A DNA stretch of 45,956 nt from a virus. Both the position numbers and the translations under genes were made by a program. The notes beneath the pieces were generated by a model. The model was given only the letters and a program-made list of their open reading frames with translations. It did not search any database and was not told the origin of the DNA. This document shows positions 1 to 45,956 of the stretch, piece after piece. The stretch is from IMG/VR virus record IMGVR_UViG_3300033571_013083, positions 1 to 45,956 of that record; one strand, 5' to 3'. Each line of letters begins with the position of its first letter. Position 1 is the first letter of the stretch.

Positions 1-102
1 AAAGCCGGACGCCTTGAGCGCTCCCCCCACGCTGTCAGAAGCGAAGAAGGAGGTAAGGGCGTCGGGCTGTGGCTGCTTGGGATCAGGCAGTGCGGGGGGC
101 AT
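1..102 (-). CDS. Probable scaffold protein, N-terminal part (cut by window start)
   Basis: An ATG at 102-100 opens a frame of 34 codons that runs off the window start. It begins MPPALPDPKQ and overlaps the end of the 893-aa gene (stop at 83) by 20 nt. If the window is a circular contig, this frame continues without a phase change into the open frame that enters at base 45956. That would give one 212-residue protein ending at 45420, just upstream of the major capsid gene. The N-terminus is Pro-rich and lacks recognisable motifs. The join and the scaffold role are inferences. If the contig is not circular, this is just the start of an unknown truncated gene. Confidence 0.5.
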   Translation of the reverse strand, partial: MPPALPDPKQPQPDALTSFFASDSVGGALKASGF

Positions 103-2764
103 TTTCTGGTCGGCGGACGCCGCGATAAGTTCCCTTGGCTCGCTTCTCTCGAGCAATGCGCAGAAGAATCTGGATTTCGTCAGGCGTCAGAACCTGGCGT
201 GGGTTTGGTCCTTGGGTGGGCCGACCGGCCTTTTGGCCTGGTCGGTCAACCTTGACTTGATAGCGCTCAACTGGCTGGCCCTCGGTCTTTCCCCCACGAT
301 AAGGAGCATTGACTGGGGAGTAGACATCAATCCCATACTGCTTGAAGGCCTTAAGTTCCGCCTTGCTAAACTTCCTAGATGGGGCAGGAGGTGGCTTTAC
401 GCCACTCTTTGGATACTTGACAGGTACCTTTGGCGTGGGTTTAGTTCTTGGCTGGGACGGGGAACGAAGCCCCATTGCAGCAGTACGACGCACCTGCAAC
501 CCAGTTTCCTTTCGCGCACCCTTTGTGGCTTGTGGCAGAGACAGGGCCTCAAGTAGCTTGCTAATCAACGCATCCAGCTTTTCGGAAGGAGCAGCAGGCT
601 CCTTGACGTCTGGCGCTTGGCGACGAGATCTAACAACCGGAGCTCGCTTCATCTCCGGAGTAAGCTTGGTGGCGTAACCAAAGAATGGCAATCGGCCTGT
701 GGCTGGCTTTCGAGCAGGAGTCGTACGTGGCGCCTCCGCCGGTTGCTCGGGGGCTGGACCGGTGACAGGCTTGACAACGTCAATGATCTTTCCAGAGAGG
801 TCTTGGGCAAGAGGACGAATCATGCGTCCAGACTTGTCACGTCTGGCACCCAGCTGGGCAAGTACAGCCTCACCACCCTCAACACTCATCAGCGATTCAA
901 CAGTGGTGTTGAGAATGGAGTCAGCATTTTCCTGTGACATCTTTTTGCCACTGACCATCTGGGCAGCGTTGCGACGCATCTTCAAGAAGTCAGCTGCAAT
1001 GGACCGTGGGTTCTTGTTGCTGTTCAACTTCTCGATGATTGCCTTGCCCTCCTTTGTGAGAGCAATGGCTTCAGCGGAACGAGCCTTCTCAAACTGACTG
1101 GGAATTACGCCCTCTCGAAGGTTGAATCCACCAAGAGCGCTGGTTACGTAGTCGCGGCTACTACGCATCTTCTCCCCATACTGCATGGGTGGATTTGCTG
1201 GGATCTTGACACCCAAACTCTTGGCAATGGCTGGAAGATCTTTGCCCTTTACCAACCTTCGGAATTGCTTAGGGTTAAGCGGTGGGAGCTTGGCCTCCCT
1301 ACGCGCAGCTTGGATGTCAGCGGGCACACCCTTCGGTCGAGATCCTGCTGCTTTTTCCAGTGCAGCAGCTACATCATTGGGTACCCCACGTGGAGTTGTC
1401 AGTTCGGGACCGCGCCTACCGCTCTTCTTGCTACCTTGAATAGCAGCTCCTTCAACAGCTCCAGACTCTTCAATGAGACGCTCACGAGATTCTTGGGGGG
1501 TGTCAAAGTGTCGTGACTCTTGGGAGGCCTTGTTTGCAGCAGATTGCTCTCGTCGCTTGGCTGCCGCCTCACCAATGGACATCAGGTTTTCACGAGTAAC
1601 TGGGAGCTTGGTTTCTCGCTCTGCGTTCTTGATGGCAAGTTCAACTTTGGTCTTGATCTGTGCCATGCGCTCAGCCTGGGCTTCAGCATCTCGAAGCTTG
1701 ACAAGCGCTTGGTTACTGTCTGGGGTACCAGACTTGAACTTTCGGAAAGCCGCGCGGGCAGCAGACTCGGCGGCCTGCAGCTTGGGAAGAGCTTCTGTAG
1801 CCTGCTTCAGGATTTCTGCAGCCGGCACAGGCTTGTCAATCCCGGCATGGCTAATCATCAGCTCACCCTTGGAGCGCTCAATCTTGATCTTGGCTCCACG
1901 AAGGAATGCACCAAGCGTGGGGGTGACCTTGGGAAAGTCAGTGATTGTTGGGCGCTCACGAAGAATGGGTGGACGTCCGCCCTTTGATCCGTACTTGCTT
2001 GCACGCATCACTGCGATGCGCTCACTCGGATCGGTCGCAAGCCGCTTTCCACGCGGAAAGACTGATTCAAAACCAGGAGATCCTGGTTTTCCTTCTTCTG
2101 GTTTACGCTTTGGTGGGGGGAGAATGCCCTTTTTGATTGCTTCCCGAAGTTCCGGTCGCCGGGACATGAGAATGCTTTGAGTTGCCTTCTCCATTTCCTC
2201 GGGGCGAAGAAGGAGTCCCTTTTCGTCTCCGCCAGCAATGGTTTCAACTCGGAACTTCATGGAGGGGGTCGCTCCCTGCAAGACCCGCTCCGCCACCTTC
2301 TTCATCTCTTCTGGCGTGACTACGTTCTTTGCGCCCAGAATTTCACGGAGCTTGGCAAGTCTGGCATCATCTGGGTCCACGATTTCCGCACCAGCCGGTG
2401 ACTCCAGGATAGTTCGCGAATCTCCACCCTTGTCGTACTCACGGCCGTATGCTGTTTCCTTGGCTCGGACTCCCTTTCGAGCCTTGACATTTGCGGTGAG
2501 TACGCGAGCGCCACGAATGTACTCGTTGGCCAGCTTCTTTTGCTCAGCCGTGGCCTTGGGGTTCTTGAGGATGCTTTCTGCCCGGCGTGTCAACTCAAGA
2601 GCAAGAGCTTCATCGGAAAACGAAACACCCCGAAGAGCTGCGTCCCCCGTAAACTGATACTCGCCCTCCGCAACACCACGAGGCTTGCCATACTTGGGCT
2701 TGACCAATGCCTTGAATTCTGGAGACAGCTTCTCGAGAATATTCAGTAGGTTGAACTTGGCCAT
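83..2764 (-). CDS. Large basic protein of unknown function, probably virion-associated (893 aa)
   Basis: I do not recognise a family. The protein is 893 aa, very rich in Lys, Arg, Ala and Pro, with long probably disordered stretches (for example residues 210-270 and the last 200) between short helical segments rich in E, A and K. There is no Walker motif and no portal- or terminase-like signature. The start ATG at 2764 abuts the previous minus gene (stop 2764), so translation is likely coupled. It sits in the late cluster between the 144-aa gene and the probable scaffold. Position, size and basic character fit an internal or DNA-contacting virion protein, but that is inference. Confidence 0.6.
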   Translation of the reverse strand: MAKFNLLNILEKLSPEFKALVKPKYGKPRGVAEGEYQFTGDAALRGVSFSDEALALELTRRAESILKNPKATAEQKKLANEYIRGARVLTANVKARKGVRAKETAYGREYDKGGDSRTILESPAGAEIVDPDDARLAKLREILGAKNVVTPEEMKKVAERVLQGATPSMKFRVETIAGGDEKGLLLRPEEMEKATQSILMSRRPELREAIKKGILPPPKRKPEEGKPGSPGFESVFPRGKRLATDPSERIAVMRASKYGSKGGRPPILRERPTITDFPKVTPTLGAFLRGAKIKIERSKGELMISHAGIDKPVPAAEILKQATEALPKLQAAESAARAAFRKFKSGTPDSNQALVKLRDAEAQAERMAQIKTKVELAIKNAERETKLPVTRENLMSIGEAAAKRREQSAANKASQESRHFDTPQESRERLIEESGAVEGAAIQGSKKSGRRGPELTTPRGVPNDVAAALEKAAGSRPKGVPADIQAARREAKLPPLNPKQFRRLVKGKDLPAIAKSLGVKIPANPPMQYGEKMRSSRDYVTSALGGFNLREGVIPSQFEKARSAEAIALTKEGKAIIEKLNSNKNPRSIAADFLKMRRNAAQMVSGKKMSQENADSILNTTVESLMSVEGGEAVLAQLGARRDKSGRMIRPLAQDLSGKIIDVVKPVTGPAPEQPAEAPRTTPARKPATGRLPFFGYATKLTPEMKRAPVVRSRRQAPDVKEPAAPSEKLDALISKLLEALSLPQATKGARKETGLQVRRTAAMGLRSPSQPRTKPTPKVPVKYPKSGVKPPPAPSRKFSKAELKAFKQYGIDVYSPVNAPYRGGKTEGQPVERYQVKVDRPGQKAGRPTQGPNPRQVLTPDEIQILLRIAREKRAKGTYRGVRRPENAPRTA

Positions 2765-3198
2765 TAGAGGTTGATCTTGTCTTGGGTGTCCTTGAGACGG
2801 GCGACCACTTCGCCCGCAGCAGATCTTAGTGTGCCGGGTTTGACTATGCCAAACATCTTTCGTCCCTGCTCAAGCATGGAGACAGTGTCGTCGAGGTTGT
2901 CAATGATCTCCTGTGGCGGCAGGGTGTTGCGGGTACCGGGACGGTGCTGGGATCCGGGCAGAGAGAAGTCGGGTGCGCCGGGGCGGGTGATGGTGCGCAT
3001 CGCCAGCATGAAGGCGATGAGGTCCACAAGCACACGGTCCTTACGTGCGTGGATGAGGGGCACGTTCAGTTGGCGGCAGAGCCGGCGAAAGGAGCGACGA
3101 TTGAGGCCGAGAGCTGATAGCTCGCGGATCAGGTAGTCCTCACCGACGAGGCGCATCCCCCCACCGAAGGAGATGTACATCAGGTTGTGTGAGCTCAC
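2764..3198 (-). CDS. Small protein with a helix-turn-helix-like segment (144 aa)
   Basis: The start is a GTG at 3198 overlapping the upstream stop (GTGA); an in-frame ATG at 3180 is an alternative. Residues about 25-60 (ELSALGLNRRSFRRLCRQLNVP and the following helix) look like a helix-turn-helix, and the C-terminal 55 residues look helical. Translational coupling to genes on both sides puts it in the late operon. A small-terminase-like DNA-binding role would be tempting, because no terminase is visible in the window, but nothing beyond the possible HTH supports it. Confidence 0.5.
   Translation of the reverse strand: MSSHNLMYISFGGGMRLVGEDYLIRELSALGLNRRSFRRLCRQLNVPLIHARKDRVLVDLIAFMLAMRTITRPGAPDFSLPGSQHRPGTRNTLPPQEIIDNLDDTVSMLEQGRKMFGIVKPGTLRSAAGEVVARLKDTQDKINL
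3195..3198 (-). other. GTGA stop-start overlap
   Basis: The stop of the 435-aa gene and the GTG start of the 144-aa gene share these bases. This four-base overlap decides the start of the downstream gene and predicts reinitiation. Confidence 0.6.
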
Positions 3199-4502
3199 CG
3201 GTTAAACATGTTCAACATGGGGTTCAGGTTGAATGGGTTGTTTGCATCAACCGGGGGCTTGTAGTTGGGAACCGGCCTGACAGGTGCGTTGACAAACTTG
3301 TCGCGCTCACGCATGAACTCGGTGCGGTTCAACGCTGCTGGGTCACGTGCCTTAATTTGCTCAAGGAACATGCGCAGCTCTTGCAAACTCATGCCACTGG
3401 CAATGAGACGATCAAACTGATGTGCGACCTCGGGTGAAAGATTCTTCACCTCATCCCGCATTGCGCGAATGTCGTCCATCTCCTGGTTGTACTTGGTGGT
3501 GTCCCTGGCTGCTGACATGGCTTCACGCTGACGCCTTACAGCCTCCACGTCCCCCTTATCAATTTGTTCCCGGGTCACCTTGGGGAGTGGATCAAACTCT
3601 CGATTCCGCATGTTATCGAGGGCAACCGAGTCAAGACCAGGCTGCGGTGCACTCCGAGCCTCCATCTCACTTGCCTTCTTAAACTGCTCATACTGCTTAA
3701 GGAGTACATCGTCATATCCCCTTAGAGCATAATCAGCGGCTTCAGCTGCAGTACGGCTAGTTACGTTTGGATTGGTGCGCATGTACCACCTGGCAAATCG
3801 GTCTCTTTCCCTCTGGTCCGCTTGAGCCTTTCCTGCAGCAGCAACAGACTCGGCGCGTGACTTTCGACTTGCTGCAGCCTCGTTGTTTCGCTGCTGAGAC
3901 TGAAGGTCACGCAGACGATTCATGATGAGTCTGCGGGCCGGATCGTTAGGTGGAAGAGTTGAAAGAGTCTTCAGGTGTCCATTGATCTCATCCTTGATCG
4001 GATCACCTGTAATGGGCGAAGTTGCTGACTGTGACGAACCGCCACCAGAGCCACCAGATTGGGAGCCCGTTCCAGTTCCTGCAGGAGGTTGCGAACTAGA
4101 ACTGGGGCGGGTTGAAGCAGACATGGGTGTGGCCTGAATTGGGGTGGCCTGAATTGGGGCTGGAAGCTGCATCCCCGGACCGGTTCCGGTTGCACCACCA
4201 GTGACGCTTGGAACATTCATGCCGGCTGCAGCCGCCTGCAAATCTGCAAGACGTCGCATGCAATCTTGGTACTGAGCTCCATTTTTGTCTGGATACTGTG
4301 TACACTCCTGGGCAACCTGAGCGACCTGCTCCTCAAGCGACACAGCCCGACCTCCGCCGCCTCCACTCTGTCGCATCTTCTGAGCCTGAGACGAAAGATC
4401 TGAATACAAAGACTGGTTCGGGGAAGCTGCGTAGCGCGTGCCCGCTGTCATTGGGTTCGGAGTCGGACTCGACGGGTTCTGCGGCAGTTGGAATGAAGAC
4501 AT
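3195..4502 (-). CDS. Virion-type protein with disordered Gly/Ser/Pro/Gln linker (435 aa)
   Basis: This is the first gene of the minus block. The start at 4502 (MSSFQLPQ) is chosen because everything upstream is antisense to the helicase gene. No good ribosome site precedes it, so a start inside the gene is possible. Residues 1-150 are low complexity, with a tandem PIQAT repeat from a 15-bp duplication near 4132-4161. The C-terminal 250 residues are helical and charged. Its N-terminus resembles that of the 360-aa gene at 31795-32877 (MSSFTPSSPSP). A structural role is inferred from location only. Confidence 0.55.
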   Translation of the reverse strand: MSSFQLPQNPSSPTPNPMTAGTRYAASPNQSLYSDLSSQAQKMRQSGGGGGRAVSLEEQVAQVAQECTQYPDKNGAQYQDCMRRLADLQAAAAGMNVPSVTGGATGTGPGMQLPAPIQATPIQATPMSASTRPSSSSQPPAGTGTGSQSGGSGGGSSQSATSPITGDPIKDEINGHLKTLSTLPPNDPARRLIMNRLRDLQSQQRNNEAAASRKSRAESVAAAGKAQADQRERDRFARWYMRTNPNVTSRTAAEAADYALRGYDDVLLKQYEQFKKASEMEARSAPQPGLDSVALDNMRNREFDPLPKVTREQIDKGDVEAVRRQREAMSAARDTTKYNQEMDDIRAMRDEVKNLSPEVAHQFDRLIASGMSLQELRMFLEQIKARDPAALNRTEFMRERDKFVNAPVRPVPNYKPPVDANNPFNLNPMLNMFNR

Positions 4503-4518
4503 AGTTGGAGGATACGCG
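4503..4518. promoter_or_regulatory. 16-nt gap between divergent start codons
   Basis: Only 16 nt separate the ATG of the minus-strand 435-aa gene from the ATG of the helicase. It holds the helicase Shine-Dalgarno (GGAGGA, 4507-4512) and has no room for promoters. Transcription of each block must therefore start inside the opposite gene, or further away, giving overlapping antisense transcripts. Confidence 0.55.
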
Positions 4519-5916
4519 ATGAAAGTGCTGACGCAACGGAACCCGCTCAACAGTGCGGAGCCGATGGTGATTGCCCGGGCTATTTTGCGAGCAAGGTGGA
4601 CGACGCCGCAGGGCCGATTGGGTTTGTGGGAGTGGCGGGGCGAGCCGTGGGAGTGGTATGCGGGGAAGTGGGTGAGGAGAGATGAGCGGTGGTTGGAGGA
4701 GGCGCTATGGTTGGCGATGGAGGATGCACATGTGCAGACGCCGACTGCGACGGGTGTAGTGGTGAGGAGGCTGGGACCCACGATGCAGACTGTGGGCAAT
4801 GTGCAGGCGGCCCTGAGGGCGCTGATCCGGTTGAAGCAGAGCTATGCGCCGGCGTGGCTGGGCAGTGTGGTGGATACCCCGGAGCTGGATCGGTGCGTGG
4901 CGTTCGAGGATGTGGTTGTGGATGTGCTGACGGGCAAGACGATGCAGCGGGATGAGCTGCTGTTTGAGCCCGTGGTGGTAGGGTGTCAGTGGGATCCGGC
5001 GGCGGAGTGCCCGACGTGGCGTGGGTGCTTGGAGCAGTGGAGCGGTGGGGACGAGAAGTGGGTCAAGCTGCTGCAGAGGGCCATGGGGGCCATGCTGATG
5101 CCGGGGAGAAGGTGGCAGAGGTGGCTGCTGATGCAGGGCAGGGTGAGAGGTGGTAAGGGCACGATCATGCGGGTCGTGAAGAACCTTGTGGGCGATGGGT
5201 TTAGGGGGTTGAGCATGGCCCAGCTGGCTAGTCAGTTCGGGTTGTGGGGGGCTGAGGCAGCTAGGGTGCTGAGCGTAAGTGAATTTGGGGCGCTGAACAG
5301 CAGGGAAAGTGAATTGGCGGTGGCGTCACTGAAAAACATTGTGGGTGGGGACCCGGTAAGCATTGATCGGAAGTACATGGAGCCCATCCGGGATGTGGTG
5401 TTGCCCGGGTTCTTGGTGGTTCAGAGCAATGAGATCCCCAAGTTGCCCAACAGGGGGCAGGGTTTGGCCAGCAAGATGCTGGTTTTGCCCTTCTCGAACA
5501 GCTTCTTGGGTAGGGAAGACCTGCAGTTGGGCGAGAAGTTGGCTCAGGAGACGGCGGGTATTGCTGCCTGGGCGCTGGAAGGGGCCAAGGAGCTGCTGGA
5601 GACGACCGATTCGAGCTCGCTGTGGCCGGTTCCGACGGCTGCAGAGGAGGTTGTGGGCCGATTCCAGTCGCTGAATAACCCGGTGCAGGACTTCTTGGAG
5701 GCCCATTTCGTGGAGAACGAGACGGGCTTCGTGAGCACGACCAACATTTGGGGTCTGTGGCGCACGTGGAAGGTGAAGGTTGGGTATCGGGAGGAGCTGA
5801 GCCAGGCCAAGTTGGTGCATAGGGTGGTGGAAGAGGGCGCTTGGAAGCTTACAAGGGCCAGATTGGGCGAGGAGCGGATCCGGGGGGTCAGAGGTCTGGC
5901 CGTAAGGTCCGAATAG
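4519..5916 (+). CDS. D5/P4-type SF3 replicative helicase
   Basis: This is a superfamily-3 helicase of the phage P4 alpha / poxvirus D5 type, expected to unwind DNA at the phage origin. Residues about 90-200 fit the D5 N-terminal region. Walker A is GRVRGGKGT with K213, the Walker B-like acidic residue is E255 in SVSEFG, and a sensor Asn lies in VVQSNEIP. An NRGQGLASK segment probably supplies the arginine finger. No archaeo-eukaryotic or DnaG primase domain is fused; at 465 aa it is shorter than P4 alpha. The start at 4519 has GGAGGA 8 nt upstream. The next 527 nt are non-coding and iteron-rich, a typical place for the cognate origin. Confidence 0.85.
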   Translation: MKVLTQRNPLNSAEPMVIARAILRARWTTPQGRLGLWEWRGEPWEWYAGKWVRRDERWLEEALWLAMEDAHVQTPTATGVVVRRLGPTMQTVGNVQAALRALIRLKQSYAPAWLGSVVDTPELDRCVAFEDVVVDVLTGKTMQRDELLFEPVVVGCQWDPAAECPTWRGCLEQWSGGDEKWVKLLQRAMGAMLMPGRRWQRWLLMQGRVRGGKGTIMRVVKNLVGDGFRGLSMAQLASQFGLWGAEAARVLSVSEFGALNSRESELAVASLKNIVGGDPVSIDRKYMEPIRDVVLPGFLVVQSNEIPKLPNRGQGLASKMLVLPFSNSFLGREDLQLGEKLAQETAGIAAWALEGAKELLETTDSSSLWPVPTAAEEVVGRFQSLNNPVQDFLEAHFVENETGFVSTTNIWGLWRTWKVKVGYREELSQAKLVHRVVEEGAWKLTRARLGEERIRGVRGLAVRSE

Positions 5917-6013
5917 GTAGTTATCAGGGGTGAGATTTGGGTGTTATCGGTCGCGTTATTGGACTATGTTATTGGGACGTGGTGGCGATATTGAGGGAAT
6001 ATCGCGGGTGGGC

Positions 6014-6186
6014 GACCACACCTGACCACGTCCCGACCACATGAGGTGGTCTAGGTTAAGTGCTTGTCTTTCCTTTACTTATCTCTTCTCTGACCACTAA
6101 GACCAGGAGAATAGAAAAACTAGTAAGTGATGGGGCTATAGGTTTCTGGTTTATCTGGGGGTGTGGTCGGGGTGGTCGGGGTGGTC
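6014..6186. repeat. Iteron cluster GACCAC / GTGGTC (8 copies)
   Basis: GACCAC lies at 6014, 6024, 6035 and 6092; its complement GTGGTC lies at 6046, 6163, 6172 and 6181. The first four are spaced 10, 11 and 11 bp, close to one helical turn, so they would present on one DNA face. The pair at 6035/6046 forms an inverted repeat with a 5-nt centre. The last three are exact 9-bp tandem units (GTGGTCGGG, the last diverging). This arrangement suggests cooperative protein binding by an initiator or repressor. Confidence 0.7.
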
Positions 6187-6282
6187 ATGTGGAATTTATG
6201 AGGGAATTTTGGGAGGGGGATACCCTTTCATTTCCTATCGCCGCACAAATCCAGGGGGGTCATGGGGGGTAGTTCGCCCGAG

Positions 6283-6303
6283 CCCACAGCCCACAGCCCA
6301 CAG
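6283..6303 (+). repeat. Tandem heptamer CCCACAG x3
   Basis: Three perfect head-to-tail copies of a 7-bp unit lie between the iteron cluster and the first small early gene. Three copies with no spacers are too few and too short for CRISPR. It may be part of the origin or simple slippage. Confidence 0.6.
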
Positions 6304-6443
6304 TCCGGCTAACACACAGCTGGATGCTTGGTTGTTTGTTGCCTCGTAAATGGGAGGTTCCCCCGGGATGGAGGGGGTTGATGTGATTGCAGCGCATGTT
6401 GTGTCTGCAGCATCAGCCCTCAATCCTCTCTTCGGAGAATCAC

Positions 6444-6743
6444 ATGCGTACTTTCAATACCCGCGTTCACTTCACTCGTGACACCGAGACTGGCTTCGAG
6501 CGTGCGGAGCTGCAGGTGGAAGCGACCATCGGCGGTGTCTTCTCGACTTGGATCCCCATCGAGGCGAGCGCGTTCGTCGACAAGGAGGGCAAGCCGGTCA
6601 GCTTCCTCACCATCGCTGGCCTGTCCCTCAAGCGGTTGATGGCTGAGTCGAATGCGGAGCCGGAGCTGGTGACCCGCAAGCGCGTTGACACCAAGGCCGC
6701 TCCGAGTGCCGCTTCGGATTCGGAGGTCGCGTCCGCAGCCTAA
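6444..6743 (+). CDS. Small early protein of unknown function (99 aa)
   Basis: The start at 6444 has GGAG seven nt upstream. Residues 1-70 alternate in a beta-rich pattern (TRVHFTRDTETGFERAELQVEATIGG), and the last 30 are a charged, Ala/Ser-rich tail. No family is recognised. It is the first gene after the candidate origin and stands alone, closed by a strong terminator at 6761-6799, so it is probably a separately expressed early protein. Confidence 0.7.
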   Translation: MRTFNTRVHFTRDTETGFERAELQVEATIGGVFSTWIPIEASAFVDKEGKPVSFLTIAGLSLKRLMAESNAEPELVTRKRVDTKAAPSAASDSEVASAA

Positions 6744-6760
6744 ATCCTGCTCAGATCGTG

Positions 6761-6799
6761 GGCCCGGTTGGGGTTAGCGCCTCAGCCGGGCCTTTCTTT
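6761..6799 (+). terminator. Rho-independent terminator
   Basis: GGCCCGG (6761-6767) pairs with CCGGGCC (6786-6792), and the run TTTCTTT follows at once. It lies 18 nt after the stop of the 99-aa gene. Confidence 0.85.
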
Positions 6800-6828
6800 A
6801 TGCGGGCACAATTCGCGAGTGATTTCAA

Positions 6829-6891
6829 TACGCAGCCACGCCGCCATCCCAAGAAAAGGGAGAAGCCGCCGAGCAGGGGGCGGGCAGTAGG
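6829..6891 (+). promoter_or_regulatory. Conserved intergenic element, copy A
   Basis: This is about 62 nt and is repeated at 8248-8311. Identical blocks are TACGCAGCCAC, AAAAGGGAGA and GCAGGGGGC, in the same order and nearly the same spacing. Both copies follow a terminator hairpin and precede a gene by about 45-55 nt, which is where a phage promoter or a leader regulatory element should be. No clear sigma-70 -35/-10 pair is visible. Confidence 0.55.
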
Positions 6892-6944
6892 TACATCGAG
6901 TATCTACCCCATCCCACACATCTCTCACACAGGAGATCACTGCA

Positions 6945-7439
6945 ATGAACCGTTCCGAACTCGCTCACATCCGTACCACCATCACTGGCACTCGCAGTCT
7001 GCTGGCTGCCTACTTCTACGGCACCTTCGACATGACCAGTCTCCGCAGTGTTCTCAAGGAGGCCAAGGTTGACATCTTCCTCAACCACGAGATCGGCGGC
7101 GTCATGGACCACCTCGCCAACATCATCGAGGCCCTGGACCAAGCCATCGGCGACAATGAGCCCGGCGATCGCGAGCCCTTCGTCCCGGCTCCCGACACCC
7201 AAGACGAGGTCAGCTACTGCGCTGACTGTGGTTCGATCGAATGCACCCCTGCATGCCCCAACCGCATGCGTGTTGCCAAGGCTGATCCCACTTGCCCTCA
7301 CTGTGGCGGCTCCATGCTGGGCGACGGATGCACCACCGTCATGCACTGCGAGCGAGTGGACATCACCTCCGTGTGCGCCGAACCCGACTCGGCCCCCATC
7401 TTCTGTGACCCCAACACCCCCAACAACCCCAACGACTAA
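6945..7439 (+). CDS. Protein with C-terminal Cys-rich (zinc-ribbon-like) region (164 aa)
   Basis: The start has AGGAGA nine nt upstream. The N-terminal 75 residues look helical. Residues about 90-131 hold clustered cysteines: CADCGSIECTPACPNR, then CPHCGGSMLGDGC and a later HC. The CxxC pairs suggest one or two zinc-binding knuckles. The function is unknown; a nucleic-acid- or host-protein-binding early role is plausible. Its stop overlaps the start of the next gene (TAATG). Confidence 0.7.
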   Translation: MNRSELAHIRTTITGTRSLLAAYFYGTFDMTSLRSVLKEAKVDIFLNHEIGGVMDHLANIIEALDQAIGDNEPGDREPFVPAPDTQDEVSYCADCGSIECTPACPNRMRVAKADPTCPHCGGSMLGDGCTTVMHCERVDITSVCAEPDSAPIFCDPNTPNNPND

Positions 7440-7630
7440 TGGAACAGCTCACCATCGACGAACTGCGCAATGAACTCTTCATTGCCCTCTACACCGTCCG
7501 CAAAATCGAGAGCTCTATGTTCGAGTTCACACGCAGTGGAGACCTCGTGTCACCACGCGTCCTCTGCCCCATAAGGCGGGAACTCGAGAACGTACGAACT
7601 GCTCTCGACAAGGCTTACTCCAACATCTGA
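7439..7630 (+). CDS. Small helical protein of unknown function (63 aa)
   Basis: Coupled to the Cys-rich gene by a one-base stop-start overlap (TAATG). The product is mostly amphipathic helix with no recognised motif. The dense coupling and the hairpin right after it at 7644-7672 make it a credible last gene of a two-gene unit. Confidence 0.6.
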   Translation: MEQLTIDELRNELFIALYTVRKIESSMFEFTRSGDLVSPRVLCPIRRELENVRTALDKAYSNI

Positions 7631-7643
7631 CTCCTGTGGCCAC

Positions 7644-7672
7644 CCCCGGGCCGGAACGATGCCGGCCCGGGG
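7644..7672 (+). terminator. GC-rich hairpin after early gene pair
   Basis: An 11-bp perfect stem, CCCCGGGCCGG (7644-7654) with CCGGCCCGGGG (7662-7672), and a 7-nt loop. There is no U-tract, so it may act as an RNA-end-stabilising or Rho-assisted structure and not a classic intrinsic terminator. Confidence 0.65.
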
Positions 7673-7704
7673 TCGGCCCCCTATCCCCCCACGAAAGGAA
7701 CCCC

Positions 7705-7914
7705 ATGACTCTCATCGAAATCACATTGCTCTCCATCTTCCTCGCCCTCGTCATCGGCCTGTACCAGATCTTGGACGCCATCCGATCACCCGCATCACGA
7801 CGCGAGATGGGCGTCCATCTCCCCGAGGACGACGATGAATACAAGTTCATCGAAGTCGACCCCACCCCAGAACAGTTGGAGCAGATCATGAAGGAGTTCA
7901 AGAATGCCAAGTAA
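7705..7914 (+). CDS. Small single-pass membrane protein (69 aa)
   Basis: The start at 7705 has AAAGGA ten nt upstream, and the TCCCCCCACG motif sits at 7684-7693 right before it. Residues 3-23 (LIEITLLSIFLALVIGLYQIL) form one hydrophobic segment. The rest is an acidic tail, probably cytoplasmic. It could be an early host-takeover, superinfection-exclusion or holin-like protein; the early location argues against lysis. It overlaps the next gene by 11 nt. Confidence 0.65.
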   Translation: MTLIEITLLSIFLALVIGLYQILDAIRSPASRREMGVHLPEDDDEYKFIEVDPTPEQLEQIMKEFKNAK

Positions 7915-8164
7915 ACCCCAACCAGGGCCCAACAAGTTCTCCGTCACGTTCTTTAGGGATGGCGAAGAACTAGTACACGATTTCTACGCGTTCTTCTCAT
8001 TTGACAAGGACCCTTCAGGAACTGAGTTCTGGGAACTCACCAACGTGGTTGACTCGGAAGGCTTTATTGTTGACCCAGACTGCGACTCACCTCATGCTCG
8101 CTGGAGCATACGTGGTACACGACAAATCTTCCGTGAAGTAGAAGAACTCTTCTACGACGAATGA
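7904..8164 (+). CDS. Acidic protein of unknown function (86 aa)
   Basis: It begins inside the end of the membrane-protein gene (11-nt overlap) and ends just before a 14-bp hairpin. It is strongly acidic and aromatic-rich, with no recognised fold. High negative charge in small early phage proteins often fits DNA mimicry or inhibition of a host enzyme, but that is speculation. Confidence 0.6.
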   Translation: MPSKPQPGPNKFSVTFFRDGEELVHDFYAFFSFDKDPSGTEFWELTNVVDSEGFIVDPDCDSPHARWSIRGTRQIFREVEELFYDE

Positions 8165-8175
8165 CTCCTGTGTGT

Positions 8176-8213
8176 CCCCGACTCGGGGGAGGCCTGCGGC
8201 CCCCGAGTCGGGG
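8176..8213 (+). terminator. 14-bp GC hairpin
   Basis: CCCCGACTCGGGGG (8176-8189) pairs perfectly with CCCCCGAGTCGGGG (8200-8213) across a 10-nt loop; GGACTTTG follows. It separates two early units and precedes copy B of the conserved element. Confidence 0.7.
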
Positions 8214-8247
8214 GACTTTGCTATGTGTTTGACTTCCATTCTGCCTG

Positions 8248-8311
8248 TACGCAGCCACTCCACCCACTTGAAAAAAGGGAGAGCGGCGGGGCAGGGGGCC
8301 GCCAGCGTTGG
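8248..8311 (+). promoter_or_regulatory. Conserved intergenic element, copy B
   Basis: Second copy of the element at 6829-6891, sharing TACGCAGCCAC, AAAAGGGAGA and GCAGGGGGC in order. It lies between the 14-bp hairpin and the start at 8355. Confidence 0.55.
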
Positions 8312-8354
8312 CGACCCGACATTTCACTTCATCTCTTTCACAAGGAAACTCGCC

Positions 8355-8879
8355 ATGAACCTGACCGAAGCCCGTAAGACTCTGCTCACTGCTCCGGGTA
8401 CGTACCCGGCCATGCTCCGTCTGGCCGTTTGCGCTCCCGGCAAGAAGGACGCGTCCGCCACTAACATCAACGTCACCTTGGCCCTCACGCTCGACTCCGG
8501 CCGCGAGACCCTCATCTGGGACCTGCTGCCCGACATCGACAAGAACCCCAAGGTGTTCTTCCGCTATGAGCAGTACATCCAGGCCCTTGGCCTCGAGCTC
8601 CCCGCGGACTTCGACCTGACCGCCCGCTCCTTCGCTGCCGAGCTCAACAAGTGCGTTGATGATGCCATCCTCGTCAAGGTCACCGTCGGCATCGAGGAGA
8701 CCCCGGGCTATGCCCCGCGCAACAGCGTCCGCAAGATCGAGGCAGTCGACCTCGACATGCTCCAGCACGTCGCTCGTGCTCAGCGTCACGACTCCGATAC
8801 CGACAGCGCTGCTCAGCCCTCGGCCAACTGCGCCGTTGGCTCGCAGGCGCCCGCCTCCGAAGACCGTCAGATCGTCTGA
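8355..8879 (+). CDS. DUF669-like probable ssDNA-binding protein (174 aa)
   Basis: The start at 8355 has AAGGA eight nt upstream; the open frame extends further upstream but without a ribosome site. Residues 10-130 fit the general pattern of DUF669-type phage proteins: an APGTYPAMLRLAVC opening, beta strands, a central DLLPDIDKNPKVFFRYEQYIQALGLELP helix, then ILVKVTVGIEETPGYAPRNSVRKIEAV. This family is usually linked to phage recombination and ssDNA binding. The C-terminal 35 residues are disordered, as in many SSBs. The family call is from pattern memory and needs a profile search. It has its own regulatory element and terminator, suggesting separate, perhaps high, expression. Confidence 0.55.
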   Translation: MNLTEARKTLLTAPGTYPAMLRLAVCAPGKKDASATNINVTLALTLDSGRETLIWDLLPDIDKNPKVFFRYEQYIQALGLELPADFDLTARSFAAELNKCVDDAILVKVTVGIEETPGYAPRNSVRKIEAVDLDMLQHVARAQRHDSDTDSAAQPSANCAVGSQAPASEDRQIV

Positions 8880-8886
8880 CCGCCCA

Positions 8887-8913
8887 TGGGGGTGGGCCCA
8901 GCGCCCACCCCCA
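8887..8913 (+). terminator. 11-bp GC hairpin
   Basis: TGGGGGTGGGC (8887-8897) pairs with GCCCACCCCCA (8903-8913) over a 5-nt loop, 8 nt after the stop of the DUF669-like gene; CTTCTCTT follows. A likely terminator or processing stop. Confidence 0.75.
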
Positions 8914-8946
8914 CTTCTCTTCCCACACACACAGGAGCAACTCGCC

Positions 8947-9507
8947 ATGTCTTTCTATCGCATTGACCGCATCCACCAGTCCGACCTGCACGCCCTCTCC
9001 ATGGGCAACATTCCCATCCGCGTCACCGAATCCCCATTCGGCGACCGCCTGGAACTCGTCGACCCCAACCCCACTACCCCCGCCATCGACCCCGACGGCT
9101 GCGACACCCCCAACTTCTCACTCCGTACCTGCGATGCCTCGTTCGCGGAACTCCTCCGCGTAGCCAACGCCGCAGCCCGTCGTGCTGCCACCGAGTTCCT
9201 CATCTCCAAGCTCGGTCGTCGCTCCGCGGCCCGTCTCAATTCGACAGACGACCAGCTTTCCCGTAGCATGGCAGCCTTCTTCGGCCGCTTCAATGCAGCC
9301 GACATCGACGCCATCGCACTCCCCCCACGTATCCGCGATCGCAACGCCAACCCGTTCCTCCCCACCTCCGGCGACCCTGATTTCCGTCGCGCATCCGGCA
9401 AGTATCGCCGTGTGCGCCGTCTCGATAGCGACCGTCGTCTCGGTGACGACGCGTCCTGGTTCACCATCCACCACTTCGCACCCTCCAACAGGAGCACTGC
9501 CCGATGA
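8947..9507 (+). CDS. First gene of the AAA-VWA operon, unknown (186 aa)
   Basis: The start has AGGAG ten nt upstream. The protein is Arg-rich in its second half (residues 70-175) with a possible helical bundle at 70-115, and has no known motif. Its stop overlaps the next start (ATGA). It leads a run of six genes, at most 2 nt apart, that ends with the AAA+ ATPase and VWA protein, so it may be a partner or substrate of that machine. Confidence 0.65.
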   Translation: MSFYRIDRIHQSDLHALSMGNIPIRVTESPFGDRLELVDPNPTTPAIDPDGCDTPNFSLRTCDASFAELLRVANAAARRAATEFLISKLGRRSAARLNSTDDQLSRSMAAFFGRFNAADIDAIALPPRIRDRNANPFLPTSGDPDFRRASGKYRRVRRLDSDRRLGDDASWFTIHHFAPSNRSTAR

Positions 9508-10055
9508 AGCCCATCTTCTCCATCACCATGGTCTTTGGTACCGGTGATGACGCCCTCCTCTCCGTCCTCCGCACCCGTCCCTTCTCCGCTGGCTCACCCG
9601 ACAAGAAGCTCGTGATGTTGGAGCGAGTCGAGTCCTCGGACATGGAGGCCTACGTACAGACCCCCGTCAACGGACGCAAGGGAACCTACGCCGTGATGTA
9701 CACGCAGTCCTCCCCCGACCACTCCATCCCCGACGCATTCTGGAACGCCTTCTGGGGTGCCATCTCCCGCAACCTCCAATTCCAAGCCGTCTGCCGCAAC
9801 GCCACCATCCTCAAGGACCAGGAGCAGATCCCCTCACCATCCCTCGCAGCCGGTAAGGACGCGGTCATCGCCGCACTCAACGCCGGCATGGACTTCGAGC
9901 GCATCATCATCAACGACAAGCTCGCCCCCTCCGCCTTCCTCACCCTGGCCAACAAGGCCAAGCACAACTCCGTCTCCTCCTCCACCTACGACCCGTACTA
10001 CAAGGACTCGGACATCCCCGACGACATCGACCGCCACGAGAAGGGCTACAACTAA
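9504..10055 (+). CDS. AAA-VWA operon gene 2, unknown (183 aa)
   Basis: It overlaps the previous stop by four nt (ATGA) and the next start by one (TAATG). It is a mixed alpha/beta globular protein with no recognised catalytic motif; the last 30 residues are polar and Asp/Tyr-rich. Function is unknown. The strict coupling suggests defined stoichiometry with its neighbours. Confidence 0.65.
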   Translation: MKPIFSITMVFGTGDDALLSVLRTRPFSAGSPDKKLVMLERVESSDMEAYVQTPVNGRKGTYAVMYTQSSPDHSIPDAFWNAFWGAISRNLQFQAVCRNATILKDQEQIPSPSLAAGKDAVIAALNAGMDFERIIINDKLAPSAFLTLANKAKHNSVSSSTYDPYYKDSDIPDDIDRHEKGYN

Positions 10056-10594
10056 TGACCACCATCGCCCAATACAACCTCGACAATCCACCCGTGGGCC
10101 TCGCGCCCATCAGCATCGACACGCACAGCATCCGTTCTCTGCGCGTCGAGATCCGCTCTCGCTTCTCCGCACTCGCCAACCTGCGAACCACCCTGCTCCT
10201 CGGCACCGATGTCTACGAGGAGATCGAGTTCGACAAGAACGCACCCATCACCACCAACAAGCGCATGCTCGAGTACGCCGGCGTCAAGCTCGTGCACCCC
10301 GACACCCTCGACCAACGCGCACGCACGACCGACCTCAACATCGTCGGCAACCATCTCAACTTCCTCATCGCCTGTCTCGAAGCGCTCAACATCTACGTCA
10401 CCAACACCAACCACCTGAGCGACTTCGAACTCTACACCACCCTGTTCTGTGACGTACTCGAACAGGAACTGCCATTCCTTCCGCCATCAGTTGGCGTCTG
10501 CGAACTCATCGACATGAACTACAACCGTGCCGAAGCAGACCCCGTCATTGATCGTGACTCCACACTCCCGCAACCCCCAGCAAGGATCTTCTGA
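10055..10594 (+). CDS. AAA-VWA operon gene 3, unknown (179 aa)
   Basis: The start overlaps the preceding TAA (TAATG). The protein appears mostly helical, with a hydrophobic helix near residues 95-118 (NHLNFLIACLEALNIYVTNTNHL) followed by an acidic region. No family is recognised. It sits in the middle of the coupled operon that encodes the ATPase and VWA protein. Confidence 0.65.
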   Translation: MTTIAQYNLDNPPVGLAPISIDTHSIRSLRVEIRSRFSALANLRTTLLLGTDVYEEIEFDKNAPITTNKRMLEYAGVKLVHPDTLDQRARTTDLNIVGNHLNFLIACLEALNIYVTNTNHLSDFELYTTLFCDVLEQELPFLPPSVGVCELIDMNYNRAEADPVIDRDSTLPQPPARIF

Positions 10595-10596
10595 CC

Positions 10597-10797
10597 ATGG
10601 TCATGCCCGCCCCCGAATCCACTGACCTCGAGACGCGTCTCGCCAATCTCGAGAAGGCATTTCTCACCCTGGTCAACGTGGTCAAGCTCGACCACGAATC
10701 GCAGCAACTCTTCGATCAGAAGATGGATCTCATCAACGCCAAGGTGGACGCACTCGCCGCGTTCATCAAGCTCGCACCCACCACCAAGGAGGACTGA
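10597..10797 (+). CDS. Short coiled-coil protein in the AAA-VWA operon (66 aa)
   Basis: It starts 2 nt after the previous stop; a second in-frame ATG at 10603 is possible. Residues 9-58 show heptad-like spacing (LETRLANLEKAFLTLVNVVKLDHESQQLF and onward), so it is likely a small coiled-coil oligomer or adaptor. AAGGAGG near its end serves as the ribosome site of the ATPase gene. Confidence 0.6.
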   Translation: MVMPAPESTDLETRLANLEKAFLTLVNVVKLDHESQQLFDQKMDLINAKVDALAAFIKLAPTTKED

Positions 10798-10798
10798 C

Positions 10799-11830
10799 AT
10801 GTCATCGTTCAACATCTCGCCCGCTGCTCTCGCTGCTCTGCGCGCACGCGTCAACGCCATCAAGCCCATCACCCCAACCCCGTCCGCACGCCTCACATCA
10901 CCGGACCCCATGCCACCCGAAACCCACAAGCCCGCACACGACGACGGCCTGTTTGCCGCATCCCCCCACGGTCTGTCCGTCCCGGGCAACACGCCCGCAA
11001 CCCCGACCGAACGCATCGACCTGGAGATCGACGCCAACCTCTCCACCTACCTCCACGCCATTGCTGCTGACCCGCAGATCCACAACGTCCGACTCATCGG
11101 CCCGACCGGCTGCGGCAAGACTTCCATCGGCCAGTGGCTGGCCCAGGAGACCCGTCGTCCCTCGCTCATCATGGACTGCGCCGTGATCCGTGAGCCGCGC
11201 GACTGGTTCGGCTATCGCACCATCGTCAACTCCCAGATCACGTGGGTCGACTCGACCTTCGTCCGCACTGTCGAGGCAGGCAACGCCATCATCGTGCTCG
11301 ACGAACTCAACCGTGCCCCAGCTTCCGTTCTCAACGGTCTCTTCGGCCTGCTCGACCATCGTCGTGAGTGCCACGTCGAGGAGCGCGGTCGTCCCGTGCG
11401 CGTCGGACCCAACACCATCTTCATGGCCACGACCAACGTCGGTGCCAAGTACGTCGGCGCATCCCCCATCGACTCCGCCATCCGCAACCGCTTCGCACGC
11501 GTGATCGAAGTCTCCTACCTCAACCCCACCGAAGAGGCCAACCTCCTCACTCGCCGCACCAATCTGCCCCTTGCCCAGGCCTCAGCCCTGTGCGAGGTCG
11601 CAGCCACCACCCGTTCCAAGACCTCAGCCATCGAGGCCTTCTCCACGCGTGAACTTCTCGCCATTGCCTATGACCTGCACCGCTTTGGTGAGCAGTCTCT
11701 GCGCTACACCATGCTCTCCAAGGTCGAGGACCCTGCCCAGCGTGCGGCCCTCGCCACCCTCCTCACCGGCAAGTTCCCCTCGATCATGGGTACTGCTACT
11801 TCCACCACCACCAACACGGAGCCCTTCTGA
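10799..11830 (+). CDS. MoxR/CbbQ-like AAA+ ATPase (343 aa)
   Basis: Residues 1-75 are Pro/Ala-rich and disordered. The AAA+ core follows: Walker A GPTGCGKTS at about 100-108, Walker B IIVLDELNR at about 163-171, sensor 1 FMATTN near 207 and an RNRF arginine-finger segment near 230. The ELNR Walker B and inserted loops fit the MoxR/CbbQ/NorQ group, which works as hexamers with VWA-domain partners to remodel or insert metal into target proteins. The partner gene follows directly with a TGATG overlap. RavA-ViaA, CbbQ-CbbO and CobS-CobT are the cellular analogues. The phage substrate is unknown. Confidence 0.85.
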   Translation: MSSFNISPAALAALRARVNAIKPITPTPSARLTSPDPMPPETHKPAHDDGLFAASPHGLSVPGNTPATPTERIDLEIDANLSTYLHAIAADPQIHNVRLIGPTGCGKTSIGQWLAQETRRPSLIMDCAVIREPRDWFGYRTIVNSQITWVDSTFVRTVEAGNAIIVLDELNRAPASVLNGLFGLLDHRRECHVEERGRPVRVGPNTIFMATTNVGAKYVGASPIDSAIRNRFARVIEVSYLNPTEEANLLTRRTNLPLAQASALCEVAATTRSKTSAIEAFSTRELLAIAYDLHRFGEQSLRYTMLSKVEDPAQRAALATLLTGKFPSIMGTATSTTTNTEPF

Positions 11831-13947
11831 TGCTGCGCAAAGTCATCGACGAGTTCGACATCGACCCCACTGGTTGGTTCGACCTGCCCAACGACGCATC
11901 CAACCCCCAAGTCGACCACTACACGCGGCCCGCAACCAACCTGTGGTCCCTGTGGGTCAAGAAGCCCACCGCCATCCATTTCGTGACGGAGGACACGCTC
12001 TCCAACCAGTCTCTCGTTGCACTCGCACGCTCCATCTCTCGCGCATTCACCATGCGCAAGGACTGTGCCCCATCCATCCGTCGTCTCACTGACGACGAGT
12101 TCATCTCGCTCCTCATCCAGGCCCACGCCTACCGCAACAACACCTTCACTCTTGAATGCAGCAACGCGGACGACCTCCAACGAGACATCGAGTCCACCTA
12201 CTTCAACATCAAGGAAAAGTACACACCCAGCGTCTACCTACCCAACTACTTCATCAACCCGCAGTTCGCAGGTGACGTCGGCGATTACTATCTCCTCACC
12301 GACGGCATGACTGGCTACGGACTCGAGGCCATGGAGGCCATCTCCTTCGTCCTTCCCACCCTCGGCCGCATCGGCATCAGCAACCTCATCCAGATCCACG
12401 ACAAGTCCCTCATCCCCGACACCCCTGACGGTCTCCGTCATCCCGACGCAATCCGTGCCGAGTGTGCACTCGACATCTGGTGGGCCCTGCAAGTCCGTGA
12501 CATACGCTCTCGCATCCTCACCCAGTGGCCCGGTTGGTCTGACATCTTCACTGCCCAGGACTCTCTGCTCCTGCCCGCAGTCGAGACCATGCAGAACCAC
12601 GTTTCCAAGAAGTCCCCCCAGCGATCAGAGCTCCGTCGTTTCTGCATCGCCATGACGTGGAACCTCAACCCCCAAGCCACGCGCCTGAAGTTCCCGCGTG
12701 GCACTGACAACGCGTACAACGCCGCAGTCTCCGCTTGGTCCACCATCCTCTCCACTCCCGAGACCGACGGCGCACGCCTCCTCGCCATCCACAACTTCGT
12801 TTGTTCCCTCAACCTCAACACTGAGGAGCGACGCATGCGTGCCGGCCGTGGTGGCCAATCAGGTATCGACAACGGCAACCTCGACGGCAAACCCGATCGC
12901 AAGTCTCGCATGAATCGCAATCGTCACGAGATCCTCGTCGAGCCCAGCTCAAACGAGACCAAGAACAAGGACGAGGGCATCGTTCCCGGCATCATCGCAC
13001 CATGCGGAGACTGGAATCGTCTGCTCAACTCCAGCCACCCTGACCACCAGATGGAGGCAAACCAAGCTCGTGACTACCGCGCCACCTCCATCAAGTTCCA
13101 GGCTGAGTACCGTGCACGCATTGCCGATCAGATCTCTGGCAGTGCGTGGTTCGTGCCCAACCCACCGCCCCTCGAACACGGCAACCTCGACGGCGTCCTC
13201 GACGAGGGCAACCTCCTGCGCTACGCTGCCTTCTCCGATCCCAACATCTTCTCCGTCCATCCAGACGCCGGCAACGGACAGATCGTGATCGGCATCCTCG
13301 TCGACGGCTCAGGCTCCATGAGTTGCTATCTCCGTGGCCCCGACAGCAAGCCACTTCCCAACCTCCCAACCTGCATGCACGGAGCCATGTGCTTCCTTGG
13401 CGGCATGCGAGACGGTCTCTCCCGCAACTCCAACATCAAGGTCGAAGCCTTCTCGTTCGACTCACGCAGCAAACTGGAATCCGATAACTCCAATCACCCA
13501 CTCAACATCACGCTGCCACTTCCCCCCACGAAGTCAGACCATCTGTGCGTGCTTCGTCGACTCGACACCGAAGACGACATGCTCAACAACAAGCCAGGCG
13601 GTGGCACTCCCATCTCCTGTGCCATCCACACCTTGAACCAGCACCTTGAGTGCAACTACCCCGATGCCCATCGCATCATGCTCATCCTGACTGACGGTGA
13701 TCCGCAAGCCTTCTGCCAACACCCTGACTATCCCGACCGCACCCATCACGACGACACCAACGAAGTTCGCAAGATCGTCTCCTCCATTTCCACACCCGTG
13801 TTCTGTGTCGGTATCAACGTCGATGCCTCCACCCTCCAGGCCCAGTACAATGTGGGTCATTGGTTCGTGGTCGACTCCCCACTCAAGGCTGCAGACGTCG
13901 CAGCTGATCTCGTGCGGGGAATCGGACAGTCACTCAACTGTTGCTAA
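11830..13947 (+). CDS. VWA-domain protein, CobT/ViaA-like partner of the AAA+ ATPase (705 aa)
   Basis: A von Willebrand factor A domain occupies about residues 485-685. It has an intact metal-ion-dependent adhesion site: DGSGS starting at D492, the Thr of GGGTP near 590 and TDGD near 620. The N-terminal 480 residues are a helical region of unknown family, with a charged linker at about 330-385. In NorD, CbbO and CobT the VWA end binds substrate or metal and the N-terminal region binds the AAA+ ring. The gene overlaps the ATPase gene by one nt, so the pair is almost surely a complex. The length is at the upper end for the group. Confidence 0.85.
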   Translation: MLRKVIDEFDIDPTGWFDLPNDASNPQVDHYTRPATNLWSLWVKKPTAIHFVTEDTLSNQSLVALARSISRAFTMRKDCAPSIRRLTDDEFISLLIQAHAYRNNTFTLECSNADDLQRDIESTYFNIKEKYTPSVYLPNYFINPQFAGDVGDYYLLTDGMTGYGLEAMEAISFVLPTLGRIGISNLIQIHDKSLIPDTPDGLRHPDAIRAECALDIWWALQVRDIRSRILTQWPGWSDIFTAQDSLLLPAVETMQNHVSKKSPQRSELRRFCIAMTWNLNPQATRLKFPRGTDNAYNAAVSAWSTILSTPETDGARLLAIHNFVCSLNLNTEERRMRAGRGGQSGIDNGNLDGKPDRKSRMNRNRHEILVEPSSNETKNKDEGIVPGIIAPCGDWNRLLNSSHPDHQMEANQARDYRATSIKFQAEYRARIADQISGSAWFVPNPPPLEHGNLDGVLDEGNLLRYAAFSDPNIFSVHPDAGNGQIVIGILVDGSGSMSCYLRGPDSKPLPNLPTCMHGAMCFLGGMRDGLSRNSNIKVEAFSFDSRSKLESDNSNHPLNITLPLPPTKSDHLCVLRRLDTEDDMLNNKPGGGTPISCAIHTLNQHLECNYPDAHRIMLILTDGDPQAFCQHPDYPDRTHHDDTNEVRKIVSSISTPVFCVGINVDASTLQAQYNVGHWFVVDSPLKAADVAADLVRGIGQSLNCC

Positions 13948-13960
13948 TGGAGAATCTCCC

Positions 13961-14245
13961 ATGCCATCAGATGCGAACGGAACTAACCTGCGTACTTTGT
14001 GGCACGCATTCAAGCAGCGACCCGTACCCGCCATCACACTTGTGGATCTGCGCCATGAAGATACAGGCGCACGAATCCCCACCCTGTGTGTCCTCGAGTC
14101 CAGCCCAGACGGGGACAGACTCTTCCCCTACGCCTTCATGATTGACCGAGACCTGCACGACTTCTGTCGCAAGCTCCAGGTCCCCGAGCAATACGAAGCC
14201 ATCTGGGATTGGTGCATCCCACCCAAGAAGGAACCCACCGCATGA
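13961..14245 (+). CDS. Unknown protein (94 aa)
   Basis: The start at 13961 is preceded by TGGAGA. It is a small globular protein with regular beta spacing around ITLVDLRHEDTGARIPTLCVLE and a helix DRDLHDFCRKLQ. No family is recognised. It is coupled by an ATGA overlap to the uracil-DNA glycosylase gene, so a DNA-repair or nucleotide-related role is possible but unsupported. Confidence 0.65.
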   Translation: MPSDANGTNLRTLWHAFKQRPVPAITLVDLRHEDTGARIPTLCVLESSPDGDRLFPYAFMIDRDLHDFCRKLQVPEQYEAIWDWCIPPKKEPTA

Positions 14246-14919
14246 ACCTCCTGGTCCTGCCCCAACCCCAGTGCACAGCGTGCGACCTGCACAAGTACGC
14301 AAAGAACCCCGGAGTCCCCGGGGTTTTTCTTCCCGACTCCCAGCCCCTTCATCCCTCGACGCCCGTCGTTGCCGTACTCGGCATGAACCCCGGCTTCCAG
14401 GAGGACCGATCCAACGAGCCATTCGTCGGGCCCTCAGGCAAGATGCTCAAGGAGATCTACCTTCCCGCCATCACCCCACTCGCCACCGTCCTCCTCCTCA
14501 ACACCGCCCGCTGCTACACCCCCGCAGCTGCCCCGCCCAAGCCCCGCCACTTTCGCTGCTGTTTTCCAAAGTTCTCCGCCCAGGACCTTGACACCATCGG
14601 CGGCATCATCCAACCTCACGTCCCCAAGATCCTGCTGTGCACCGGCGCTCACGCCATCTCCACTGTGACTAAGTTCACACACCCCAAGCCCTGGTCCCTG
14701 ACCTCCGCCTTCACCAAGCAAGGCACCCCCACCAACCTGTGGGGGGACTGGCAACTCTTCACCACATTCCATCCCGCCGCTGTGCTCCGCTCTCGCAATC
14801 TCTTGCACCCCGTCGCCGATCACATGACTCTCGTCCATGCCGCACTGACTGGCGCGATGCCTGTAGCATCCTCGCCACGTGTCGTCCCCCCATTCTCCCC
14901 CTTCGAGGTAATGCCATGA
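14242..14919 (+). CDS. Family-4-like uracil-DNA glycosylase (225 aa)
   Basis: Expected to remove uracil from DNA. It has an N-terminal CTAC (C11, C14), as in Fe-S uracil-DNA glycosylases, then GMNPGFQEDRSNEPFVGPSGKML (about residues 48-70), the counterpart of the GEAPGxxED...GxAGxLL motif. NTARCYTP and FTTFHPAAVLRSRNL follow, the latter matching the H-P-S/A loop. Further cysteines near residues 92 and 110 could complete a cluster. The first residue of the usual GEAPG motif is altered to GMNPG, so substrate range may differ. It sits just upstream of the replication genes, with ATGA overlaps on both sides. Confidence 0.8.
   Translation: MNLLVLPQPQCTACDLHKYAKNPGVPGVFLPDSQPLHPSTPVVAVLGMNPGFQEDRSNEPFVGPSGKMLKEIYLPAITPLATVLLLNTARCYTPAAAPPKPRHFRCCFPKFSAQDLDTIGGIIQPHVPKILLCTGAHAISTVTKFTHPKPWSLTSAFTKQGTPTNLWGDWQLFTTFHPAAVLRSRNLLHPVADHMTLVHAALTGAMPVASSPRVVPPFSPFEVMP
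14302..14328 (+). terminator. Terminator-like hairpin inside the glycosylase gene
   Basis: AACCCCGG (14305-14312) pairs with CCGGGGTT (14318-14325) around a 5-nt loop; flanking A and T tracts extend the stem or give a U-run TTTTTCTTC. It lies about 60 nt inside the coding region. This is the shape of an intrinsic terminator or attenuator that could lower expression of the downstream polymerase genes. Confidence 0.5.
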
Positions 14920-15299
14920 TGGATACCACCTTCACTCTTCGTCTCTCAGAGCTCATCGACTACGCGGAGAAGAAGAAGTACGGCTCCGACAAGAAGACGC
15001 TCGAGGACTTCCAGACCTCAGCCTTCGCTGGATGCGAGGACTCCTACGACATCCTCATCGAGGGCAAGATTAAGATCTTCTACTCTGAACCAACTCCAGT
15101 GCCGTATGGTGAGACCACCACCAACCTGCCTGAGTCGTTTGACATCGAGGACATCAGCATCGACGACATCCACTTCGATAACAACGGTCGTGCTGACCAC
15201 CTCGAACTGGACCTCATCAAGAAGGGAATCCTCAATACCATCGAGGATCTCTCAGCCTCTTACATCGTCAACAACATCGAAGACTTCTTTGAATTCTGA
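14916..15299 (+). CDS. Acidic protein of unknown function (127 aa)
   Basis: It begins at an ATGATG overlapping the glycosylase stop; either ATG (14916 or 14919) may be used. The protein is strongly acidic, with many Asp/Glu in residues 70-127 and alternating Ile/Asp (EDISIDDIHFDNN). No family is recognised. It ends with TGATG overlapping the sigma-like gene. Confidence 0.65.
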   Translation: MMDTTFTLRLSELIDYAEKKKYGSDKKTLEDFQTSAFAGCEDSYDILIEGKIKIFYSEPTPVPYGETTTNLPESFDIEDISIDDIHFDNNGRADHLELDLIKKGILNTIEDLSASYIVNNIEDFFEF

Positions 15300-15514
15300 T
15301 GCACAAGGCAACACGTCCAAGCGAATACCTTGCCAACCAACCACGGCGAGGTGACTACCGTGCCCTTGTCCCATTCGCACCCATCCGCACCCAGCAGGAA
15401 GTGGCTGACATCCTGGGCATCACCAAGTCCCAAGTCACCCACCACGAACAAACCGCATTCCTCAAGATGCGGGCTGCCCTTGCTGCCTACGGATACAAGG
15501 ACCCCAACGCATGA
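15299..15514 (+). CDS. Sigma-70 region-4-like mini-protein (71 aa)
   Basis: Residues 29-60 (RTQQEVADILGITKSQVTHHEQTAFLKMRAAL) match the helix-turn-helix of sigma-70 region 4, including the order EVA..LG(I/V)...V...E..A..K.R. Only this DNA-binding part is present; regions 2 and 3 are absent. It probably binds DNA at -35-like sites or the RNA polymerase flap, acting as a transcription regulator. The start overlaps the previous stop (TGATG) and its stop overlaps the polymerase start (ATGA). Confidence 0.75.
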   Translation: MHKATRPSEYLANQPRRGDYRALVPFAPIRTQQEVADILGITKSQVTHHEQTAFLKMRAALAAYGYKDPNA

Positions 15515-17508
15515 AGCTTATCTCGCTTGACATCGAGACGTATGGTGCGTGCACCCACAACTCCAAGGGCCAGGTCCTCCCCTCCCAATCCGCCTTCCAT
15601 CCACAACGCGCACTCATCACCGACGGCGTCTCACGTGACAACATGGTGCTCACGTGCACCATCACCACGGAAGTCCACTCCTGCCCATGCACCAAGAACT
15701 ACAAGGCCATCACGCTAGACCAGGCGAAGCCCTGTTGTACCTTCACCATGCACATGGACCAGGAGAAGGACCGGGTACTTCTTCACCGTTGGCTCACGTG
15801 GGCTGACGCCATCCTCGGCATGAACCTGCCCTTTGACCTGCAGTTCCTGCGAGCCTGTGACCACAGGTTCCAGTTCGCCCTGCCCCCGTACGGCAAGACC
15901 CTGTTCGACCTGTCCATCCTCAACTACCTCCACTCGGAACTGCGCCCAGAACGATCGCTCAAATCCCTTGGACCAGTCCTCGGTACTCATGCCTACAAGC
16001 GTACCATCAAGGACGGCAAGTTCAGGTCCCCCCACGATCCTGAGTTCCTGGACTACGCAGCCCAGGACACGCACAACACCCTGCTCGCCTCCTCCGAACT
16101 CGCCCGTCGCATCCTGCTCGACTGGCCTGGTACGGACAAGCTGTCTGACTACTGCATTCGCCACTACTCGGACTGCCTGTGGACCATCATCACCATGTCC
16201 GAAGCCGGCATCCCCATGTCCCGAAAGGACTTGGAGAACCTGCAGTCCACTCTCCTGACCCAGGCATCCGACGCCATGGCCAAGGCTGAATCCCATGGCG
16301 TTCAGCTTGAGGGCACCGGTTCTGCCAAGAGCAAGACCGAGTTCCTCAATGTGACAAATGGTCTGCTCTCATCCCGAGGAGTCGACATCTTGTCACACCC
16401 CTTGGCTCAGTTCACGGAGAAGACACGCGCCTTCTCATTCTCCGACGCCAATCGGAACCTGATTCGTGGGTTCCTCCGGGACACCGATACCAGGGAGATC
16501 GCAATCCTCGAAGCTGCAGCCGCTCATCAGCAGGCACAGAAGATGCTCTCCACCTACATCTGGCCCCTGCTCCACGGCAAGCGCAACAAGCCCGAGGACA
16601 AGTCGTCCACCATTCTCCCACTCCCACATGCCGGCGAGGCTGACGGGCTCGCCTTCCCAGTCTGGTACCCAGTACCCTCCGCCTCCAAGGACGCTTCCGG
16701 TTCTGAGGGCGGCACCATCCAGGGCCGCATTACCTGCAAGAACCCCAGCGCCCAGACCTTTCCCCCCACGATCAAGGCAACGATCAAGTCCCGGTTCCAT
16801 GGCGGTACCATCCTGTCTCTCGACCTGTCCCAGATCGAGTTGCGAGTTGCTGCTCTGTGCTCCGGCGACAAGTCCCTGCTTGCCGCCTTCAACGATGGCC
16901 TGGATCTCCACACTGACCGGGCCGTCCAGCTCTTCGGCCAGTCCTGCCTCTCGTCTCCAACATTCAAGAAGCTTGAGCGCCAGGTCGGCAAGACCATGAA
17001 CTTCGCCGACCTCTTCCTCGCTTCCCCATTCCGGATGCGCATGTCCGTCCACGAGATGACCGGCCAGCTCATGCCCCTGTCCTTCTTCGAAGAGGTAGCC
17101 GAGACCCGGCCCGACGCCCGCCCCGGCCTCCATACCTGGCAGCAGTCCCTCATCCGCACCGCTGACGCCCAAGGCTCCCTGACCCTGCCCTTCACCGGCC
17201 AGTCCCGCACCTTCGTGGGGGGAAGCTCCGAGCACCTCAACGAGATCGTCAACTTCCCCATCCAGACCCAGGCCGGCAACACCCTCCTCGCCATCCAGCG
17301 GGCCATTGCTCCCCTGTTGTCCCCCCACGTCAAGATGTTCCTCCAGATCTATGACGCGGTCTACCTCGACGTGCATCCCTCCGTGGACCTGGATTCCCTA
17401 AAGCAGAAGTTAAAGTTCCACATTGAGGAAGTCCGTGACACCGGCTACTGGGCCATGCTCCAGTCCCACTACGGCCATACCGTTCCCCTGGAGTACGACT
17501 TTAGCTAG
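15511..17508 (+). CDS. polA: DNA polymerase A family with 3'-5' exonuclease domain (665 aa)
   Basis: The replicative polymerase. Exonuclease motifs: LDIET (D7, E9), NLPFD (D109) and YAAQD (Y182, D186), so proofreading should be intact. Polymerase motif A is LDLSQIELR (D438, E443). Motif B is R490..K494...F498...F502: position 498 equals E. coli F762, while the usual Tyr766 is Phe and both glycines are replaced. Motif C is QIYDAVYLD (D615), where the usual HDE is YDA. There is no 5'-3' exonuclease domain, as is normal for phage PolA. Four copies of the TCCCCCCACG motif lie inside the gene. No thioredoxin-binding loop is evident. Confidence 0.95.
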   Translation: MKLISLDIETYGACTHNSKGQVLPSQSAFHPQRALITDGVSRDNMVLTCTITTEVHSCPCTKNYKAITLDQAKPCCTFTMHMDQEKDRVLLHRWLTWADAILGMNLPFDLQFLRACDHRFQFALPPYGKTLFDLSILNYLHSELRPERSLKSLGPVLGTHAYKRTIKDGKFRSPHDPEFLDYAAQDTHNTLLASSELARRILLDWPGTDKLSDYCIRHYSDCLWTIITMSEAGIPMSRKDLENLQSTLLTQASDAMAKAESHGVQLEGTGSAKSKTEFLNVTNGLLSSRGVDILSHPLAQFTEKTRAFSFSDANRNLIRGFLRDTDTREIAILEAAAAHQQAQKMLSTYIWPLLHGKRNKPEDKSSTILPLPHAGEADGLAFPVWYPVPSASKDASGSEGGTIQGRITCKNPSAQTFPPTIKATIKSRFHGGTILSLDLSQIELRVAALCSGDKSLLAAFNDGLDLHTDRAVQLFGQSCLSSPTFKKLERQVGKTMNFADLFLASPFRMRMSVHEMTGQLMPLSFFEEVAETRPDARPGLHTWQQSLIRTADAQGSLTLPFTGQSRTFVGGSSEHLNEIVNFPIQTQAGNTLLAIQRAIAPLLSPHVKMFLQIYDAVYLDVHPSVDLDSLKQKLKFHIEEVRDTGYWAMLQSHYGHTVPLEYDFS

Positions 17509-17517
17509 ACTGGTGGG

Positions 17518-18096
17518 GTGCAGAACGAACTCACAATCGTCGTGGACTCCAGGGAGAAGAAGCCGCTGCCCTTTCCTGAGCATCTTCCGTCGCTCAGGTC
17601 GGATTTGCCTGCTCTCTCCCGGAGTTCACGCACGTACCACCTCAAGATCGAGAAGGCCACCCTCAAGACTGGGGACTACCTACTCAAGGGCCACGAAGCC
17701 GGTTGCCTGATTGAACGCAAGGGATCCCTCGCCGAGGTAGCAGGCAACTGCCTGACACCAGATGGCAGACGGAAGTTCGTGGCTGCCATGGATCGGCTCA
17801 AGGACTCCTGTCTGTATCCCTACCTGCTGCTTGAGGGGAACATCCTCGAGACCATGAATCCTACGAAGGACCTGCCGGATCCGTGGAACGCAGTGGATTC
17901 CCTGCACCGCATCCTGCTTGAAAGAAATATTGGTCTGATTCTCTTACCGAACACGAGCATGAGTGCACGCCGAGCCGTAGCTGAGTGGGCTGCTCGCCTC
18001 TTGGTCAACGCCGCGCTGTGCCCTATACTCCCAGCTAACACCCCTCCCGAGGAACCAACCGATGGACCAACTTGTCACGCTGACGACTCCCCGTAA
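17518..18096 (+). CDS. ERCC4/XPF-type nuclease (192 aa)
   Basis: A structure-specific endonuclease candidate. It has DSRE (D10, R12, E13), GDY (G52, D53) and ERK (E66, R67, K68), the complete ERCC4 active-site pattern GDx(n)ERKxxxD. The start is a GTG at 17518, 10 nt after the polymerase stop, with a poor ribosome site. Phages use such enzymes on branched recombination or replication intermediates. Its last 35 nt overlap the next gene. Confidence 0.85.
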   Translation: MQNELTIVVDSREKKPLPFPEHLPSLRSDLPALSRSSRTYHLKIEKATLKTGDYLLKGHEAGCLIERKGSLAEVAGNCLTPDGRRKFVAAMDRLKDSCLYPYLLLEGNILETMNPTKDLPDPWNAVDSLHRILLERNIGLILLPNTSMSARRAVAEWAARLLVNAALCPILPANTPPEEPTDGPTCHADDSP

Positions 18097-18571
18097 GACC
18101 ATGCACCTGGCTGTTGTTGATGGTAATGCAGCCGCTGCCTCAGCTGCACCGGCTGATCCAGTGCCAACTGCCACTAAGCCTGTGACGGATACGGCCAACA
18201 ATCGGATTGTGATTCCTGGGGTGACGAACTATCTCAAGTTCATTGCGCTTGCAACTCAGAATACAAGTAGCAATCTGGTCTTTAGGATTTGGGGTTGGAG
18301 CTACGTTCCAGACATTGGTAGATGGTGTCCTACTCCCATTGGCAAGACTTCAAATGTGACTACTGCTAACACCACCTACATCACCAATAACGCTGTGAAT
18401 CTTGGTTGGGGTCGCAATGCTGGGGCTACCACTGGAGACCTCAAAGCAGTTCAGACGACTGCAAATGAAATGACTTCATTCATTGCAGATCCAGCAGGTG
18501 CAGAATTGATTGAGTTCACGTGCAGTGGATCCGCTACACCAGTGTGGAACATTCTTTGGGGTGAGGTGTAA
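18062..18571 (+). CDS. Probable virion/adhesin-associated beta-rich protein (169 aa)
   Basis: The start at 18062 has GAGGAA eight nt upstream and lies inside the ERCC4 gene. It is rich in Thr, Ala, Asn and small residues (NTTYITNNAVNLGWGRNAGATTGDLK), as in beta-sandwich surface proteins. It is coupled by TAATG to the glycine-rich adhesin. Its base composition is more A/T-rich than the genes on either side. A capsid-decorating or tail-tip accessory role is inferred. Confidence 0.6.
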   Translation: MDQLVTLTTPRKTMHLAVVDGNAAAASAAPADPVPTATKPVTDTANNRIVIPGVTNYLKFIALATQNTSSNLVFRIWGWSYVPDIGRWCPTPIGKTSNVTTANTTYITNNAVNLGWGRNAGATTGDLKAVQTTANEMTSFIADPAGAELIEFTCSGSATPVWNILWGEV

Positions 18572-19605
18572 TGCGTGATCGCCTTCGCCTGCTTCGACTA
18601 AACGGGGGATTTGGAGCACGTAAGGGTGCCTATGATGGCAACCGTCTTATTCCAGTCAATCAAACCATCGCCGGAGTATGGAGTGGAGTTACGGGTCCAC
18701 TTCTTGGGGCTGAGGTGTTGCTCGTTGGTGGGGGTGGAGCTGGAAGTGGAGGGTTAAACAGCTTTCCAGGTGGTGGCGGTGGCGCTGGAGAAGTTCGTAT
18801 CCATTCCGTTATGTTCAGCCTTGCGGATGATGCGTTTGACGTAGTTGAAGATTGGGCCTACGAAGTTGGTATTGGGAATGGGGGCACAGCTTCTACAGCT
18901 TTGGGCAATAACGGTGCAAACACTTACATTACCGATCTACCCGGCAATTTTACTTTTAACTACAGCGCTGCAGGTGGTGGCCGTGGCGGCCGAGGTGGAG
19001 CTGGAACTACCGCCCAACAGAATGGTGGATCTGGTGCTTCTGGTGGCGGCGGTGGTGGTGCTGCGACTAGCCGAACAGGTGGTGCTGCTAACTCCGTTGA
19101 TGGTGTAAGTTACGGTAGTGCCGGTGGAAACAACCGCGCGGACACTGCAGGTAATTCTGCAGCTGGTGGTGGTGGTGGACGTACGGCTGCAGGTGAGGCT
19201 GGAGCTACTACAAAGAGTGGTAATGGTGGAGCTGGCGACCTAACAACCTACTGGGGGTTTCAAGTGGGTGGAGGTGGCGGTGGTGGCTCATTTGCCGCAG
19301 CTACGCAGCAAGCTACCGGCGGCGTGGGTGGCGGTGGAAATGGTGGTGATACCGGCAATGGGTTTGCAGGTACCCCCAACACTGGTGGCGGTGGTGGTGG
19401 TGGATTTGCCACCTCTTCCAGCACAACCAGCACTCTTGGTGGAGCTGGTGGAAAAGGACTTCTCGTGATTCGCTATCTTGGTGTTGATGAGTACGGCATC
19501 AAGGGAACGGGTGGTGATGATATCTATCCTGGGGGTGATGGTTACATCTATCACGTGTTTACAGGATCAGGTACTTTTAGCTTGACAAGTTTCGGTGGTG
19601 GATAA
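18571..19605 (+). CDS. Glycine-rich receptor-binding/tail-tip protein (344 aa)
   Basis: Residues 30-70 (VWSGVTGPLLGAEVLLVGGGGAGSGG) open a glycine-rich domain that continues to about residue 305 with at least eight runs of GGGG. The pattern is that of Gly-rich phage adhesins, where glycine helices form a sandwich carrying variable receptor-binding loops. The C-terminal IRYLGVDEYG..GGDGYIYHVFTGSGTFSL is a typical closing segment for such domains. It is a virion-type gene inside the replication block and on the opposite strand from all other virion genes. Confidence 0.7.
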   Translation: MRDRLRLLRLNGGFGARKGAYDGNRLIPVNQTIAGVWSGVTGPLLGAEVLLVGGGGAGSGGLNSFPGGGGGAGEVRIHSVMFSLADDAFDVVEDWAYEVGIGNGGTASTALGNNGANTYITDLPGNFTFNYSAAGGGRGGRGGAGTTAQQNGGSGASGGGGGGAATSRTGGAANSVDGVSYGSAGGNNRADTAGNSAAGGGGGRTAAGEAGATTKSGNGGAGDLTTYWGFQVGGGGGGGSFAAATQQATGGVGGGGNGGDTGNGFAGTPNTGGGGGGGFATSSSTTSTLGGAGGKGLLVIRYLGVDEYGIKGTGGDDIYPGGDGYIYHVFTGSGTFSLTSFGGG

Positions 19606-19622
19606 CCCATAAGGAGAACAAC

Positions 19623-20885
19623 ATGCCGCCTGAGTTCCGGTCGACCCCCACGGGGTCGCGCGATCTGCTCGCCCAGCACGGTCTGGTTGAGCGGATCCCC
19701 CCTGTCCGATCGTCTGATTTCCGTGCGATCGGTTCGCCCTTTCACTACTACCTGACCCGCAAGCTCGGCCTTGTCCCGGCGCTGCGGTACAGCACGGCCC
19801 TCTCGCAGGGCACGTGGTTCCACCTCGCTCTTGAGATCCTTCTAACACCAGGACTCACGGGTGATGAAAGCCACGTTCGGTACCGTGCCAAGCTGGAGGC
19901 TCGCATGGATGAGATCCGCGAGATCTGCAAGCTGCTGGCAATCGGGGATCAACGCACCCGTGAGATCCTGGCAACCGAAGAGCAGGACGCCGACTGTGCA
20001 TGGGTTTGGGCCATGACCGCCAAGGACCTGCCCATTCCCGGATCCCTTGCCAACAACCGCTCACTGCACGAGTTCCTGTCTGATCCCAACTTCGTGCCCA
20101 TCTGCCGTGAGTGCAAGCTGCAAACGGAGATCCAGCTGGATGACAAGCGCACCCTGCCAGTACCCTGCGTGATGCAGCCTGACATGCTGCTGTACCACCG
20201 GACCCAGAACTCCCTGTGGATTGTGGACTACAAGACCACCTCCATCAGTCCTCGCATTCGTGCTGCCTCCTGCCCCATCGAGCCGCAGACCCAGCACTAC
20301 ATGTCCGTCCTCCACAACATGCTGTGCCGAGGCACCTTGCAATCGCAGTATGATCTGCCCTCTAATGTGACAGTAGGCGGGATGCTGCATGCCATTGTCC
20401 GCAAGCCCACCATCTCCTTTGGCCAGGCTGATCGGGACTACTTCCTCGACACCACGCCCCTCAAGAGTGGACCCCGGAAGGGTGAGCCCCGCAACGAGAA
20501 GGTCTATACCGGCGAACCCAGGCTTGAGAACTACCTCGAGCGCTGCCGCCAGTGGTACCGCGGCGAGAAGGACTATGCCCACTTTGCTGGTGATCGCATG
20601 GCCGAACCAGTGGTCGACCTTTCCTTCACGAGTGGCACTGCCCTGCAGGATGCCCAGTGGGTTGGTCAGTATGAGGCCCGGCTAGCAATCGTGAACAAGT
20701 GGCGGATTGCCACGCTGGAACCACATGAATATCCGTGGCCCACGGAAGTCCACGGATCTGGTACACTGGACACATACGCGCCGTTTGTGCTGCGTCCAGT
20801 TTCGGAGTGGCCCGACATTGTCCTGCAAGAGGGGTTTGTCGTGGTCGATCGTGACACCATTCAGGAGCCCACCAATGCCCAATGA
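19623..20885 (+). CDS. PD-(D/E)XK (Cas4/RecB-like) nuclease (420 aa)
   Basis: The start has AAGGAG seven nt upstream. The nuclease core is D187 in PDMLL, then VDYKT (D202, K204), followed by QTQHYMSVLHNM, which is motif IV (QxxxY) of the RecB/Cas4 group. An upstream SDFRAIGSPFHYYLTRKLG segment also fits these proteins. A likely role is 5'-3' resection feeding the Sak4-like recombinase two genes downstream. The Cys pairs that would hold an Fe-S cluster are not obvious. It overlaps the next gene by 11 nt. Confidence 0.85.
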   Translation: MPPEFRSTPTGSRDLLAQHGLVERIPPVRSSDFRAIGSPFHYYLTRKLGLVPALRYSTALSQGTWFHLALEILLTPGLTGDESHVRYRAKLEARMDEIREICKLLAIGDQRTREILATEEQDADCAWVWAMTAKDLPIPGSLANNRSLHEFLSDPNFVPICRECKLQTEIQLDDKRTLPVPCVMQPDMLLYHRTQNSLWIVDYKTTSISPRIRAASCPIEPQTQHYMSVLHNMLCRGTLQSQYDLPSNVTVGGMLHAIVRKPTISFGQADRDYFLDTTPLKSGPRKGEPRNEKVYTGEPRLENYLERCRQWYRGEKDYAHFAGDRMAEPVVDLSFTSGTALQDAQWVGQYEARLAIVNKWRIATLEPHEYPWPTEVHGSGTLDTYAPFVLRPVSEWPDIVLQEGFVVVDRDTIQEPTNAQ

Positions 20886-21288
20886 TCCGTATCCCGAGGG
20901 TCGAACTCAGAAGAGCGAGTTCGGCACCCTCCTGCCCGACATCTTGTTCACCATCATCAAACCCATGCTGGCAAAGCTTGTCAGTGGGGGGACCATCACT
21001 AACAAGTCATCGCTTCACAGTGCGTTCCGCAAGGAAACGGGGAGCACTGTGTCGTTCTCCACGTTCAACGCATGGTTGGAGATCCTCGAGATCTCGTTCC
21101 GCAAGACAGTTCAGATTGATGGTCTTGCCCCTGCCCCCACCCCGGGCGGGGCCGCCGGCCCCCGCCCGGATGCGGGGGACGAGGAAGAAGTACGATTTGA
21201 CAACGAGACGCCGTTCGAGTTCACTAGGCCGCGTGGCTTTGGTGACGCCTTCGGTGAGATTGCACGCAACTCAGGAGGAATCCAGTGA
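20875..21288 (+). CDS. Unknown protein with Pro/Gly/acidic linker (137 aa)
   Basis: The start at 20875 has CAGGAG eight nt upstream. Residues 20-80 look like a helical DNA-binding-type domain (SLHSAFRKETGSTVSFSTFNAWLEILEISF, plausible HTH). Residues 85-110 are a low-complexity PAPTPGGAAGPRPDAGDEEE linker encoded by extremely GC-rich DNA. It sits between the nuclease and recombinase genes, so a recombination accessory role is possible. Confidence 0.6.
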   Translation: MPNDPYPEGRTQKSEFGTLLPDILFTIIKPMLAKLVSGGTITNKSSLHSAFRKETGSTVSFSTFNAWLEILEISFRKTVQIDGLAPAPTPGGAAGPRPDAGDEEEVRFDNETPFEFTRPRGFGDAFGEIARNSGGIQ

Positions 21289-22190
21289 GCATTCATCAGA
21301 CAACTGCATCGGCCGTTCCGCCGGTGCGCGCATACAAGAACCTCGGCTTCCAAGGAGGCCCCGGTCTTTACTCTCTTCGCAACCTGTTCGGCATGATTGT
21401 TGGTGAGCAGAACAGCGGCAAGTCCTATCTGTTCCAGTCCTGCCCCGACGCATTCATCATCAACCTTGACCTCTCGTCCACCGTGTCCCCCCACGCCAAG
21501 TGCGTTGTGTGGCCAGGCATCGGTGCTGATGGTCGACCGATTGATGTGGATGGCAAGCCCCTCATCATGACGTGGGATCACGTCGAAGCCAAGATCAAGC
21601 AGTTGTGCGACATGGCCAAGAACGGTGACGAGCGGCCCTCGATGGTGGTGATCGACACCATGATCCCAATGCTTCGTCTGCTGAAGCCGTGGGTCGCACG
21701 TCAGATGGGTAAGGAACTGTTCGAGCAGGCACACGGACCCGCTGCATGGGAGCGTCTGTACGACACAGTGATTGATGTAGCCCATAGACTTCGCTCGCAC
21801 GGCTACGGCGTCTGGCTGCTGGCCCACCTGTCTCGTGACTGGGTGGAGATCGGCGAAGGCTCCAAGGTCGAAGAGCACTATCTGTCCCTGCCTCCCGGTC
21901 TGCGGGAGCGACTGTCCAAGGTGGTCGAGATCATCGCCCCCATGCGCTCAGAGGTTCGAGAGACGACCATCGTGGAACCTACAGTCGTTACCGTGGCCGG
22001 GAAGCAGGTGACACAGAATCGCACTGTGTCCAAGCAGACGATCACTCGCACCATCGCGTTCCGTGATCCACGCTACCTGCGCTTGATCCGTACCCGCACC
22101 CTGAAGCCGATGCCCGACATCGACGTGACTGGTGCAGCAGAACCTTGGGTTCTGTTCGAGGAGGCGTACAAGACCGCCAACACTCCCTGA
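21285..22190 (+). CDS. Sak4-like RecA-fold recombinase ATPase (301 aa)
   Basis: It starts with a GTG that overlaps the previous stop (GTGA). Walker A is GEQNSGKS (K46) and Walker B is MVVIDT near residue 125. Size, the early P-loop and an AHLSRDW segment fit the Sak4 group of phage single-strand annealing/RecA-like proteins (also annotated AAA_24). These usually need a partner SSB, and the next gene is a good candidate. The C-terminal third, with EVRETTIVEPTVVTVAGKQV, appears beta-rich. Confidence 0.8.
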   Translation: MSIHQTTASAVPPVRAYKNLGFQGGPGLYSLRNLFGMIVGEQNSGKSYLFQSCPDAFIINLDLSSTVSPHAKCVVWPGIGADGRPIDVDGKPLIMTWDHVEAKIKQLCDMAKNGDERPSMVVIDTMIPMLRLLKPWVARQMGKELFEQAHGPAAWERLYDTVIDVAHRLRSHGYGVWLLAHLSRDWVEIGEGSKVEEHYLSLPPGLRERLSKVVEIIAPMRSEVRETTIVEPTVVTVAGKQVTQNRTVSKQTITRTIAFRDPRYLRLIRTRTLKPMPDIDVTGAAEPWVLFEEAYKTANTP

Positions 22191-22195
22191 CCCCC

Positions 22196-22241
22196 GGAAG
22201 GGTGGGGGTGGGCCCTCGACGGTGTCCCACCTCCGCCTTCC
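22196..22241 (+). terminator. Terminator hairpin after recombinase gene
   Basis: An outer stem GGAAGG (22196-22201) / CCTTCC (22236-22241) encloses an inner stem 22204-22212 / 22226-22234 (nine pairs, one G-U). AATTTA follows. It separates the recombinase and the SSB-like gene. Confidence 0.7.
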
Positions 22242-22298
22242 AATTTACTTCGTTCCGTGTCTCACTCCATTTTCAACTCCTTTTACGAAAGGCTCACT

Positions 22299-22826
22299 AT
22301 GAGCAACATCAAGTCGACCATGTTCGCCGCGTACAACAACAGCTTCGCCTCCGTCGAGGCCAACACCGAGGGCTCCGGCGCAGGCTGGCGTCCCGATGCT
22401 GGCGACCATGCCGTCCTCGTGACTGGCATGACCATCGAGGAAGGTGACTTCAAGCAGAAGGATGGGCAGGTCTTTCCGTCCATCGACATCACCTTTCAGT
22501 ATCAGATGGTCGAGGATCCTGGCAGCCCCGAGCCTCGCAGCTTTACTGGCGCCCGGTTCAACCTGCCGAGCGACCCGACTCAGCTGACGGATGAAGGTGC
22601 CAAGACCCGCAACCGCATCGAGCTGGAGCGCATCAAGGGTCACCTGACCACCCTGCTGGGCCGTCGTCCTGAGAATCTGCAGATGGCTATGCAGACCATT
22701 CAGGAGCGGATCAACAACGGCAACGTGATCCCGGTCAAGCTGCGCGCCCGTTACGACGAGTCCAAGGTCAAGCCCGGCACCAAGTACTTCAAGGAGTTCC
22801 TGGTGTCGCCGCTCAGCCTCGCCTGA
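22299..22826 (+). CDS. Probable ssDNA-binding protein, recombinase partner (175 aa)
   Basis: The start at 22299 has GAAAGG seven nt upstream. The N-terminal 120 residues are beta-rich, with DHAVLVTGMTIEEGDFKQKDGQVFPSIDITFQYQM and ARFNLPSD, similar in layout to phage SSB/DUF669-like proteins found next to Sak4. A helical ELERIKGHLTTLLGRRPENLQ segment and KLRARYDESKVKPGTKYFKEF follow. It lacks the usual acidic SSB tail. The role is inferred from the neighbour and fold pattern; there is no diagnostic motif. Confidence 0.55.
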   Translation: MSNIKSTMFAAYNNSFASVEANTEGSGAGWRPDAGDHAVLVTGMTIEEGDFKQKDGQVFPSIDITFQYQMVEDPGSPEPRSFTGARFNLPSDPTQLTDEGAKTRNRIELERIKGHLTTLLGRRPENLQMAMQTIQERINNGNVIPVKLRARYDESKVKPGTKYFKEFLVSPLSLA

Positions 22827-22836
22827 TCTCGAAGCC

Positions 22837-23448
22837 ATGACTTGCCCCGTGGGAAGCAGTCACTACCATGGCGACCAATCGTCCCCCCACGATCGCCCCC
22901 TGGATTACCTGCCCGGTGTCCAGGGGGCTTCTGCTAGGTGGGTCCATGCTGGAAACGGCATGGCCCACATTCAACTGGTAAGGCCCGACGCAAGAATCCC
23001 CAGAGCTGTTAGATTCTGGACCACCATGCGGACGGCCAAGTCCTGCCCCCTACCCCCCGGCCCTGTGTCCCCCCGTCGGGGGCTACGCCGGTCCCGCTGC
23101 TCCCTCGACCTATGGGAAACCACCCACTCGCTGGGGGGACGCTCCCAATGGCTTGTGGCGGGCTGGGATGCCCTCCACGGTGCCCCCTCCTCCAAGGTGG
23201 TGGAGGGGTGGCTAGACGTCTCGGAGCCCTCCAAGGGCACGCTGGTGCGTCTGGCGGGGGATCTGGACTTCACAGCCTTTCTGGAAGGGGGCTTCTGGCG
23301 AGTTGCGACCTTCCAGATACCAGCTCGAATCCGGGACGCTATGGATGGCGTCTTGGGTTCGGCTCTCAAACTTTCTCCCCGGGCTGTTCAGTGGTCGGCT
23401 AGGGCCACCCCTGACGGCCACAAATTCCAATTCTGGTACAAAATATGA
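22837..23448 (+). CDS. Unknown protein (203 aa)
   Basis: Ten nt after the SSB-like gene. The start is uncertain: 22837 has a weak ribosome site, and an in-frame ATG at 22960 (MAHIQLVRP) is an alternative. Residues 100-203 look globular, with WLVAGWDALHGAPSSKVVEGWLDVSEPSKGTLVRLAGDLDFTAFLEGGFWRV. No family is recognised. Its stop overlaps the next start (ATGA), which supports it being real. Confidence 0.55.
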   Translation: MTCPVGSSHYHGDQSSPHDRPLDYLPGVQGASARWVHAGNGMAHIQLVRPDARIPRAVRFWTTMRTAKSCPLPPGPVSPRRGLRRSRCSLDLWETTHSLGGRSQWLVAGWDALHGAPSSKVVEGWLDVSEPSKGTLVRLAGDLDFTAFLEGGFWRVATFQIPARIRDAMDGVLGSALKLSPRAVQWSARATPDGHKFQFWYKI

Positions 23449-23825
23449 GCTACCGACACCGAGTGAACGGAGGGCCCCGGTCACCGGCTCGCCCCTCCCA
23501 GAAGAAGGGCGAACTTCAGGCTCACGCCGACATGCTCGAGCGCATGGTCAACCGGTTCGCCGAACGCATTCGGGTACTGGAGGCGGTGCATTCTCTGCGG
23601 GTGGAGGAAGCGGGCCTAGTACTGGGCACCCTGAACCTGCTGTACCGCCGGTGGCGTGAGGAGCAGCCGGATGAGCCCGACCGTGGATCCTCATTCATGG
23701 TGTGGGTGGAGCGGTTGCGTGCAGAGGACGTGGTTGAGTACGCCATGGGCAAGTGGGACAACCGAGACTTACTCGGGGTTCTGGCCAGCCAAGGCTCCGA
23801 TATCGACATTGAATCGTCGGACTGA
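23445..23825 (+). CDS. Helical protein at the end of the plus block (126 aa)
   Basis: The start overlaps the preceding stop. The N-terminus is basic, residues 25-70 are a long predicted helix (ELQAHADMLERMVNRFAERIRVLEAVHSLRVEE), and the end is acidic. No family is recognised. Its last 57 nt are antisense to the coding end of the 1366-aa minus-strand gene. Confidence 0.6.
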   Translation: MSYRHRVNGGPRSPARPSQKKGELQAHADMLERMVNRFAERIRVLEAVHSLRVEEAGLVLGTLNLLYRRWREEQPDEPDRGSSFMVWVERLRAEDVVEYAMGKWDNRDLLGVLASQGSDIDIESSD

Positions 23826-26800
23826 CTCGCGCTGTTTGGCCGTCTCCCCTTCAGCCAGTGAACCAGGGGGAAGACCCATGCGCTGTGCAAATGGGGAACC
23901 TGCAAGTGCCTGCTGGTACATGCCACGCACGTCAGAAGGCATCGTGTCCAGCATGCGCTCGCTAACTGAGGTCTCGCGCATGGAGATTGCACGATCCCAC
24001 TCGCCTTCCTTAACGGTCATCGGTACACCATAACGCTTTCGGTACTCGGCCTCGATGGCGTTGGCTGCCGTCATGTTGTTGCCCAACACTGCGTCCTTGA
24101 ACTTGCGACGTAGATTAACCATCTCCTGTCGGTTGGCCAGCAAGAACTTCGTTGCCTCTTGGGGGGACTGGTGCTTCTTGAAGTCAGCGCCGATACCCCG
24201 CATCACAAGAGAGAAAGGCGAGTCGAAGGACTGCAGCATGCCGTTGCTGTCGTACACGGGCACCATGCCCTGTTCGTTTCGATTGCCCCAGTCTGCATAC
24301 TGAGACTGGATGATGCCGAAGTTGCCACCGCCTGGAAGGGCAGGCATGGCACCCAACACCTTCTGAATCGCGATACCACCCGGAAGCAGGCGGAAAGCGG
24401 CCTGCCTAAACTGCTCGCGATCGCCCTCACCTAGTGAGCTGATGAGCTGTGCCGGAATGTCAATTACCGGTGGCACAGGCAGCCCCTTTGACATGAACTG
24501 CGAAGGCAATTGTCCAAGGGCAGAACCTGCCAGACCAGAAGACAAGTCGACATTGAACATGTTCTTGCCGATCTCGTAGGCCACCGCACCGGTGCCAAGA
24601 AGTCGAGACATGTCGCCGATGACAGCAGGGATCTCAACTGTGGGCCCACCAAACCTGCCAAATCCGAAGGAGCGCGTCCCCCCACCGAGCTGATTGCTGA
24701 TGAACAGGTTGCTCAGCGTACGGGTGGGGTACTGCAAGAACATTCGGAGGAGGGAGTTGCCAAGCAATCCACCCTTCTGAAACGCCTGAAGTTGGGTAAT
24801 GGGGTTGTAGTTGAAGTTGGTTGTGGACTGCATCAACTGGGCAAAGTCAAGTGCCTCGTTGCCAGCCAAACGGATACCACTTTGACGCTGCAGTTGACCC
24901 AGCCAGCCCATGGTCGCTTCAGCCACCGTGATGCGGTTCACTGCTTCGGCAGCCTGGAAGAGAGCCATGGGCATGTCGATAAGAAGCCACTTGCCAAGGG
25001 ATGGAGTGCCCTGCGGTCGACGCATGAAGGACGAACCTTCCATCATGCTAATGGCATCATGACCCATGCCTAGAAGGTCTCGTCCCCCCGACGCGGATCC
25101 AGCCAAGCGGATGTGCTTCTGCCATAGCTTCATCTGCTCTTCCGGTGCCATGCGACCCAGACCATGCTTGCTCACACGCTCGGCGTAGTATCCACCAAGC
25201 TGCTTGAAGGCAGAGGCATAACCCTTCAGGATGTGTTCTCCACCCATCCATGTAGTGGCCCACTGCAGAGGCTGCAACATGTTCCACATTGCAGAAACTG
25301 CATTGAAACCAAGATGGGTTGCGTATAGATAACCTGTGATGCCTCCTTGGGCATAGACCGAGTCGAGGTTGTAGCCAGTAAGCTGGCCATACTGCTCCAT
25401 GTTATTGATGATGGCTTGACCCATGCTGCCACCATTCTTCTTGATCCACTGCCCAGCAGATGAAGATGCGACTGACCTAGCCATATCGCGTGCTTGCTGG
25501 CCAAGTCGCAACTGAAGATGTGATGCTGGGTTAGACCCACCAAAGAGACCCGGAAGAACCACGCGTTGGAAGTACTCTTGTACCTCTGGCGACTCCACTC
25601 GCATCATGGTTTCAATCGCATCGTCAATGGTCATAAATGGAGTCGCCCCTGTAAGGAGCGACTGAGCAGGTGGTGACTGCATCTTGCCCAGACGATTCAA
25701 TGTGGCCTGATAGCCCCTGATCTCGCTATTGATCTTGGTCAACTGTGCAGTTCGGGAAGAACTATCTGGCCGAGACAGCAAGATATTTCGACGACCGTAA
25801 GCTGCAGAGAGGCGGCCTCGAGCGCGAAGTGCCTCGGGACTGGAGGTAATAGTCTCTGGAAGAGACCAGATCAACTCGCCCGTTGCCTCATTCGTCATCT
25901 GCATGAGATTGAGGTCTTCAGGAGTCATTGCAGTGCCGGGGCGCACCGGCCCAGAGTAGGCACCACGAAGTTGGGGGGCACGATTACGGATGGCCTCACG
26001 CAACAGGCCATACATGCTGGGTGGGACTTGCGATCCATGCAGAATGATTGTGCTGGTTGCATCCCGCATGTAACTACGCATGTTCATTTCGTAGCCAAGA
26101 CTGTGCGTAGCAAGATGACCACGATTCTGCGCAAGCTGGTTTTCACCACTGAGAAGAGAACTTCGAACCATGCCATCCATTTGCTGAACGGCTTTGTCTA
26201 GCGTAATTGGTTTCCCCAAATGTGGAAACGTGACATCCATTGCCGCAGGATCCATGCCCCGCTCACGAGCCATTTTTGCAATCGTTTCGAGATCTTGCGG
26301 ATCCCACGGGATTCCCTCGCCTCTACGGGGAAGAACAAAGCCTGCAATCCCACGAGAGTCGACGATTGATTCGCGACGACGCACAAGAGCATCCGAGTGG
26401 GCAGGACCCAACGGTTGAATACCACCACCTGGACCTGTCTGCATCTTGTAGATGCGGTAGTTATTACGAGGTAGATAGGTATGCTGAAGAAGAGGTTCCA
26501 CCTTGTCTTGAATCAGCTTGCGAATGCGCTCAGTTGTCACGCCATTCAATGATCCACGGCGGGCAGCCTGCTTAGCCCAAGCTGGAAGAATTCGATCCAC
26601 CTCCGACATGGGCAGCAAGGAATCCAGCACCATCTCGTGTGCAGACAAGTCTCCAGTCTTGTCACGCTGACGCTGCCACTTGGACCAAAGACTCATGATC
26701 TTGTCCACGTCCAGTTCATTGGTTGGCAACGGAGTGCCAGCGGCATCCACCTTGTAGAAGGTTCGCTTCTTCATCTCTTCTCTAAGATTGCGACCTGCCT

Positions 26801-27869
26801 CCAAGTAATCCACGAGCTCATCTTGGATGTTGTTTCGGCGAGCCCACTCGTTGAAGAAGTTTCGGTCAATGCCCCCCACGCTGAAAAGGTTCTGTTCCTC
26901 CTCAAGCATTGTGCGATAATTGATGTCGGCTCGTTCCGACTTGGGGAACAGGTTGAGTACCTTCTTGAACTTCTTGTTGTTGGTAATCCGAATGACTCCC
27001 TGATCGCCAACAATAAAGTTTCCTGATCCAATGCGAACTTGATCGCCAGGCCTAATGCCGCCACCAATGGTTGAGCTCAATACATTTCTATACTCATCCT
27101 CAGTCATCATCAGTGGGATGGCAGTGTCTGAAACCACACCACCAAACACCGGTTTGAACATTCCACCAGCGGCATATCGCGTCCGGGCATACTTGGCCTT
27201 CCCACCATCAAGAGCTCCTGTGCTCCAAAGATGAGAGAGAATGTCCATCTCGCGTAGCTGATCTGCTTTTGCACCTGCTTGGTGACGACTTGGGTCAAGA
27301 TCATCAACCCCAAGTTTTCGCTGCAGGCGGTCACGTGCTTGTGCCATCGTGAGCCCACTTGGTGCCAGCACTTCTGACTCAAGACGAGACAGAACATCCC
27401 AACGGGAACCAATGGTCTGGGCCACCATGGTTGGAGCAACCGTCTGACCCATGGTCAGCAGGTTTGAGACCTGCAGTGCTCGTGCAATCTCCGCTGCACC
27501 CACAAACATCTTCTGCCCTTTGGCTCGAGCTGCTGCAAGACCATGAAACAATTTGCCCTTGGATGCAATAAACTGCTTGGCACCGATGGGCATGGTTGCC
27601 AAGAGCAACCATGTGAATGGATTGGTTGCTACGTCAATGGTCGTATCCATCAACGCATTGCCACCATACGCCTTCTTCAAGCGCTGGGCATAGGAGTCAC
27701 GCTCTGTTGGACTCAAAGACTCGGAGCGAAGCAGCGTTCGCACTGCCCGACCTAGAGAAGTCTCACCATCCCAGATCTGTGTTAGCAGTGTGGCTGGAGC
27801 ATCATAGAACCGGACTGGTTCAAACTCCGGGAATCCATTCTCGTCATACTTTGGTGTAGGCGTTGGCAT
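23769..27869 (-). CDS. Very large internal virion protein (1366 aa)
   Basis: The longest gene in the window. Its length, late position after other virion genes and mixed long helices with a few hydrophobic segments (near residues 85-105 TNPFTWLLLATMPIGA, and 860-890 around GGITGYLYATHLGFNAVSAMWNM) fit the ejected internal core proteins of podoviruses. Residues about 1020-1110 (EAVNRITVAEATMGWLGQLQ...LLRMFLQYPTRTLSNLF) resemble segments of large polyvalent phage proteins. I see no lysozyme or transglycosylase motif. No clear ribosome site precedes 27869, and a strong terminator lies just upstream, so how it is transcribed is unclear. Confidence 0.7.
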   Translation of the reverse strand: MPTPTPKYDENGFPEFEPVRFYDAPATLLTQIWDGETSLGRAVRTLLRSESLSPTERDSYAQRLKKAYGGNALMDTTIDVATNPFTWLLLATMPIGAKQFIASKGKLFHGLAAARAKGQKMFVGAAEIARALQVSNLLTMGQTVAPTMVAQTIGSRWDVLSRLESEVLAPSGLTMAQARDRLQRKLGVDDLDPSRHQAGAKADQLREMDILSHLWSTGALDGGKAKYARTRYAAGGMFKPVFGGVVSDTAIPLMMTEDEYRNVLSSTIGGGIRPGDQVRIGSGNFIVGDQGVIRITNNKKFKKVLNLFPKSERADINYRTMLEEEQNLFSVGGIDRNFFNEWARRNNIQDELVDYLEAGRNLREEMKKRTFYKVDAAGTPLPTNELDVDKIMSLWSKWQRQRDKTGDLSAHEMVLDSLLPMSEVDRILPAWAKQAARRGSLNGVTTERIRKLIQDKVEPLLQHTYLPRNNYRIYKMQTGPGGGIQPLGPAHSDALVRRRESIVDSRGIAGFVLPRRGEGIPWDPQDLETIAKMARERGMDPAAMDVTFPHLGKPITLDKAVQQMDGMVRSSLLSGENQLAQNRGHLATHSLGYEMNMRSYMRDATSTIILHGSQVPPSMYGLLREAIRNRAPQLRGAYSGPVRPGTAMTPEDLNLMQMTNEATGELIWSLPETITSSPEALRARGRLSAAYGRRNILLSRPDSSSRTAQLTKINSEIRGYQATLNRLGKMQSPPAQSLLTGATPFMTIDDAIETMMRVESPEVQEYFQRVVLPGLFGGSNPASHLQLRLGQQARDMARSVASSSAGQWIKKNGGSMGQAIINNMEQYGQLTGYNLDSVYAQGGITGYLYATHLGFNAVSAMWNMLQPLQWATTWMGGEHILKGYASAFKQLGGYYAERVSKHGLGRMAPEEQMKLWQKHIRLAGSASGGRDLLGMGHDAISMMEGSSFMRRPQGTPSLGKWLLIDMPMALFQAAEAVNRITVAEATMGWLGQLQRQSGIRLAGNEALDFAQLMQSTTNFNYNPITQLQAFQKGGLLGNSLLRMFLQYPTRTLSNLFISNQLGGGTRSFGFGRFGGPTVEIPAVIGDMSRLLGTGAVAYEIGKNMFNVDLSSGLAGSALGQLPSQFMSKGLPVPPVIDIPAQLISSLGEGDREQFRQAAFRLLPGGIAIQKVLGAMPALPGGGNFGIIQSQYADWGNRNEQGMVPVYDSNGMLQSFDSPFSLVMRGIGADFKKHQSPQEATKFLLANRQEMVNLRRKFKDAVLGNNMTAANAIEAEYRKRYGVPMTVKEGEWDRAISMRETSVSERMLDTMPSDVRGMYQQALAGSPFAQRMGLPPGSLAEGETAKQRESVRRFNVDIGALAGQNPE

Positions 27870-27873
27870 AATG

Positions 27874-27909
27874 AAAAGGCCCCGGTGCGATTTCTCAGCG
27901 ACCGGGGCC
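27874..27909 (-). terminator. Rho-independent terminator (minus strand)
   Basis: On the minus strand GGCCCCGGT (27909-27901) pairs with ACCGGGGCC (27886-27878), followed by TTTT (27877-27874). It ends transcripts of the upstream virion genes 5 nt before the start codon of the 1366-aa gene. Confidence 0.85.
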
Positions 27910-27929
27910 CGTTCCGGGGGTTCAGTACG

Positions 27930-27971
27930 TCAGCGGCAGCCGCCGCCCTTCTTCGGGCCCTTCTTCTTCAT
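27930..27971 (-). CDS. Micro-ORF, 13-residue polycationic peptide
   Basis: The minus-strand ATG at 27971 is preceded by AAAGGAGGACGCC, one of the strongest Shine-Dalgarno sequences in the window. It encodes MKKKGPKKGGGCR and then TGA. Six of 13 residues are Lys/Arg, and there is one Cys. It lies between the 153-aa gene and the terminator at 27874-27909. It could be a real micropeptide (DNA condensation or virion) or a leader. Confidence 0.5.
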   Translation of the reverse strand: MKKKGPKKGGGCR

Positions 27972-27985
27972 GGCGTCCTCCTTTC

Positions 27986-28447
27986 TCAAGCAATCGCCGA
28001 ACGGAATCGGATCTGCACCAAGCCACGCATGGCACTAGTAGTTCCGGCAAAAGTCAGACCAACCCAGTTACCAGCTCGCACAATGTTCGTATCGTTGCTG
28101 GGAGTTGCCAAGCTGACAAAGGTATTGCCGGTAGCAGTACCAACAATATCAACGGTATGTAGCTTGACGGGTGTGGTTGCTACTCCGATATGGAAAAGTG
28201 GCGTCGTTGGAGTAGTTGCAGTGCCTGCGCTTGTCTTGCGGACATTGATGGCTGCACTTGAACTTCCTGCTACCGAAATGGTGCAAGTGATGGAGTCAAT
28301 GGCCAGATCGCGGTCTGCATACAAAATAGGACACGAAGCCAGATTCCCACTGTCTTCAGAGGTAAATCCAGAGGTAGTGGCATTCAAGGGAAAAGTCACA
28401 ACCTGGAAGTCGTTGGGGTAGTGCTGAGTGACAAGGGGAGTCGGCAT
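27986..28447 (-). CDS. Probable virion decoration/fibre-like protein (153 aa)
   Basis: Rich in Thr, Ser, Ala and Val with beta-strand alternation throughout (AIDSITCTISVAGSSSAAINVRKTSAGTATTP...). This is typical of beta-sandwich capsid-decorating or tail accessory proteins. It resembles in style, not clear homology, the 169-aa protein at 18062-18571. It starts 4 nt after the stop of the 135-aa gene. Confidence 0.6.
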   Translation of the reverse strand: MPTPLVTQHYPNDFQVVTFPLNATTSGFTSEDSGNLASCPILYADRDLAIDSITCTISVAGSSSAAINVRKTSAGTATTPTTPLFHIGVATTPVKLHTVDIVGTATGNTFVSLATPSNDTNIVRAGNWVGLTFAGTTSAMRGLVQIRFRSAIA

Positions 28448-28451
28448 TGGG

Positions 28452-28859
28452 TTATCCCATCAGATCGGACAGGGGGTCTCTCTTCTGGAACGCGCCGCTG
28501 TCCATCGACGCTGCCAGTTCTCTCATCAGATCCGTACGGGGCCTACCGCCCAGCACTACGGCACCGGTGGGCACCTTGCGCCCAGCCATGACGGAAGTGT
28601 AGAGGGTGGGGTTAGCCTGTGCAAGGCGGGCTTGGTTCTGAGCAAGCGCCCGCTCCATACGTGCTTGCTCCAGCAACTCGCTAATGCGCTCACCCTTGGC
28701 CCTATTCGTTGCCAGGCTGATTGCTCTATCCAGCTCCGACCTATCCGTGGGGGGCGTTGCAAGTCGCTTGGTAATGCCAGCCAACAGCCCAAGCGTTGGG
28801 GCAACAACTGCAGCCTTCGCCGCGGTGCTTCGGATGCCCTTCAGTTTTCCTCGGACCAT
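28452..28859 (-). CDS. Small virion-type protein with hydrophobic N-terminal segment (135 aa)
   Basis: Residues 13-32 (AAKAAVVAPTLGLLAGITKR) are hydrophobic within a basic start; residues 40-85 are a long polar helix (DRAISLATNRAKGERISELLEQARMERALAQNQARLAQ). The start at 28859 abuts the stop of the 240-aa gene. No family is recognised. An internal or membrane-contacting virion protein is plausible. Confidence 0.6.
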   Translation of the reverse strand: MVRGKLKGIRSTAAKAAVVAPTLGLLAGITKRLATPPTDRSELDRAISLATNRAKGERISELLEQARMERALAQNQARLAQANPTLYTSVMAGRKVPTGAVVLGGRPRTDLMRELAASMDSGAFQKRDPLSDLMG

Positions 28860-29581
28860 TACATCAACCCTTCAAGGTTCAGATTCGGATCTTCTGGGTC
28901 ACTGTACAAGCCGTGCATAGCATAAGCCTGAGCAAGCGTCATTGGCTCCCGATATGCGATCTGTGAAAGAATTTCCTCATTCCCACGAATGATCTCTTCC
29001 AGACCAGCGGCTTCAGGAATGCCCATGCTACTGGGAACTGCGCGAGACATTGCAGCCCTTCGACCCATGTCTTGCTGGGCCATCATGCGGCGGTACTCGC
29101 TTCGAGTTTCAGCAGCAGATGAACTAGCCTGATTCTCCAACCCCCCACCAAGCATCGCCATCAACGCCTCCATGTCTTCACCTTCCCCGCCACCCCCCAT
29201 AGCCATGCCACCCATCATTTCCTCTGCACTAGGTTCCATCAGTTTCTGAAATGCAATCAAAGGAACCAAACCAGCTGCAGACACCCCAAGAAGCTTTCCA
29301 GTACTACCCAAAGCAGTTGGTGGGCGGAGCGATTTCACAGAAGGCCTCGCGCCATACTTCCTACCAAAGCGTTGACGAATCTCTTTGGAACTCAGATTTC
29401 TCTTTTGATAACGAGCAAGCTGCTTTTGAATCTCAATGTCGCTTACTTTCGGAAGCTTCTTGCCATCCACAAACTCTTCGGGAATACCCCTAGCAAGGAG
29501 CATGTCAAGAACCGCTGGAGCAAGGATTGTGGCTCCAGTTCCAAGTGCCCTAAGCAGCGAAGGAAGACCAAAGATTGACAT
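28859..29581 (-). CDS. Virion-type protein with Met/Gly-rich centre (240 aa)
   Basis: The start at 29581 is chosen because it overlaps the preceding stop (TGATG). Hydrophobic segments lie near residues 5-30 and 90-115. Residues 120-150 are MMGGMAMGGGGEGEDMEALMAMLGGG, an unusual Met/Gly-rich acidic stretch. The rest is helical. No family is recognised. Confidence 0.6.
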   Translation of the reverse strand: MSIFGLPSLLRALGTGATILAPAVLDMLLARGIPEEFVDGKKLPKVSDIEIQKQLARYQKRNLSSKEIRQRFGRKYGARPSVKSLRPPTALGSTGKLLGVSAAGLVPLIAFQKLMEPSAEEMMGGMAMGGGGEGEDMEALMAMLGGGLENQASSSAAETRSEYRRMMAQQDMGRRAAMSRAVPSSMGIPEAAGLEEIIRGNEEILSQIAYREPMTLAQAYAMHGLYSDPEDPNLNLEGLM

Positions 29582-29949
29582 CAAAGCACCATGGGGTTGA
29601 AGCGGGGAGTGCGGTGCCGCCACATGCGGGCATACCGATCCACCACATCAGGTAGTGTAATGGTGCCAATGTGGAGAGTCGATACCCGCTCAATAGGGTC
29701 GTAGTTGGAGATCAACATGGACCACGGGCGGTGCATGGCGCGAAGGGTTCGGATCTCCCAGAACCAGGCCCGCACCTGCTTCGGGCGAAGGTAAGGTCCC
29801 CCCACGACGAGGGGGAGGGGGGTGAGGTTGAGGACGGGGAGGTCGGTACGGGTGTCGTACTCAAGGTGCCGGCCGAGGGATAGCCGGGCCTTCCCGTCGG
29901 CGGCGTGGTCTCGGCAGATGTCCGCGCTAAGCAAGCGCCAGTTCACCAT
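29581..29949 (-). CDS. Unknown protein in virion operon (122 aa)
   Basis: A compact globular protein rich in Arg and Trp with beta and helix alternation (LPVLNLTPLPLVVGGPYLRPKQVRAWFWEIRTLR). It is coupled by TGATG overlaps to the 611-aa gene before it and the 240-aa gene after it. One exact TCCCCCCACG (29797-29806) lies inside. No family is recognised. Confidence 0.6.
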   Translation of the reverse strand: MVNWRLLSADICRDHAADGKARLSLGRHLEYDTRTDLPVLNLTPLPLVVGGPYLRPKQVRAWFWEIRTLRAMHRPWSMLISNYDPIERVSTLHIGTITLPDVVDRYARMWRHRTPRFNPMVL

Positions 29950-31784
29950 CAGAGTTCCTGGTTAGGGGGAATACGACCCAACAGGTCCTGAATGAGCTGA
30001 AGGTTTCTCGAACCTTTCTCTCGCTTGCCCTTCTGAATCAAGTTTTCCAATTCGGTTTCAGACTTAAGTTCAATGTCGGTTTCTGCTGTGCTCTTATCAG
30101 CCTTGGCTCGTCGAGCTTCAACAGTCAACTTCCTAAGCTCATCAACAGCCTCGGCAGTTTCTGGCTGTAGAGCAAATTGCAAATTTCTGGCTGCAGCCCC
30201 CCTGCTCGGGAGATTACCTAGGTTGAGGTAACCACTTTCATCTTCAACCATTCCTTCGAGGTAGCCCAAAGCTTCACCCAGGCCTTCAGAGGTAAAGATC
30301 TTTCCAGACATCAGGCCAAGCACCCTATTGAGTCGACTGCCTTCACCCAAGCTGTAGATAAGGGCATTGGTTTGCAGTGTGTCCGTGGTGATATTGCCAG
30401 CAGGATCAATCGTCTTTGTCAGTTCTCCTGCCTGTGCAGAGGCCTTCTTGAAGACTGACTTCAAACCAGCAACAAGACGTGGAAGTGAATTTGCAGCTTG
30501 GGATGGATCGCCGCCAAAGATGGCGGTAGACGCTTCCTGCAGTGGAGTCATCAACTTTTGGGAGGCTTCTTCTGGAGACAACGTGGCATTGCGTGAGATG
30601 GCATACATCTCACTCATCACCTTCTTGAGTGCATCTACTCCAGTGTTATCAAGTCTCTGACCAGTTGCATTGAAAACTTGATACGCAAGCTCAGACAGCA
30701 GATTGATTGTATACCGATCAGCGTTGATCTGGGCAGAGGGATCTGCAAACCGTTTGATTAACTGACCAGTTGCAGTAAAGCCAGTATCTGCCGAAGCACG
30801 TAGCTGCTCAGTCCCAGGCGCTCTAGTAGCTGCAGCCACCATGTCTGCACTACTCTCATTAAAAGTTCCCAGTCCCATTGCGGTTAGGTTGTTGTATCCA
30901 AGTCTTCGGCCAATTTCAGTATCCGCAACTTGGTCCTTAGTGAAAATCTCACCAAGGAATTCGAAGGGGGCAATAGATTCTTCTGCCACTCGGCCCAAGA
31001 AACTACCAGATGGGATACCACCGCGAATTGGATCCTTTCGGTACTGCTCAATAAAAGGAGCAAGTGCCACGCCAGCCAGTCCATTCTCGTAGGTAATCAA
31101 ACCCTCGCGCATCGTTGAAATTTCTTTTTCGCGACTGGAAAGTTGACTCTTAAGTGCCGCGTCTTTTTCCGCAAGTGTCTTCTGTGCAGCCATTTCCCTG
31201 CGCTTCAGGTCCACTAGTGCCGCTCTCTTTTGCTGCAGTAGAGCGTTCAGTTCAGGATCATTGACATCTCCAGATTGAGCCAGCTGGAATTCAACCTGCT
31301 GTTTTTCCAGGTACAACCGCTTCTCTAGATTAAGAGTGTTTTCCATAACCCTCTGGTTAAGTCTGGCTTCGTTGAGTCGACCTTGCTGCGCAAAATCGAA
31401 CTCCTCTTTACGGCCCCGAGAGAGCATCTGCTCGTTGAGTTGAGCAGTTCGAATGTCTCGTGCCTCACCACGGGTTTCCTTATTTAGTGCAGCCATCTCA
31501 TCAAGTTCAGACTGCTTGGTTGCCATCCTCATTGCCGACTCTTCGCGAGCCTTGAGCATGTCCATTTCAGACTGGGTAGTAAGGGCTCGCTCACGAAGTG
31601 CTCGTTCATCGCTTTGGCCAGCAGCCAACGCTGCCAGTTCAGCTTGACGATTCATGAGGTCCAGTTCAATCCCAGCACCAGCACTTGCCCCCCCACCCTG
31701 ACGGTCAAGATTGGCAGCACGCTGAGCAAGCAGAGCATACAGCTCGGCGTTCGGATTGGTCATGTAGGGATTCATCTGCGACAT
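29949..31784 (-). CDS. Coiled-coil internal virion candidate (611 aa)
   Basis: Residues 25-225 are nearly uninterrupted charged helix (repeated E, R, Q, L, A), a long coiled coil. The C-terminal half (about 240-560) is mixed and globular, and the end is again charged helix. Position between the tail-tube-like gene and the 1366-aa protein matches the internal virion proteins of podoviruses. There is no enzymatic motif. Confidence 0.6.
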   Translation of the reverse strand: MSQMNPYMTNPNAELYALLAQRAANLDRQGGGASAGAGIELDLMNRQAELAALAAGQSDERALRERALTTQSEMDMLKAREESAMRMATKQSELDEMAALNKETRGEARDIRTAQLNEQMLSRGRKEEFDFAQQGRLNEARLNQRVMENTLNLEKRLYLEKQQVEFQLAQSGDVNDPELNALLQQKRAALVDLKRREMAAQKTLAEKDAALKSQLSSREKEISTMREGLITYENGLAGVALAPFIEQYRKDPIRGGIPSGSFLGRVAEESIAPFEFLGEIFTKDQVADTEIGRRLGYNNLTAMGLGTFNESSADMVAAATRAPGTEQLRASADTGFTATGQLIKRFADPSAQINADRYTINLLSELAYQVFNATGQRLDNTGVDALKKVMSEMYAISRNATLSPEEASQKLMTPLQEASTAIFGGDPSQAANSLPRLVAGLKSVFKKASAQAGELTKTIDPAGNITTDTLQTNALIYSLGEGSRLNRVLGLMSGKIFTSEGLGEALGYLEGMVEDESGYLNLGNLPSRGAAARNLQFALQPETAEAVDELRKLTVEARRAKADKSTAETDIELKSETELENLIQKGKREKGSRNLQLIQDLLGRIPPNQEL

Positions 31785-31794
31785 GGTCTAGTCC

Positions 31795-32877
31795 TTATCG
31801 AAGTCGGTACGTGCCGTCTGACTGCAGTTGTGGCACACGCTGGCCACTACCATAGCTAGGTCCACCGAGGGTGTATCCACCTTGTGGGTAGATGACCTCA
31901 CCAGGACCACCGTAGATACGGGCCGCATCAGCCATTGCCATCAGAGTCGGAGTCATCATCACGCCCATGACTGGGTTGTTTGAAATGAAACTGGCATACT
32001 GTCCGTACCCCTGCTGTCCCAGTTGAGCAGCAGTTCGGGTTACGTCACTCATGAGCTGAGCTGTTGCCATTCCAAGGTTGGCTCCAAACTGATTCCATGC
32101 GTTACGCTTCTCACCAACGTCAAAGGTTTGCTGAGCCAGCCCCGCACTAAGCTGCGACATCGAAGTGCCCAAGCTGGCAAAGACTTGTGCCTTGTTCTGA
32201 AGCAGATCAGTCTTTTCCTTGTTTGCCTGTGCCTGTACGCCGGCCAGAGTGCCGAACATCTCACGGTCATAACTGGAAGCACGCTGACGCTTGGCTTCCT
32301 CTAGCTGGCTTTCAGTACCAGCAAAGGAACCAATCTCCCCCATGATCTGGGCCTCATCGGCTGCCTTACGCTGGGCAATAGCCTGGGCCATATCTGAAGC
32401 CACAGCCGTGTAGCCCTGACCAGCCTGCGCCAAAGCCTCATTGTATGCCTGCTCGGTGCGTGCCTGCGTGGCAGCCATCTCCTGTCGAGCCAGCGCAACA
32501 TCCTGCTGGTACTGCTGGTACTGGAGATTGGCATTCTGCAAACCCGCTTGCAGATACTGCTGAGCCATGTCAATACCAGGCTGTGCAGAATTGTAAAGAC
32601 GATCCAGACCCACATTGACATTCCCAAGGAACATGTCAGCCGCTTGCTGGTTCCTTTGGAAGTTTTGCTGATTCAGCTGGTTAGCCAGGTTGTAATCCGA
32701 CAGCATGCCTCCCCACATCTGCTGAACAGAGGGGCCTTGCATTGGATTGGCCTGAAAGGCACCAAATCCCATTGGCCTATACGTCTGATCTCCAGTTGGC
32801 AAGAACTGTCGAATATCCATGGGACGTGACGTCTGTGAGCCAAATGGAGAAGGCGAACTAGGGGTAAATGAGCTCAT
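31795..32877 (-). CDS. Gln/Ala-rich internal virion candidate (360 aa)
   Basis: The start at 32877 (MSSFTPSSPSP) overlaps the stop of the tail-tube B-like gene (TGATG); the longer frame upstream is out of context. Residues 60-270 are helical and extremely rich in Gln, Ala and Asn (NLANQLNQQNFQRNQQAADMF), which suggests a coiled-coil structural protein. The C-terminus holds Tyr/Gly-rich segments. It sits where internal virion genes follow the tail-tube genes in podoviruses. Confidence 0.6.
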   Translation of the reverse strand: MSSFTPSSPSPFGSQTSRPMDIRQFLPTGDQTYRPMGFGAFQANPMQGPSVQQMWGGMLSDYNLANQLNQQNFQRNQQAADMFLGNVNVGLDRLYNSAQPGIDMAQQYLQAGLQNANLQYQQYQQDVALARQEMAATQARTEQAYNEALAQAGQGYTAVASDMAQAIAQRKAADEAQIMGEIGSFAGTESQLEEAKRQRASSYDREMFGTLAGVQAQANKEKTDLLQNKAQVFASLGTSMSQLSAGLAQQTFDVGEKRNAWNQFGANLGMATAQLMSDVTRTAAQLGQQGYGQYASFISNNPVMGVMMTPTLMAMADAARIYGGPGEVIYPQGGYTLGGPSYGSGQRVPQLQSDGTYRLR

Positions 32878-35327
32878 CAGTTGAATCTCCGATCGGTGTC
32901 CAGTATCCGTCCAGTCAGCGAGAACGCAAGCAGACGCATATCCACGCCTGCGATATGGCACTCAAACCCAGGACTCAGGGTGGACCACACGGCACCATGC
33001 TTTCGGATTGGTGAGTTGGATGCCGACACACCAGAACCATTTGCCACAGTTTGGATATTCCCATTCCTGTCCAGTGGTCGGCCAGAGATATAGGGTGTGG
33101 TTTCTGCGCCCCTATAAAGGAGGGTCCACCACGTGCCCACGGCGGGAGTATTATTACCAACCAGTTCGTAGTAGGGGGCAGCAGAGGACACCTGCTTCAT
33201 GCGGAAGAAGTCCTTGAACTCCGGCATACCCGGCTGCACCTGCATGCCCAGATTGCCACCTACCCACCGCTGCACAATCGGAGCAAACGACACGTACCGG
33301 TTAGTTGCAACATTGGTAGCCCAGTTAGTGATGTATGTTTGGACAGCCCCATTCCCAGTGGATGCAGTCTCGTCCGAGCCGCCTGCAGACGACCACTGGT
33401 AAGCCTTGCAGTCGTACTCAGTGGCGTCAATGGTTGGAGCCGAACCTGTCACAGCGAGGTTTCGGGCGGTCCCCCCACAGAGGTTCTTGTTGCCATCGCC
33501 TGTGCGCTCGTGGTCCACAATGTAGACGCCAAAGGTGGTGGCGGAGTCGCGCTTCACAAAGATGGCGCGGCGCTCAAGGTAAGAACCAGAGTGGACGTTG
33601 CCAGTCTTGACATAACGGAAGGGAAGGTCCACCAACTGAGTAACTCTGTTTGTGCCAAACCACAATAGACCAGCTTCTCCATTTGCCAACCCAGCACTTG
33701 AGTCAGGCTTCATGATGGTAAGACACTGACCCTTGGCGTCATATGCCATCTGGATGCTTGACTTGTTTCCAAGCCAAGACACGTTGATAAGGTTGTCCAA
33801 ACCTGTGATGTCTTCGACCTGACCATCCATTGTCACGGCCTTGAGTCCACCACCTGACACAAAGTAGACGGTGGTACCCACCGACTCCAACGCATAGGGA
33901 CCACTCAACCCGTAACCAAGATGGCCTTCTTCAACGCGCACAAAGTTGTTCTGCCTACCGATTCGGTAGATGCGATCACTACTAAACCCAATCATGTAGT
34001 TACCAACCTGTCGCAGACCAAAGATCTCATTGCCTGGGGTCTTGGGCACCCAACGATTGAATGGGTTAAAGTTGTCTGCCACCAACTCAGATACCGAACT
34101 CCATCGCATGTCACCCAGTGATCGTGGGGGGTACTCAGGCGTGATGGGATTCTCTGAACTAGCCACAGCTCCAGCAAAATCACTGTCTTTCAGTCGAGAC
34201 ACAAACAACACGTTTGAAAGGAACTGGGCCACACCACCCTTTGGACCCACGCTATCTGAGCGTGTCTTGTCGATAAAGACATCCTGATACACCAACTGGG
34301 TGTCGGGAATCGTGACGCCCAAATTTTTATCCGTTATAGATGTGGAGTAGTAATTTGAGTCGGTGATATCAATAACTTTCTCAAGGTGAAGTGTGCCGGA
34401 TCCATAGTAGGTAGTGCCACCTACACCCCCACCCAAGTTAACAGTTCGGTAGATAAGCGCCCGGTTATAGATGCCACGGAATTGTCCTACACGGAACTTC
34501 AAATGATGGTCACCACTACCACCAGATGCAGTAGATGTGATGTTAAAGGTAACCGTATTTGAAATGGCCGACTTCCTACCTGTGTCCGTGTTCATGTACT
34601 GAACAGCAAACGTATGATTGCCTACCTCTCGTGGTATAGAAGCAAGACCAGCACTAACGGTCGTGTCGCCATCTCCAAATACCACAAGATCATAACGACC
34701 AGCAGTACCATCATCTTGGTTAGCAACCGTAATTGCATCGGCTTCGGTTTCGCTAAGAGCTGAGATAGCTTTAGGTGGATTGCCTGGTCCGACGTTGCTA
34801 GAGGATGGAGTCCATCTGGAACTTGAGATGCTGAGGGTGCACATCTTGGGCACAAACCCCCGTGCAAAGAAGTACACAAACTTGCCGCTGGATTGAACCT
34901 CAATCTCGGTCGTATCGGACCCATCCGTCGTTGCGGTTAGACTAAGAACCTCTCGAGTCGTATTTGCAACCTGCGGTTCCACCCATGCAGCTCCATCATG
35001 AAACTTGCCATAGAACTTCAAGGTATGGGTGCTGGAAACTAGGGTGTACTCAGCCCAGATATACCCATACAGGTATGTGCTGCTGCTGGTCAGAACAGTC
35101 ACAGGCCAGAAGCCACGGACATTTGCCATCGTGGCGGGTTGGAACGTCCCCCCATCTCCTGTCAGTCGCTTGAAACCGGGGTGGGTACGGAGGCAACCAG
35201 TCTCGTTGCCGTCAAAGCCGACGAGGTCCCAGGCAATCTCCTTGGGGAGAATGGCGCGGGACTGGGCCTTCGACATGGTCGTAGGGCCCGAGAAGTTCCA
35301 TGTCCAGTTTGTGTCTTGGTCAGCCAC
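32877..35327 (-). CDS. Tail tubular protein B-like (tail nozzle) candidate (816 aa)
   Basis: A beta-rich protein of the size of T7 gp12-type nozzle proteins, placed after the adaptor-like gene. The N-terminus (PKEIAWDLVGFDGNETGCLRTHPGFKRLTGDGG) resembles the opening of such proteins; the middle has repeated propeller-like strands (YFVSGGGLKAVTMDGQVEDITGLDNLIN). The start is uncertain: a TTG at 35339 or a GTG at 35327, the latter with GAGG upstream. The GTG overlaps the preceding gene by 8 nt. Confidence 0.65.
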   Translation of the reverse strand: MADQDTNWTWNFSGPTTMSKAQSRAILPKEIAWDLVGFDGNETGCLRTHPGFKRLTGDGGTFQPATMANVRGFWPVTVLTSSSTYLYGYIWAEYTLVSSTHTLKFYGKFHDGAAWVEPQVANTTREVLSLTATTDGSDTTEIEVQSSGKFVYFFARGFVPKMCTLSISSSRWTPSSSNVGPGNPPKAISALSETEADAITVANQDDGTAGRYDLVVFGDGDTTVSAGLASIPREVGNHTFAVQYMNTDTGRKSAISNTVTFNITSTASGGSGDHHLKFRVGQFRGIYNRALIYRTVNLGGGVGGTTYYGSGTLHLEKVIDITDSNYYSTSITDKNLGVTIPDTQLVYQDVFIDKTRSDSVGPKGGVAQFLSNVLFVSRLKDSDFAGAVASSENPITPEYPPRSLGDMRWSSVSELVADNFNPFNRWVPKTPGNEIFGLRQVGNYMIGFSSDRIYRIGRQNNFVRVEEGHLGYGLSGPYALESVGTTVYFVSGGGLKAVTMDGQVEDITGLDNLINVSWLGNKSSIQMAYDAKGQCLTIMKPDSSAGLANGEAGLLWFGTNRVTQLVDLPFRYVKTGNVHSGSYLERRAIFVKRDSATTFGVYIVDHERTGDGNKNLCGGTARNLAVTGSAPTIDATEYDCKAYQWSSAGGSDETASTGNGAVQTYITNWATNVATNRYVSFAPIVQRWVGGNLGMQVQPGMPEFKDFFRMKQVSSAAPYYELVGNNTPAVGTWWTLLYRGAETTPYISGRPLDRNGNIQTVANGSGVSASNSPIRKHGAVWSTLSPGFECHIAGVDMRLLAFSLTGRILDTDRRFN

Positions 35328-35604
35328 GCTTCGCCTCAAGCTTCTCGAGCCTGACGCGAAGATCCTCCAGGTCCCTGTCGTGCACCCTGTCAGAACCGGT
35401 CAGGTTGATGGTCGTCTTCACCAAGTCGCTCACCACACCACGAAGCTCATTCACCGTCTGCTGCTGGTGCGTCAAAATCTGATCTCTTCGTCCGACCTCG
35501 ATGGGAATCAGGACGATTCCCACCACCACTGAGGCAAAGGTGCCCGTCTGCATTGCGAGTGTCCAGATCTGGCCTACTGAGAACTTGTTCGATTTGGTGG
35601 GCAT
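35320..35604 (-). CDS. Membrane-anchored coiled-coil protein, second holin candidate (94 aa)
   Basis: Start at the ATG at 35604 (MPTKSNKF). Residues 9-34 are hydrophobic (VGQIWTLAMQTGTFASVVVGIVLIPIEV), followed by a 55-residue polar helix with heptad spacing. One N-terminal membrane segment plus a coiled coil is common in phage lysis-cassette membrane proteins. Its first 158 nt overlap the end of the DUF1599 gene in another frame. No ribosome site is evident, so coupling is likely. Confidence 0.6.
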   Translation of the reverse strand: MPTKSNKFSVGQIWTLAMQTGTFASVVVGIVLIPIEVGRRDQILTHQQQTVNELRGVVSDLVKTTINLTGSDRVHDRDLEDLRVRLEKLEAKRG

Positions 35605-35929
35605 CGTGGGAGGACTTCTTTCGTTCCTCCAAGATAACCGACGCATAGAGCAGAACCAAGTAGTTGATCCCGTCGACGATCGTGTCCGAAACTGACTCGT
35701 TCACCTCGAATCGACCCTTGGACAGGAAGGTACTAAGGCGTGAGACCTTGTCCAAGAAGCGGATAAAGATGCCCTCAGGTACCGTGCCCACACCCATGGA
35801 GGGACCCAACTGGAAGTTACGGAACGGCTGGTCCACACCGTTGGTGTAGTCGCTTTGCTTGGCTCGCATCAAGTTCTGAGCCTGCTGGCAAAGATCCTTA
35901 TGCAGACAGATGACATCGTTGGTGGTCAT
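35447..35929 (-). CDS. DUF1599 (nucleotide modification-associated) protein (160 aa)
   Basis: Residues 1-105 fit DUF1599: MRAKQSDYTNG..QPFRNFQLG, EGIFIRFLDKVSRLSTFL and VNESVSDTIVDGINYLVLLYASVI. This phage family has been linked to nucleotide metabolism or base modification. The last 50 residues (HDAHQIEQVLSRPDLDTRNADGHLC...) look unlike the family and are the out-of-frame reading of the overlapping membrane-protein gene, so a functional domain ends near residue 110. Confidence 0.7.
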   Translation of the reverse strand: MTTNDVICLHKDLCQQAQNLMRAKQSDYTNGVDQPFRNFQLGPSMGVGTVPEGIFIRFLDKVSRLSTFLSKGRFEVNESVSDTIVDGINYLVLLYASVILEERKKSSHDAHQIEQVLSRPDLDTRNADGHLCLSGGGNRPDSHRGRTKRSDFDAPAADGE

Positions 35930-36447
35930 TTCTTCTCCTGAGCCTTCTTCCAGGCTGCGTCAAACTCCGGATCCGAGGCCCTTTTCATCGCTACCCATTC
36001 GCGAAGGGTCTCGGGTTTGTCTGTCGCGAGAGTGGCTACTGCCATCTCCGCTTCGTTGATCTTCCGCCGGGGGATCCACCCAATGGCAACTCGGATGGCA
36101 GAGGCGGCCCCCGTTGCGTAGAGGACCCACACAAGGGCAGCCCCGACGGATGCAATAAGGAGCCAGCGGATAAGGTCTGCCCACCATGGCGTGATGTCCT
36201 TCACCCCCGGAAGGGTGGCATGGATCTCGGCTACGGAGGCCCGGATCTTCTGGGCTTCCAGCTGGATCTCGGTAGCGGAGCGAATCGACTCCACTTCCTT
36301 GGAAGTATGGCCGATTTGATCCGTAATCCGGATGATCCGGTCGGCGCGTGTGGAAATGGTGTTGGCCTCCTCAGCGATGTGCTGGGAGGCCGAACACCCT
36401 AGAACGCACGAACAGACGAGGATCAGTCCCGCTTGCCGGGGATCCAC
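35926..36447 (-). CDS. Lipoprotein with transmembrane segment, spanin-like (173 aa)
   Basis: Residues 7-18 are a lipoprotein signal with lipobox VLGC (C18). Residues 20-90 are a long polar helix (EEANTISTRADRIIRITDQIGHTSKEVESIRSATEIQLEAQKIRASVAEIHA). A hydrophobic segment at about 98-128 (LIRWLLIASVGAALVWVLYATGAASAIRVAIGW) and a charged 45-residue tail follow. An outer-membrane lipid anchor plus an inner-membrane segment joined by a helix is the layout of unimolecular spanins. The start lies inside the holin-like gene, as in many lysis cassettes. Confidence 0.6.
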   Translation of the reverse strand: MDPRQAGLILVCSCVLGCSASQHIAEEANTISTRADRIIRITDQIGHTSKEVESIRSATEIQLEAQKIRASVAEIHATLPGVKDITPWWADLIRWLLIASVGAALVWVLYATGAASAIRVAIGWIPRRKINEAEMAVATLATDKPETLREWVAMKRASDPEFDAAWKKAQEKK

Positions 36448-36557
36448 GAGGCAATCTTCCCAATGGGAACCAGGTGGCCGGCGACGTACCCAATGGCGAA
36501 CGTGGCCACAGCGGCCCAGGTGCTGCCAATCAGCGACTCAATCGAAGCAAGAAACAT
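36423..36557 (-). CDS. Small membrane protein, holin candidate (44 aa)
   Basis: The ATG at 36557 is preceded by AAAGGAGATCCC, an excellent ribosome site. The product MFLASIESLIGSTWAAVATF... has one moderately hydrophobic segment (residues 4-34) and a basic end (GKRD). It overlaps the spanin-like start by 25 nt. Size, topology and neighbours suggest a holin or pinholin. It is first in the lysis unit, after a hairpin and a possible extended -10 box. Confidence 0.6.
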   Translation of the reverse strand: MFLASIESLIGSTWAAVATFAIGYVAGHLVPIGKIASWIPGKRD

Positions 36558-36570
36558 GGGATCTCCTTTG

Positions 36571-36591
36571 TCCCCCCACGGTATGTGGGGG
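36571..36591 (-). terminator. Hairpin in the lysis-unit leader
   Basis: On the minus strand CCCCCAC pairs with GTGGGGG (plus positions 36585-36591 with 36573-36579) over a 5-nt loop, 14 nt after the glycosyltransferase stop. One arm is the exact motif TCCCCCCACG (36571-36580). There is no U-run. Just upstream on the minus strand, TGATATACT could be an extended -10 promoter element. Confidence 0.45.
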
Positions 36592-36604
36592 TCGGATCAG
36601 TATA

Positions 36605-37611
36605 TCACCACTTGCCAAGTGGGCACTTCTCTTTTTCCAGACGAACCTTAAGCTTGGTAAAGCACCCGCAGATCTTGCATCGAACCCCAGTCCACTCTGG
36701 GCAGGTTTTGCAGATCTCTAGACGGGTGTGAGCCAAACTGGTTTCTGGAGTAGCCATAGCCTGTGCCACTTTTGCCGCGCTCTGAAAGAGCCACTTGGGG
36801 TCTCTTGGTGTAGTTGCAATAGGGAGTCCAAACTCCTTGCACTTTTCTAGTACACGGAACTGCACATCCAAATCTGACTTGGCTCCCCACAAATGGGTGT
36901 AACCAAGGTTGTGTGCTTCCTTGTCTTTCTCCCTATTGGTGAAAGTATTAAGGAGACACTCTAGGTGTTTGTTCTTGAGTCGAGCATAGTGATAGAAATA
37001 CAACTGCTCAGAAATTGTGGCTCGAGACCAAGTTGGGGTGTCTGGAAGTGGCGGACCAGTCATGAGATCCCGATTTGCAGGATCCATTACAAAGTCCCAT
37101 GCGCGTCCATACGCCTCGCCAATGAAGTCAGTGTCATGTCCCCCAAGAATGCCAGCATTAATTGCGCCATCTGGGTCCTTGGCGTTTTCCAAATCGTGAA
37201 GCTTAGGACAGGCATCGTAGAACTTTCGAACTGAATAGCGCATGTCAATATCCAGTTCAATGCGTTCAACAAACAAGGGACTACTTGTTAGTTCGGTTGG
37301 GAGCGGTTTCCACAGCAAGACGTCATAGTCAATATGAAGAAACGGGATGCCCTCTTTGGCTGCCTTCTTGTACGTAAAGATCTTGCCCAACGACCAGACG
37401 TTCTTGTACTCAATGGGGATCTGATCGAGTTCTGTACTTACAGAGTCGTAACCCAGACTTCCCAGCACCGAAGCACCAACTGAGTCAGTGACTAGGTGTA
37501 CTTCTCCATAATGCTTCTTGAGGAGATAGGCGGATAGCCTGTGAAGATCAATCAGGAAAGACGAAGGCTTTCCTGCGTACCCCGCACTCCAATAAGAATG
37601 GTATGTCTTCA

Positions 37612-37612
<1 letters not shown>
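36605..37612 (-). CDS. Glycosyltransferase-like protein with C-terminal Cys-rich tail (335 aa)
   Basis: Residues 1-270 fit a GT-A-type glycosyltransferase: FLHIDYDVLLWKPL with a DxD motif (D95, D97), preceded by VHLVTDSVGASVLGSLGYDSVSTEL, typical of DUF6734-like enzymes. Residues about 302-335 are a separate module, CKTCPEWTGVRCKICGCFTKLKVRLEKEKCPLGKW, a Cys-rich (probably zinc) tail seen on many phage proteins. The start overlaps the stop of the Cys-rich gene (TAATG). It may glycosylate a virion protein or host surface; the target is unknown. Confidence 0.7.
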
Positions 37613-37989
<377 letters not shown>

Positions 37990-37992
37990 TTG

Positions 37993-38289
37993 TCAGCAAG
38001 TGGTGAACTGCAACCCAGCCAATGGATTTGGGCTGTATCCACCACCCCTCATGTAGGACACACTTGATGGATCAAACTGGTCCGCATCCTTTTGGGATGT
38101 AATGTCGTACCCATAACTCTGCTTGTTGTTGGGAATCAATCCGTACAGCCCAGCAGCAGACAGGGGGCCTGATCCGTCCCCTGGTACAGTGAACGGAGAA
38201 CCCATTGTATTGGGCACAGCACTAAACCCAATCTTTTGGGTTTCACGAGGAAGAGTGCCAAATGCACTGGGTTGATACCAGATACTCAT
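37993..38289 (-). CDS. Unknown virion-operon protein (98 aa)
   Basis: The start at 38289 (MSIWYQPS) overlaps the adaptor stop (ATGA). It is low in charge and rich in Gly, Pro, Ser and Tyr, probably extended. No family is recognised; it is a small tail or neck accessory by position. Confidence 0.6.
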   Translation of the reverse strand: MSIWYQPSAFGTLPRETQKIGFSAVPNTMGSPFTVPGDGSGPLSAAGLYGLIPNNKQSYGYDITSQKDADQFDPSSVSYMRGGGYSPNPLAGLQFTTC

Positions 38290-39236
38290 GGGTACCACTG
38301 GGGATTGTCACGGGTGTCCTTGGCCCAAGACTTGCCCGTGCGCATCTGCATGTTTGCCAGGTTGTCGCCAATCGTCTTGATGGCTGACCGGTACTGCATG
38401 TTCAGCAGTTGCATGTGGGACTGGGCGATCTTGCGCCACGCACCCAGCTTCATGGAACAAGCCAGCGACACAGACTCTACCAGACCCTGCGACTGGGCAG
38501 GACAGATCTCATAAGCGTAATACGAACTTGCACCAGCCGTGTTGGTAGTGAAGGGTCGGCGAAGGGTGCACACCCGAGTTGCCGGGTTGTAGGACTCGAT
38601 GACCCGCTCCTCGCGCACCGTAAAGCCTCCGGACTTGTTGAGCAGACGAAGGACCTGGCCGGCGTATGCGTTCTCACGGATGTCAATCTGACCCAGACCA
38701 CCTGTGCCCACAGTGGAGGGAAGGGTGAACGTAGTGCTTGTGGTGAGTGTACCACCGTTCAAATCCGTAAGCGCGCAGTAGTGCGGCATCATGTCGCCAT
38801 TGGTTGTGTAGCGGATAGTCCACGTCAGGTTGCCGTTAGTGGCTTGAGGGAACGGGCGGAAGCAGATCATGTTCCCCTCAATGGCCCAGTTCTGTCCCCC
38901 CACGCTCATTCGGTGGTGCGGGTACAGGTCAGCAGTGGGAATACCGTCGCTAGTTTGTGCGGCAGTGGAGCCGGTGTACTGCACGATCTCGTGGACTTCA
39001 CCGACGCATGGAGGGATGACGTAGCACTCTTGGTTGGCGACGAGGGTGATGTCGTAGGAGAGCAGCACCGGGTTGTCGGCGTTCATTGAGACGCGGCTCC
39101 ACACATCCACAAGGGACGGCATCACCACGTGGTTGACAAGGAACTGGTCCGTGTACTTGGCGTCAAAGTCCGCGTCGTCGAGGTAGCCTCGAACGCGTTC
39201 AATCACTGTCTTCAGAAACGATCCTGTGGAGTCCAT
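38286..39236 (-). CDS. Head-tail adaptor (tail tubular protein A-like) candidate (316 aa)
   Basis: The N-terminal 60 residues are helical with IERVRGYLDDADFDAKYTDQFLVNHVVMPSLVDVWSRV. A long beta-rich middle follows (DITLVANQECYVIPPCVGEVHEIVQY) with a C-terminal helix that includes WRKIAQSHMQLLNMQYRSAIKTI. This helix-beta-helix plan and the position between capsid and nozzle genes fit podovirus gp11/gp4-type adaptors. The family is called by plan and context only. Confidence 0.65.
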   Translation of the reverse strand: MDSTGSFLKTVIERVRGYLDDADFDAKYTDQFLVNHVVMPSLVDVWSRVSMNADNPVLLSYDITLVANQECYVIPPCVGEVHEIVQYTGSTAAQTSDGIPTADLYPHHRMSVGGQNWAIEGNMICFRPFPQATNGNLTWTIRYTTNGDMMPHYCALTDLNGGTLTTSTTFTLPSTVGTGGLGQIDIRENAYAGQVLRLLNKSGGFTVREERVIESYNPATRVCTLRRPFTTNTAGASSYYAYEICPAQSQGLVESVSLACSMKLGAWRKIAQSHMQLLNMQYRSAIKTIGDNLANMQMRTGKSWAKDTRDNPQWYP

Positions 39237-39239
39237 GGA

Positions 39240-39755
39240 TTAGAAGTCATAAAACTCGTTGGAAGCAGCCTGCCGTGGAGTAATCGAAAGACTTGGGCCG
39301 GAGTTTGACGGAGGCTGGTTCATACGAGCAAGAAGGCTAGTAAGAAACTGGTAAGGTGCAACTGGGTTGGTTCGCTGACCGGGTGCCTGAACAAGGCCAC
39401 CCATCATGGCCAGAGGGTTGAACATACCACTAGAGCCACCACCAGCAAAGGAATTGAAAAGACCAAAGCTACTAGCGTCACTTCCCTGCTTCGGAGCATT
39501 TGCTCCCCAAGTGCTCGGACCACTACTAGCGGTGGTAAAGTTTTGACCCTGCCCAGTAGACATAGAACTTGGACTTTGGAACCTACCGGACATGGGGTTG
39601 TACAAGCCACCACCATAAAACTGACCAGTCGTTGCTGCTCCTTGGGCCTTCATAGCCTCATACATAGGAGACAGCTGGCGGCTAGCGCCAGACCAAGACC
39701 CCAAAGATCCACTTGTATTAAAGTTGTTTCCGTATGCGGATCCAAAGTAGCCCAT
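39240..39755 (-). CDS. Gly/Ser/Asn-rich virion-type protein (171 aa)
   Basis: The start at 39755 has GAAAGGA seven nt upstream. It is low complexity throughout: Gly, Ser, Asn, Phe, Met and Pro, few charges, probably disordered. No family is recognised. It lies 3 nt before the adaptor start. Confidence 0.55.
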   Translation of the reverse strand: MGYFGSAYGNNFNTSGSLGSWSGASRQLSPMYEAMKAQGAATTGQFYGGGLYNPMSGRFQSPSSMSTGQGQNFTTASSGPSTWGANAPKQGSDASSFGLFNSFAGGGSSGMFNPLAMMGGLVQAPGQRTNPVAPYQFLTSLLARMNQPPSNSGPSLSITPRQAASNEFYDF

Positions 39756-39769
39756 AGGAGGTCCTTTCG

Positions 39770-40318
39770 TTAGCCGTGGGTGATGATACGGCCACGAGCC
39801 ATGTTTACCAAGTCCTCCGTCATGGCTGCCAGTTCTTCCCCGCCTTGGGCCTTACCCACAAACGGTGAAGCACCAGTCTGCATACGCTGGGCCTCCAAAT
39901 CCAGACCTTGGCGCTTCAACCGCTTGACTACATCTTGACGCTCGGCCATTGCTTCATCCCGCAACCGCTGGCGTTCTTCTGCACTTCTTCGCATCTTTTT
40001 ACGAATAGACTCGGCTGATTTATCGCAAAGTACAACTCGCAGATCCAAGAAAGCACGATCTGGCCTATTGCCATACGTGTAGGCTTCCAGCTCTTGGGCA
40101 ACCTTCCCACGGATCAGCCAGTCGCACAGCACGATATTGTCGGATTCAAGGTGGTGGTACTCAAACAGGGTGGGCCGCTTGTAGTGCCGGCGGGCCCACA
40201 GGATGAAGTCACCGTCCGCCATGATGCGGTGCCGGGATGCGTCGATGACCAAGCCCTCGTGATGGGCTTCGGCCACCGGGTCGTAGATCATCTCGATGTC
40301 AAGCGGTTCTGTTGTCAT
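39770..40318 (-). CDS. Unknown late protein with long helix (182 aa)
   Basis: Residues 1-100 look globular (IMADGDFILWARRHYKRPTLFEYHHLESDNIVLCDWLIRGKVAQELEAYTYG). Residues 105-150 are a highly charged helix (ESIRKKMRRSAEERQRLRDEAMAERQDVVKRLKRQGLDLE). It overlaps the previous gene by 20 nt. No family is recognised; a head-completion or scaffold-like role is possible. Confidence 0.6.
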   Translation of the reverse strand: MTTEPLDIEMIYDPVAEAHHEGLVIDASRHRIMADGDFILWARRHYKRPTLFEYHHLESDNIVLCDWLIRGKVAQELEAYTYGNRPDRAFLDLRVVLCDKSAESIRKKMRRSAEERQRLRDEAMAERQDVVKRLKRQGLDLEAQRMQTGASPFVGKAQGGEELAAMTEDLVNMARGRIITHG

Positions 40319-41570
40319 TGGTCGTAGGTAGTGTAGCAGCTGGAATAAGACCCAATGCTGCCAAAAGTTTGTAGTTCTTCTTAATGAACTCCAACGTGCT
40401 GCCCTTGACGCCCTGACTTATCAGTTCAAGCAGATCACCACGCATAGCGGTAGCGGATTGAGGAGTTCGATTTGCAGAAATACGGGCGTCGTGCATCTGC
40501 AAGACAGTCTCAAGCATTGCGGGATTAATGGGCCCACTTTGTCCTTGTGGAGTAATGTTTCCAATGGATGTAGCAATGTAGTCATCCAGTGGTTCTCGAT
40601 TGAATTTAGGTCCAGTACGAACATTAAAGCCCGGATACTTATAGACGTTTTCCAATGAGAAGGGGTAGTACTGTCCAGTCTTTGGATCCCAACGTCTTAC
40701 CGCACTACCAATAGGCGTAAACCAACCTTCTCGAGTGCTTCCTTGCATGTAGTGCGGGTCAAGTTTAGCACTCAACTTCTTGCCAACAGCTCGGTAAAAG
40801 TCCATTGGGTTTCGTTCTCGAGAAACGTCAAAAGCCCGCAATCCACCTGGAGACACATAAGCACGTAAAGTGGAACCAAGCTGGTTGGAGATGCGTTGTA
40901 ACACGTCCAGAGCTTCTGCCTTTGAAGCAGCCGTAATGCCTTCCTTCGGGTGTACTTCTCGGAAGCGACCAGTGCTCGGCGTGTCAATATCAAGGAATGG
41001 GATCCTACCCAACTTTATAAGCTCCAACGGACCAGTCTTGGGGGTCGCTGCCAAAACTTCCATAACTTGAGCCCCAGGACGTGGAAAGAAGGGAGCGCTA
41101 TACAACTGGCCTTTCAACTCAGGATCGCGACCTGAGTATGAAAACATGCGGGGAGGAAGGCGCGTAATGGCCTGCGTTCCAAATTGTTCAGCTACGACTG
41201 GAGTCCGCAGTCGCTCTGCTAACAGGTACGCCTTGTATACCTTATTACGTAGTTGATTCTTAACGGAGATGGGAATAGACGGATCTTTAAGCACCGAAAC
41301 AGTGGCAGACACAGAACCTAAACGATCCGTCCAACTGCCTTGTCCCCCCATCAATTTGTAGAAATCGGCACTCTGGCCAAGTAGTTCACGAGCTAGTCCT
41401 TGAACATACTGCTCTTCTGAAAGTTCGCCTTGCAGAATCTTTTTTGCACCACGAACCTTCAACGTCGAAGGCTGTCGTGCTCCCGCAAACTCGCGAGTAA
41501 CTGGAAGACTTGGATCCGCACGAGGCAGGATCAAAACATCAGTTGGCAACCTACGTGGTGCAGGAGGCAT
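40299..41570 (-). CDS. Unknown late protein (423 aa)
   Basis: Basic and mostly globular. Residues about 200-290 (DVLQRISNQLGSTLRAYVSPGGLRAFDVSRERNPMDFYRAVGKKLSAKLDP) vaguely recall the core of archaeo-eukaryotic primases, but no catalytic DxD and His set is visible, so I do not call it one. The C-terminus has a short hydrophobic stretch (KLLAALGLIPAATLP). It sits in the virion cluster between the small basic proteins and the 182-aa gene. Confidence 0.55.
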   Translation of the reverse strand: MPPAPRRLPTDVLILPRADPSLPVTREFAGARQPSTLKVRGAKKILQGELSEEQYVQGLARELLGQSADFYKLMGGQGSWTDRLGSVSATVSVLKDPSIPISVKNQLRNKVYKAYLLAERLRTPVVAEQFGTQAITRLPPRMFSYSGRDPELKGQLYSAPFFPRPGAQVMEVLAATPKTGPLELIKLGRIPFLDIDTPSTGRFREVHPKEGITAASKAEALDVLQRISNQLGSTLRAYVSPGGLRAFDVSRERNPMDFYRAVGKKLSAKLDPHYMQGSTREGWFTPIGSAVRRWDPKTGQYYPFSLENVYKYPGFNVRTGPKFNREPLDDYIATSIGNITPQGQSGPINPAMLETVLQMHDARISANRTPQSATAMRGDLLELISQGVKGSTLEFIKKNYKLLAALGLIPAATLPTTNDNRTA

Positions 41571-41575
41571 TGCAT

Positions 41576-41740
41576 TTACTTTGCAGCCATCTTCTTGAAC
41601 GTCTTGGCCAGGTTATACCTACGGCTACCCGCTTTGCAGGTAGGACCACCAAACTTGGAGCCAGTGCAGACTCCCTCAGTACCACGGCGCTTGATGCCTT
41701 CAGCAACCTTCTGGATCCACTTACCATTCTTCTTAGCCAC
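41576..41740 (-). CDS. Small basic Cys-containing protein (54 aa)
   Basis: The GTG at 41740 is the chosen start, with GGAGGA nine nt upstream. The product reads KKNGKWIQKVAEGIKRRGTEGVCTGSKFGGPTCKAGSRRYNLAKTFKKMAAK. It is strongly basic with two Cys; the GVCTG..FGGPTC..GS.RYNLAKTF pattern recurs in environmental phages. It may bind DNA or be packaged. It overlaps the 129-aa gene by 8 nt. Confidence 0.65.
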   Translation of the reverse strand: MAKKNGKWIQKVAEGIKRRGTEGVCTGSKFGGPTCKAGSRRYNLAKTFKKMAAK

Positions 41741-42122
41741 GGGATAGTCCTCCAATGGACTTGAGGGGGTTCTTTCGCACGGGTGCGACCTTGCGGCCAA
41801 ACGCACCCTGCATTCCAACACGAGACTTCTCAGCCTTCTTGGAAGCCAGCTGGGAACTGCTCATCTCGCCTCGCGTGACTGGTGTCTTGCTGCTGACACG
41901 CTTGGAAGGCCGGCAGTACTCGTTGCTACCGCCCGCTCCACAGGCCTTGCCGGTGCGGGTGTCTACCCACTTCTCGGCAGTCCAACGCTTCAGGTTGGCA
42001 CCAGCCTGCGTCTTGCGGACGTTGCCGCTGGCCTTACGGCACTTGGCCGTGGCCTGTGCCGCGCGGGCTGACCACTTGCCATATGACGCCATTACCTTGT
42101 TGTAACAGGCGTCCTTCGGCAT
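41733..42122 (-). CDS. Small basic DUF5872-like protein (129 aa)
   Basis: Residues 1-45 (KDACYNKVMASYGKWSARAAQATAKCRK) and 55-80 (WVDTRTGKACGAGGSNEYCRPSKRVSSKTP) match the two short Cys-containing blocks I associate with DUF5872, small basic proteins of phages and large DNA viruses. The function is unknown; the high Lys/Arg content suggests DNA or RNA binding. It is one base from the preceding small basic gene. Confidence 0.6.
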   Translation of the reverse strand: MPKDACYNKVMASYGKWSARAAQATAKCRKASGNVRKTQAGANLKRWTAEKWVDTRTGKACGAGGSNEYCRPSKRVSSKTPVTRGEMSSSQLASKKAEKSRVGMQGAFGRKVAPVRKNPLKSIGGLSRG

Positions 42123-42377
42123 TTAGCAGTTCCATGCCCGAAGGGACTTGTTGATGCGGGAGTTGGGATCGTTGGCAGTCTTGGCGCTAGTGAGCTTGCG
42201 CTTCATGCCCTTCATGCGGGCGCAGAAGGAGTTGCGTCGCGAGCCACCTTCGGGCTGCGGTCGCTTCAAGTTGCCACCCGTAGCCTTGTTGTAGGCACGG
42301 CGGCCAAGTTCACTAAGTCCCCCCATGGGGTTCTTGTGCTTGGCCTTGAACTGGAACTTGGGCTTGCTGCTCGCCAT
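42123..42377 (-). CDS. Small basic DUF6321-like protein (84 aa)
   Basis: The ATG at 42377 overlaps the preceding TGA by one nt. Residues 18-84 (GGLSELGRRAYNKATGGNLKRPQPEGGSRRNSFCARMKGM..KRKL...RINKSLRAWNC) follow the DUF6321-type pattern GGLS..GR..YN..TG..LK.P...G..RR.SFCARM.GM....LT......KSL.AW.C. These small proteins are frequent in marine phages and are of unknown function, possibly DNA-condensing. Confidence 0.65.
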   Translation of the reverse strand: MASSKPKFQFKAKHKNPMGGLSELGRRAYNKATGGNLKRPQPEGGSRRNSFCARMKGMKRKLTSAKTANDPNSRINKSLRAWNC

Positions 42378-42610
42378 CACTCACCTGGGTACTTGCGCTT
42401 GCCGAGCATGTCCAGATCCTCTGGTTCCATGTTCTCAAGAGCGCTATAAATCTTGTTAAGCGTCTTGCTTGGAAGCTTCTTGAGCATGGCGATGATTGAA
42501 GCAGCATTGCCAGCGGGCGCAGCGGGCTTCTTCATCTTGGACATGACGTCCTGCTTCGCCATCTTGGTCTTGGCCATCTTGTTGTAGTTGGGCTTGTTGA
42601 AGTTGTACAT
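42377..42610 (-). CDS. Small Lys-rich protein (77 aa)
   Basis: The N-terminal 35 residues are Lys/Met/Asn-rich (MYNFNKPNYNKMAKTKMAKQDVMSKMKK), followed by a helical ASIIAMLKKLPSKTLNKIYSALENMEPEDLDML. Other ATGs exist within the first 25 residues. It belongs to the run of four small basic genes downstream of the capsid unit. No family is recognised. Confidence 0.6.
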   Translation of the reverse strand: MYNFNKPNYNKMAKTKMAKQDVMSKMKKPAAPAGNAASIIAMLKKLPSKTLNKIYSALENMEPEDLDMLGKRKYPGE

Positions 42611-42612
42611 GG

Positions 42613-42927
42613 TCAGTCCAGTTTACGTCGCCATCCCATCTGGTAAAGAGCCCGGGCTATGGAGAGCGCAGTGGCATCTACAGCAGGCTCGTCCAGCTCA
42701 GGACGGGCTGCGTGTAGCACCTCGTGGATCACCGTCTCAAGCAGGTTGCGTTCGCCAAGGGATCGACGGACCTCAATGAGTGGGTGGCGACCTGGCTTGT
42801 CCTTGTCCCAGCAACGGCCCCAATCGGTACCCATGTTGCGGGGCGGAGACAGGGAGACGCGCCAGGTGCGGCCGTTGATCTTGACCCGGTAGATCAGTCG
42901 TCCTTGCGAATCAAGCGTGCGTCCCAT
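42613..42927 (-). CDS. HExxH zinc-metallopeptidase-like protein (104 aa)
   Basis: H68-E69-V-L-H72 in LLETVIHEVLHAARPELDEPAVDATALSIARALYQMGWR is a zincin-type motif with downstream Glu/Asp residues that could be the third ligand, as in short SprT/ImmA-like phage proteins. It may be a maturation protease or a lysis-associated peptidase; its position 3' of the capsid gene fits the former. It overlaps the metallophosphoesterase end by 34 nt. Confidence 0.65.
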   Translation of the reverse strand: MGRTLDSQGRLIYRVKINGRTWRVSLSPPRNMGTDWGRCWDKDKPGRHPLIEVRRSLGERNLLETVIHEVLHAARPELDEPAVDATALSIARALYQMGWRRKLD

Positions 42928-43661
42928 TGGCGTCCTCGATTGCGGTGGGAGGGGTCACGAACCAGATCGACTACGGCAATGGCAGCACCCCACTGGGAGG
43001 TGTCGCGGCGGTTCATCCACGAAGGCGACAAGGGCCCGCAGGTGCCGGCGTTCATGTACCAGTAGGGCAGGGGAATGGCCCGGGTGCGGTGGCACTGCGT
43101 GGGGGGAATAGGCCGGTGGGTGTGGCCACGGATGAACAGGCGGTGGGCTGCGCCCCCAGTGAGGTTCATGAACTGCAGGGCCTCCAGCTCGTCGGAGGAC
43201 TGGCCACAGTCAAAGCCATGGGTCAGGACTACGGGGCCGATCTCGAGGCAACCCTTCTTGTCCTTGCGATACGGGGTCCAATGCCAGTGCTTGGCCTCAG
43301 AAGCGAAGGGTTCTGTGCGGATGAAGTCGGTGACGTCCCGTAGGGCCTTGGGGATGCGACGGGGGTCCTGGGACTTCAAGTTGTCGTCGTGGTTCCCCAT
43401 GATGGCGTGGAAATGAACACGTGGGGGGAGCACCTCACGCAGGGATGCGAGGAAGGCGGCAGCATGCCGATACTCGTCAAGGAGGGTGTGGTCGTGCTCG
43501 TCCGGGTGCACGGAGGCGGCTGAGGCCTCGAAGATGTCTCCGAGGTGCACAAAGTGCGTAACCCCATCCAGAGCGGATAGGGTCTCAAGCAGCCAGTGAT
43601 GGACGTCGGGGGGAGTGAATGGGGAGTGAGTACAGCTGATAGCAGCTATGCGGGTAGGCAT
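42894..43661 (-). CDS. Calcineurin-like metallophosphoesterase with altered first metal ligand (255 aa)
   Basis: The start at 43661 (MPTRIAAISCTH) has AGGAGAT six nt upstream; a longer frame exists but reads through the hairpin. Motifs in order are ISCTH (residues 8-12), HLGDIFEA, IMGNHDDN, LTHGFD and IRGHTH, so GD, GNHD, H and GHTH are intact. The usual first Asp of (S)DxH is Cys10. Related phage enzymes are phosphoesterases or nucleases of unclear substrate. It lies directly after the capsid gene. Confidence 0.8.
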   Translation of the reverse strand: MPTRIAAISCTHSPFTPPDVHHWLLETLSALDGVTHFVHLGDIFEASAASVHPDEHDHTLLDEYRHAAAFLASLREVLPPRVHFHAIMGNHDDNLKSQDPRRIPKALRDVTDFIRTEPFASEAKHWHWTPYRKDKKGCLEIGPVVLTHGFDCGQSSDELEALQFMNLTGGAAHRLFIRGHTHRPIPPTQCHRTRAIPLPYWYMNAGTCGPLSPSWMNRRDTSQWGAAIAVVDLVRDPSHRNRGRQWDARLIRKDD

Positions 43662-43690
43662 CTGATCTCCTGCTAAGCCTCCGCGTCCGC

Positions 43691-43746
43691 GGGGGGTGGA
43701 CCGAAGTCCACCCCCCATCGAGACGCAAGGGGCACCGCGGCCCCTT
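43691..43746 (-). terminator. Tandem hairpins after the capsid gene
   Basis: Hairpin 1 (43691-43716) is an 11-bp perfect stem closed by a UUCG loop on the minus-strand RNA. Hairpin 2 (43727-43746) is AAGGGGC with GCCCCTT over six nt. Both lie between the capsid stop and the phosphoesterase start, with no long U-run. They probably stabilise or terminate the abundant capsid mRNA. Confidence 0.75.
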
Positions 43747-43759
43747 CAGGAGGTCCAGA

Positions 43760-45394
43760 TCAAGCCATGTAGACACGATCCGTGGTCACGCCAGTGAGCT
43801 TCATGCCAGCAGCCTGATCCGGCACGAGCTGCATACGCAGCATGCCGGGCATCTGCATGGCTTCCGTCAGCTGTCCACTAGTGGTCAGGATCGGCCACTT
43901 CGTCGAGCTGGTGCCGGTGAGGGCGGGCACAACGAAGTTGAACGGAATGAAGTTGTCAGCTTCGCTGAACTTCTGCACGCCCTTCGGATCCGGCGGCACG
44001 TAACGCTTCCAGTTGTTGCCACCCTTCTTCAGACCGTACACAGTGCCGTCCTCGATGTAGGTCGAGGTATAGCCGTTGTAGGTGCGGCCTTCGAAGGTGA
44101 ACTTGAAGCCCTGGTCCGAACCCTCGTTGTTGAGCGACGAGAGCTTGCCACTGCGCTCCAGCGTGTACTGGCCGATCTTCTGGGCCTCGTAGGCCAGCCA
44201 CACGCCATCGCTGGCGATGAGGCAGTCGATCGTCTGGCCGTACTTGTTCTTCGCAGCGTGGAAGCGACGGACGTACTGGCGGAGCTTGTGCTCCGTCAGA
44301 CTACCGACGTTCGAAACTGCGAAGGACTTGAACTCGGGGTGCGTGTTGACGTTGATCTGGTTGAAGGAGTCGCCATCCTTCTCAGAACCAAGCAGGAAGT
44401 TATCGTCACCACCACCACCAAACTTCAGCCAGCTGTTGATACCCGCAATACCGGTAAACGTCTGTGCGCCGGTTGCATCGGCCTGCAGACTACCGCTGTT
44501 TGCGTACACAATGAGGTCACCAGCAGCAGCAGCCTTTGCTGCAGTCACGGCACCGCCAGGTGCACCACTGCCAGTGGCCGTAGTCGTGAAGTTGTAAGTA
44601 CTGCTGGCAAGAGTCACGTAACCACGAAGCTCATCCACAGCACTCACGAACACCTGAAGACGGGTAGCACCATTGTCACCCGTAAGACCGTTTGCACGCT
44701 TCTTGGTGTTAGCTTCGGAGCTACTTCCATCCAGGATGTCCACGCGCTGACCGACGTAGAACCGGTCAATCGCCAGATTATCTGGCTGGAAGGTGCACGT
44801 CCAAGGGCCGGAGCCACCAGCAGTGCCAGTCACCGTAACACCACCACTACCAATCTCGCACAGACGATAGCCAGAGTTCTGGCTGATGTACCAGTAGTTG
44901 CACAGGGTGTGCGACAGGTTCTGCGCGAAGCCCTTGAGCTTCGGAGCAATCACGTCGCCGATGAACGCCGGAGTGGCCTCCGCCTGCATCTCACCCATCG
45001 TGACCGCCAGGTTGGTCAGCATGGAGCGCATGCCGATACCAAGACGGTAGGTGTTGATGGCCGGACCCTCAAGTGCGTTCGGCCACGTCTTCGAGGCACT
45101 CTGCAGGTACAGCTTGGAGCCAACCGAAGTGGTCGAGTCACCATACAGGGTGAAATCGTCCTTGCCATACTGAGCTCCCTGCTCGATCACGCCGGTCAGA
45201 CCGCCGCGGTAAAGCTTCAGGATCTTCATGTCGCGACCGATCGCGCTGGCGGGGCCCACGCCCTGAGAGGTAACGATAGTGTCCCGCCAAGCGGGGTCGA
45301 GCGTCGGCAGAATGGTGTCGACGTTCTTGTTGATGATCTCTTCGATCTGGTACTGATGCCGATCGAAAAGACTGTTAGTGGGGGCAAATGCCAT
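43760..45394 (-). CDS. Major capsid protein candidate (544 aa)
   Basis: The start has AAGGAA nine nt upstream. The sequence is balanced, globular and beta-rich, with an N-terminal helix (LFDRHQYQIEEIINKNVDTILPTLDPAWRDTI) and segments such as EATPAFIGDVIAPKLKGFAQNLSHTLCNYWY and KNKYGQTIDCLIASDGVWLAYEAQKIGQY, in the style of HK97-fold capsids. It is long, probably because of an inserted domain around residues 180-310. The preceding coiled-coil gene (scaffold) and the following strong hairpins support the call. Confidence 0.7.
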   Translation of the reverse strand: MAFAPTNSLFDRHQYQIEEIINKNVDTILPTLDPAWRDTIVTSQGVGPASAIGRDMKILKLYRGGLTGVIEQGAQYGKDDFTLYGDSTTSVGSKLYLQSASKTWPNALEGPAINTYRLGIGMRSMLTNLAVTMGEMQAEATPAFIGDVIAPKLKGFAQNLSHTLCNYWYISQNSGYRLCEIGSGGVTVTGTAGGSGPWTCTFQPDNLAIDRFYVGQRVDILDGSSSEANTKKRANGLTGDNGATRLQVFVSAVDELRGYVTLASSTYNFTTTATGSGAPGGAVTAAKAAAAGDLIVYANSGSLQADATGAQTFTGIAGINSWLKFGGGGDDNFLLGSEKDGDSFNQINVNTHPEFKSFAVSNVGSLTEHKLRQYVRRFHAAKNKYGQTIDCLIASDGVWLAYEAQKIGQYTLERSGKLSSLNNEGSDQGFKFTFEGRTYNGYTSTYIEDGTVYGLKKGGNNWKRYVPPDPKGVQKFSEADNFIPFNFVVPALTGTSSTKWPILTTSGQLTEAMQMPGMLRMQLVPDQAAGMKLTGVTTDRVYMA

Positions 45395-45419
45395 TTGTCA
45401 GTTCCTTGTGAAAAGAGGT

Positions 45420-45956
45420 TCAAGCACGAGAGTCACTGCCCGAGTCAAGACCAGAGGCCAGTCGGCTCAGGGCGTCCTTATTGAACGCATCCAGAGCAGA
45501 CTCAATATCCCCAGGGCTTACTCCCGGCTTCCAACGTGGAGCCGGTACGGGCTTCGAATTCAAAATCGCACTCGCACCGCTGTCTGTTTCCGGGGCCCGA
45601 CCGAGACGGTTCGGGTCGCCGATTACCGAGCGATACTTCGCCAGGACCTGTTCAGTGGCCTTGGCTGACTCTTCAGAGATCCACGCTTCTTCGAACACCC
45701 CTGCCTGCGTGCGCCGGGATCGGAGGTTGTCCAGCGTCTGCTGGCGAATGTCCCTCTCAATCGCGGAGCGTGCGGAGGACAGGGCGTCCTTTCCGTTGAT
45801 CTCCTCAAGCTTGCTCAGCATTGTACGGGCATTCTGATTCGACTCAAGACCCACCAGGATGCTTGCATTCATCCGGTTGTTGAGCTGTTCCGCACGCATG
45901 CGGTTGAGCTCGTCCTGTGCCTGCTGGGCCTGACGCTGAGCTGCGAGGATGGCATT
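45420..45956 (-). CDS. Probable scaffold protein, C-terminal part (cut by window end)
   Basis: The minus-strand frame is open to the last base of the window and ends at 45420, 25 nt before the capsid start. Its 178 visible residues are mostly charged helix rich in Ala, Gln, Glu and Arg (NAILAAQRQAQQAQDELNRMRAEQLNNRMNAS... and later SAIERDIRQQTLDNLRSRR), as in scaffold proteins. The location just before the capsid gene supports this. Its N-terminus may be the frame at 1-102 if the ends are joined; the first visible in-frame Met is only at 45899. Confidence 0.6.
   Translation of the reverse strand, partial: NAILAAQRQAQQAQDELNRMRAEQLNNRMNASILVGLESNQNARTMLSKLEEINGKDALSSARSAIERDIRQQTLDNLRSRRTQAGVFEEAWISEESAKATEQVLAKYRSVIGDPNRLGRAPETDSGASAILNSKPVPAPRWKPGVSPGDIESALDAFNKDALSRLASGLDSGSDSRA

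What the first reader, a model, noticed from the sequence alone, without database searches (positions are those of the whole stretch)
22..43429. Over-represented, strand-biased 10-mer TCCCCCCACG of unknown function
I counted 16 exact copies in 46 kb, where a random 10-mer is expected about 0.1 times on both strands (more with GC bias, but still below one or two). The 8-mer core TCCCCCCA occurs nearly 30 times, often preceded by G. Thirteen exact copies are on one strand and three on the other, independent of gene direction. The copies use all codon phases (reading SPH, PPT or PPR), so protein coding does not explain them. Other contexts for runs of six C are rare. Such behaviour resembles Chi-like recombination sites, primase/lagging-strand signals or a packaging polarity signal, but I know of no match.
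Basis: partly seen in the sequence, partly recalled or inferred. Interest (0 to 1): 0.85.

Follow-up and report, generated by a model that had tools for sequence, protein, structure and literature searches.

The report
Chi-like word repeated across phage genomes
This uncultured phage and its relatives carry an exact eight-letter DNA word about every 1.5 kb, mostly on one strand and kept by selection, and its lineage-specific spellings and layout look most like the 'Chi' signals that tell bacterial DNA-end-chewing enzymes to stop degrading and start recombining.

Summary
TCCCCCCACG occurs 16 times in the window (13+/3-) and its core TCCCCCCA 29 times (21+/8-), against about 3 expected. Synonymous-codon shuffles of the coding sequence give 4.6 +/- 1.9 against 25 observed. 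Runs of C5 or C7, and one-base variants, are barely enriched, so the signal is an exact word.

It is a trait of a whole family of uncultured ~45-55 kb phages. At high identity the sites are conserved in place; at ~52% nucleotide identity they have turned over almost completely while their number stays the same. Each lineage has its own spelling at 12-25x expectation around a shared core, read on the strand opposite the polymerase gene: GTGGGGGGA, GCTGGTGGGG, CAGTGGGGGT, GAGTGGGGG, CTAGTGGGGAA. The second contains E. coli Chi, GCTGGTGG. About 67-70% of copies lie on one strand, regardless of gene direction.

Best reading: Chi-like sites recognised by a host RecBCD/AddAB-type helicase-nuclease. 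Phage P1 carries real Chi at the same density and a similar bias. The host is unknown, and the one bacterial bin that holds such a phage is not enriched, so a phage-encoded reader or another role is not excluded.

The parts
22..31 (+). TCCCCCCACG copy (core TCCCCCCA 22-29)
   Evidence: exact match
7684..7693 (+). TCCCCCCACG copy
9320..9329 (+). TCCCCCCACG copy
10961..10970 (+). TCCCCCCACG copy
13521..13530 (+). TCCCCCCACG copy
16027..16036 (+). TCCCCCCACG copy in polA; same position (516-519 from pol start) in close relatives
16761..16770 (+). TCCCCCCACG copy in polA
17214..17223 (-). TCCCCCCACG copy in polA, same position in close relatives
17320..17329 (+). TCCCCCCACG copy in polA
21486..21495 (+). 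TCCCCCCACG copy in the Sak4-like gene
22882..22891 (+). TCCCCCCACG copy
29797..29806 (+). TCCCCCCACG copy, antisense to its gene
36571..36580 (+). TCCCCCCACG copy, intergenic
38895..38904 (+). TCCCCCCACG copy, antisense to its gene
43098..43107 (-). TCCCCCCACG copy
43420..43429 (-). TCCCCCCACG copy
3156..3163 (+). core TCCCCCCA; nine further + cores start at 12613, 14885, 24677, 33470, 35147, 41343, 42318 (seven with this one making eight) outside the 10-mers
12613..12620 (+). core TCCCCCCA
14885..14892 (+). core TCCCCCCA
24677..24684 (+). core TCCCCCCA
33470..33477 (+). core TCCCCCCA
35147..35154 (+). core TCCCCCCA
41343..41350 (+). core TCCCCCCA
42318..42325 (+). core TCCCCCCA, intergenic
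2114..2121 (-). core TCCCCCCA
14740..14747 (-). core TCCCCCCA
20985..20992 (-). core TCCCCCCA
23132..23139 (-). core TCCCCCCA
24160..24167 (-). core TCCCCCCA
4438..5916 (+). D5-type primase-helicase (DUF5906), conserved in all lineages
   Evidence: PHROG 4e-46, Pfam 4.5e-9
15511..17508 (+). family A DNA polymerase; orientation reference for the strand bias
   Evidence: PHROG 2e-42; conserved in all lineages
17518..18096 (+). ERCC4-type nuclease, conserved in all lineages
   Evidence: PHROG 3e-5
19623..20885 (+). PD-(D/E)XK exonuclease, conserved in all lineages; model most like AddB of AddAB
   Evidence: Pfam 1.9e-9; pLDDT 88.8, Foldseek E 1.9e-5
21285..22190 (+). Sak4-like single-strand annealing/recombinase protein, conserved in all lineages
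   Evidence: PHROG 2.7e-10
22257..22826 (+). conserved 189-aa protein, possibly SSB-like (weak)
   Evidence: no match at E<=0.001

Best explanation
The word, read on its G-rich strand as GTGGGGGGA, is a Chi-like site: a recognition sequence for a RecBCD/AddAB-type helicase-nuclease, most likely the host's. When that enzyme enters a double-strand end of phage DNA (a rolling-circle tail, a broken fork or a cut concatemer) and meets the word in the right orientation, it would stop destroying the DNA and leave a 3' single strand for recombination. The phage therefore keeps a copy about every 0.8-1.9 kb. Most copies point one way because the phage's DNA ends mostly arise by a one-directional process. 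Shown here: exact word, selection, turnover, strand bias, lineage-specific spellings, and a sister lineage whose word contains E. coli Chi. Inferred: the recogniser, the biochemical effect and the replication direction.
For: Exact word: 166 TCCCCCCAC against 4.0 expected, one-base variants mostly at chance, C5 and C7 not enriched. Selected beyond codons: 25 against 4.6. Conserved in place then turned over at constant number. Every lineage has its own word at 12-25x, sharing GTGGGG in all but the weak lineage E. Lineage B's word CCCCACCAGC is the complement of GCTGGTGGGG; GCTGGTGG occurs 35-39 times per ~51 kb genome against 4-5 reversed controls. Strand bias 249:121 over 11 divergent genomes, beyond composition, equal in both gene directions (97:45 and 69:31) with no flip around circular genomes. 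Net GC skew has the same sign in 16 of 17 genomes, so the G-rich form sits on the G-rich strand, as Chi does on leading strands in E. coli (PMC8022716). P1 calibration: 50 Chi, 31/19, in 94.8 kb. Phages with a recombinase but no RecBCD inhibitor over-represent Chi (PMC3784561); these phages encode Sak4 and an exonuclease.
Against: No host is known. The single bacterial bin that contains such a phage, a Myxococcales MAG with RecC, is not enriched for TCCCCCCA (12 against 7.3 expected in 575 kb, while its phage contigs have 36 against 2.8), nor are 113 sampled Myxococcota genomes strongly. The spelling follows phage phylogeny, which also suits a phage-encoded reader. B requires the trailing GG, so it is not simply E. 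coli Chi. Enrichment (10-25x) exceeds the ~2-5x typical of Chi in lambdoids (PMC3784561). Part of the strand bias goes with GC skew.
Confidence: 0.5

Rival explanations
1. A phage-encoded reader: the family's own DNA-end-processing or replication machinery (AddB-like exonuclease, Sak4, D5 helicase or an unknown partner) recognises the word, giving a private Chi-like system that evolved with the phage.
For: Word spelling follows the polymerase tree and the same A word serves phages of 45-60% GC. The exonuclease, polymerase, nuclease and Sak4 genes are conserved in every lineage, and the exonuclease model is most like AddB. The co-binned bacterium lacks the word. Close-pair scans found dispersed enrichment only within this family.
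Against: The 420-aa exonuclease covers only about a third of AddB and should lack the helicase-like region in which AddB reads Chi (general knowledge); no RecB/AddA-type motor was found among the conserved genes. Close-pair scans have low sensitivity.
Confidence: 0.2
2. Sites of localised single-strand nicks made in virion DNA by a phage nickase, as in T5, phiKMV-like and tf-like phages.
For: Nick consensus words are phage-family-specific, strand-biased, repeated ~13-14 times per ~45 kb and differ slightly between relatives (PMC3517423, PMC11780129).
Against: In tf and Rembedalsseter all copies lie on one strand; here about a third lie on the other, in every lineage. Nick sites are unevenly placed; these are spread round the genome.
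Confidence: 0.1
3. A replication signal: priming sites for lagging-strand synthesis or binding sites of a replication or nucleoid-like protein, polarised because replication is one-directional.
For: Mean spacing 0.8-1.9 kb resembles Okazaki lengths; bias is uniform round the circle and GC skew agrees.
Against: Known primase recognition words are much shorter (general knowledge); a third of sites are in the wrong orientation; spacing is more even than random in only two of seven genomes.
Confidence: 0.1
4. A packaging or DNA-translocation polarity signal, such as multiple terminase sites or KOPS-like guides.
For: One prevailing orientation over the whole genome; complete relatives have circularly permuting contigs.
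Against: Packaging sites are normally single; KOPS bias is stronger and flips at dif (general knowledge), whereas here it is ~70:30 without a flip.
Confidence: 0.07
5. Chance, composition or codon effect.
For: C-rich words are somewhat commoner on this strand because of GC skew.
Against: All composition and codon nulls fail; the word is the top 8-mer in independent assemblies from many metagenomes; reversed-pattern controls are near zero.
Confidence: 0.01

Closest known systems
Chi of E. coli RecBCD (GCTGGTGG), and its accumulation in phages (P1, lambdoids; PMC3784561)
   Same: Exact G-rich asymmetric octamer, dispersed in coding DNA, over-represented and polarised; P1 has 50 copies, 31/19, in 94.8 kb; sister lineage B contains the octamer itself.
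   Different: The window's word is TGGGGGGA, not one of the five proteobacterial Chi words listed in PMC8022716; enrichment is stronger; enzyme and host unknown; spelling varies between phage lineages.
Other Chi and Chi-like words: H. influenzae GNTGGTGG, P. syringae RecBCD (PMC5959072), L. lactis, S. aureus, B. subtilis (PMC8022716)
   Same: Short, strict, lineage-specific words read by RecBCD or AddAB.
   Different: None equals GTGGGGGGA, CAGTGGGGG or GAGTGGGGG.
Localised nick motifs of T5, phiKMV-like and tf-like phages (PMC3517423, PMC11780129)
   Same: Phage-family word, strand-biased, repeated through the genome, shared by relatives with little nucleotide similarity.
   Different: All nick sites lie on one strand in tf and Rembedalsseter; here 67-70%.
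Mycobacteriophage stoperators and FtsK KOPS words (from general knowledge)
   Same: Dispersed asymmetric words in phage or chromosome DNA.
   Different: Stoperator orientation follows transcription and KOPS bias is stronger and flips at dif; here bias ignores gene direction and does not flip.

Membership tests
Chi / Chi-like motif | Exact short asymmetric word, statistically over-represented | tested here: met
   12-25x in each main lineage; one-base variants mostly near chance; codon-shuffle null exceeded
Chi / Chi-like motif | Polarised on one strand, independent of genes | tested here: met
   249:121 over 11 genomes; equal in both gene directions. In the window alone weak after composition (p=0.13)
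Chi / Chi-like motif | Over-represented and polarised in the host's core genome | tested here: inconclusive
   host unknown; the only co-binned MAG is not enriched but its host status is unproven
Chi / Chi-like motif | Attenuates a RecBCD/AddAB enzyme and stimulates recombination in one orientation | not testable with these tools
   needs biochemistry
Chi / Chi-like motif | Same sequence as a known Chi | tested here: not met
   TGGGGGGA is not a described Chi; only lineage B contains GCTGGTGG
Localised nick sites (T5, phiKMV, tf) | All or nearly all copies on one strand | tested here: not met
   about a third on the other strand in every lineage
Localised nick sites (T5, phiKMV, tf) | Nicks present in virion DNA | not testable with these tools
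   needs native DNA
Stoperator-type repressor sites | Orientation set by direction of transcription | tested here: not met
   97:45 in minus-coding and 69:31 in plus-coding DNA
KOPS/SRS translocase guides | Strong bias that flips at a terminus | tested here: not met
   ~70% with minority copies interspersed and no flip round circular maps

The most novel reading that the evidence does not exclude
A phage family carries its own Chi-like regulatory system: a phage-encoded DNA-end-processing machine, built around the conserved AddB-like nuclease and Sak4, reads a lineage-specific octamer that has co-evolved with it across the family, independent of the host's RecBCD.
Probability: 0.2. Interest if true: 0.92.

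Novelty: new variant of a known kind. Interest (0 to 1): 0.72.

Why it matters
Chi-like sequences are known for only a handful of bacteria, and most proteobacterial lineages have none assigned (PMC8022716). If these words are Chi, genomes of uncultured phages reveal the Chi spelling of their hosts and record how it evolves (GCTGGTGGGG, CAGTGGGGGT, GAGTGGGGG, GTGGGGGGA), which chromosomes alone have not shown. Either way the word is the strongest non-coding signal found in these genomes and could help assign phages to hosts.

Tried and rejected
Chance, codon use and composition: rejected. Homopolymer property or G-quadruplex: rejected because C5 and C7 versions are not enriched and flanking T and A are required. 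Terminator hairpins: a few inverted pairs ~25 bp apart exist (e.g. 14044+/14069- from pol in G004), but most sites are single and in coding DNA. Regular spacing: more even than random in 2 of 7 circular genomes only. Unrelated viruses sharing the words: close-pair scans gave almost only local repeats without dispersed enrichment, apart from members of this family; this test has low sensitivity. Host search: one genome-collection scan gave two short MAG contigs; neither bin is enriched for the word; 379 Myxococcota genomes hold no second copy of the polymerase; no relative in phage or plasmid records by megablast (phages only) or by capsid or exonuclease protein, and the polymerase finds only remote phage polymerases of up to about 25% identity; no tRNA genes. 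No paper on the words was found by sequence. The T5 nick consensus I recalled, GCGCGGTG, is not frequent in T5 and was dropped.
Full report
1. Observation. The window is a 45,956-base viral contig. Models of order 0-5 expect 0.15-0.6 and 2.4-6. Shuffling synonymous codons within each gene, which keeps every protein, gives 4.6 +/- 1.9 copies of the 8-mer in coding DNA, never more than 11 in 2000 runs, against 25 observed. The word uses all sense phases and lies in genes of both directions.

2. Exactness. In seven related genomes TCCCCCCAC occurs 166 times against 4.0 expected. Most one-base changes fall to chance; GCCCCCCAC keeps some enrichment (39 against 4.9), and the last C may vary. C5 and C7 versions are not enriched. 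This is recognition of an exact word, not a property of C runs.

3. A family trait. A polymerase search collected 22 loci and a profile search 80. In the window's own lineage and two other, distant lineages (42-50% polymerase identity, GC 45-60%) TCCCCCCA is the top or near-top 8-mer. Other lineages have their own top word: B CCCCACCAGC, C ACCCCCACTG, D CCCCCACTC, F ATTCCCCACTAG, and E weakly TCCCCCACT. Each word is near chance level in most other lineages. On a maximum-likelihood tree of 66 polymerases, B, C and D words each mark one clade and E marks two close tips; the A word marks three clades. Read on the opposite strand, the strong words share GTGGGG: GTGGGGGGA, GCTGGTGGGG, CAGTGGGGGT, GAGTGGGGG, CTAGTGGGGAA. 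The B word contains E. coli Chi, GCTGGTGG, which occurs 35-39 times per B genome against 4-5 reversed controls.

4. Selection on number, not place. Between the window and close relatives sites are kept far more often than identity predicts (20/22 at 82% nucleotide identity, 4.6 expected; 11/21 at 72%, 1.5 expected; 6/15 at 59%, 0.2 expected). In lineages at ~52% identity almost none coincide (1/11, 0/9, 0/8) although genome totals are alike. That is the signature of sites lost and gained under selection for density.

5. Orientation. In every lineage with a strong word the C-rich form prefers the strand that encodes the polymerase: 249:121 over 11 genomes, p=2.6e-11 against 50:50 and z=4.6 against composition with the words masked. 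The bias is equal in plus-coding (69:31) and minus-coding (97:45) DNA of seven circular genomes, with no flip around the circle. Net GC skew points the same way in 16 of 17 genomes, so the G-rich form sits on the overall G-rich strand. In the window alone the bias is weak once composition is allowed for (p=0.13).

6. The phage. Conserved in all lineages are a D5-type primase-helicase, polymerase A, an ERCC4-type nuclease, a PD-(D/E)XK exonuclease, a Sak4-like recombinase and a 189-aa protein that may be an SSB. The exonuclease model (pLDDT 88.8) matches AddB of AddAB best (E 1.9e-5, probability 1.00, top five hits), but at 420 residues it covers only about a third of AddB. The terminase lies in a part missing from this record.

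7. Mechanism. A dispersed, exact, G-rich octamer with ~70:30 polarity, kept at ~0.4-1.2 per kb, whose spelling in one lineage contains E. coli Chi, points to Chi-like control of a DNA-end-processing enzyme. Phage P1 is a working calibration: 50 GCTGGTGG (31/19) in 94.8 kb, one control match. Phages with their own recombinase and no RecBCD inhibitor over-represent Chi (PMC3784561); these phages encode a recombinase, and whether they also encode an inhibitor is unknown. Uniform polarity around a circular genome would follow from one-directional formation of DNA ends. The majority orientation would be met by an enzyme moving from low to high window coordinates (inferred from how RecBCD meets Chi).

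8. What is not shown. The match between spelling and phage phylogeny would also suit a phage-encoded reader (probability ~0.2). Nick sites of the T5/phiKMV/tf kind are the nearest phage precedent for a family-wide strand-biased word, but in tf and Rembedalsseter all copies lie on one strand (PMC3517423, PMC11780129).

9. Verdict. A real, selected, sequence-exact signal; function most likely Chi-like (0.5). It works like Chi as far as sequence can show, but membership is not established because the enzyme test and the host test are open.

Noticed in passing
window 1665, 2016, 9897, 21942, 22626, 23538, 23953, 26524, 28684, 45024: A second enriched word, GAGCGCAT/ATGCGCTC, 10 copies against 1.3 expected, also enriched in close relatives; mostly in coding DNA; function not examined.
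   Followed up: partly
window, whole: GGTGGTGG occurs 15/15 on the two strands, probably glycine-rich coding; not shared at that level by most relatives.
   Followed up: no
window 10799-13947 (+): MoxR/CobS-like AAA ATPase followed by a 705-aa protein without database matches; found only in the window's own lineage among the genomes compared.
   Followed up: partly
window 9000-18000: Unusually strong negative GC skew (-0.2 to -0.3) on the coding strand of plus-strand genes.
   Followed up: no
G033 contigs C7, C18, C72 (L178, L179, L140): A Myxococcales MAG contains three contigs dense in TCCCCCCA that are probably pieces of one phage of this family.
   Followed up: partly
window 43760-45394 (-): The most conserved late protein across lineages, probably the major capsid protein, has no PHROG, Pfam or phage-record match.
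   Followed up: partly

Follow-up and report, generated by a model that had tools for sequence, protein, structure and literature searches.

Among the replication genes of a tailed phage lies an intact AAA-VWA machine of an already known kind, consisting of a MoxR-class AAA+ ATPase and a MIDAS-bearing VWA protein. A lineage-specific companion gene, g2, lies upstream of this pair; the six-gene set in which they are found is not a unit. The DNA analysed, hereafter the window, comprises positions 1 to 45,956 of IMG/VR virus record IMGVR_UViG_3300033571_013083 (45,956 nt). AAA-VWA pairs occur widely in tailed viruses, and the relevant passages of the published accounts derive their cobalamin label from sequence. 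For the present lineage that label does not stand up to direct tests, and a small partner gene, amenable to testing, travels with the motor. The lineage is a test case for the actual role of viral ‘cobST’, and the identity of the client would reveal what a widespread viral machine does.

Gene layout and setting

A preliminary description of this DNA had picked out six coupled genes on the plus strand at 8947-13947, and these were all recovered from the open-frame list as a closely packed series, with the lengths it gave, agreeing junctions and homologues in related contigs (Table 1). The start assigned to g1 uses the same Met as its relatives do in the alignment. Overlaps of 4 nt (g1/g2) and 1 nt (g2/g3) are followed by gaps of 2 nt (g3/g4) and 1 nt (g4/ATPase) and by a 1-nt overlap between the ATPase and VWA genes, while the set as a whole is flanked by a 67-nt gap upstream, which holds a strong hairpin, and by one of about 30 nt downstream. 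Since neighbouring plus-strand genes are packed just as tightly (for example at 7439, 14916, 15299 and 15511), this coupling is by itself not special. The six frames are real genes, as judged from their homologues in related contigs and from purifying selection in comparison with the close relative L039, where dN/dS was 0.46 for g1, 0.11 for g2, 0.43 for g3, 0.40 for g4, 0.03 for the ATPase and 0.20 for the VWA protein.

Table 1 Features of the six-gene region and its neighbours (window coordinates).
Feature	Position	Strand	Description
Hairpin, GC-rich, terminator- or attenuator-like	8887..8913	+	11 pairs, in gap before g1
g1	8947..9507	+	186 aa; ATG at 8947 within longer open frame ending 9507
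g2	9504..10055	+	183 aa
g3	10055..10594	+	179 aa
g4	10597..10797	+	66 aa
MoxR-class AAA+ ATPase	10799..11830	+	343 aa; AAA_5, PHROG_249, NorQ/CbbQ/Midasin matches
Walker A codons	11099-11122	+	GPTGCGKT
Walker B codons	11300-11305	+	DE
VWA protein	11830..13947	+	705 aa; MIDAS alignment, model, NorD VWA match
MIDAS codons	13303-13317, 13606-13608, 13693-13695	+	D492/S494/S496, T593, D622
Uracil-DNA glycosylase (UDG)	14245..14919	+	Pfam UDG 4e-16; neighbour, outside module
Family A DNA polymerase (PolA)	15511..17508	+	Pfam DNA_pol_A 3e-22; neighbour

The hairpin separates the six genes from the preceding gene. An inverted repeat is present in this gap in all eight aligned contigs, with a different sequence in L039 and L045, and in the four of the eight that were folded the z-score was -3.6 to -5.9, with no shuffle equalling the fold. 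A search of Rfam returned no match, and a sigma-70 promoter scan found one promoter against 2.1 expected.

The six genes form part of a longer plus-strand block, spanning roughly 6.9-22.2 kb, in which they are followed by genes for UDG, an HTH protein, PolA, an ERCC4-type nuclease, an exonuclease and a Sak4-like protein; upstream lie small genes and a primase/helicase-type gene at 4438-5916 (PHROG DNA primase, 4e-46). Relatives with a displaced or missing AAA-VWA pair keep the UDG gene in its place. The operon DNA had no similarity match among named phages, the 16 loci of cellular relatives (23-28% identity) gave no clue to the host, and the best named match to PolA was just 24% identical.

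The AAA-VWA pair and its distribution

In sequence comparisons the ATPase is a MoxR-class, CbbQ/GvpN/NorQ-like AAA+ protein, with matches to Pfam AAA_5 (2e-20) and PHROG_249 (2e-30); its nearest solved proteins in the PDB are NorQ (1e-14), CbbQ (2e-12) and Midasin. Its score with the curated GvpN model (E 9e-12, 45 bits) is far short of the 266.8-bit cut-off, which was exceeded in 0 of 10 records. No variation is seen across the 11 aligned ATPase sequences in Walker A, Walker B or the residues that we take to be the sensors and Arg finger (sensor-1 Asn, Arg231, Arg284).

The VWA protein is barely detected by Pfam (E 0.09), had no tblastn match among named phages and, by phmmer, none at E 5 among PDB sequences. 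A profile retrieved from the PDB sequences only VWA-domain matches and chance ribosomal ones; an iterated VWA profile reached L023 and L024. A structure model of moderate quality (pLDDT 70.6, pTM 0.49) predicts a helical N-terminal region (residues about 26-330), a low-confidence linker (about 331-400) and a VWA part (about 404-705), which is the layout of the partner in MoxR-class AAA+/VWA pairs. In a PDB fold comparison the VWA part comes closest to NorD as solved within NorQD (E 9e-8; Z 17.9 at about 15% identity, with rmsd 4.3 across 204 residues), followed by the MIDAS domain of Rea1 (Z 16.2, rmsd 3.1 over 198 residues); that CobT and CbbO are missing from the list of folds has no bearing on family membership. 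When viral models were searched, the top matches were VWA and ‘CobT-like’ phage proteins, and ORF892 of Acidianus two-tailed virus (ATV) was a weak match (E 6e-5, rank 28). All 13 aligned VWA sequences have the same five MIDAS residues. The identification of a MoxR-like AAA+ protein with a MIDAS VWA partner, P-loop and MIDAS intact, was thus borne out, as was the likeness to NorQ-NorD and CbbQ, through the PDB sequence matches on the ATPase side and the fold match to NorD on the other.

Relatives of the window were found through PolA. A 19-kb contig (L019/L038) is near-identical to the window (99.99%), L039 is a close relative, and both share the region. In L047 and L048 the pair is placed after Sak4, with g1 left at the old site; a related PolA is encoded in L044 and L049 too, with no AAA gene anywhere in either contig. 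As the pair is missing from these last two, this replication module does not require it.

Beyond the lineage, the AAA gene has a same-strand VWA gene close by in 72 of 86 other viral contigs, downstream in 46 and upstream in 26; the remaining 14 comprise three without an AAA frame, eight with less than 3 kb on one side and three without VWA. Duplicates (L052-L055, L057-L059 and L062) and L017, whose AAA gene is cut by the contig end, were dropped before this count, which includes L056 (of the L047 branch) and the near-identical sets L003/L004, L010/L011/L013 and L012/L014. Six of seven phage records examined had a VWA match, Mel-JY01 being the one without; the VWA gene follows the AAA gene in four, lies just upstream of it in Hardycor1 and about 3 kb upstream in HHTV-2. 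Among 129 proteins neighbouring pairs in 22 other contigs, which are not independent, we found UvdE (6), the small (4) and large (3) chains of ribonucleotide reductase, DruA-like proteins (5), GroEL (2), clamp loader, DnaB and thymidylate synthase; the 25 commonest families include no virion family. From their positions, the ribonucleotide reductase cases probably represent one related group.

Upstream genes and the companion gene g2

None of the g1-g4 proteins gave a notable family match in Pfam, PHROG, NCBIfam or PADLOC, and among the fetched loci no homologue was found beyond their own lineage. Homologues of g1 occur in 11 contigs, including L047 and L048. Both g1 and g2 precede the pair in nine: the window, L039, L032, L033, L034, L041, L043, L045 and L040 (L038 was left out as near-identical to the window, and L035 and L036 start inside the ATPase gene or just before the VWA gene, with the upstream genes beyond the contig ends). 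In every one of these nine contigs, all with the pair at this locus, g2 has the pair downstream, and it was seen only in this setting, being absent from both full contigs that have the pair elsewhere (L047 and L048, examined over the whole contig). The slot after g2 is more variable. It is occupied by g3 in the window, L039 and L040 and by an unrelated gene of ~100 aa in L032, L034 and L043, and is empty in L033 and L041; L045 has a different insert, placed after its g4-like gene, and in L048 g3 lies by the UDG gene, apart from the pair. A small protein of 63-117 aa at the g4 position precedes the pair in nine of nine contigs, directly in eight. These proteins are alignable yet poorly conserved, and g4 is probably a small helical protein.

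Because both stay where the pair has moved (g1 in L047 and L048, g3 in L048), g1 and g3 are separable from it, and are probably neighbours rather than parts of the machine. By contrast, g2 is the best candidate for an adaptor or client of the pair, and may, with the small g4, fill such a role specifically in this lineage, accompanying the motor. The suggestion in the preliminary description that the upstream genes are phage-specific adaptors therefore survives in part, for their lineage specificity and for g2 as a candidate, though not for g1 and g3; the co-occurrence it proposed as a check is likewise seen for g2 and the small g4-position protein and not for the variable g3. Its view of the six genes as one machine has to be given up, as in L047, L048 and all non-lineage contigs neither g2 nor g3 lies upstream of the pair. 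Since a single lineage is involved, the co-occurrence of g2 may reflect linkage rather than function. The structure model of g2 was poor (pLDDT 46) and unusable for fold comparison.

The genes of this region have diverged to different degrees. Between the window and a group of six contigs (L032, L033, L034, L041, L043 and L045), for which dN/dS was near saturation and was set aside, identity is 84-87% for PolA, 81-82% for UDG, 63-64% for the ATPase, 50-65% for g1, 37-38% for the VWA protein and 31-35% for g2. Within the VWA protein, conservation is lowest at residues 46-130 and 331-415 (8-25% identity outside L039) and highest at residues 416-480. The DNA alignment with L034 ends about 50 nt into the VWA gene and restarts just past its stop, with two short stretches aligning inside the gene. 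Such a pattern is compatible with a motor whose client-facing side changes and with cassette exchange alike. Inside the group of six, distances correlate at 0.48 for g2 and VWA and at 0.52 for g2 and UDG; as g2 tracks UDG as much as VWA, simple co-evolution between g2 and the pair is disfavoured.

Proposed mechanism, alternatives and known systems

We think it rather probable that the pair is a NorQD-type, ATP-driven remodeller, made with the replication genes, for which g2 acts as a lineage-specific adaptor or client. In the NorQD model, as set out in the sections of PMC13036017 that describe it, a finger of the VWA protein sits in the AAA pore, the VWA domain rotates and the linker stretches, with the client held by MIDAS or linker plus N-terminal domain. 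By analogy, a hexameric ring of the MoxR-class ATPase would turn the VWA protein, which would grip a client at two points, by its helical N-terminal region and by the VWA domain with its MIDAS. The linker between the two grips would be stretched, and g2 might serve this motor as an adaptor or be its client. A pore-entering finger was not located in the VWA model. Since the pair is encoded with replication genes, a replication- or nucleotide-stage protein or a host enzyme would be a likelier client than a virion part, though gene position is a poor guide to timing or client.

The same setting bears on the proposal that such pairs are virion-assembly chaperones, as put forward for p618/p892 of ATV and the MoxR-vWA pair of jumbo phages, which we consider unlikely here. 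It can draw on the parts of PMC7824862 and PMC7911831 that propose it and on the weak fold match to ATV ORF892, but the pair lies on the plus strand among replication genes, whereas the sole virion-type match in the window, an SU10 adaptor at 38289-39236 (E 1e-4, sub-cut-off), is on the opposite strand; the metallopeptidase domain of the jumbo-phage pair is unmatched here, and the commonest neighbours of pairs in other phages include no virion family. Somewhat less likely again is a role in takeover or counter-defence, in which the pair would remodel a host protein and the fast-changing g2 and N-terminal regions of the VWA protein would track the host. VWA residues 46-130 and 331-415 and g2 do diverge far more than the ATPase and PolA, as this would predict; such divergence equally fits relaxed constraint or cassette exchange, however, dN/dS is <1 between close pairs, and the PADLOC defence models gave no notable match past generic AAA similarity (DolB, 2e-6). 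Compatible with any reading of the pair is the idea that g1-g4 are unrelated to it, being ordinary small early genes on a common transcript, and to this we assign a substantial chance, though one short of even: the persistence of g1 and g3 away from the pair in L047 and L048, the variable g3 slot and the lack of matches to any of the four genes in the loci fetched from outside the lineage speak for it, while the occurrence of g2 only upstream of the pair, and its absence from full contigs in which the pair has moved, speak against it.

That leaves the published reading of viral cobST, given in the relevant passages of PMC8651126, in which the pair would be the CobS-CobT of a cobaltochelatase, joining host CobN and raising cobalamin for nucleotide synthesis; for the window we judge it very unlikely. 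PHROG_249 is labelled ‘porphyrin biosynthesis’ and phage relatives of the VWA protein are annotated as CobT-like, but the models for CobS (TIGR01650) and CobT (TIGR01651) were both unmatched in the window, L034 and L048, and each was over cut-off in 0 of 10 records, in searches whose control was over cut-off in 1 of 14 genomes. Nor is there a CobN in the window, though a host may supply one, or a class I small or large ribonucleotide reductase chain in any of 11 lineage records, which may be fragments. Where other phages have a reductase next to the pair, its label is class Ia, a type of ribonucleotide reductase that needs no cobalamin. The cobaltochelatase label is thus not supported for this pair by these comparisons. 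Because the ATPase of Mae-Yong1326-1 matches the CobS model below cut-off (E 6e-26), as do some other phage AAA genes, this conclusion is confined to the present lineage. A broader proposal, which we make with low expectation, is that phage ‘cobST’ pairs are widely misnamed and are NorQD-like activators that would complete or remodel an enzyme of viral DNA or nucleotide metabolism, with a common motor and lineage-own adaptors (here g2); in other phages the target would perhaps be the adjacent metal-containing ribonucleotide reductase.

The preliminary description knew of no phage system described with this set, yet AAA-VWA pairs have been published from archaeal tailed viruses, cyanophages and jumbo phages, as the pertinent passages of several reports indicate. 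Liu et al. (PMC8651126) describe a cobST pair in tailed viruses whose hosts span eight orders, with the hijacking of host CobN as its proposed role; pairs of this type are described in Mae-Yong1326-1 (PMC9503304) and Hardycor1 (PMC7911831), and the MoxR protein of cyanophage S-CREM1 is assigned to the CGN subfamily (PMC9964418). The jumbo-phage survey (PMC7824862) proposes a virion-assembly chaperone for a MoxR-vWA pair that, in the part describing it, likewise combines an AAA+ and a vWA protein but has the vWA fused to a metallopeptidase domain. In ATV, p618/p892 are again a viral MoxR ATPase and a MIDAS partner; these are tied to tail development (Scheele et al. 2011, as reported in citing phage papers), whereas the window pair is set among replication genes. 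The Rubisco activase CbbQ-CbbO resembles it on the ATPase side, where CbbQ is among the nearest solved sequences, although no Rubisco was matched in the window. With the viral cobST-type pairs of PHROG_249, in archaeal tailed viruses, cyanophages and Gordonia and Microcystis phages, the window proteins differ in missing the CobS and CobT models, and some of those relatives have another gene order; they have in common an adjacent CobS-like AAA and MIDAS VWA protein, and shared profile families connect them, the ATPase matching PHROG_249 and the adjacent VWA protein being related to phage CobT-like proteins. Finally, although the window gave no match to a nitric oxide reductase and the ATPase extends N-terminally, the pair shares with NorQ-NorD (PDB: 9qhd, 9qh6 and 9qh8) a MoxR-class AAA+ protein adjoining a partner built of an N-terminal region, a linker and a C-terminal MIDAS VWA domain.

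The region before g1 and the minus-strand half of the window

A GC-rich hairpin lies before g1, the first of the six packed genes that end in the AAA-VWA pair. When the window was compared with seven relatives, its location was kept, while its sequence had changed in two members of the window's own lineage (L039 and L045). Candidate roles for this hairpin are those of a terminator, an attenuator or a leader element. The half of the window encoded on the minus strand is for the most part without annotation.

Selected features of the window
Feature	Position	Strand	Observation
GC-rich hairpin, strong	8887-8913		gap upstream of g1; also in the equivalent gap of 7 relatives
893-aa protein	86-2764	-	no Pfam or PHROG match
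1366-aa protein	23772-27869	-	no Pfam or PHROG match
335-aa protein	36608-37612	-	DUF6734 (4e-34); DUF6171 at C-terminal end (4e-7)

Genome form and gene content in related contigs

The loci L042 and L045 proved to be the same single contig of 51,185 bases. Since its family A DNA polymerase is divided between both ends (residues 291-665 and 1-280), this relative probably has a circularly permuted genome of ~51 kb. In L035, also of the window's lineage, a homologue of the window gene at 18062-18571 is present twice on one contig (7114-7575 and 9667-10179).

Further viral contigs were surveyed for neighbours of such pairs. L009 encodes an additional AAA-like gene and a MIDAS-bearing gene (3304-4362 and 4435-5688) a few kb from its main pair, and DUF2201 metallopeptidase-VWA proteins occur among pair neighbours, so that some phages may hold two different AAA-VWA systems. 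Across the 22 viral contigs covered, 5 of the 129 proteins encoded near a pair gave DruA-like matches.

Inserted segments of the modelled VWA domain

In the predicted model of the 705-aa VWA protein, the VWA domain carries insertions at residues 498-515, 549-570 and 624-643, any one of which might act as the pore finger, the element that enters the AAA pore in the NorQD model.
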